Assembly (NCBI GenBank): GCA_017416805.1
Contig: JAFQBB010000009.1
Coordinates: 1 to 33,611 of the forward strand
Source of the DNA: Bacteroidaceae bacterium
GTDB taxonomy: Bacteria > Bacteroidota > Bacteroidia > Bacteroidales > Bacteroidaceae
Direction of reading: 5' to 3'
DNA: 33,611 nt
This document shows positions 1 through 33,611 of the stretch, piece by piece. Each line of letters starts with the position of its first letter. The first letter of the stretch is position 1. The translations under genes were made by a program, and so were the position numbers. The notes below the pieces were generated by a model, which saw only the letters and a program-made list of their open reading frames with translations, was not told the origin of the DNA and did no database searches.

Positions 1-136
1 ATAATTCACTTTTCATCCGCAGATTGCGCAGATGACGCAGATTATTCCTTCCTATTATACCCGATAGGTTATAATTTATCTGCGTCATCTGCGTCATCTG
101 CGGATGAAGAATTAAATGGTGGCATTTTTGACACAG
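1..136 (-). repeat. E2 palindromic element, copy 1 (cut by the window edge)
   Basis: This copy reads in the opposite direction to the copies at 10695-10837 and 15962-16104. Two long arms built from GCAGATGACGCAGAT-like blocks flank a small central palindrome (TTATAACC / GGGTATAA type). The right end finishes with TGACACAG at 129-136. The matching outer end would lie just before base 1, so the element is truncated by the window. Confidence 0.85.
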
Positions 137-164
137 CTTCAATAGAAGTTGGCAATGCGTTTGT

Positions 165-190
165 GGGCACCCACAAGGGGATGCCCCTAC
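165..190. repeat. Short dispersed repeat, GGGCACCCACAAGGG type
   Basis: The block starting GGGCACCCACAAGGG and ending in CCCTAC recurs, slightly changed, at 3759-3783. Both copies lie in gene-free DNA. The rest of 137-247 holds an AATCCGTG/ATCCGTG micro-repeat (about 221-247), echoed at about 25189, and no gene. Confidence 0.6.
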
Positions 191-247
191 GGTGGGTATC
201 GTGCCGCATGGTCCAACTTTAATCCGTGTAATCCGTGAGATCCGTGC

Positions 248-1189
248 CTAAATATTATCCTTTAACCTCCTGATCGCTTCCTCGGCATCGGCCTTCAGCT
301 GTGTGGCAAGGGCTTCGCGCGAAGGAAACTTCTGTTCGCCCCGTATGCGGTGTACAAACTCAATGCACAGGCGTTGGCCGTACAAGTTGCCATTGAAGTC
401 GAACAGGTGTACTTCGATAGTGCGGTGGCGGTCGTTGTCTATTGTGGGGCGGCATCCTATGTTGAGCATTCCCTTGTAGCAATTATCGTCCGTCCGGACA
501 TAAACGGCATAAGCCCCATCGGCAGGGATAAGTTTCAGGGTGTTGTCCACTTGCAGGTTGGCAGTAGGGAATCCCATAGTGCGTCCTATCTGTTGGCCAC
601 CGGTCACGTGGCCGGTCAGCATATAATTGTAGCCCAAACAGTTGGCCGCTTCTGACACTTTCCCTTCGTTCAGCAGAGTTCTTACGACGGACGAACTGAC
701 ATTCCTCCCTTCCCATTTGTAGGCTTCGGCCTGTATGACCTCCATGCCCAGCCCGGCGGCATGGCGCAGATAGTCGTTGAAACCTTCGGCGCGGTTGTGC
801 CCGAAGCGATGGTCGTGGCCAATGACAAGCAGGCGCACGTTCAGCAGGTCGCGCAACACGTGCTGCATGAAGTCGCGTGCGGACAGCAAAGCCAACTCGC
901 GGGTGAAGGGAATTGAGGCGCAAGCATCCACACCTGTGTCCGACAGCAGGGAGCATTTCTCGTCAAAAGCCGACAACAGGGATGGCTGGTAGCTGGCCTG
1001 CATCACTGCCCGCGGATGATGTGGGAAGGTGACTATAAGCGAGTTGAGTGAATGCTCCCGGGCAGCCTGCATCACTTGGCCGATGAGGAAGCGGTGTCCA
1101 CGGTGTACTCCATCGAAAAAGCCGATGGTGGCCACAGAGGGGGGGAGTGGTCTTTGTTGTAGCTCGGATATGTCTGTAATGAGTCTCAT
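248..1189 (-). CDS. ribF: Bifunctional riboflavin kinase / FAD synthetase
   Basis: RibF phosphorylates riboflavin to FMN and then adenylates FMN to FAD in the cytoplasm. At 313 residues it is the usual length. The N-terminal nucleotidyltransferase domain shows GFFDGVHRGH at residues 23-32 and the SSSVVR motif near residue 165. The C-terminal flavokinase domain shows the GxPTAN signature (GFPTAN) near residue 205. The start is ATG at 1189. The start lies only about 14 bp from the E1 element at 1203-1309, which separates it from the HAD gene on the same strand. Transcription therefore probably runs through the element from the HAD promoter, or starts inside it; no promoter was seen in the short gap. 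Confidence 0.96.
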   Translation of the reverse strand: MRLITDISELQQRPLPPSVATIGFFDGVHRGHRFLIGQVMQAAREHSLNSLIVTFPHHPRAVMQASYQPSLLSAFDEKCSLLSDTGVDACASIPFTRELALLSARDFMQHVLRDLLNVRLLVIGHDHRFGHNRAEGFNDYLRHAAGLGMEVIQAEAYKWEGRNVSSSVVRTLLNEGKVSEAANCLGYNYMLTGHVTGGQQIGRTMGFPTANLQVDNTLKLIPADGAYAVYVRTDDNCYKGMLNIGCRPTIDNDRHRTIEVHLFDFNGNLYGQRLCIEFVHRIRGEQKFPSREALATQLKADAEEAIRRLKDNI

Positions 1190-1202
1190 CTTTTCTGTTT
1201 AA

Positions 1203-1309
1203 AGGTGGGTTCTATAAATTTGCTTTGTCGGATAAACCCCGATTTTCCGACAAAAAGATTAAAGCGCTCACCATCGTTAATAATCTGTGGGAATTTATAG
1301 AACCCACCT
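1203..1309. repeat. E1 inverted-repeat element, copy A (107 bp, short form)
   Basis: The ends are perfect inverted repeats: AGGTGGGTTCTATAAATT at 1203-1220 and its complement at 1292-1309. The element is flanked by AA on both sides (1201-1202 and 1310-1311). It lacks about 87 bp of interior found in the 194-bp copies, including the central GTGTAGC-GG-GCTACAC hairpin. It lies between the HAD gene and ribF. Confidence 0.85.
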
Positions 1310-1922
1310 AAAGTTCAAAGAGCTTTCTCCAATCCTCGCCCGGTGCAGGCTGGTAGGTCTGCAGGCCGAGCGTACGGGCAGTCTGGCAATTGGCCGCAGC
1401 GTCGTCAATGAAGAGAGTCTCTTCGGGAAGTATGCCCGTTTCGGCAATTACTGTGCGGAAGATGTCTGCTCCCGGTTTGGTCTGATGCAATTCGTAGGAG
1501 AGGAATATGCGGTCGAAATAGTCCTTTACCTTCCATCCGTTGTGAGGGAAGAAGTCAGAGGCTGCATGTTGCCAATGCACTTCGTTGGTGTTGCTCAGCA
1601 GGTAGATAGGGTAGTGGTTGCGCAGTTCCATCAGTGCTTCCAGTTTCCATGTGGGTATGCCCACGAGGAAAAGATTCCAGGCCTGCCATATTTCTGCATC
1701 GTTAGCCGGGCAGCCGGTCTGTCGGCGCACCTCATTGCAAAAGTCGGCAGGAGTGATAGCACCCTCTTCCAGCATGGCAAAAATCCCTTGCTGGCAATAG
1801 GCATCAATCATTCCGGCAGCTTGCGGGAAGCCTATGCGGGCGAAAGCCTCGAGGCAACGGGGCTTGTCCAACTCCACCAAAACGCCTCCGAAATCGAATA
1901 TCAGGTTCTTTATTTTATGCAT
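1308..1922 (-). CDS. HAD superfamily (subfamily IA) phosphatase
   Basis: This is a haloacid-dehalogenase-type hydrolase of about 204 residues, probably a small-molecule phosphatase of the YihX-like group; the substrate cannot be read from sequence. Motif I is FDFGGVL near residue 10 with the nucleophile Asp, motif II is LLSNT, motif III is the Lys of TKPGADIF, and motif IV is FIDDAAAN. ATG at 1922 is preferred over the in-frame GTG just before it. A TATCTTTG -7 element on the minus strand (1943-1950) lies about 20 bp upstream. The last two bases of the TAG stop belong to the E1 element, so the insertion may have set or altered the C-terminus. Confidence 0.9.
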   Translation of the reverse strand: MHKIKNLIFDFGGVLVELDKPRCLEAFARIGFPQAAGMIDAYCQQGIFAMLEEGAITPADFCNEVRRQTGCPANDAEIWQAWNLFLVGIPTWKLEALMELRNHYPIYLLSNTNEVHWQHAASDFFPHNGWKVKDYFDRIFLSYELHQTKPGADIFRTVIAETGILPEETLFIDDAAANCQTARTLGLQTYQPAPGEDWRKLFEL

Positions 1923-1942
1923 CACAGATTCTATTATGTCTG

Positions 1943-1950
1943 CAAAGATA
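1943..1950 (-). promoter_or_regulatory. Putative -7 element of the HAD gene
   Basis: TATCTTTG on the minus strand matches the Bacteroides -7 consensus TANNTTTG and is well placed before the HAD start. No matching TTTG was found 19-21 bp further upstream, so this is a partial promoter call. Confidence 0.5.
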
Positions 1951-2002
1951 CGGCATTTTGATTGATTTGAATGAATGTGACTTCCAAAAAAAATGTAATT
2001 TG

Positions 2003-2034
2003 TTTGCGTATGTCACCAATAAGCTGTATCTTTG
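2003..2034 (+). promoter_or_regulatory. Promoter of the CAT-anticodon tRNA
   Basis: TTTG at 2003-2006, 20 bp of spacing and TATCTTTG at 2027-2034 match the Bacteroides -33/-7 promoter. Initiation would fall near 2041, giving a short leader before the tRNA at 2065. It is divergent from the HAD promoter. Confidence 0.8.
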
Positions 2035-2064
2035 CAGAGCAAATCCGAACAAAGGGTTGTGCAC

Positions 2065-2138
2065 GGGCTTTTAGCTCAGTTGGTTAGAGCAACAGACTCA
2101 TAATCTGGAGGTCCTTGGTTCAAGCCCAAGATGGCCCA
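2065..2138 (+). tRNA. tRNA with CAT anticodon (elongator Met, or Ile2 with lysidine)
   Basis: The cloverleaf can be traced by hand. The acceptor arm pairs GGGCTTT with ATGGCCC (one T-T mismatch). The D stem is GCTC/GAGC, the anticodon loop is CTCATAA with CAT at 2099-2101, and the T arm is CTTGG-TTCAAGC-CCAAG. The discriminator is A, followed by CC then T, so the full CCA is not encoded. CAT can mean initiator Met, elongator Met or, after C34 modification by TilS, Ile2. The normal G1-C72 pair argues against initiator Met. Choosing between Met and Ile2 needs comparison with the other CAT tRNAs of the genome. Confidence 0.93.
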
Positions 2139-2150
2139 CCTCGAAAAAGA

Positions 2151-2189
2151 GAAAGCGGAGTTGTATTAAAGCAGCTCCGCTTTCTTTTT
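2151..2189 (+). terminator. Intrinsic terminator of the tRNA gene
   Basis: A 13-bp stem (2151-2163 pairing with 2172-2184, one G-T wobble) with an 8-base loop is followed by five T. It sits 12 bp after the tRNA. Confidence 0.9.
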
Positions 2190-2230
2190 GGCAAGGAGTT
2201 TGGCCTCAAGAATCGAATTTGGGAGTCAAA

Positions 2231-2379
2231 CTCCTTAGGGGCTTTAAGATTTTTAGGGACCTTAAGGACTTTAAGGACCTTAGGGACTTTAGGGACTTTA
2301 GGGACTTTAGGACCTTGAACCTTGAGCTTTGAGTTTTGACCTTTGAACCTTGAACCTTGAACCTTTGAGCCTTGAACCA
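2231..2379. repeat. Low-complexity GGGACTTTA / CCTTGAA tandem repeats
   Basis: About 150 bp of degenerate 8-10 bp units, first GGGACTTTA/AGGACTTTA and then GAACCTTGA/CCTTTGA. Related tracts occur near 8800-8840, 12060-12085, 3795-3815 and 25010-25182, always between genes. No gene lies between the tRNA terminator and the start at 2441; TACCC-CTCTGA-GGGTA at about 2413-2428 is a small hairpin just upstream of that start. Confidence 0.8.
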
Positions 2380-2440
2380 GCAATGGATAATCTGTTAAAA
2401 TAAATAATGTGTACCCCTCTGAGGGTAATCTGACATAGGT

Positions 2441-3658
2441 ATGAAGAGTATAAGACTGACAGGAAAGACATTGGCTTTTATCCGTGAACATGCAGCGGAC
2501 AATGTGCAAACTTTGGCTTTGCGTGCTTCCCGCTTTCCGGATGTGGAGATGGCTACGGCTATCCGTCAGATAGCGGCCAGGCAGGCTGCGCGTGTCAAGT
2601 TGCCGACGTGGTGGGCTACGGAAGGGGTGTATTACCCCAATCACTTGCCAATGGAACAATGCTCGTCGGAGGTGACGGCCCGCTACAAGTCTTCTCTGAT
2701 TCCTGAAGAATTGAGGCAGGGTGGTATGCTGACTGACCTTTCGGGTGGGTTCGGGGTCGATTTTGCCTGTATGGCAAAGGGCTTTGCGGGTGCTACTTAT
2801 GTGGAGCGTCAGGAAGAACTCTGTGTGTTGGCTGTCCACAACTTGCCTTTGTTGGGCATTTCCAATGCGCGGGTGATGAATATGGATGCAGTGGAATACC
2901 TGAAGGGGATGTCCCGGCAGACAGTTATTTTCATTGACCCCGCCCGACGTGACCTCAAAGGGAAAAAGAAGGTGGCAATCAACGATTGCGAACCGAACGT
3001 GGCCCGTCTGCATGACTTGTTGGTGGAGAAAGCGGATAGGGTTATTGTGAAACTGTCACCTATGCTGGATATCGCTCAGGCAATGGATGTGCTGCCATGT
3101 GTCCGCGAGGTGCATGTGGTGGCAGTGGGTGGCGAGTGTAAGGAACTGCTGTTGGTGATGGAGCAGGATGCCCATTCGGCCGATGCCCGTATTGTCTGTA
3201 CCAACCTGCCGGTAGCTGTTCCGGAAGAATGGCCTGAGCCATTTGTCTTTACCCGTCAGGAGGAGGAAGAGGCAGATTGTCCGTTGGCCGAAAGGTTGGA
3301 TGCCTATCTTTACGAACCCGACTCAACGCTTTTGAAAGCCGGTGCTTTCCGTATGGTGGCTCTCCGTTACGGATTGAAGAAGTTGCATCCGAACAGTCAT
3401 CTTTATACCAGTGAAAAGTTGGTGACGGATTTCCCCGGGCGCTGTTTCCGGGTGATTGACAGTGGCGGATTTGCGAAGCACGAGGTGAAATATCTTCAAG
3501 GATACGGAAGTAAGATGAACCTGACAGTGCGTAATTTCCCATCGACTGTGGCCGACCTGCGCAAACGCCTGAAACTCACGGATGGAGGAGATGATTACCT
3601 CTTTGCCACTACCTTATCCAATGGCGGAAAACGTTGGGTCTTATGCCGGAAGGTATAA
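2441..3658 (+). CDS. THUMP-like class I SAM-dependent methyltransferase
   Basis: This 405-residue protein has a Rossmann methyltransferase core. The SAM-binding motif I is LTDLSGGFGVDF near residues 97-108, and the catalytic-loop motif is IDPARR near residue 165. The C-terminal 100 residues resemble the THUMP-like domain found beside such methyltransferases in Bacteroidetes. The likely substrate is a nucleic acid base, probably RNA, but neither the target nor the modified position can be read here. It is a single gene with no obvious partner. A degenerate repeat tract lies upstream, and no -33/-7 promoter was recognised. Confidence 0.85.
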   Translation: MKSIRLTGKTLAFIREHAADNVQTLALRASRFPDVEMATAIRQIAARQAARVKLPTWWATEGVYYPNHLPMEQCSSEVTARYKSSLIPEELRQGGMLTDLSGGFGVDFACMAKGFAGATYVERQEELCVLAVHNLPLLGISNARVMNMDAVEYLKGMSRQTVIFIDPARRDLKGKKKVAINDCEPNVARLHDLLVEKADRVIVKLSPMLDIAQAMDVLPCVREVHVVAVGGECKELLLVMEQDAHSADARIVCTNLPVAVPEEWPEPFVFTRQEEEEADCPLAERLDAYLYEPDSTLLKAGAFRMVALRYGLKKLHPNSHLYTSEKLVTDFPGRCFRVIDSGGFAKHEVKYLQGYGSKMNLTVRNFPSTVADLRKRLKLTDGGDDYLFATTLSNGGKRWVLCRKV

Positions 3659-3870
3659 ATAGGAATTAGTTCGAGCAAAGTTCCTGTCAGCTTCGCAGTT
3701 GCCCCTCCCCTCCGACTCCTCTTGAGGGGAAAACAGGATAACTCAAAACTCAATCCCCGGGCACCCACAAGGGATGTCCCTACAGAGGGACGGCACTCCT
3801 TTCACCTTTCACCTTGAACTTTAGAACTCACAACTCATAACTCATAATTCATAATTCATAATTCAAAATA
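3659..3870. repeat. Gene-free spacer with several short repeats
   Basis: This 212-bp spacer holds a CCCCTC / GAGGGG hairpin (about 3708-3730), the second copy of the GGGCACCCACAAGGG repeat (3759-3783), CCTTGAA-like units and a tandem ATAATTCATA tract (about 3837-3866) that runs up to the next start. No gene was seen. Confidence 0.65.
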
Positions 3871-4824
3871 GTGGATACATTATTACTTATAGCAGGCTTG
3901 CTGCTTATTTTGTGGGGAGCCAATGCGCTGACTGATGGCGCTGCATCGGTGGCCAAGCGGTTCAATATTTCCAATCTGGTGATAGGCCTTACGATTGTGG
4001 CCCTTGGAACTTCGGCACCGGAGTTTGTAATCAGTTTATTGTCTTCCTTGAGCGGTAGCGCCGGGTTGGCTATCGGTAATGTGGTGGGAAGCAATATCTT
4101 TAATACCCTGATGATTGTGGGGTGTACGGCCATTGTGGCCCCTATCCCCATAGGTAAAGGAACATTGGCCAAGGAGATACCGCTGTGTGTGCTTTCAGCT
4201 TTGATGCTTCTTGTTTGTGCCAATGATATCTTGCTTGATGGTGGGGCTGCTAATGTCATCAGCCGTACGGACGGATTGATGTTGCTCGGCTTTTTTGCCA
4301 TTTTTATGGGCTATACTTTTGCCATTGCCAAGAATGGCGATGGAGAAGAGGGTGGTGAGATACGCAGTCTTCCCATGTGGAAGTCTGTCCTTTTTATCTT
4401 GTTGGGGCTTGGAGCACTCATTGGTGGCGGGCAACTCTTTGTCAATGGTGCATCGGGTATTGCCCGCTCATTGGGCGTGAGCGAGTCTGTCATCGGCTTG
4501 ACTCTGGTTGCCGGTGGTACATCGCTTCCCGAATTGGCCACATCTGTTTCGGCAGCACTGAAGAAGAATCCCGGTATAGCTATCGGTAATGTCATTGGCA
4601 GTAACCTGTTCAATGCATTTGCCGTGTTGGGGGCCAGTGCCACTATCAATGATTTGCCTTTGGGCGGCATCACGAACTTTGATTTCACGACACTTGTTGT
4701 GGCCAGTCTGTTGCTCTGGGTCGTAGGTTTCTTCATGGGCCGTCGCATCATTACGCGTCCTGAAGGTATCTTATTGGTGGCTTGTTATGTGGCATATACC
4801 ACTTACCTGATAATGCAACAGTAA
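3871..4824 (+). CDS. Calcium/sodium antiporter (CaCA family, YrbG-like)
   Basis: This 317-residue inner-membrane exchanger is predicted to swap Na+ (or H+) for Ca2+. The two inverted alpha repeats that line the ion path are clear: GTSAPEFVISL followed by GNVVGSNIFN in the first half, and GTSLPELATS followed by GNVIGSNLFN in the second. About ten hydrophobic segments are visible. The start is GTG at 3871, directly after an ATAATTCATA tandem repeat. The acidic residues of both repeats are intact, so it should be functional. Ion preference cannot be settled from sequence. Confidence 0.93.
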   Translation: MDTLLLIAGLLLILWGANALTDGAASVAKRFNISNLVIGLTIVALGTSAPEFVISLLSSLSGSAGLAIGNVVGSNIFNTLMIVGCTAIVAPIPIGKGTLAKEIPLCVLSALMLLVCANDILLDGGAANVISRTDGLMLLGFFAIFMGYTFAIAKNGDGEEGGEIRSLPMWKSVLFILLGLGALIGGGQLFVNGASGIARSLGVSESVIGLTLVAGGTSLPELATSVSAALKKNPGIAIGNVIGSNLFNAFAVLGASATINDLPLGGITNFDFTTLVVASLLLWVVGFFMGRRIITRPEGILLVACYVAYTTYLIMQQ

Positions 4825-4844
4825 GACAATTACCAGCCTTGGTT

Positions 4845-4932
4845 ACTGCCAACGTCTTGGCAACCTTCTGCCAATGTTGTGGCAGTCTTTTGTCAATACC
4901 GTGGCAGAGTCCTGCCAATACTATGGCAGAGA
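4845..4932. repeat. Four tandem 22-bp palindromic units (TGCCA-N6-TGGCA)
   Basis: Units at 4845-4866, 4867-4888, 4889-4910 and 4911-4932 are each exactly 22 bp. Each carries an inverted repeat close to TGCCA-N6-TGGCA; unit 3 has TGTCA on its left. The spacer bases vary while the arms stay, as expected for protein-binding sites or small hairpins. The array lies after the antiporter gene and about 105 bp before the next start. Confidence 0.8.
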
Positions 4933-5037
4933 TGGGAGAAGGAATGAAAAGAGGTTAAAGGAGTGTATGTGATTCAAAAAAAAGCGTTAACTTTACCGCG
5001 GAAAAGCATTTGGGCGGAAGCCGTGGTGTTTTTGTAA

Positions 5038-6183
5038 ATGAAAACTGAAATGGTAACTATAAAGAAAGTAACGACGAAAAAGGAACTGAAGACCTTTATC
5101 CGTTTCAACTACGAACTGTACAAAGGTAATCCCTATTCCGTACCCGATTTGTACGACGATATGCTGGCCACCTTCGATAGCAAGAAGAATCCGGCCTTTG
5201 AGTTTTGCGAAGCAGACTATTTCCTTGCGCACAATGAAAAAGGAGAAGTGGTGGGCCGTGTGGCTGCCATCATCAACCACCGCAGTAACGAAACGTGGGG
5301 GACGAAGAATGTCCGCTTCGGGTGGATAGACTTTGTGGATGATGAGGAGGTGAGCTGTTCCTTATTGGATGCGGTGGCGGCTTGGGGTAAAGAACGAGGC
5401 ATGACGGCCATGCATGGCCCCTTGGGATTTACCGACCTGGATGCCGAAGGTATGCTTGTCGAGGGATTTGAGCACCTGAGTACCATGGCTACCATCTATA
5501 ATTATCCCTATTACCAGAAGCACGTGGAGCAATACGGCATGGAGAAGGATGCTGATTGGGTGGAGTTCAAAATCAATATTCCTGATGGTATTCCTGACAA
5601 GATGCGGCGCATTGCCGACCTTATCAGCCGGAAGTACGGCCTTCATGTGAAGAAACTGAAGGATATGAAGGAGGTGAAAGCCGGGAACTACGGACAGAAA
5701 ATCTTTGACCTCATCAACGAGGCATATTCACCCTTGTACGGATATTCGCGCATGAGCCAACGGCAGATTGACCAGTACGTGGATACCTATCTGCCAATCC
5801 TTGACTTGCGGATGGTGACCTTGGTGGAGGATGCCGAAGATAATCTGGTGGCGGTAGGTGTTTCCATGCCTTCTATGTCGAAAGCCTTGCAGAAGGCAAA
5901 GGGAAAGATGCTCCCCTTTGGGTGGTGGCACCTGTTGAAAGCCTTGAAATGGGGACGCCCTCAGACGCTTGACCTGATGCTGGTGGGAGTGAAACCAGAA
6001 TATCAGAGCAAAGGGGTGAACTCGTTGCTCTTTACCGACCTGATTCCCGTATATCAGTCATTGGGCTTCAAAGATGCCGAGAGTAATCCTGAACTGGAGA
6101 CCAACAACAAGGTGCAGGCCCAGTGGGAATATTTCGACACCACCCTGCACAAGCGGAGAAGAGCGTATAAGAAGAGTATATAA
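5038..6183 (+). CDS. GNAT-like N-acetyltransferase family protein of unknown substrate
   Basis: This is a 381-residue soluble protein. The N-terminal half (FIRFNYELYKGNPYSVPDL, then EVVGRVAAIINH) and the C-terminal half (LMLVGVKPEYQSKGVNSLLF) both resemble acetyltransferase folds; the second includes a weak acetyl-CoA loop (QSKGVN). It belongs to a widespread but uncharacterised family, so no substrate is proposed. ATG at 5038 is used; a second in-frame ATG at 5050 is possible. A four-unit palindromic repeat array lies about 105 bp upstream. Confidence 0.75.
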   Translation: MKTEMVTIKKVTTKKELKTFIRFNYELYKGNPYSVPDLYDDMLATFDSKKNPAFEFCEADYFLAHNEKGEVVGRVAAIINHRSNETWGTKNVRFGWIDFVDDEEVSCSLLDAVAAWGKERGMTAMHGPLGFTDLDAEGMLVEGFEHLSTMATIYNYPYYQKHVEQYGMEKDADWVEFKINIPDGIPDKMRRIADLISRKYGLHVKKLKDMKEVKAGNYGQKIFDLINEAYSPLYGYSRMSQRQIDQYVDTYLPILDLRMVTLVEDAEDNLVAVGVSMPSMSKALQKAKGKMLPFGWWHLLKALKWGRPQTLDLMLVGVKPEYQSKGVNSLLFTDLIPVYQSLGFKDAESNPELETNNKVQAQWEYFDTTLHKRRRAYKKSI

Positions 6184-6195
6184 GTGACGAGTGAT

Positions 6196-6262
6196 GAGCT
6201 ACAAGCTGCAAGTGGTTAAACTTGTTTTCCAACGGGTCACAAGTAGCTCGTAGCTTGTAACT
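6196..6262. repeat. Intergenic inverted repeat upstream of parE
   Basis: GCTACAAGCTGCAAGT-like sequence near 6199 pairs imperfectly with AGCTCGTAGCTTGTAAC near 6245. A related and better-paired copy lies just after parE at 8241-8297, so parE is bracketed by two copies of the same hairpin family. Confidence 0.65.
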
Positions 6263-6277
6263 AAAAACTGAAATATA

Positions 6278-8230
6278 ATGGAAGAACTCAACCTTAACCT
6301 GAACCCTGAAACTCCCATGGTGGAGTATAACGAAGAGAACATCCGTCACCTGAGCGATATGGATCATGTGCGTACCCGCCCCGGTATGTATATTGGAAAG
6401 TTAGGCGATGGAAGTCATAGCGACGATGGTATCTATGTCCTGCTGAAAGAGGTCATCGACAATAGTATCGATGAGTTCAAGATGAATGCCGGCAAACGTA
6501 TTGAAATTGACATTGACGAGAATCTGCGCGTCAGTGTGCGTGACTATGGTCGGGGTATTCCTCAAGGCAAAATGATTGAGGCGGTCAGCGTGTTGAACAC
6601 GGGAGGCAAGTATGACAGCAAAGCCTTTAAGAAGAGTGTCGGACTGAACGGTGTGGGTGTGAAGGCCGTAAATGCTTTGAGCAGCCGTTTTGAGGTGCGC
6701 AGTTATAGAGACGGTCAGGTACGATGTGCCACTTTTGAGAAGGGGGTATTGCAGAGTGATACTACTGAACCCACTCAGGACGAGAACGGTACCTACATCT
6801 TCTTTGAACCTGACAACACTCTGTTCAAGAACTATAGCTACCGACAGGAGACGGTGGATACCATGTTGCGCAATTATACTTACCTGAATACCGGACTTGC
6901 CATTGTCTATAATGGTCGTCGCCTCATTTCGCGCAACGGGCTGATGGATCTCCTCAAGGACAGGATGACTGCCGGGGAACTCTATCCCATCATACACCTG
7001 CATGGCGAGGATATAGAGATAGCATTTACGCATACCAATCAGAATGGTGAGGAGTATTACTCCTTCGTCAACGGACAATATACTCCGCTGGGAGGTACGC
7101 ATCAAAGTGCCTTCAAGGAGCATATAGCACGCACCATCAAGGAGTTCTATAACAAGAATCATGAATATGGTGATATCAGAAACGGTATTGTGGCCGCTAT
7201 TGCCTTGAATGTGGAGGAGCCTGTATTTGAGAGCCAGACAAAGGTGAAACTCGGTTCGCCCACCATGTCGCCCGAAGGGGTAAGTGTGAACAAGTATGTG
7301 GGTGACTTTGTAAAACAAGAGGTGGACAACTACCTGCACAAGAATGCAGATGTGGCAGATGTAATGCTGCAGAAGATTACCGAGTCGGAAAAAGAACGAA
7401 AGGCCATAGCCGGTGTCACCAAGCTGGCCCGCGAGCGTGCCAAGAAGGCGAATCTGCACAACCGCAAGTTGCGTGATTGCCGCATCCACCTTAACGATAC
7501 GAAGGGAGAGAACCGTCAGGAGAGCAGTATCTTTATCACTGAGGGAGACTCGGCCAGCGGTTCCATTACCAAGAGTCGCGATGTAAATACACAAGCTGTG
7601 TTCAGCCTGCGCGGTAAGCCACTGAACACCTTTGGACTGACCAAGAAGGTGGTCTATGAGAACGAGGAGTTCAACCTGTTGCAGGCGGCGCTTAATATTG
7701 AAGATGGCATTGACGGTTTGCGCTACAACAAGGTGATTATTGCTACCGATGCCGATGTGGATGGTATGCATATCCGTCTGCTGATGATTACCTTCTTCCT
7801 GCAGTTCTTCCCCGACCTCATCAAGAAGGGGCATGTCTATATCCTGCAGACTCCCCTTTTCCGTGTGCGTAACAAGCGGAGCAAGATAAAGAAGAAGGCC
7901 GCGAGTGACGAATTGCAGGCTGTCAATGAGAAGGGAGGAAAGAGCAGTGACTTCATTACCCGTTATTGTTACAGCGAGGAGGAACGCGTAGCTGCCATTG
8001 AGGCGCTTGGTCCTGATCCTGAGATTACCCGATTCAAAGGACTTGGTGAGATTTCGCCCGATGAGTTCAAGAATTTCATAGGCCCTGAAATAAGGCTGGA
8101 GCAGGTATCGCTCCGCAAGAACGACTTGGTGGATGACCTGTTGGCTTTCTATATGGGAAAGAATACCATGGAGCGTCAAGGTTTCATCATTGACAACCTG
8201 GTGGTAGAGGAAGACAGGGCGGAAGAGTAA
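6278..8230 (+). CDS. parE: DNA topoisomerase IV subunit B
   Basis: ParE is the ATPase subunit of type IIA topoisomerase IV, which decatenates daughter chromosomes. The 650 residues contain a GHKL ATPase domain ([31 protein letters not shown]), a transducer domain and a TOPRIM domain. In the TOPRIM the metal ligands are Glu422 (EGDSASGS) and Asp491 (DADVDGMH). The EGDSASGS and DADVDGMH variants, instead of the more GyrB-like EGDSAGGS and DADGSH, together with the [10 protein letters not shown] stretch, favour ParE over GyrB. Its neighbours coaD and the S41 protease follow on the same strand. The long open frame on the opposite strand (6401-8179) is a codon-use shadow. Confidence 0.93.
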
Positions 8231-8240
8231 ACAGTGATGA

Positions 8241-8297
8241 GCTACAAGCTACAAGTAACAGCGTTTGTTTTTCGGATGTTCACTTGTAGCCTGTAGC
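8241..8297. repeat. Intergenic inverted repeat between parE and coaD
   Basis: GCTACAAGCTACAAGT (8241-8256) pairs with ACTTGTAGCCTGTAGC (8282-8297) at 15 of 16 positions around a 25-base loop. It begins about 10 bp after the parE stop and ends about 20 bp before coaD, and could act as an RNA hairpin in a parE-coaD transcript. Confidence 0.75.
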
Positions 8298-8318
8298 TTG
8301 TAACTAAGAACTAAATAT

Positions 8319-8777
8319 ATGAAACGAGCTATATTTCCCGGGACATTTGATCCCTTTACTACCGGCCATGCCAGCATTGTGAGGCGGGCACTCACCTTCA
8401 TGGATGAGATTATTATTGGTATTGGTGTGAACGAGAAGAAGCGTACTGTATTGCCTACGGAGAAGCGCTTGAAGATGGTGCGTGACTACTATGCCGATGA
8501 ACCTCGTATCCGTGTGGAGGCGTATAGTGACCTTACCATTGACTTTGCCCGTAGGATGGAGGCTTGCTTCATCATCCGTGGTATCCGTTCGGTGAAGGAC
8601 TTCGAGTATGAGGAGAGCATTGCCGACATCAACCGCCAGTTGGCCGGGCTGGAGACTGTCCTGCTCTTCACCGAGCCGGAACTGACCAATATCAGTTCCA
8701 GTGTGGTGCGCGAACTGATGAGCTATGGCAAGGATGTTACACCGTTCTTGCCTGAAGGTATGAAGTTGGAGGACTGA
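8319..8777 (+). CDS. coaD: Phosphopantetheine adenylyltransferase
   Basis: CoaD transfers AMP from ATP to 4'-phosphopantetheine, the next-to-last step of coenzyme A synthesis. At 152 residues it is close to the family's 155-165. The nucleotidyltransferase motif TTGH is at residues 14-17 after the FPGTFDP strand. The C-terminal [13 protein letters not shown] motif that binds ATP is also intact. It lies 88 bp after parE, with the inverted repeat between them. Confidence 0.96.
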
Positions 8778-8879
8778 AGCTACGCTCTTTGGCTCTAAGG
8801 AACTTAAGGACTTTAAAGGCCCTAAGGATTTTAAGGGCACCAAGTTCAAAAAAGCTGCAAGTTCAAGATGTAGGGTTTA

Positions 8880-9004
8880 GGGGAGCAATAGTGTCGTTCA
8901 ATCTCCTTCGGAGCCCCGTCGCACAGGGTACTGTGCTCCCCTCGCTTCGGCACAGAAGCACATTTAGTGCTTCTTTCTGCGAGCCTTGCTACACCTAAGC
9001 GAAG
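8880..9004. repeat. Cluster of nested hairpins between coaD and the S41 protease gene
   Basis: GGGGAGCA (8880-8887) pairs with TGCTCCCC (8934-8941). CTCGC (8941-8945) pairs with GCGAG (8979-8983) around a perfect hairpin, AGAAGCAC (8954-8961) with GTGCTTCT (8967-8974). CGCTTCG near 8943 can also pair with CGAAGCG near 8999. The 283-bp spacer has no gene; its first part (8790-8850) is GGACTTTA-type repeat. Confidence 0.65.
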
Positions 9005-9060
9005 CGTCACTCCTGCCTCCTGCACTTCTAATAAATATAATAAGGTATAAAAGAGAAACG

Positions 9061-10623
9061 ATGAAAAGAATCAATACATTGATAGTCCTCCTCCTGTCCT
9101 TCTGCATGGTGCAGGGACAGAACAATCCTCAGAAGGTTGTCAACACTCCTATGCGTAAGTTGCAATTGGCAGAGTTTGCCATAGCCAACCTCTATGTGGA
9201 TAAGGTGGACGAGGAGAAGTTGGTGGAGGATGCCATCCGTGGCATGTTGGAGAAACTGGACCCTCATTCGGCCTACTCCAATGCCGAGGAGGTGAAGAAG
9301 ATGAACGAGCCTCTGCAGGGCAACTTCGAGGGCATTGGGGTGCAGTTCAATATGGTGGAGGATACACTGTTCATCATACAGCCCATATCGGGAGGTCCTT
9401 CCGAGAAGGTGGGTGTATTGGCTGGCGACCGTATAGTGACGGTCAACGATACTGCCATTGCCGGTGTGAAGATGAGCCGTGAGGAGATTATGCGCCGTCT
9501 GCGTGGTCCGAAGGGTACGACGGTCCGGTTGGGCATTGCGCGTCGGGGATTTGCCGAGTTGCTTGCTTTCGATGTGGTGCGCGACAAGATTCCTTTGCAT
9601 ACGCTGGATGCTGCCTACATGATCCGTAAGGGAATCGGTTATGTGCGTATCAGCAGCTTTGGGGCTACGACTCATGCGGAGTTCCTGGAGGCTGTGGGCA
9701 GATTGAAGAAGCAGAAGATGAAACACCTGATATTGGACCTGCAGGGCAATGGGGGAGGCTACTTGAGTGCAGCTGTTGACATTGCCAATGAGTTCCTTGA
9801 GGCTGGCAATCTGATTGTCTATACCGAAGGTTTGCGACAACCACGGCGCGACTTCAAGGCTATGGGCAAGGGGAGTATGCGCAAGGGGCAGGTTGTGTTG
9901 CTCATTGATGAGTATTCGGCATCGGCTTCCGAGATTGTGAGTGGTGCTATACAGGATTGGGACAGAGGGTTCGTTGTGGGACGTCGCAGTTTTGGTAAGG
10001 GACTGGTACAGCGTCCGCTCGACTTGCCTGACGGTTCTATGATACGTCTTACCACAGCCCGTTACTACACACCTTCCGGGCGTTGCATACAGAAACCATA
10101 CGATGACAAGAAGAAGTATAAGGAGGACTTGAACGAGCGTTTCAAAAAGGGGGAATTCATTCATGCTGACAGCATCCACTTCCCTGACTCGTTGAAGTAC
10201 CAGACACGCAAGTTGGGACGTACGGTCTATGGTGGTGGAGGCATTATGCCTGACTACTTCATTCCCTTGGATACCACCCGTTACAACAAGTATCACCGCG
10301 ACCTCTCTGCCAAGGGATGTATAATCAATGCCAGTCTGAGGTATATTGATGACCACCGTGACGAGTTGGCCTCGCTCTATAAGGACTTTGATACTTATAA
10401 CCTGCGCTTCGAGGTCTCTGCCGAGTTGTTGAAGCAGCTTGTCGAGAGTGGCGAGAAGGAGGGGGTGAAGTATGATGAGGCTCTCTATCAGGAGGCACTG
10501 CCCATGTTGAAGTGCCAGCTGAAGGCTCTCATTGCCCGCGACTTGTGGGAGATGAATGAGTATTTCCGCGTGATGAATGAGACCAACGAGAGTGTCATGA
10601 AGGCAGTCGAGTTGTTGGAGTAG
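9061..10623 (+). CDS. S41 family C-terminal processing serine protease
   Basis: This CtpA/Prc-type periplasmic protease has 520 residues from ATG 9061. That start is preferred over an upstream in-frame one because it gives a clean signal peptide (MKRINTLIVLLLSFCMVQGQ). A PDZ domain spans roughly residues 85-165 (GIGVQFN, then GPSEKVGVLAGDRIV). The catalytic Ser/Lys dyad is Ser288 in the YSASASEI motif and Lys313 in SFGKG, with the usual 25-residue spacing. The domain also carries the LDLQGNGGG strand of the family. Family members trim or degrade exported proteins from their C-termini; the target is unknown. It stands directly after coaD, as commonly seen in Bacteroides. Confidence 0.93.
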   Translation: MKRINTLIVLLLSFCMVQGQNNPQKVVNTPMRKLQLAEFAIANLYVDKVDEEKLVEDAIRGMLEKLDPHSAYSNAEEVKKMNEPLQGNFEGIGVQFNMVEDTLFIIQPISGGPSEKVGVLAGDRIVTVNDTAIAGVKMSREEIMRRLRGPKGTTVRLGIARRGFAELLAFDVVRDKIPLHTLDAAYMIRKGIGYVRISSFGATTHAEFLEAVGRLKKQKMKHLILDLQGNGGGYLSAAVDIANEFLEAGNLIVYTEGLRQPRRDFKAMGKGSMRKGQVVLLIDEYSASASEIVSGAIQDWDRGFVVGRRSFGKGLVQRPLDLPDGSMIRLTTARYYTPSGRCIQKPYDDKKKYKEDLNERFKKGEFIHADSIHFPDSLKYQTRKLGRTVYGGGGIMPDYFIPLDTTRYNKYHRDLSAKGCIINASLRYIDDHRDELASLYKDFDTYNLRFEVSAELLKQLVESGEKEGVKYDEALYQEALPMLKCQLKALIARDLWEMNEYFRVMNETNESVMKAVELLE

Positions 10624-10694
10624 GGCTTCCTGCCTACTCCTCCATCTTGCGAAGTGGGTGGCAGATACCAGATTAGTATAGATATCTTATAGGA

Positions 10695-10837
10695 GGGTGT
10701 CAAAAATGCCACCATTTAATTCTTCATCCGCAGATGACGCAGATGACGCAGATAAATTATAACCTATCGGGTATAATAGGAAGGAATAATCTGCGTCATC
10801 TGCGCAATCTGCGGATGAAAAGTGAATTATGACACAG
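10695..10837 (+). repeat. E2 palindromic element, copy 2
   Basis: Two arms of about 31 bp (centred near 10740 and 10800) pair at about 29 of 31 positions around a TTATAACC-TATC-GGGTATAA core. The ends are TGTCAAAAATG (10698) and TTATGACACAG (to 10837). The element fills most of the spacer between the protease and prfB and stops about 30 bp before the prfB promoter. Confidence 0.88.
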
Positions 10838-10867
10838 TCCCCTTCGTTGTCAGGGGGGAGAGATTCT

Positions 10868-10898
10868 TTTGTCGTATCAAAAAAAATATCTACCTTTG
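10868..10898 (+). promoter_or_regulatory. prfB promoter
   Basis: TTTG at 10868-10871, 19 bp of spacing and TACCTTTG at 10891-10898 match the Bacteroides promoter. Initiation near 10905 leaves a leader of about 17 bp before ATG 10922. Confidence 0.85.
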
Positions 10899-10921
10899 CA
10901 CCTTGAAATGAAAATAGAGCA

Positions 10922-12037
10922 ATGATAACAATTGAACAACTGAAAGACGTAAAGACGCGAACCGAGGCTTTGAACCGCTATCTCGACATTGATGCCAAAG
11001 TGATACAGGTGGAGGAAGAACAACTCCGCACACAGGCTCCCGGATTTTGGGATGATGCCAAGAAGGCTGAGGCTCAGATGAAAAAAGTGAAGGGGCTGCA
11101 GGCTTGGATTGATGGCTACAAAGAGGTGAAAACTCTGACCGATGAACTGGAGTTGGCTTTCGACTTCTGCAAGGATGAACTGGTGACCGAAGAAGAGGTG
11201 GATGAGGCATATGCCAAGGCTGTTGAAGCAGTTGAGGCATTGGAACTGAAGAACATGCTTCGCCAAGAGGCAGACCAAATGGATTGTGTGCTGAAAATTA
11301 ACTCAGGTGCCGGAGGTACCGAAGCGCAGGATTGGGCCAGTATGCTGATGCGTATGTATATGCGCTACGCTGAGCAGAATGGCTATAAACTGGCTATCAG
11401 TAACTTGCAAGATGGTGACGAAGCCGGCATCAAGACGGTGACGATGGAGATTCAAGGCCCTTATGCTTACGGATACTTGAAGGGTGAAAACGGTGTGCAC
11501 CGTCTGGTGCGCGTCAGCCCTTACAATGCACAGGGAAAACGTATGACATCATTTGCTTCGGTCTTTGTCACTCCGCTTGTTGACGACTCTATCGAGGTGG
11601 TGGTCGAGACGGCCCGTATCTCGTGGGATACTTTCCGCTCGGGTGGTGCCGGAGGTCAGAATGTGAACAAGGTGGAGTCAGGTGTTCGTCTCCGTTATCA
11701 GTATAAAGACCCTTATACGGGTGAGGAAGAGGAAATCCTCATTGAAAACACCGAGACACGCGACCAACCTAAGAACAAAGAGAATGCGATGCGCCAATTG
11801 CGTTCAATCCTATACAACAAGGAGTTGGAGCACCGTATGGCCGAACAGGCTAAGGTTGAGGCTGGCAAGATGAAGATTGAGTGGGGCTCACAAATCCGTT
11901 CTTACGTTTTCGATGACCGTCGTGTGAAAGATCATCGTACCAATTGGCAGACAAGTGATGTCGGTGGTGTGATGGATGGTAAGATTGATGGCTTCATCAA
12001 AGCCTACCTGATGGAATTTGCCGGAGAGGGAGAGTAA
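10922..12037 (+). CDS. prfB: Peptide chain release factor 2
   Basis: RF2 recognises UAA and UGA stop codons and triggers peptide release on the ribosome. It has 371 residues in one uninterrupted frame. The programmed +1 frameshift of many bacteria (in-frame UGA near codon 26) is absent: the matching place reads NRYLDIDA straight through. The catalytic GGQ is at residues 244-246 (SGGAGGQNVNKVESG). The stop-codon-recognition tripeptide, usually SPF in RF2, reads SPY at 199-201. It has its own promoter and is followed by a small membrane protein and a CYTH gene. Confidence 0.96.
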   Translation: MITIEQLKDVKTRTEALNRYLDIDAKVIQVEEEQLRTQAPGFWDDAKKAEAQMKKVKGLQAWIDGYKEVKTLTDELELAFDFCKDELVTEEEVDEAYAKAVEAVEALELKNMLRQEADQMDCVLKINSGAGGTEAQDWASMLMRMYMRYAEQNGYKLAISNLQDGDEAGIKTVTMEIQGPYAYGYLKGENGVHRLVRVSPYNAQGKRMTSFASVFVTPLVDDSIEVVVETARISWDTFRSGGAGGQNVNKVESGVRLRYQYKDPYTGEEEEILIENTETRDQPKNKENAMRQLRSILYNKELEHRMAEQAKVEAGKMKIEWGSQIRSYVFDDRRVKDHRTNWQTSDVGGVMDGKIDGFIKAYLMEFAGEGE

Positions 12038-12126
12038 CTTCCCGCTAAGAACTCTATGGTTCTAAGGTCTTTAAGGACTTTAGAGATTCAGAAAACCTGA
12101 AACATTAACTTAAAAATATCACAATC

Positions 12127-12267
12127 ATGGGAAAAAACAGACAAATGCAGCGTCAAGAGCGTCGTGCGCATCGCGAAGAAGAACAGGCGCAGAAGGTTAT
12201 GAAATGGATGTTCATCGGATTAGGAATATTGGCCTTGGTCGGTATTGCTTGGGCATCATTTTTGTAA
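12127..12267 (+). CDS. 46-residue single-pass membrane protein of unknown function
   Basis: This small frame begins MGKNRQMQRQERRAHREEEQ, a strongly basic then acidic cytoplasmic head, and continues into one transmembrane helix (MFIGLGILALVGIAWASFL). ATG 12127 and TAA 12265-12267 are clear. The CYTH gene starts only 3 bp after its stop, which suggests co-transcription. Positively charged head plus a single helix suggests an inner-membrane protein with its N-terminus inside. No function is known. Confidence 0.72.
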   Translation: MGKNRQMQRQERRAHREEEQAQKVMKWMFIGLGILALVGIAWASFL

Positions 12268-12270
12268 TTT

Positions 12271-12747
12271 ATGTCTCAAGAGATTGAACGAAAATTTCTG
12301 GTGGAGGATGACAGCTATCGGATGATGGCATCATCCTCCAGCCGTATAGCGCAAGGTTATATTTGTCGCACGAGTGGACGGACAGTTCGTGTACGTATTC
12401 GTGGCGACAAGGGGTTCCTTACCATTAAAGGCCCCTCGGCAGATGGGGGATTGAGCCGCTATGAGTGGGAACATGAAATACCTGTTCAGGAGGCAGAGGA
12501 GTTGATGCTCCTTTGCGATGGAGGAATCATTGATAAGGTCCGTTATATGGTGCCCATAGGTCATCATACTTTTGAGGTTGATGAGTTCGCTGGTGATAAT
12601 GAGGGACTTGTGATAGCAGAAGTTGAGTTGGAGTCTGTTGATGAGGATTTTGATAGACCTTCCTTCTTGGGACAGGAAGTGACCGGAGACCGTCGTTATT
12701 ATAACTCCTGTCTGGTATCACATCCGTTTAAAGATTGGAAGAAGTAG
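12271..12747 (+). CDS. CYTH domain (triphosphate tunnel metalloenzyme) protein
   Basis: This 158-residue protein carries the ExExK signature of the CYTH/TTM superfamily (EIERKFLV, residues 4-11). Alternating basic and acidic strands follow, as expected for a tunnel that binds triphosphates and metal (VRVRIRGDKGFLTIK, then VIAEVELES). Related bacterial proteins hydrolyse inorganic triphosphate or thiamine triphosphate; the substrate here is unknown. It is probably in one transcript with the small membrane protein upstream. Its stop lies 2 bp from the stop of the convergent VanZ-family gene. Confidence 0.9.
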   Translation: MSQEIERKFLVEDDSYRMMASSSSRIAQGYICRTSGRTVRVRIRGDKGFLTIKGPSADGGLSRYEWEHEIPVQEAEELMLLCDGGIIDKVRYMVPIGHHTFEVDEFAGDNEGLVIAEVELESVDEDFDRPSFLGQEVTGDRRYYNSCLVSHPFKDWKK

Positions 12748-12749
12748 GC

Positions 12750-13136
12750 TCAGTTTTTTTGTTTCATCCATCGTGGAAAAACAAGATATCCCAATAGGGC
12801 GGCTAAAATGACTCCTATGCTGTTGGCTATCATGTCGGCCCAGTCACCGCTACGGTTTACGGTAGCATATTCCTGTAGTAATTCCATCGCCCCACTGAGC
12901 AATAAAGGTAATAGGATTGCTCCTACAAATGTCCGCCATGGATTTATGGCTTGGTGTATGCGCAGGTATTCTATCCAAAGTATGAGACATAATCCTCCAT
13001 ACATGCAGACATGAGTCCATTTGTCAATATAAGGGACATCTCCTAATGGCGGATTTTCCAACGGATAGAGGGATAAGACAATGATAATTGCAACGAGGAG
13101 CAAAGACCATTTGTAATGTTTTAAATAACGTTTCAT
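12750..13136 (-). CDS. VanZ family membrane protein
   Basis: This 128-residue protein has four predicted transmembrane segments. VanZ-family hallmarks are IDKWTHVCMYGGL near residue 38 and ELLQEYATVNRSGDWADMIANSIG near residue 88. VanZ confers low teicoplanin resistance in enterococci, but most family members have no assigned role and no resistance is implied here. It is convergent with the CYTH gene. On the minus strand TACTTTTG (13162-13169) could be its -7 element. Confidence 0.88.
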   Translation of the reverse strand: MKRYLKHYKWSLLLVAIIIVLSLYPLENPPLGDVPYIDKWTHVCMYGGLCLILWIEYLRIHQAINPWRTFVGAILLPLLLSGAMELLQEYATVNRSGDWADMIANSIGVILAALLGYLVFPRWMKQKN

Positions 13137-13161
13137 GAATAGAATAGATGCTAATCGGGTG

Positions 13162-13189
13162 CAAAAGTAGGAAAACTTTTGTATTTTTG
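13162..13189. promoter_or_regulatory. Divergent -7 elements between the VanZ-family and NSS transporter genes
   Basis: TACTTTTG on the minus strand (13162-13169) faces the VanZ-family gene, and TATTTTTG on the plus strand (13182-13189) faces the transporter. Neither has a good TTTG at the expected -33 position, so both calls are tentative. Confidence 0.45.
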
Positions 13190-13210
13190 CGGCATCAAAA
13201 TAATAATTTG

Positions 13211-13404
13211 AGGTGGGTTCTATAAATTCGCTTTGTCGGAAAATCGAGGTTTAGCCGAGATATTTTTGTCAGTCGTAGAGGAAGTGTAGCGGGCTACACG
13301 ACCGATACGAGTGGCAAAAAGAGCCGGATAAAGCCGATTTGGCGGCAAAAAGATTAAAGCACTCACCATCGTTAATAATCTGTGGGAATTTATAGAACCC
13401 ACCT
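13211..13404 (+). repeat. E1 inverted-repeat element, copy B (194 bp)
   Basis: The 18-bp terminal inverted repeats lie at 13211-13228 and 13387-13404, and TG flanks both sides (13209-13210, 13405-13406). The interior is an imperfect palindrome centred on GTGTAGC-GG-GCTACAC (13284-13299). It lies downstream of the tentative transporter promoter, within its long leader. Confidence 0.9.
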
Positions 13405-13438
13405 TGAGTTTTGCATGTAGATTTATCATGCAGCCTCT

Positions 13439-13525
13439 GTGTCATCCTGAGCTTGTCGAAGGATCTCATAGTGTAGTAAATGGTCAGTAAACCTCTGAGA
13501 CCCTTCGATAAACTCAGGGTGACAC
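13439..13525. repeat. Inverted repeat of the TCATCCTGAGCTTGTCGAAG type
   Basis: The left arm 13439-13468 (starting GTGTCATCCTGAGC) pairs with 13496-13525 at about 26 of 30 positions around a 27-base centre. It lies between E1 copy B and the transporter start. Confidence 0.8.
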
Positions 13526-13556
13526 TGGCCGTCTTTCTCAATAAAAGAATAAGATT

Positions 13557-14924
13557 ATGAAAACAAATCAAGAACGAGTGAACTTCGGTAGCAAGATAGG
13601 TGCCATCTTGGCGGCGGCAGGTTCGGCCGTAGGGCTTGGCAATATCTGGCGTTTCCCTTATGAGACAGGAAATCATGGCGGTGCAGCCTTTATTCTCATC
13701 TATCTGTGTTGTGTGTTTTTTATGGGCCTTCCCATTATGATTGCCGAGTTCTCAATTGGTCGTCATTCGCGTGCCAATACGGCAGGGGCTTATAAAGTGC
13801 TTGCTCCCGGTTCTCCGTGGCGCGGATTGGGCTATATGGGCGTGTTGGCCGGATTCCTCATTCTCAGCTACTATTCGGTAGTGGCTGGTTGGACATTGGA
13901 ATATACCTGGCAAGCTGTCAACAATGGCTTCGCAGGGATGAATGCTGATGGATATACCCAGTTCTTTGCCGAGTTCTCGGCCAATCCATGGCGTTCCCTT
14001 TTGTGGATGGTGGCCTTTATGCTGATGACACATTGGGTCATTATCATGGGAGTGAAGAAAGGTATTGAGAAATCAGCGAAAATTATGATGCCCATGCTCT
14101 TTGTCCTCATCCTCGTATTGGCCGTTTGTTCGGTGATGCTTCCGGGTGCAGAGAAGGGGTTGGAATTCTTATTGAAACCTGATTTCAGTAAAGTCACCCC
14201 CGATGTTTTTCTTGGAGCTATGGGGCAGGCGTTCTTCTCACTTAGTTTAGGTTTGGGTTGTCTTTCCACCTATGCCTCTTATTTCGGGAAGGATACAAAC
14301 CTTTCCAAGACGGCACTGAGCGTGGGTATCATTGACACTCTGATAGCTATCACTGCAGGCCTTATCATTTTCCCTGCAGCCTTCAGTGTCGGTGTTTCTC
14401 CTGATGCTGGTCCTTCCTTGCTTTTTATCACCTTGCCCAATGTCTTTCAGATGGCATTCGGTAATGTGCCTTTCTTGGCTTATATCTTCTCGGTGATGTT
14501 TTATGTCTTGTTGGCCTTAGCCGCTTTTACCTCCACAATTTCCATGCATGAAGTAGTCACTGCTTTTGTTCATGAGGATTGGAAATTGTCGCGTACAAAA
14601 GCTGCTTGGTGTGTGACAATTTTCTGTACCTTGTTGGGCGTTTTCTCTGCTTTGTCGTTTGGCGTGTTGGCAGATATGAAGATTCTTGGCCTTACTTTCT
14701 TTGACTTCCTCGACACATTGACTTCCAAAATTATGCTCCCCTTGGGTGGAATGCTTATATCTGTCTTCACAGGTTGGTATCTGGACAAGCGCATCGTGTG
14801 GGAGGAGATATCAAACAATGGTAGCCTGAAAGTACCTTTCTTTAAAATCTATATCTTTATTTTGAAGTACTTGGCACCTGTCGCTATCGGATTGATATTT
14901 GTGAATGAATTGGGATTGTGGTGA
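13557..14924 (+). CDS. Sodium-dependent transporter (NSS/SNF family)
   Basis: This 455-residue inner-membrane symporter belongs to the neurotransmitter:sodium symporter family, whose bacterial members usually import amino acids with Na+. The unwound first helix that binds Na+ and substrate is clear (GSAVGLGNIWRFPY, residues 23-36), followed by NHGGAAFILIY. About eleven hydrophobic segments are visible, typical of bacterial members. It follows a 420-bp leader or spacer holding E1 copy B and a separate inverted repeat. The helix-hairpin-helix gene starts 15 bp after its stop. The substrate is not known. Confidence 0.94.
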   Translation: MKTNQERVNFGSKIGAILAAAGSAVGLGNIWRFPYETGNHGGAAFILIYLCCVFFMGLPIMIAEFSIGRHSRANTAGAYKVLAPGSPWRGLGYMGVLAGFLILSYYSVVAGWTLEYTWQAVNNGFAGMNADGYTQFFAEFSANPWRSLLWMVAFMLMTHWVIIMGVKKGIEKSAKIMMPMLFVLILVLAVCSVMLPGAEKGLEFLLKPDFSKVTPDVFLGAMGQAFFSLSLGLGCLSTYASYFGKDTNLSKTALSVGIIDTLIAITAGLIIFPAAFSVGVSPDAGPSLLFITLPNVFQMAFGNVPFLAYIFSVMFYVLLALAAFTSTISMHEVVTAFVHEDWKLSRTKAAWCVTIFCTLLGVFSALSFGVLADMKILGLTFFDFLDTLTSKIMLPLGGMLISVFTGWYLDKRIVWEEISNNGSLKVPFFKIYIFILKYLAPVAIGLIFVNELGLW

Positions 14925-14939
14925 TGTCATACGGATTGG

Positions 14940-15662
14940 ATGTTTAAGGACTTTTTTTACTTCTCAAGGGGTGACCGTAGGGCAATTCTGATTTTGTCGG
15001 CTTTGTTGTTGATTGGGATTTTCTGCTTGTGGCATTCCTCTCAACGGCCAATGCAAGAGGAGAATTTTGTGGTTGCAGATACTGCTGTTTTGCAAACCGT
15101 TGAAGATTCTTTACATATCGCTTACGAGAGGAAAAAGAGAAATTTTGATGCCCCATCTATAGATAAAAGTAAAAGAATCAGCATAAATTCTCCTCGTGCG
15201 ACTACGGATGTCAGGAAAGGAAGCATCAAAGCTGCTCCTTCTTGGCGTGATGAAAGGGTGCGTAAGTTTCGATCTGATACTCTGCTTGATTTGAATACAG
15301 TCGATACTCTATTGTTGAAACGTGTGCCTGGCATTGGCTCGTGGCGTGCACGTCGTATCGTACAGTTTCGTGATTATTTGGGAGGATATAGTCGGGTTGG
15401 TCAGTTGTTGGAAATAGACGGAATGCCTGACTCCGTACTCCGCTGGTTTGTTATTCATACTCCGGTTTATAAAAGGCTGAACCTTAATCTCGCCACAGTC
15501 GATGAAATGGCCGCTCATCCCTATCTCACTTACAGGCAGGCTCGTGTTATTCTCCGCCATAAAAAGAAACATGGTCCTTTACGTTCGCTTAACCAACTCT
15601 CTCTTTACAGAGAATTCTCAAAGGATACATTGGAATGGTTGGAGCCATACGTCATTTTTTGA
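14940..15662 (+). CDS. Membrane-anchored helix-hairpin-helix protein (ComEA-like)
   Basis: This 240-residue protein has a short N-terminal head, one transmembrane helix (residues 14-32, AILILSALLLIGIFCLWH) and a basic linker. Two helix-hairpin-helix units follow: LDLNTVDTLLLKRVPGIGSWRARRIV, with the typical PGIG turn, and NLNLATVDEMAAHPYLTYRQA. ComEA proteins bind incoming DNA outside the inner membrane; membership of the fold is clear but a DNA-uptake role is only possible. It is close behind the transporter and likely co-transcribed. The E1-C composite starts 10 bp after its stop. Confidence 0.82.
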   Translation: MFKDFFYFSRGDRRAILILSALLLIGIFCLWHSSQRPMQEENFVVADTAVLQTVEDSLHIAYERKKRNFDAPSIDKSKRISINSPRATTDVRKGSIKAAPSWRDERVRKFRSDTLLDLNTVDTLLLKRVPGIGSWRARRIVQFRDYLGGYSRVGQLLEIDGMPDSVLRWFVIHTPVYKRLNLNLATVDEMAAHPYLTYRQARVILRHKKKHGPLRSLNQLSLYREFSKDTLEWLEPYVIF

Positions 15663-15961
15663 AATGAGTTAAGGTGGGTTCTATAAATTCGCTTTATTCG
15701 CCATCGCTCATCGAAAACCTCTTTTGATTCTTTCATTAAGGTATGGTGTCGGAAAATCGAGGTTTAGCCGAGATATTTTTGTCAGTCGTAGAGGAAGTGT
15801 AGCGGGCTACACGACCGATACGAGTGGCAAAAAGAGCCGGATAAAGCCGATTTATTCGCTATCGCTCATCGAAAACCTTTTTTTGATTCATTCATTAAGG
15901 TGTATGGTGGCGGCAAAAAGATTAAAGTACTCACCATCGTTAATAATCTGTGGGAATGGGG

Positions 15962-16104
15962 CTGTGTCAAAAATGCCACCATTTAATTCTTTATCCGCAG
16001 ATTGCGCAGATGACGCAGATAAATTATAACCTATAGGGTATAATAGGAAAGAATAATCTGCGTCATCTGCGCAATCTGCGGATGAAAAGTGAATTATGAC
16101 ACAG
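15962..16104 (+). repeat. E2 palindromic element, copy 3
   Basis: This is the most complete copy, from CTGTGTCA (15962) to TGACACAG (16097-16104), so the ends are perfect 8-bp inverted repeats. The interior matches copy 2 almost base for base. It is inserted where the right end of E1-C should continue. Confidence 0.9.
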
Positions 16105-16128
16105 TCTCATTAGTTTCTATGTTTATTC

Positions 16129-16282
16129 AGGTTGGTTCTCTGCTTGGATGCTTTGCTTGTCTTTTTGGCCTTTTTCTTCTTATTTTCTTGATACGTAGCC
16201 CGCTACGCATCTTCGCAGATAAGAAGAAAAAATCTCAAAAATCCGAAGCAAATCCTCTCAAGCGAATTTATAGAACCCATCT
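16129..16282 (-). repeat. E1-related hairpin element (E1')
   Basis: This 154-bp element has ends AGGTTGGTTCT (16129) and TATAGAACCCATCT (to 16282). Its two T/A-rich arms pair around CGTAGC-CC-GCTACG (16194-16207), so the central GTAGC/GCTAC hairpin is shared with E1 while most of the arm sequence differs. Confidence 0.72.
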
Positions 16283-16289
16283 TAAACTT

Positions 16290-17060
16290 TTACCCCTCAA
16301 TATTTCCCACTTCCACATCCTTTACCTTGCGGAGCAGGTCGCTGGCAAAAATGAAATTGTTGAGCCGTTCGTTGGTAGAAGTGAATACATCGTTTTTGGT
16401 GCCTTCCCATTCTTTGTGGCCTTCAAAAATGAAAGAGATTTTATCTCCGATGCCCATGACGGAGTTCATGTCGTGGGTGTTGATGATGGTGGTCATGTTG
16501 TATTCCTCAGTGATGCTGTGTATAAGGTCATCGATGACGAGCGACGTTTTTGGATCGAGACCACTATTTGGCTCGTCGCAAAAGAGGTATTTGGGATTCA
16601 GCGCAATGGCTCGTGCGATGGCTACACGTTTCTGCATACCGCCACTGATTTCGCCAGGGTATTTGTCTTGAGCATCAATGAGGTTTACGCGGTCAAGACA
16701 GAATTGTGCACGGCGTACCCGGTCACGATAGGTATAGCCCGAAAACATGTCAAGAGGGAACATGACGTTTTCCAACACGCTCATTGAGTCAAACAATGCG
16801 GCACTTTGGAAAATCATTCCCATTTCGCGGCGCAATAGTTTTCTCTCTTTCTTCTTCATGCTGACAAAATCCCGTCCGTCGTACAGAATGTGTCCCTCTT
16901 CTGGCAAAAGCAGGCCTACGATGCATTTCATCAATACGGTCTTTCCGCTTCCGCTTTGTCCGATAATCAAGTTGGTTATGCCATTCTCAAAGGTGCTGCT
17001 GATGCCTTTTAGCACTTCTTTCCCTTCGAAAGATTTATGGATGGATTCTATCTGTATCAT
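16290..17060 (-). CDS. mlaF: ABC transporter ATPase, MlaF-type (lipid transport)
   Basis: This 256-residue cytoplasmic ATPase pairs with the MlaE-type permease whose gene overlaps it by 4 bp. Walker A is GQSGSGKT (residues 34-41), the signature is ISGGMQKR, and Walker B with D-loop is FCDEPNSGLDP. MlaFE complexes with an MCE protein move phospholipids between the inner and outer membranes. No MCE (MlaD) gene follows: the next sequence downstream is the E1-C composite and then a convergent gene. The stop codon lies about 8 bp from the end of that composite. Family assignment is firm; the exact lipid and direction are not shown. Confidence 0.9.
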   Translation of the reverse strand: MIQIESIHKSFEGKEVLKGISSTFENGITNLIIGQSGSGKTVLMKCIVGLLLPEEGHILYDGRDFVSMKKKERKLLRREMGMIFQSAALFDSMSVLENVMFPLDMFSGYTYRDRVRRAQFCLDRVNLIDAQDKYPGEISGGMQKRVAIARAIALNPKYLFCDEPNSGLDPKTSLVIDDLIHSITEEYNMTTIINTHDMNSVMGIGDKISFIFEGHKEWEGTKNDVFTSTNERLNNFIFASDLLRKVKDVEVGNIEG

Positions 17061-17806
17061 TCTGTAAGTAATTGGGTCAAAATCAGGTCCGAAAAAAGTA
17101 TCAGGATGCTACTGTGTACGACGGCATTCGTGCTGGATTTTCCTACTTCAATGGAGCCGCCTTCAACCGTGTATCCGTAGAAAGAAGAGACGCTTGCTAT
17201 GATGAATGCGAAGAAAAGGCTTTTGATGATGCCGCACCAAACGAACCACTCGGTGAAACTGTACTGTAGTCCGTAGGTCAAGTCTTCTGGATTGATGACG
17301 TTGGCAAACCACCCCGTGGCATAAGCACCGATAATGCCTGCCGCAATACTGAATGTGACAAGGAAAGGTATCATGGTGACCAAAGCTGCGATTTTTGGAA
17401 GGATGAGGAAGTTGGCCGAATTGACTCCCATGATTTCGAGAGCATCAATCTGTTGGGTCACACGCATGGTGCCTAACTCTGAAGCGATGTTGCTTCCCAC
17501 CTTTCCTGCTAGAATAAGACACATGATGGAGGATGAAAATTCCAATAGCATGATTTCGCGGGTTGTGTATCCCGTGACAAAACGGGGCATCCATGGAGTC
17601 TGTATATTCAACTTGATTTGTATGCAGATGACGGCGCCGATAAAGAATGAGATAAGCAGGACGATGCCGATGGAGTCCACTCCCAATTGCGACATCTCCT
17701 TGGTGTATTGTTTGAAGAAACTCCTCATGCGTTCGGGACGTGCAAAGACTTTTCCCATAAGCATCAGGTAACTACCGAATGTGTTGATTGATTTGGTGAT
17801 AAACAT
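17057..17806 (-). CDS. mlaE: MlaE-type ABC transporter permease
   Basis: This 249-residue inner-membrane permease of the MlaE/YrbE family has about five hydrophobic segments. Conserved family stretches include ELGTMRVTQQIDALEIMGVN in the middle and the LEFSSSIMCLILAGKVGSNIASE segment before it. With MlaF it should form the core of a phospholipid transporter that keeps outer-membrane asymmetry. The two genes overlap by 4 bp, so they are one operon. On the minus strand TACCTTTG (17829-17836) is a good -7 element about 23 bp upstream, divergent from lptB. Confidence 0.92.
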   Translation of the reverse strand: MFITKSINTFGSYLMLMGKVFARPERMRSFFKQYTKEMSQLGVDSIGIVLLISFFIGAVICIQIKLNIQTPWMPRFVTGYTTREIMLLEFSSSIMCLILAGKVGSNIASELGTMRVTQQIDALEIMGVNSANFLILPKIAALVTMIPFLVTFSIAAGIIGAYATGWFANVINPEDLTYGLQYSFTEWFVWCGIIKSLFFAFIIASVSSFYGYTVEGGSIEVGKSSTNAVVHSSILILFSDLILTQLLTE

Positions 17807-17828
17807 GAATGTTGTTTGTTAATTTCTG

Positions 17829-17836
17829 CAAAGGTA
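17829..17836 (-). promoter_or_regulatory. Putative -7 element of mlaE-mlaF
   Basis: TACCTTTG on the minus strand matches TANNTTTG and lies about 23 bp before the mlaE ATG. No clear TTTG was found at the -33 position. Confidence 0.55.
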
Positions 17837-17913
17837 ACTCTTTTTATTCAATAAATAATGTACACTTAAAATAGTTTATGTCAATAATAACCTTTTTTAA
17901 TGAGGAAAATTTG

Positions 17914-17921
17914 TACTTTTG
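17914..17921 (+). promoter_or_regulatory. Putative -7 element of lptB
   Basis: TACTTTTG matches the Bacteroides -7 consensus. Initiation near 17928 rules out the upstream TTG at 17919 as start and supports ATG 17940, leaving a leader of about 12 bp. The -33 box is not clear. Confidence 0.6.
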
Positions 17922-17939
17922 TACCCAAAATCTGAGTTT

Positions 17940-18746
17940 ATGACAGATAAGAACAGTATAGAGGAAATTCAGGACAATGTGCCCGTAGGGACAGAAGAGC
18001 GTATGGTGCTCCGTTCGGAAGGGTTGGTCAAGCGCTATGGAAAACGCACGGTGGTGAACCATGCTTCGTTCAATGTGAGACAAGGTGAGATTGTAGGATT
18101 GCTCGGTCCTAATGGTGCGGGTAAGACTACATCATTTTATATGACTACCGGTTTGGTGGTGGCCAATGAGGGACGTATATTCCTGAATGATTTGGAGATA
18201 ACGAAATTTCCGGTATATAAACGTGCCCAACATGGCATTGCCTATCTGGCGCAGGAAAACAGCATCTTCCGAAAGATGAGTGTCGAGGACAACATCGCTT
18301 CGGTGCTGGAAATGACACCAACCACCAAAGAATATCAAAAAGAGAAGCTGGAAAGCCTGATTGCAGAGTTTCGCCTTCAGAAAGTCCGCAAGAATCTTGG
18401 CGACCAGTTGTCGGGTGGCGAAAGACGACGGACGGAGATTGCACGTTGTCTGGCTATCGACCCTAAATTCATTATGCTGGACGAACCGTTTGCCGGGGTG
18501 GACCCTATTGCTGTTGAGGATATCCAGCACATTGTGTGGAAGTTGAAAGACAAGAATATAGGAATCCTCATTACTGACCACAACGTGGGCGAGACACTCA
18601 GCATTACGGACCGTGCGTATATGCTGTTTGAGGGTAAGATCTTGTTTCAAGGTTCGCCCGAAGAGTTGGCCGAGAATCCTGTAGTACGGGCAAAATACCT
18701 CAGCAATAGTTTCGTGTTGCGTCGTAAGGATTTCCAGCAGAACTAA
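17940..18746 (+). CDS. lptB: LPS export ABC transporter ATPase
   Basis: LptB powers extraction of lipopolysaccharide from the inner membrane together with LptF and LptG. From ATG 17940 it has 268 residues. Walker A is GPNGAGKT (55-62), the Q-loop lies in YLAQENSIF, the signature is LSGGERRR and the Walker B/D-loop region is IMLDEPFAGVDP. The family-typical ITDHNVGETL follows. Compared with E. coli LptB it has an extra charged N-terminus of about 20 residues. It is divergent from mlaE; both act in outer-membrane lipid supply. No LptF/G/C gene is nearby. Confidence 0.94.
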   Translation: MTDKNSIEEIQDNVPVGTEERMVLRSEGLVKRYGKRTVVNHASFNVRQGEIVGLLGPNGAGKTTSFYMTTGLVVANEGRIFLNDLEITKFPVYKRAQHGIAYLAQENSIFRKMSVEDNIASVLEMTPTTKEYQKEKLESLIAEFRLQKVRKNLGDQLSGGERRRTEIARCLAIDPKFIMLDEPFAGVDPIAVEDIQHIVWKLKDKNIGILITDHNVGETLSITDRAYMLFEGKILFQGSPEELAENPVVRAKYLSNSFVLRRKDFQQN

Positions 18747-18780
18747 GAGGCCGTTTTTATTGACTTTTTCTCTTAGTAAA

Positions 18781-18840
18781 GATCCGTATCTTGGTGTACA
18801 AAGAACCGTATCTTCAAGCCGTAAGAACCGTATCTTCAAG
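18781..18840. repeat. Three direct repeats with a 22-bp period (CCGTATCTT)
   Basis: GATCCGTATCTT at 18781, GAACCGTATCTTCAAG at 18803 and the same 16 bases at 18825 are spaced exactly 22 bp apart. They lie about 35-95 bp after the lptB stop, in a 510-bp gene-free stretch before tig. Confidence 0.75.
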
Positions 18841-18905
18841 TGAATCCGAAGGCAGACTTGACACACTTTCAACTTGGGTAAAGACAAGCTGTGGGTGATG
18901 AGCTG

Positions 18906-19043
18906 CTTGCCGCCAAGCCGCCTATATACGTGAAATGTATATACGCGTGTGGGCGCGAGAATTTGAGAAATTTAACAGTTTCATTCTCGCGCCCACACGC
19001 GCGTATCACAATTATTACGTATTATAGGCGGCTCGGCGGCAAG
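18906..19043. repeat. 138-bp inverted repeat upstream of tig
   Basis: The outer arms are CTTGCCGCC (18906-18914) and GGCGGCAAG (19035-19043). The inner core CGCGTGTGGGCGCGAGAAT (18944-18962) is matched perfectly by its complement at 18983-19001 around a 20-base loop. Between them the arms pair with a few bulges (AGCCGCCTATA / TATAGGCGGCT). It is far richer in GC than its surroundings. Confidence 0.85.
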
Positions 19044-19136
19044 GTTCAATACGGTTTGTGAATGTGAATGATGGTGTAAATTTGGCAGGAATAACTCATA
19101 AAGATATTGTAATTTAGGACTTTTTTGTCTGTTGAG

Positions 19137-19167
19137 TTTGTAAATTGAAAGATTAATACTAATTTTG
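19137..19167 (+). promoter_or_regulatory. tig promoter
   Basis: TTTG at 19137-19140, 19 bp of spacing and TAATTTTG at 19160-19167 match the Bacteroides promoter. The leader of about 80 bp carries a perfect 8-bp hairpin, GGATAGAG (19181-19188) with CTCTATCC (19193-19200). Confidence 0.85.
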
Positions 19168-19256
19168 CACCCTCAATTCGGGATAGAGTCCTCTCTATCC
19201 GGGAAATTATGGAGTAAGAATAATTAATAAATTCATTAAAAATAAAACTGTCAGAA

Positions 19257-20606
19257 ATGAATATTTCATTGCAAAACGTTGACAAGGTGAGCGCAAAGCT
19301 TACAGTACAGCTTGAGAAAGCTGATTATCAGGAGAAAGTAGAAAAGGCTCTGAAGACATTCCGTCAGAAGGCCAATATGCCGGGATTCCGTCCGGGTATG
19401 GTCCCCATGGGCATCATAAAGAAGCAGTATGGTACAGCTGTAAAGGCTGAAGAGGTAAATAAACTCTTGCAGGAGAAGGTTTATGAATACTTGAGAGAGA
19501 ATAAGGTGAATATGTTGGGCGAACCTCTCCCGGTTGAAAATCAATCTATCGATATTGTTGCACAGGATGATATCGAATTTGTGTTTGATATTGCGTTGGC
19601 TCCGGAGTTTGAAGTGGCGTTGGGTAGCAATGATACTATACCCTATTATAATGTGGATGTAAATGACGAACTCGTAGAGCGTCAGGTAAGCATGTACACT
19701 CAGCGTGCCGGTAAGTATGAGAAAGTTGACTCATATCAGGACAATGACATGTTGAAGGGTCTTCTGGCTGAGCTTGATGAAAACGGAAGTACCAAAGAAG
19801 GTGGTATTCAGGTAGAGGGTGCCGTAATGATGCCTTCATACATGAAGAATGACGATCAGAAGGCCGTGTTTGCCAATGCCAAGGTAAACGATGTGCTTGT
19901 GTTCAATCCCAATGCCGCTTATGACGGAAGTGAGGTTGAATTGGCTTCATTGCTGAAAATTCAGAAAGAAGAAGTTGCTGCTCATGCCGGCAATTTCAGT
20001 TTCCAAGTAGAAGAGATTACTCGCTTTGTATCCGCAGAACTTTCACAAGAGATTTTTGACCAGGTGTTTGGCGAAGGTGTAGTGAAGAGTGAAGAGGAAT
20101 TCCGCAGCAAAGTGAAGGAATCACTGCAGGCTCAGTTTACTCCCGATAGCGATTATAAGTTCCTGTTGGATGTACGCGAGTATCTTACAAACAAGATTGG
20201 TAAGTTGGAATTCCCCGATGCATTGCTCAAACGCATCATGCTGATGAACAATGAAGAGAAAGGTGAGGAGTTCGTAAACGAAAACTACGATAAGAGCATT
20301 GAAGAACTTACATGGCATCTCATCAAGGAGGAACTTGTCAACCAGAATGAAATCAAGATTGACAATGATGATGTGATGAACATGGCTAAGGGGGCAACAC
20401 GTGCCCAGTTCGCTCAGTACGGCATGATGAATGTGCCCGAAGAGATGTTGGAAAACTATGCCAAGGAGATGTTGAAGAAGAAAGAAAGTGTGGATGGTTT
20501 GGTGAACCGTGCTATCGAGGCCAAACTCTCGGCAGCCTTGAAGGGAAAGGTTTCTTTGGATGAGAAAACTGTCTCTTTGGACGAATTCAACAAAATGTTT
20601 CAATAA
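19257..20606 (+). CDS. tig: Trigger factor (ribosome-associated chaperone)
   Basis: Trigger factor binds ribosomal protein L23 at the exit tunnel and shields nascent chains. The 449 residues begin with the ribosome-binding domain and its signature (FRPGMVPMGIIKKQYG, near residues 45-60). A central region follows in the place of the FKBP-type prolyl isomerase domain, but the usual active-site stretch is not recognisable, so isomerase activity is doubtful. The C-terminal part is a long helical chaperone domain. tig, clpP and clpX lie in the order common in bacteria, linking folding with proteolysis. Confidence 0.95.
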   Translation: MNISLQNVDKVSAKLTVQLEKADYQEKVEKALKTFRQKANMPGFRPGMVPMGIIKKQYGTAVKAEEVNKLLQEKVYEYLRENKVNMLGEPLPVENQSIDIVAQDDIEFVFDIALAPEFEVALGSNDTIPYYNVDVNDELVERQVSMYTQRAGKYEKVDSYQDNDMLKGLLAELDENGSTKEGGIQVEGAVMMPSYMKNDDQKAVFANAKVNDVLVFNPNAAYDGSEVELASLLKIQKEEVAAHAGNFSFQVEEITRFVSAELSQEIFDQVFGEGVVKSEEEFRSKVKESLQAQFTPDSDYKFLLDVREYLTNKIGKLEFPDALLKRIMLMNNEEKGEEFVNENYDKSIEELTWHLIKEELVNQNEIKIDNDDVMNMAKGATRAQFAQYGMMNVPEEMLENYAKEMLKKKESVDGLVNRAIEAKLSAALKGKVSLDEKTVSLDEFNKMFQ

Positions 20607-20611
20607 AGAAA

Positions 20612-20627
20612 TAGCAATTAATTGCTA
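20612..20627. repeat. Perfect 16-bp palindrome after tig
   Basis: TAGCAATTAATTGCTA is fully self-complementary. It begins 6 bp after the tig stop and could be a protein-binding site or the base of a hairpin. Confidence 0.6.
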
Positions 20628-20640
20628 AAACTTCCTAAAA

Positions 20641-20707
20641 GGGAGGCTTCGGGCTTGTTTTTTTTGTATTTTTGCTTTGCTAAAATACAAGATGCCCGGT
20701 GCCTCCC
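20641..20707 (+). promoter_or_regulatory. Long hairpin carrying the clpP -7 element
   Basis: GGGAGGCTTCGGGC (20641-20654) pairs with GCCCGGTGCCTCCC (20694-20707) at 12 of 14 positions. Inside, TTGTATTTT and AAAATACAA form a perfect 9-bp stem. TATTTTTG at 20667-20674, a good -7 element, lies on the left arm of the inner stem, and initiation near 20681 would fall on the right half. The left arm followed by a T run may also end tig transcripts. Confidence 0.6.
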
Positions 20708-20759
20708 TTGGTTTTAGGGTGTAAAAGGGTAAAAAGTTGAATGAATAAAGATTAGGAAT

Positions 20760-21428
20760 ATGATGGATGACTTTAGAAAGTATGCTACTAAACACTTGGG
20801 GATGAACAGTATGGTCCTTGATGATGTGATTCGTTCGCAAGGCGGTTATTTGAATCCTTATATATTGGAAGAGCGTCAGCTGAACGTGACCCAGTTGGAT
20901 GTGTTTTCACGGTTAATGATGGACCGTATCATTTTTTTGGGTACTCAAGTTGATGATTATACTGCCAACACATTGCAGGCCCAGCTCCTTTATCTGGATT
21001 CCGTAGAGCCGGGCAAGGATATCTCCATTTATATCAATTCTCCTGGCGGTTCTGTCTATGCCGGGTTGGGAATTTATGATACAATGCAATTCATCAACAG
21101 CGATGTCGCCACTATTTGTACAGGTATGGCCGCTTCGATGGCTGCTGTATTATTGGTGGCAGGAGCAGAAGGAAAACGTGCGGCACTTCCTCATTCACGT
21201 GTGATGATTCACCAGCCGATGGGAGGAGCACAAGGACAAGCTTCTGATATAGAGATTACAGCCCGTGAGATTCAGAAATTGAAAAAAGAACTCTACACGA
21301 TTATTGCTGACCACTCTCATACGGAATTTGATAAAGTATGGGCGGATTCTGATCGTGATTATTGGATGACAGCAGTAGAGGCAAAAGAATATGGCATGAT
21401 TGATAGCGTATTGTCGCGCAAAGGATAA
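20760..21428 (+). CDS. clpP: ATP-dependent Clp protease proteolytic subunit
   Basis: ClpP forms the barrel-shaped serine protease that works with ClpX. It has 222 residues, about 20-25 more than many ClpP proteins because of a longer N-terminus. The catalytic triad is complete: Ser126 in GMAASMAA, His151 in MIHQPMGG and Asp200 in DRDYWM, with spacing identical to E. coli ClpP. ATG 20760 is immediately followed by a second ATG. clpX starts 3 bp after its stop, so they are one operon. The -7 element lies inside the hairpin upstream. Confidence 0.96.
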   Translation: MMDDFRKYATKHLGMNSMVLDDVIRSQGGYLNPYILEERQLNVTQLDVFSRLMMDRIIFLGTQVDDYTANTLQAQLLYLDSVEPGKDISIYINSPGGSVYAGLGIYDTMQFINSDVATICTGMAASMAAVLLVAGAEGKRAALPHSRVMIHQPMGGAQGQASDIEITAREIQKLKKELYTIIADHSHTEFDKVWADSDRDYWMTAVEAKEYGMIDSVLSRKG

Positions 21429-21431
21429 GGT

Positions 21432-22670
21432 ATGGCAGGAAAGGTAAAAAGAAAATGTAGTTTTTGTGGCCGGACGGATAGTGAAGTGGCACTTCTTATT
21501 ACGGGTGTAGATGGATTCATCTGTAACGAATGTGCCGAACAGGCTGTAGAAATCACACGGGAATATTTGCGCGATACAGGGAAGAAAAAACTGGAGGACA
21601 GGAAAAAAAATCTTCCCAAACCTAAGGAAATAAAATCGTTTCTTGACCAGTATGTCATAGGTCAGGACGATGCCAAACGTTTCTTGTCGGTTTCTGTATA
21701 TAACCACTATAAACGTTTGATGCAAGCGGACAGTGCAGATGAAGTTGAGATTGAAAAGTCCAACATCATTATGGTGGGAAGTACCGGTACCGGAAAAACC
21801 CTATTGGCGCGTACTATTGCGAAATTGCTCGATGTACCCTTCACGATTGTGGATGCTACGGTCTTGACCGAAGCGGGTTATGTGGGCGAAGATATAGAAA
21901 GTATATTGACCCGTTTGTTGCAGGTCGCTGATTATAATGTGGCCGAAGCGGAAAAGGGAATAGTATTTATTGATGAGATAGATAAGATTGCCCGTAAGAG
22001 TGACAATCCGTCTATCACCCGTGATGTCAGTGGAGAAGGTGTTCAACAGGGCTTGTTGAAACTCTTGGAAGGCTCTGTGGTGAATGTTCCTCCTCAAGGA
22101 GGGCGTAAGCATCCTGACCAAAAGATGATACCTGTCAATACAAAAAACATCTTGTTCATCTGTGGAGGAGCTTTTGACGGCATAGAAAAGAAAATCGCCC
22201 AACGGTTGAATACTCATGTCGTGGGTTACAATGCGGTAAATAATGTGAGCAAGATTGACAAGTCCAATATGATGCAATATATAGCACCGCAAGACTTGAA
22301 AGCTTTCGGACTGATTCCAGAAATTATAGGCCGTTTGCCCGTGCTCACCTATTTGAATCCGTTGGATCGGGATGCATTGCGCAGTATCCTGACAGAACCG
22401 AAGAACTCCATCATCAAGCAGTATGTCAAGCTGTTTGAAATGGATGGTATCTCTTTGACTTTCCAATCCGAAGTGTTCGAATATGTCGTGGACAAGGCTG
22501 TCGAGTACAAACTGGGCGCTCGTGGGTTGCGTTCGATAGTGGAGACAATCATGATGGATGTCATGTTTGAACTACCCTCTTCAGAAGGAGCAAAGAGCTA
22601 TGAAGTGACGCTTGATTATGCAAAAGCGCAATTGGGGAAGGCGAATATGTCGCGGTTGCAGAATGCATAA
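21432..22670 (+). CDS. clpX: ATP-dependent Clp protease ATP-binding subunit
   Basis: ClpX unfolds tagged proteins and threads them into ClpP. It has 412 residues. The N-terminal zinc-binding domain has four cysteines (CSFC starting at residue 9, then CNEC). The AAA+ module shows Walker A GSTGTGKT, Walker [12 protein letters not shown], and the pore loop GYVGEDIE. The C-terminal sensor region [10 protein letters not shown] is present. It starts 3 bp after clpP. No transfer or damage is seen. Confidence 0.96.
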
Positions 22671-22749
22671 AAGAGGTGAAAATGTATCTTTCTTCGTTTT
22701 TTTTCAAAAAAAATAAGAAGAAAACTATGGATATATGAGAACTTGTTTG

Positions 22750-22757
22750 TAATTTTG
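22750..22757 (+). promoter_or_regulatory. Putative -7 element of recQ
   Basis: TAATTTTG matches TANNTTTG about 65 bp before the preferred recQ start. No good -33 TTTG is seen. Upstream, CTTC-T8-A8-GAAG (about 22695-22725) can form an A/T hairpin that may end clpX transcripts. Confidence 0.5.
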
Positions 22758-22821
22758 TTCTTCAGCTACATCCCGAAGAGTTGTGGAGCGATGCAAAAAC
22801 ACTAATAAATCCTATTTTCGT

Positions 22822-25002
22822 ATGGCAGAGAAAATGATTTTGACGAACTGTTTGAAAAAGTATTTCGGCTTTGATACCTTTAAAGGAGATCAGGAGGCCA
22901 TTATCCGTAACCTGCTTGATGGTAATGACACCTTTGTCCTGATGCCTACAGGAGGTGGCAAGTCGTTGTGCTACCAGCTTCCATCTCTTCTTATGGATGG
23001 GGTCGCCATTGTCATATCCCCACTGATTGCTTTGATGAAGAATCAGGTAGATGCTATGCGTAATATGAGTGAAGAAGATGGCTTGGCCCATTTCATAAAC
23101 TCTTCGTTGAACAAGTCTGCCATAGATTTGGTCAAGGCTGATATTATGAGCGGCAGGACCAAGTTGCTGTATGTGGCTCCAGAGTCACTGACGAAAGAAG
23201 AGAATGTGGAATTTCTCCGTTCTATAAAGATTTCGTTTTATGCGGTGGATGAGGCACATTGCATATCGGAATGGGGGCATGATTTCCGTCCCGAATATCG
23301 CCGTATCCGTCCCATTATCAATGAAATCGGAAAGGCTCCTTTGATAGCCCTTACCGCAACTGCAACAGACAAGGTGAGGACGGACATCAAGAAAAATTTG
23401 GGAATGATTGATGCTAAGGAGTTCAAGTCTTCTTTCAATCGGTCGAATCTGTACTATGAAGTGCGCCCCAAAACGAAAAATGTCGATAAGGATATCATAA
23501 AATATATCAAAGCCAATCCTGGAAAATCAGGAATCATTTATTGCTTGAGCAGGAAAAAGGTTGAAGAACTGGCCGAAGTCCTTCAAGCTAATGACATCAA
23601 TGCCCGTGCTTATCATGCGGGAATGGATTCTGTGACTCGTACAACTACGCAGGACGATTTCTTGATGGAGAAGATAGATGTGATAGTTGCCACGATAGCT
23701 TTTGGTATGGGTATTGACAAGCCTGATGTGCGTTATGTTATCCATTATGATGTACCTAAAAGCCTTGAAGGATACTATCAGGAGACAGGGCGTGCCGGTC
23801 GCGATGGAGGCGAGGGTGTCTGTCTGGCATTCTATTCAAATAAAGACCTTCAGAAACTTGAAAAGTTTATGGAGGGGAAACCTGTAGCCGAACAGGATAT
23901 TGGCCGCCAACTATTGCAGGAAACTGCTGCTTATGCTGAATCTTCTGTATGTCGCCGGAAATTGTTATTGCACTATTTTGGCGAAATTTATACGGAAGAA
24001 AATTGTGGAAATTGTGACAACTGTTTAAATCCTAAGAAACAAGTGGAAGCAAAGGAATCATTGTGTACAGTGATAGAGACTATCCTGTCAGTAAAAGAAA
24101 ATTTCAAAACTGAATATATTATAAATGTGTTGATGGGCAAAGAGACAACGGAAGTCTTGGCTCAGAAACATGACGAACTTGAACTTTTCGGAGTAGGATC
24201 AAGCGAAGAGGACAAGTTTTGGAATGCCGTTATCCGCCAGGCATTGATAGCGGGGTATCTGCGTAAAGACGTAGAGAGTTATGGATTGTTGAAAGTTACT
24301 CCTGAGGGACATAAATTCTTGAAGTCTCCCAAGTCTTTCAAAATTACAGAAGATAACGAATTTAATGAGGAAGAGGAAGACACTCCGGTACGTGGCGGTG
24401 GTTCGTGTGCTGTGGATCCGGCTTTGTACTCTATGCTGAAGGATTTGCGTAAGAAGCTATCCAAACAACTTGAGGTTCCTCCTTATGTCATTTTCCAGGA
24501 TCCGTCGTTGGAGGCCATGGCTACTATTTATCCCGTCACATTGGAGGAATTGCAGAATATTCCTGGTGTTGGAGCCGGTAAGGCCAAACGTTATGGCGAG
24601 GAGTTCTGTCGGCTTATCAAACGTCATTGCGAAGAAAACGAAATTGAACGTCCGGAGGATTTGAGAGTGCGTACTGTGGCAAACAAGTCCAAATTGAAAG
24701 TGTCCATTATCCAGAGCATAGACCGCAAAGTGGCTCTTGATGATATTGCTATGGCGAAAGGAATTGACTTTTGTGACCTGTTGGATGAAATAGAGGCCAT
24801 AGTCTATTCCGGCACCAAATTGAACATAGACTATTTCCTCGATGAGGTAATGGACGAAGATCATTTGGACGACATCTACGAATACTTCAAGGAGTCAACC
24901 ACAGACAGTCTGGACGAGGCAATTGACGAATTGGGCGATGACTACACTGAGGATGAAATCCGCCTTGTGCGCATCAAGTTCATTTCCGAAATGGCAAACT
25001 GA
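22822..25002 (+). CDS. recQ: ATP-dependent DNA helicase RecQ
   Basis: RecQ is a 3'-5' DNA helicase used in recombination repair. From ATG 22822 it has 726 residues; an in-frame ATG at 22783 would add 13 residues unlike RecQ, so the inner start is preferred. Walker A is MPTGGGKS (41-48), the DEAH box is at 143-146 followed by CISEWGHDFRPEYR, and the helicase C-terminal motif is QETGRAGRDG. The RQC zinc site has Cys377, Cys395, Cys398 and Cys401. An HRDC domain follows (LRKKLSKQLEVPPYVIFQD). The roughly 120 residues after it are acidic and of unknown role. Confidence 0.94.
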   Translation: MAEKMILTNCLKKYFGFDTFKGDQEAIIRNLLDGNDTFVLMPTGGGKSLCYQLPSLLMDGVAIVISPLIALMKNQVDAMRNMSEEDGLAHFINSSLNKSAIDLVKADIMSGRTKLLYVAPESLTKEENVEFLRSIKISFYAVDEAHCISEWGHDFRPEYRRIRPIINEIGKAPLIALTATATDKVRTDIKKNLGMIDAKEFKSSFNRSNLYYEVRPKTKNVDKDIIKYIKANPGKSGIIYCLSRKKVEELAEVLQANDINARAYHAGMDSVTRTTTQDDFLMEKIDVIVATIAFGMGIDKPDVRYVIHYDVPKSLEGYYQETGRAGRDGGEGVCLAFYSNKDLQKLEKFMEGKPVAEQDIGRQLLQETAAYAESSVCRRKLLLHYFGEIYTEENCGNCDNCLNPKKQVEAKESLCTVIETILSVKENFKTEYIINVLMGKETTEVLAQKHDELELFGVGSSEEDKFWNAVIRQALIAGYLRKDVESYGLLKVTPEGHKFLKSPKSFKITEDNEFNEEEEDTPVRGGGSCAVDPALYSMLKDLRKKLSKQLEVPPYVIFQDPSLEAMATIYPVTLEELQNIPGVGAGKAKRYGEEFCRLIKRHCEENEIERPEDLRVRTVANKSKLKVSIIQSIDRKVALDDIAMAKGIDFCDLLDEIEAIVYSGTKLNIDYFLDEVMDEDHLDDIYEYFKESTTDSLDEAIDELGDDYTEDEIRLVRIKFISEMAN

Positions 25003-25009
25003 TATATTG

Positions 25010-25182
25010 AAGGTTTAGGGCTTAGGGCTTAAGGTTCAAGGTTTAAAGTTCAAGGTTTAAGGTTTAAGGTTTAAGGTTTAAAAGCACTTTTTTTGAACCT
25101 TGAACCTTGAGCCCTTTTTTGAACCTTGAACCTTGAACCTTGAGCCTTTTTTTGAACCTTAAACTTTGAACCTTGAACCTTT
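25010..25182. repeat. AAGGTTTA / CCTTGAA tandem repeats forming a long foldback
   Basis: The first part is a tandem of AAGGTTTA and AAGGTTCA units and the second a tandem of GAACCTTGA units broken by T7 runs. The halves are roughly complementary, so the transcript can fold back on itself just after recQ and end in T runs, which would make it a terminator-like structure. Confidence 0.75.
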
Positions 25183-25225
25183 TATTAAGAATCCGTGCCT
25201 AAATTTATTGTTTTCTTCCGCTTTC

Positions 25226-25257
25226 TTTGTGCAAATTCAAGAAAATGCGTAAATTTG
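25226..25257 (+). promoter_or_regulatory. guaB promoter
   Basis: TTTG at 25226-25229, 20 bp of spacing and TAAATTTG at 25250-25257 match the Bacteroides promoter. Initiation near 25264 puts the whole E1 copy D inside a guaB leader of about 220 bp. Confidence 0.85.
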
Positions 25258-25273
25258 CACGCAATAAATTTTA

Positions 25274-25467
25274 AGGTGGGTTCTATAAATTCGCTTTGTC
25301 GGAAAATCGGGGTTTAGCCGAGATGTTTTTGTCAGTCGTAGAGGAAGTGTAGCGGGCTACACGACCGAGATGAGTGGCAAAAATAGCCGGATAAAGCCGA
25401 TTTGGCGGCAAAAAGATTAAAGCACTCACCATCGTTAATAATCTGTGGGAATTTATAGAACCCACCT
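25274..25467 (+). repeat. E1 inverted-repeat element, copy D (194 bp)
   Basis: The terminal repeats are at 25274-25291 and 25450-25467, and TA flanks both sides (25272-25273, 25468-25469). It is nearly identical to copy B and the same length. It lies between the guaB promoter and the guaB start, 16 bp before the ATG. Confidence 0.92.
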
Positions 25468-25480
25468 TAAAGCATTATAA

Positions 25481-26962
<1,482 letters not shown>

Positions 26963-26985
26963 TAGGTATGATGGAATTAGTAATA

Positions 26986-27015
26986 AGGGGATGTACTTCG
27001 GTATATCCCTTTTTC
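26986..27015 (+). terminator. guaB terminator
   Basis: GGGATGTAC and GTATATCCC pair (one G-T wobble) around a TTCG tetraloop, followed by five T. Confidence 0.9.
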
Positions 27016-27046
27016 TTTGCTGTCGAATAGAAAAAAACGAAATTAT

Positions 27047-27077
27047 TTTGTTGTTTCCTTACTTTGAATTATCTTTG
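27047..27077 (+). promoter_or_regulatory. Promoter of the candidate structured RNA
   Basis: TTTG at 27047-27050, 19 bp of spacing and TATCTTTG at 27070-27077 match the Bacteroides consensus exactly. Initiation would fall near 27084. It begins only about 30 bp after the guaB terminator, so it should act independently. Confidence 0.82.
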
Positions 27078-27083
27078 CCCCGT

Positions 27084-27447
27084 CTCTATATAGTTGCTTC
27101 CTGTTAGAGGGGGTAGTAGAGTAGGGACATGACATAATGGAAAAGGCGTTTACTTGGACGCTTTGTTTTAACGATTCAAGAATCTCGCAAGTTCAAAACT
27201 CTGTTAAAAGCAAAGCAACAGTGGATGCCCCTTGGATGTGTTATATACATATCTTTTGCCTTGTCGTATGGATAGCCATTGGTGTACCCTCGCCAGTGTT
27301 GGTTCATCGTATGGGGCATAGTGGATGTTATATATACATACATTCGGCGTGGGGTTTTCGCGTTGCTCGTTTCAACAGAGTTGGGCAATGCGAGAGCCTT
27401 TGAATCGTGGGACGAGTAGCAGGTAATGACTCCCACGTCTTTTTTTT
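27084..27447 (+). ncRNA. Candidate structured non-coding RNA (about 360 nt)
   Basis: A full promoter precedes this stretch and an intrinsic terminator ends it, with no convincing gene inside. Stems seen: GCTTTGTTTTAAC (27160-27172) with GTTAAAAGCAAAGC (27203-27216), one bulge; ATGCCCC (27225-27231) with GGGGCAT (27313-27319); and GCGTTGCTC (27360-27368) with GGGCAATGC (27383-27391), with G-U pairs. Two near-copies of TGGATGTGTTATATACAT (27233 and 27322) lie on either side of the second stem's inner part. Conserved cores of RNase P RNA, tmRNA and SRP RNA were not found. It could instead be the leader of the lipoprotein operon at 27533. Confidence 0.6.
27406..27447 (+). terminator. Terminator of the candidate RNA
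   Basis: CGTGGGA (27406-27412) pairs with TCCCACG (27431-27437) and is followed by a T-rich run to 27447. It lies 86 bp before the next gene and may be a true end or an attenuator for that gene. Confidence 0.75.
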
Positions 27448-27532
27448 ATACTGACAAATAGATTGTGATGTGACCGTATAGGGAGTTAGACGGTAAGATT
27501 TTTTAGACGTTTAACCCTAATACTGTACAGCA

Positions 27533-27901
27533 ATGGCAAAACTTCAATTCAGTGCTACGCACAGGTCGCGTGTATTTTCTCTTTTTATTATTATTGCCTT
27601 GTCAGCTTCATCTTTTTGTGGCTGTTCCAAATCCGAAGAAGATATTTTCTCTTCTGTATATGGCATTGTGACCGACTATGAGACCGGTGAACCTTTAGTA
27701 AATGCTTCGGTAGTGCTTTCACCCACTAATGTCACCAAACATACAGGTGCGGATGGTACATACCGCTTCGATGAACTCGATGCGCAGCAATATACCATTA
27801 CGTTCCAGAAAGCCGGTTACCAACCTAACCGTAAGTTGGTGACAGCCATCAGCGGTGAGAGCTTGGAAGTTAACATGCACCTGAAGAAGATTAATCAATA
27901 A
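27533..27901 (+). CDS. Lipoprotein with carboxypeptidase-regulatory-like domain (1)
   Basis: This 122-residue protein has an N-terminal hydrophobic segment (VFSLFIIIALSASSFCGC) ending in a lipobox-like Cys. One beta-sandwich of the carboxypeptidase regulatory-like type follows (VYGIVTDYETGEPLVNASVVLSP ... GADGTYRFDELDAQQYTITFQKAGY). Such domains are common on Bacteroidetes surface lipoproteins and do not themselves cut peptides. It heads a same-strand run with 10-bp gaps to the next two lipoproteins. The gene is not an enzyme as far as can be seen, and its role is unknown. Confidence 0.8.
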   Translation: MAKLQFSATHRSRVFSLFIIIALSASSFCGCSKSEEDIFSSVYGIVTDYETGEPLVNASVVLSPTNVTKHTGADGTYRFDELDAQQYTITFQKAGYQPNRKLVTAISGESLEVNMHLKKINQ

Positions 27902-27911
27902 GTTCTATATT

Positions 27912-28277
27912 ATGAAAAAGCATCTTTTGTTGTTTACTTTACTCCTTGCGTGCCTTGGATGCGCAAGTGATTTTGAAGAGGATGGGAATACGGTAACTTT
28001 TTATGGCTCTGTCATAGACTTTGAAACGGGGAATTCTATATCCAATGCCTCCGTAGTCCTCTATTATGGATTAGCTCCGGATTGTTTAGGGGCTTCGATT
28101 TCATCAGCATATACCGGGACGGATGGAAGTTTCAGCTTCAATAGCATAGAGATTAGAGAAGAAACCGGTTTTGTTTTAAAAGCGGAATGCGCCGGCTATC
28201 AGAAAACATGGCAGACATTATCGAAAATCTCGGGCAATAAGGCTGAAGTACAGATAGTAATGCAAAAATCAAAATAA
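27912..28277 (+). CDS. Lipoprotein with carboxypeptidase-regulatory-like domain (2)
   Basis: This 121-residue protein has the signal MKKHLLLFTLLLACLGC, with a good lipobox and Cys17, followed by an acidic stretch (DFEEDGN) of the kind that can direct lipoproteins to the surface in Bacteroides. The single sandwich domain (FYGSVIDFETGNSISNASVVL, then GTDGSFSFNSIEI) is a relative of the domain in the genes before and after it. The three may have arisen by duplication. The function is unknown. Confidence 0.8.
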   Translation: MKKHLLLFTLLLACLGCASDFEEDGNTVTFYGSVIDFETGNSISNASVVLYYGLAPDCLGASISSAYTGTDGSFSFNSIEIREETGFVLKAECAGYQKTWQTLSKISGNKAEVQIVMQKSK

Positions 28278-28287
28278 ATAAAACATT

Positions 28288-30171
28288 ATGAAACGACTAA
28301 TTTACACAATGCTGGCAGGCTTGCTGTTTGCGGCCTGTGCTGAAGACCTCAAGGATGAGATACCCGTCGGGCGTATTTCTGGTAGTGTGTCAGACAAAAA
28401 TACCGGTGAACCTGTAGCTACGGTGAATGCAACCCTCTCGCCTGGTGGAAATGCTACGGTAACGGGAAGCGACGGCTCCTTTGAATTTATTGATCTTAGT
28501 CCGGGGGAATATAGTGTCAATATCAATAAGGAAGGTTACAATGGCAACAACAAGACTGTGACGGTAGTGGCCGGGCAGACCACACAGGCCCATTTGCTCA
28601 TCGAACGTATCCCTGCCGTGATTACGGCCGACCGTACGGAACTCGATTTCGGAGAGAACTACAGTGTGAACACCCTTTCGTTCAATATCGTGAACAACAA
28701 TTACGAAAAACTGTCATGGGAGATGGTCAACAATTGCGGATGGATTACCGATGTGTCGCCCAAGAGCGGTTCGCTTGATTACGGAAAGACGGGTACCATT
28801 ATCGTGAAGATTGACCGCGACCTCTTGTCTGACGGTGACAATACCACCGTGCTCGTGTTGAGTACCGAAGGGGTAGGTAGTACGGAGATTACCGTCCGGG
28901 CATACGGGAAGGCCAAGAAGAAAGCTGTACTCAACACCTTGGAGGTGTCGTCTGTAACAGCAACGACAGCTGTGCTTAACGGCGAGATTGTAGACGATGG
29001 TTACCCGAAGTATTACGAACGTGGTATTGTGTTGAGTGAGCAGGCAATGCCCACCACGGAACAGAAATTGCAGCAACTGACGGCAACAATGACCGATGAC
29101 AGTAAATATTCCTGCCAAGCCGTAGGGCTTACGTTAGGCAAGACCTACTATGTCCGTGCCTATGCCGTCAACGATGCCGGTACGGCATACAGCAGCAATC
29201 AGGTGTCGTTTACGACAGTGGCGGTAGGTGGCAAGGTCACAATGAAGGGAATAGACGACATCGACCTGAATGCACATACGGCTGTAGCGCATGGCGAAGT
29301 GTTAGAGGTGGGCGACCCTGCCTACACGGAACGTGGATTCGTATATAGTCACACCAATTCATCACCTACCATATACAATAGTATTGTGAAGGTGGAGGGT
29401 ACAGGCAAAGGGACATTCGATGCCAAACTCACCAATCTGGAACGTGAGGCCACCTGCTATGTGCGTGCTTATGTGAAGAATGAAGCAGGTGTGACATATA
29501 GTGAAAATACAGTCACTTTCAGTACAGGTGAGACTTTGGCTACCGTAGAGACTTTGGCTGCAACGGACGTTGACGAAAGCACCTACTCTGCCGTGTTGCA
29601 TGGAAAGGTGACTTTTGCCGGCAGTCCTTCCTATACAGAGCGTGGCTTCGTATATAGCACAGAATATAGTACCCCCACGATTGATGACAGCAAGGTGGTG
29701 GTCAGTGGTGTAGGATTGGGTGAGTTTGAGGCACGTGTATCTGGATTTTCCTCGGAGAAAATAACTTATGTTCGTGCTTATGTCACGAATAATAAGGGGA
29801 CTTCGTATGGGGAAACAGTACAATTGTATGATCCAAGTTATATTAACCTTCCAGAATTGGGGATTGCAGTGCAACGTCAGGATATCGGACATGGGGATAG
29901 AAACTCGATGTTTTCGTTGTGTGAGAATTCTTCAGTTGGTGGATTTACAGATTGGCGTTTACCGACAATTGAAGAGTTGGCAGCATTGTACAACTTGAAA
30001 AATAAAATAGGAGGATTTAAAGATGCGTTTTATTGGTCTTCATCTTATACGAGAGATTATCATTATAATAATTATTATTATTATATTGACATGAGAAATG
30101 GTGCGAAAAGCGATATCAGCTATAGTAGTGAAAAATTCTATGCTCGTGCCGTCCGCACCCTCACCAAATAA
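28288..30171 (+). CDS. Multidomain surface lipoprotein: regulatory-like, BACON, three FN3-like repeats, DUF1566
   Basis: This 627-residue lipoprotein has the signal MKRLIYTMLAGLLFAAC (Cys17). Domains in order: carboxypeptidase-regulatory-like (about 27-107); BACON-like (about 112-205, with WITDVSPKSGSLDYG); three fibronectin-like repeats (about 211-515), each with an ERGIVLS/ERGFVYS turn and a YVRAYVKNEAG-type strand; and a C-terminal DUF1566/Lcl-C domain (DWRLPTIEELAAL, then FYWSSSYTRDYHY, ending FYARAVRTLTK). BACON and FN3 repeats are spacers and binding folds of surface proteins; DUF1566 often forms a ligand-binding tip. Codon use turns clearly A/T-rich from about 29770 and returns to GC-rich in the last 30 bp. 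It probably displays the DUF1566 tip away from the outer membrane. Confidence 0.85.
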   Translation: MKRLIYTMLAGLLFAACAEDLKDEIPVGRISGSVSDKNTGEPVATVNATLSPGGNATVTGSDGSFEFIDLSPGEYSVNINKEGYNGNNKTVTVVAGQTTQAHLLIERIPAVITADRTELDFGENYSVNTLSFNIVNNNYEKLSWEMVNNCGWITDVSPKSGSLDYGKTGTIIVKIDRDLLSDGDNTTVLVLSTEGVGSTEITVRAYGKAKKKAVLNTLEVSSVTATTAVLNGEIVDDGYPKYYERGIVLSEQAMPTTEQKLQQLTATMTDDSKYSCQAVGLTLGKTYYVRAYAVNDAGTAYSSNQVSFTTVAVGGKVTMKGIDDIDLNAHTAVAHGEVLEVGDPAYTERGFVYSHTNSSPTIYNSIVKVEGTGKGTFDAKLTNLEREATCYVRAYVKNEAGVTYSENTVTFSTGETLATVETLAATDVDESTYSAVLHGKVTFAGSPSYTERGFVYSTEYSTPTIDDSKVVVSGVGLGEFEARVSGFSSEKITYVRAYVTNNKGTSYGETVQLYDPSYINLPELGIAVQRQDIGHGDRNSMFSLCENSSVGGFTDWRLPTIEELAALYNLKNKIGGFKDAFYWSSSYTRDYHYNNYYYYIDMRNGAKSDISYSSEKFYARAVRTLTK

Positions 30172-30214
30172 ACCGAATAAATCTATTTACTTTATTGTTT
30201 AACATAAAAATTTT

Positions 30215-30841
30215 TTGATTATGAAAAAGATTAATTTATTGGTAGCTTTAGTTTTAGTGGTATTATTGAGTTCATGTGGAGGCTCAAAGCAAGTCGCAGA
30301 TGCGGGATACTATAACAATCCTCAGGGATATGTGAAGCCTCAACAACAGACACGTCAACGCCGTACGGTAGATCCTACTTACACATTAGCAAAACAAGAA
30401 GGCGAAAGGATGCGGGCGGCACAATCGGCTACTGCATATCTTGAAGATGTAGCCTTGGAAAATGCTGAAAGTGCAGCGGCACAGGCTCTTGCTGCACGTT
30501 TGGAAACCGCAGTTGTTGGTGTTCGCGATCGTTATAATAAAAATACACAGGTCAATAAGAAAACGATGACAGAACAGGATGCACAAAATTCTATAAAAAA
30601 CTATTTTGCTCAAAAGATTTCTTATACAGTTATAGGGGAACCTTCAATCTACGATAATCCGGATGGTACTATTACCGCTTATGTTTGTGTAGAACTGAGG
30701 GATAGGACAGAAGATTTGTTGAGTAAAGCATACGATGAACTGTCACGTGATGAGGTTATAGCGGTAGAATTTGATAAGAAAAAATTTATTGAAGAAAATA
30801 AAGATGAATTGAAGAAGCTACAGGAGCAAATTGGGTTATGA
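30215..30841 (+). CDS. LPP20-like lipoprotein of unknown function
   Basis: This 208-residue lipoprotein has the signal MKKINLLVALVLVVLLSSC with Cys19. A Tyr/Gln/Pro-rich linker follows, then a mostly helical region (AQSATAYLEDVALENAESAAAQALAARLE) and a sandwich-like strand (TVIGEPSIYDNPDGTITAYVCVELRD). The layout resembles the LPP20/FlgT-N-like fold used in envelope machines, but the match is weak. The ATGA overlap with the next gene shows that the two are translated together. It is richer in A/T than the upstream genes. Confidence 0.7.
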   Translation: MIMKKINLLVALVLVVLLSSCGGSKQVADAGYYNNPQGYVKPQQQTRQRRTVDPTYTLAKQEGERMRAAQSATAYLEDVALENAESAAAQALAARLETAVVGVRDRYNKNTQVNKKTMTEQDAQNSIKNYFAQKISYTVIGEPSIYDNPDGTITAYVCVELRDRTEDLLSKAYDELSRDEVIAVEFDKKKFIEENKDELKKLQEQIGL

Positions 30842-31674
30842 GAAATTTAATATTAATGTTAGTGGTACTTCTGTTTGGAAGTACCCTAACTATTCATGCG
30901 CAAAAACCTGCATGGGTGAATAATACTCCAAAAGAACAAAACCGTACATATAAGTTTGTAGAGGTGGTTTCATATGGGAGTAATCTTGAAAATGCACGTA
31001 CAGAAGGACAAAAAAAATTGGCTTCAAACGAACAGCTCATAAAGCAAGTGACAGTTGTTGTTGACCGCGAAGGAGAACAGCGAGTAAAGCAAACTTTCAA
31101 CAACGGGCGTTTGAATGAGGTTGTTGAAAAAGTCTTCGATGTAAAGACCTCCATCCGTGGTAAAGAGTTTACTTTACAAGCCGGTACGGTAGATGAATAT
31201 GCAATTATGGAAAATGGTGTGTGTAAATTGCATACGCTATATATGGTGGCTGTGGATTCAAACCCAGTCTTTGATAATGTATATCTCACTACTAAGTATG
31301 GCTTCTCTGCTCGTGCGTTAGTTCCCGGATGGGCGCAACTATATAAAGGAAGCACAGCTAAAGGTTTGGCGCTTCTTGCTGCTGAGGTTGCAGCTATCGG
31401 TGGAATTATCTTTACAGAGAATGAGCGTGCGAGCTATGCTTTGAAAATGCGTACCCAGCATGCTTTTGCCAAAGAATATAAAACTAAAGTAGATAACTAT
31501 GAAACGGCTCGTAATTGCTGTATAGGTGCTGCCGTGGCTATATATGTCTATAACTTGATAGATGCTGTTGTGGCACCAGGTGCCAAACGAGTAGTTGTGA
31601 AACCTCACAATTTTAATTTTAGCCCTGTGGCATCCAAAGAGTTTAGTGGCTTAACTTTAAGCTATAAATTCTAA
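30838..31674 (+). CDS. Exported protein with LPP20-like N-terminus and membrane C-terminus
   Basis: This 278-residue protein has a cleavable signal peptide (MRNLILMLVVLLFGSTLTIHA). The N-terminal part carries AWVNNTPKEQ..YKFVEVVSYGSNLENARTEGQKKLA, a pattern close to the LPP20/FlgT-N-like fold. The second half has ALVPGWAQLYKGSTAKGLALLAAEVAAIGG and a second hydrophobic stretch (CCIGAAVAIYVYNLIDAVVA), like DUF5683-type membrane proteins. It overlaps the upstream lipoprotein gene by 4 bp (ATGA). The pair is probably one envelope complex; its job is unknown. Confidence 0.72.
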   Translation: MRNLILMLVVLLFGSTLTIHAQKPAWVNNTPKEQNRTYKFVEVVSYGSNLENARTEGQKKLASNEQLIKQVTVVVDREGEQRVKQTFNNGRLNEVVEKVFDVKTSIRGKEFTLQAGTVDEYAIMENGVCKLHTLYMVAVDSNPVFDNVYLTTKYGFSARALVPGWAQLYKGSTAKGLALLAAEVAAIGGIIFTENERASYALKMRTQHAFAKEYKTKVDNYETARNCCIGAAVAIYVYNLIDAVVAPGAKRVVVKPHNFNFSPVASKEFSGLTLSYKF

Positions 31675-31713
31675 TCACAGAAATTTTGCCTATTATGTAA
31701 TCAGAGAACGTAT

Positions 31714-33210
31714 ATGAAACACAGCAGTAATATCATACTTCTTACCGTATTGATTGCCCTCAGTAGCGTTGCTCAAGATGTTCTGGCGCAAAGCCGTGAA
31801 GAGTTTGATGCTTATGCCAAGCGGCAAAGGGAGGAGTTTGCCAAGTACAAGGATGAGCGCCAAGCCGAATTCAATCGCTATCGTGAACAGTACAACCGTG
31901 AGTTTGCAAAATATCTGAGGCAGGCATGGAAGCAGGTCAATCCGGAAGAAAAGGTGGCTCCTCCTCCCCAACCAAAACCGTTTGTACCTAAGCCTGTGAT
32001 TGATGATGATGTCAAACCGCTCCCTGTTGTGCCGAAGCAAATGCCTATATTGGAGATTGTCAAGCCTAAGACAGTTCCGCCTGCACCAAAGCCCATTGTG
32101 ATTGAAAGGCCCAAAGAGGATCGTTCGCAGAAACAGATTCGCTTGGAGTCGTTCTACGGTAATGATTTTACGTTGCGTTGCAGTGAGGTGGTTAAAGTTT
32201 CTGTTGCGGACAATTCCCAGTCTTCCATAGCTGAGGCATGGGAAAAGGTGGCGACTGCAGAACTCGACCCGTTGGTTTACGATTGTCAGCAGGCAAGAGA
32301 GGAGTATAATTTCTGCGACTGGATGTATTACCTGTTTGTGAAAGAGGTCGCCCATGTGGCCACACAGACAGCCGAAGGTTCCAACGAAGAGACTCTTCTT
32401 ATAGGTTACATCTTGGCACAATCCGGAGTTGATTTCCGATTTGCCCGTAACGAAGGCCGTTTGTTGTTGGCTCTTCCGTTTGATACTCAAATTTATAAAT
32501 ATTGCTATTTCTCTGTAGGAGGCAAGAATTATTATGTCGTGGAGAAAGATGTTCAGACGGCTTGCTATTTGATGGATCGTAGTTTTAGCAAAGAGGCATC
32601 TGTGTTGACTCTTCGGATTTCTTCTCCAATGAATATAGGATATTCCGGGGACGGGTCGAAGGTGCTGGCCTCCAAGAAATACCCGGAAATGCGTGTGGAA
32701 TTGGCAGGGAACAAATGGCTGATGGAGTTTTATCACAGCTATCCCCGTATGGATTGGATAGAATATTCGTTAGCTCCTATGAGTGGGGGGAATACCGAAT
32801 CCATCGTAGATGCATTTCGCCCATTGATTGCAGACAAAAGCGAGCAGGAGGCAGTGAATATGATCCTCAATTTTGTACAGACAGCTTTTACTTACGGTTA
32901 TGACGACGAGATTTGGGGAGGCGACCGTCCTTTCTTTGCTGACGAGACACTTTACTATCCCTATAGTGACTGTGAAGATCGTTCCATCCTGTTCGCTCAT
33001 TTGGTGCGTAAGTTGACCGCTCAGGATGTGGTTCTTCTTCACTATCCTAACCATTTGGCTACAGCGGTGCGTTTTAGTACGGATTTACCGGGTGATTACG
33101 TAATGGTGGACGGACAAAAATATCTTGTTTGTGATCCCACTGGCTATAAACCTATAGGTAATGCGTATGATAAATTTAAAAGTGTTCAAGCCAAAGTGAT
33201 AAAGATTTGA
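31714..33210 (+). CDS. Exported transglutaminase-like protein with 11-residue N-terminal repeats
   Basis: This 498-residue protein has a signal peptide ending near LAQ (residue 26). Four 11-residue repeats follow at 29-72: EEFDAYAKRQR, EEFAKYKDERQ, AEFNRYREQYN, REFAKYLRQAW. A proline-rich linker of about 50 residues leads to a large domain. The C-terminus is a transglutaminase/cysteine-protease-like core with Cys420 (SDCEDRS), His447 (YPNHLATAV) and Asp474 (VCDPTGY). All three catalytic residues are present, so peptide cleavage or cross-linking is plausible, but neither is shown. It follows the LPP20-like pair with a 39-bp gap and ends in a strong terminator. Confidence 0.82.
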   Translation: MKHSSNIILLTVLIALSSVAQDVLAQSREEFDAYAKRQREEFAKYKDERQAEFNRYREQYNREFAKYLRQAWKQVNPEEKVAPPPQPKPFVPKPVIDDDVKPLPVVPKQMPILEIVKPKTVPPAPKPIVIERPKEDRSQKQIRLESFYGNDFTLRCSEVVKVSVADNSQSSIAEAWEKVATAELDPLVYDCQQAREEYNFCDWMYYLFVKEVAHVATQTAEGSNEETLLIGYILAQSGVDFRFARNEGRLLLALPFDTQIYKYCYFSVGGKNYYVVEKDVQTACYLMDRSFSKEASVLTLRISSPMNIGYSGDGSKVLASKKYPEMRVELAGNKWLMEFYHSYPRMDWIEYSLAPMSGGNTESIVDAFRPLIADKSEQEAVNMILNFVQTAFTYGYDDEIWGGDRPFFADETLYYPYSDCEDRSILFAHLVRKLTAQDVVLLHYPNHLATAVRFSTDLPGDYVMVDGQKYLVCDPTGYKPIGNAYDKFKSVQAKVIKI

Positions 33211-33235
33211 TAGAATATAATTCATATAGTTTATA

Positions 33236-33268
33236 AACGGGTGCGTTGGTGCGTACCCGTTTTTTTTT
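33236..33268 (+). terminator. Terminator of the envelope-protein cluster
   Basis: AACGGGTGCG (33236-33245) pairs with CGTACCCGTT (33252-33261) at 9 of 10 positions, followed by an uninterrupted T run to 33268. Confidence 0.93.
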
Positions 33269-33283
33269 GCTTTATCGGATATC

Positions 33284-33368
33284 GATAAATTATAACCTGT
33301 CGGGTATAATAATCAAGAAAAATCCGCGTCATCCGCGTCATCTGCGTCTAAAAAGTTAATTATGACAC
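33284..33368 (+). repeat. E2 palindromic element, copy 4 (left part missing)
   Basis: The central TAAATTATAACC..GGGTATAAT, the right arm with GCGTCATCTGCGTC and the TTATGACACG end are present, but the left arm is lost. It begins about 15 bp after the terminator T run. Confidence 0.75.
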
Positions 33369-33490
33369 GCCCTCGATAGGGGTTTGCTATATATTAGAGG
33401 TGTCCGGTAAACTGCTATAATGTTTATCGGGCACTAATATTATATTTATTGAGTCGGGCAATTCGGTTACAAACCATTTCCAGCTCAATA

Positions 33491-33586
33491 CCTTCTATAT
33501 TTTAAAGCACAAAATAAATATTTCCAACCACGAAATGAATATTTCCAACCATGAAATATATATTTCGTGGCTTGAAATATAGAAGG
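33491..33586. repeat. A/T-rich inverted repeat with two tandem 21-bp units
   Basis: CCTTCTATATTT (33491) pairs with AAATATAGAAGG (33575-33586). Inside are two tandem 21-bp units with the core ATTTCCAACCA-GAAAT (33517-33537 and 33538-33558), followed by an inverted partial unit (ATATTTCGTGGCTT). No gene was seen from 33211 to the window end. Confidence 0.75.
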
Positions 33587-33596
33587 AATATAATTT

Positions 33597-33611
33597 CAGA
33601 TAAATTATAAC
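33597..33611 (+). repeat. Start of a further E2-like segment at the window edge
   Basis: CAGATAAATTATAAC matches the middle of E2 copies 2 and 3 exactly and is cut by the window end. It is short, so the call is tentative. Confidence 0.5.

Follow-up and report, generated by a model that had tools for sequence, protein, structure and literature searches.

Among the closest described counterparts of the repeat family analysed here are MITE239 and MITE700 of Porphyromonas gingivalis, which carry no genes and whose ends match those of the insertion sequence ISPg3, a member of the IS5 family, according to the passages of the source that deal with these elements (PMC4596501). Another relevant group is that of IS1168 and IS1169 of Bacteroides, whose type of end adjoins resistance genes in a table in PMC9330008 as well as at loci that we collected. 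We analysed a window of 33,611 nucleotides from a Bacteroidaceae bacterium, in which a preliminary description had placed four copies of a palindromic element called E1 and had recognised no published family. E1 belongs to the same bacterial order as MITE239 and MITE700, and an end such as ACGTGAGTTCGATATAAAGGAA is similar in layout. E1 differs from them in end sequence and in host, and the same passages mention no 23-bp derivative (PMC4596501). Our literature search, in which the letters of the ends were also searched as text, found no description of the E1 repeat family; the ends can now be placed as IS1168/IS1169-like, that is, with the IS5 family. We consider it highly likely that E1 is a non-autonomous MITE that is moved in trans by a transposase of the IS1168/IS1169 group and that shrinks to 23-bp scars. 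A repeat family of gut Bacteroidaceae is thereby tied to the IS1168/IS1169 end type.

Copies of E1 in the window and in related genomes

The four copies had been located at 1203-1309, 13211-13404, 15672-16282 and 25274-25467, with shared 18-bp ends. These coordinates are right, with eight ends found at these places compared to 0.02 expected from shuffling. Seven of the eight are exact and the remaining one (16265-16282) has one mismatch. The end itself has to be shortened, since the outermost A/T belongs to the target DNA; once it is assigned there, the ends are 17 bp long (GGTGGGTTCTATAAATT), and a copy of 192 bp counted with 17-bp ends is the same as one of 194 bp with the outer A/T included. 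In the shorter count all four copies lie on the plus strand. The first (1204..1308, 105 bp) has a largely deleted interior, is flanked by TAAA on both sides and lies 14 bp upstream of a minus-strand open reading frame of 313 amino acids (248..1189). The second (13212..13403, 192 bp) has the target duplication TTGA, and the third (15673..16281, 609 bp) has TTAA on both sides. The fourth (25275..25466, 192 bp) is enclosed by two copies of TTAA (25271..25274 on the left and 25467..25470 on the right) and lies 17 bp upstream of the ATG at 25484 of a 492-amino acid open reading frame, which we take to be guaB.

The third copy (611 bp in the longer count) is a mosaic. Its E1 part (15673..15957, plus strand) consists of matched pieces that are 95-100% identical, and a module of about 51-54 bp interrupts it at two points. 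It is followed by a third kind of palindromic repeat with the ends GGGGCTGTGTCA and TGACACAGTCTC and approximate borders at 15959..16108, and by an E1b part (16109..16277, plus strand) that matches the E1b copy of locus L030 at 89% identity. The stretch from position 319 to 415 of the mosaic is self-complementary.

The E1 family is larger than the four copies in the window. A search for the ends across the genome and its relatives, as proposed in the preliminary description, gave 38 ends with two or fewer mismatches in the whole genome and none for a reversed control pattern. Among the relatives, the 18-bp end at the same tolerance matched in 56 of 200, where single matches mean little because the reversed control also matches in a number of these genomes; clear clusters of ends are present in G103 (16+22) and G133 (14+10). 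The 194-bp element went unmatched in plasmid and phage collections searched at blastn sensitivity. Five 194-bp copies differ from one another by 2-16 bases. Terminal inverted repeats are present at both ends, and the element occurs in several copies with no transposase gene inside. Four open reading frames that overlap the elements had no Pfam match over the cut-off (the best, at E 0.086, falls below it), which agrees with the gene-less interiors described earlier.

In order to find orthologous sites without the element, another comparison that had been suggested, we searched the flanks of 14 of the 17 tabulated sites in 10 of the 14 genus relatives. Nine of the 14 sites were aligned, the site at 13211 not being among them. 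The flanks of the guaB site matched in eight genomes, six of which were aligned; E1 is missing upstream of guaB in all six, with a single TTAA in five and TTCA in the sixth. This is the only clean empty site at base level among the nine, and a short form on contig C61 is readable within one base. Five sites (1203, C46:307450, C27, C6 and part of C61) lack the element in the relatives, where the target itself has diverged or does not align, and the alignments for 15672, C10 and C20 were unusable.

Relation to IS1168 and IS1169 and the length of the target duplication

The E1 ends resemble in sequence those of IS1168 and IS1169, whose transposases score over the IS5 model NF033581. The IS1168 ends, GGTGGGTTCTATCAATT and GGGGACTTCTATAAATT, differ from the E1 end at one and three of 17 bases, respectively, which is resemblance and not identity; those of IS1169 are GGTGAGTTCTATCAATT and GAGGAGTTCTATAAATT, and the form GG....TTCTATMAATT is common to E1 and both insertion sequences. 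Duplications of 4 bp flank three of the seven IS1168/IS1169-group copies whose flanks were read (L174 with TAAT, L249 with TTAT and L250 with TAAA); the flanks of the other four (L172, L173, L175 and the truncated L252) do not match over 4 bp. Unlike E1, which encodes no transposase and whose ends are nearly identical in the window, IS1168 and IS1169 encode a transposase of about 355 amino acids between two unlike ends.

The preliminary description had proposed a 2-bp target duplication from the dinucleotides AA, TG, TA and TA, which do flank the four copies as reported but are the middle of 4-bp flanks that are identical on both sides of each copy. Among 32 paired elements from several genomes, 22 have identical 4-bp flanks and ten do not; shuffled pairings gave a mean of 9.3, and none of 10,000 reached 22. 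A duplication of 4 bp at TNNA targets, mostly TTAA, is therefore supported. The matching dinucleotides at all four copies could also be explained by 18-bp ends terminating in A/T, a 2-bp duplication and a transposase of a different family, with which the failure to find an IS1168-type transposase in the genus genomes is compatible. The empty guaB site is compatible with either length, and cannot separate the two on its own, since TNN|A..T|NNA and TNNA|..|TNNA give the same empty site. We nevertheless find the shorter duplication improbable: with a TNNA target, T should lie outside the left dinucleotide and A outside the right one, which holds almost without exception, and the insertion sequences with related ends make the two readings separable, because in TAAT/TAAT (L174) and TTAT/TTAT (L249) the outer base is not A.

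With the 4-bp duplication, the ends and the empty guaB site, the MITE-like nature proposed for E1 holds, whereas the transposase expected elsewhere was not found within the genus. The 15 genus genomes (this one and 14 relatives, many of them incomplete drafts) yielded no IS1168-like transposase at E <= 1e-5; the same protein query matches 12 of 301 family genomes. NF033581 had no match over its cut-off in these 15 genomes and weaker matches in six of them. Matches to IS5_4 in the genus remain below the cut-off; when their loci were scanned loosely, only single sites with three mismatches, and no pair, turned up. Since no matching transposase was found in the genus genomes, we file E1 as a MITE with IS1168-like ends and not as a member of IS5. 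The one PF01609 match in the genome itself, a short one (25 bits against a cut-off of 23, in a 129-amino acid frame at C63:55567), lies away from any E1 end. Among IS5 relatives at 31-35% identity, those with readable ends (L253, L254, L256, L257 and L261) have the GAGACCT type (AAGACCT on one side of L254), unlike E1. Copies at or near contig ends in G103, G057, G072, G127, G084, G040 and G024 gave no full partner element.

Going by the ends, the helper would be a transposase of the IS1168/IS1169 type, and it is probably such an enzyme that moved the E1 copies. Supplied in trans, this IS5-family enzyme would recognise the two 17-bp ends and insert E1 at TNNA targets, mostly TTAA, with duplication of 4 bp, leaving a gene-less, near-perfect fold-back in place. 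Internal deletion would then shorten the copies. In the last step, a slip between two CCCAC repeats, one lying in the inner portion of the right end and the other at the outer margin of the left, would leave a 23-bp palindrome at the former target.

Short palindromes and their probable origin by excision

In near-precise excision of the Tn10/Tn5 type, the DNA between short direct repeats in the inverted ends is deleted and a small palindromic remnant stays behind. The 23-bp palindromes would be alike in both respects, although the case of E1 is read from natural MITE copies and not from laboratory selection. Four genomes contain these palindromes, at several sites unrelated to one another, and each has a single full end and a 6-bp mirror. 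The first 40 and the last 40 bases of the copy at 25274 share a single maximal direct repeat in the range of 5-9 bp, CCCAC, and deletion between its two occurrences gives exactly GGTGGGTTCTATAAATTCCCACC. This sequence is found unchanged at C61:75297, and six other places have it with 1-2 mismatches (of 25). The palindromes look like near-precise excision scars of E1. Identical 4-bp flanks are kept by three of ten short forms (C6:130333 with TTAA, C20:41116 with TTGA and C169 of G002 with TTAA), which fits old scars and is weaker than for full copies. Other short-form sites are C18:13704, C18:50905 and C33:55409. The 23-bp palindromes are the new part of the picture and, scars aside, E1 is an ordinary kind of element. 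Together with shorter forms of 43, 73, 74, 79, 82 and 105 bp, they make up a natural series from the full element with a predictable deletion junction.

It is improbable that the palindromes are instead mobile units that insert themselves. Their spread over unrelated sites, the three cases of identical flanks and the C61 short-form site, whose counterpart in G005 lacks the insertion and aligns across the join at 95% identity, are what such units would produce. Against this, they have only one full end, their sequence is the exact product of one slip between the CCCAC repeats of E1, and forms of intermediate length are known. Comparison of 73 element loci left seven orthologous pairs after filtering, three of which were viewed. 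In one, the short form is present in both G000 and G002. In another, upstream of an orthologous gene, 45 bp in G002 corresponds to 25 bp in G000 (outer A/T counted), which also speaks against self-insertion, although the spacer is itself poorly conserved. In the third, upstream of the 313-amino acid open reading frame, G011 has an E1b-type end. A broader proposal, to which we likewise give little credence, is that either GGTGGGTTCTATAAATTCCCACC is itself mobile, and would then rank with the smallest DNA transposons, or the architecture of E1, in which an inner CCCAC is opposed to the outer margin of the other end, has been selected for self-removal that leaves a harmless scar.

Fold-back structure and neighbouring promoter-like motifs

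The 194-bp copies pair nearly end to end around GTGTAGC-GG-GCTACAC, as originally described, with fold scores of z -9.9 for the copy at 25274 as RNA and z -11.5 for the copy at 13211 as DNA. This fold, and the position of some copies just downstream of a promoter-like TAnnTTTG, would also suit a conserved structured RNA or regulatory hairpin that is not mobile, but we regard this as very improbable: Rfam at the gathering threshold finds no family in the window except a tRNA, and the 4-bp duplications and the element-free guaB site in relatives already weigh against this being what E1 mainly is.

The association with TAnnTTTG is a lead only. The motif points inward within 45 bp in 10 of 45 rows compared to 70 of 694 control sites (P ~0.01, from a post hoc test without correction), and outward in 4 of 45 compared to 97 of 694; the 45 rows represent 44 distinct sites, as L086 was entered twice, and L027 was entered at a wrong size. 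Within the window, the copies at 13211 and 25274 lie directly downstream of a TAnnTTTG box and may therefore form part of the 5' leaders of genes.

Copies, borders and target site of E1

A search of the window with the end pattern AGGTGGGTTCTATAAATT returned 8 matches at up to 3 mismatches, of which 7 are exact and the eighth differs at 1 base; shuffling predicts 0.02. These are the eight end positions that the preliminary description had assigned to four copies of the gene-less palindrome E1, at 1203, 13211, 15672 and 25274, and no others; its copy sequences and flanks agree with the window sequence. Across the genome, a 91%-complete assembly of 3.16 Mb in 64 contigs, we found 38 ends at up to 2 mismatches and 0 with a reversed control pattern, while BLAST with the 25274 copy gave 21 matches, some being pieces of one element. 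In the named collection, three stretches match a 28-bp piece of E1 exactly; they come from two sheep-rectum MAGs of the Bacteroidaceae.

In loci from several genomes, we paired ends composed of GGTGGG, GGGAGG or GGGGTG plus TTCTATAAATT, with up to 2 mismatches per end, into 32 elements. One of these pairs is false (L086, 687 bp, where the actual element is a 23-bp form), and another, L117, measures 30 bp and comes from a different genus. The 4-bp flanks are identical in 22 of the 32, one position off in 6 and two off in 4, whereas shuffled pairings gave a mean of 9.3 and reached 22 in 0 of 10,000; where neither side carries TTAA, 10 of 13 pairs match. The target of E1-like elements is TNNA, mostly TTAA. 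The dinucleotides previously described are present, but the proposed 18-bp ends and 2-bp duplication become 17 bp and 4 bp, because the outer A and T of the target had been counted as element. The empty site fits both readings alike; the matter is decided for the 17-bp reading by the duplications flanking insertion sequences with related ends (TAAT/TAAT at L174, TTAT/TTAT at L249). Another of these, L250, has TAAA/TAAA flanks, and matching flanks are absent in the four other copies read (L172, L173, L175 and truncated L252).

We joined the flanks at 14 of 17 element sites and searched for them in 10 of the 14 genus relatives; 9 sites were then aligned. The site of the 25274 copy, upstream of a gene that we take to be guaB, had matches in 8 genomes. 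The element is absent from all six that were aligned, and five have a single TTAA against TTAA-E1-TTAA in the window (the sixth has TTCA). The 23-bp form at C61:75297 is absent in genome G005, where identity across the join is 95% and the length fits to within one base. At the remaining aligned sites the target has diverged or the alignment is unusable, so base-level reading is limited to guaB and, within one base, C61.

Relation to IS1168 and IS1169

Contig-end repeats in other Bacteroidales led to Bacteroides plasmids, where ends of this type are those of IS1168 and IS1169, both of which carry an IS5-like annotation. Their transposases are 78% identical, contain PF01609 and PF05598, and exceed the cut-off of the IS5 family model NF033581. 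IS1168 differs from the E1 end at 1 of 17 bases at one end and 3 at the other. Where readable, the ends of relatives at 60-79% identity still contain TTCTAT (L249, L250, L252; no end was found for L251, at 62%). Five relatives at 31-35% have GAGACCT-type ends. At E <= 1e-20, an IS1168-type protein query found matches in 12 of the 301 genomes of the family. Among 15 genus genomes, many of which are incomplete, no IS1168-like transposase was found at E <= 1e-5, and the IS5_4 model gave weak matches in 6, all below its cut-off. Because of this absence, we can only infer that the helper transposase of E1 is of the IS1168/IS1169 type. The ends of P. gingivalis MITE239 and MITE700 match ISPg3, likewise an IS5 element (PMC4596501), so that E1 has precedents within its order.

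Internal structure and short forms

The 194-bp copies fold nearly end to end, as first described (z -9.9 as RNA, -11.5 as DNA), and five of them show 2-16 base differences. An internal deletion has shortened the copy at 1203 to 107 bp. The copy of 611 bp at 15672, with TTAA on both sides, is a mosaic of E1 (mosaic positions 1-286, with a 51-54-bp module in two places), a third palindrome (about 288-437; window 15959-16108; ends GGGGCTGTGTCA/TGACACAGTCTC, inner inverted repeat TCCGCAGATTGCGCAGATGACGCAGAT) and a second subfamily, E1b, whose ends are AGGGAGG (438-606; 89% to L030). A genome of another genus (G116; 2.9 Mb contig) carries AGGGGTG elements with central hairpin TAGCGGGCTA (L140, L141, L144) or TAGTGGGCTA (L143). 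The core TAGCGGGCTA also lies at window 13284-13299, 15797-15812 and 25347-25362, and is common to MITE families of two genera despite differing arms. A dispersed inverted repeat of GCGGATTACGCGGATT type adjoins several E1 copies or short forms (flanks of L028, L030, L023).

Palindromes of 23-24 bp occupy 10 places: in the window's genome, G000, C61:75297, C6:130333, C18:13704, C18:50905, C33:55409 (diverged) and C20:41116 (E1b type); in G002, contigs C169 (same place as C18:50905) and C198; in G012, C113; and in G005, C53 (diverged). Between the first and last 40 bases of the 25274 copy, CCCAC is the sole maximal direct repeat of 5-9 bp, and a computed deletion between its copies yields exactly the 23-bp form. 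Intermediate lengths of 43, 73, 74, 79, 82 and 105 bp are present. Upstream of one orthologous gene stand 45 bp in G002 versus 25 bp in G000, both lengths including the outer A/T; they share their orientation and lie at a similar distance from the start codon, but the spacer is poorly conserved. The simplest reading is near-precise excision, in which slippage between the CCCAC repeats of E1's two ends would leave a 23-bp remnant. Identical 4-bp flanks occur at 3 of the 10 places (C6:130333, C20:41116, G002 C169); independent movement of the 23-bp palindromes is possible but unlikely.

Promoter-like boxes and neighbors

The guaB copy starts 17 bp downstream of the box TAAATTTG (region 25240-25275) and the 13211 copy 22 bp downstream of TATTTTTG (region 13175-13212). 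Both boxes fit TAnnTTTG, a Bacteroides promoter motif, and given these distances both copies may be transcribed within a 5' leader. Inward TAnnTTTG motifs occur within 45 bp in 10 of 45 rows (44 distinct sites) against 70 of 694 intergenic TNNA control sites (P ~0.01, post hoc), an enrichment that is a lead and not a result; outward motifs occur in 4 of 45 against 97 of 694. Eight of the 10 inward boxes lie 10-28 bp from one side of the element. The window also carries a tRNA gene at 2065-2138 (Rfam RF00005).
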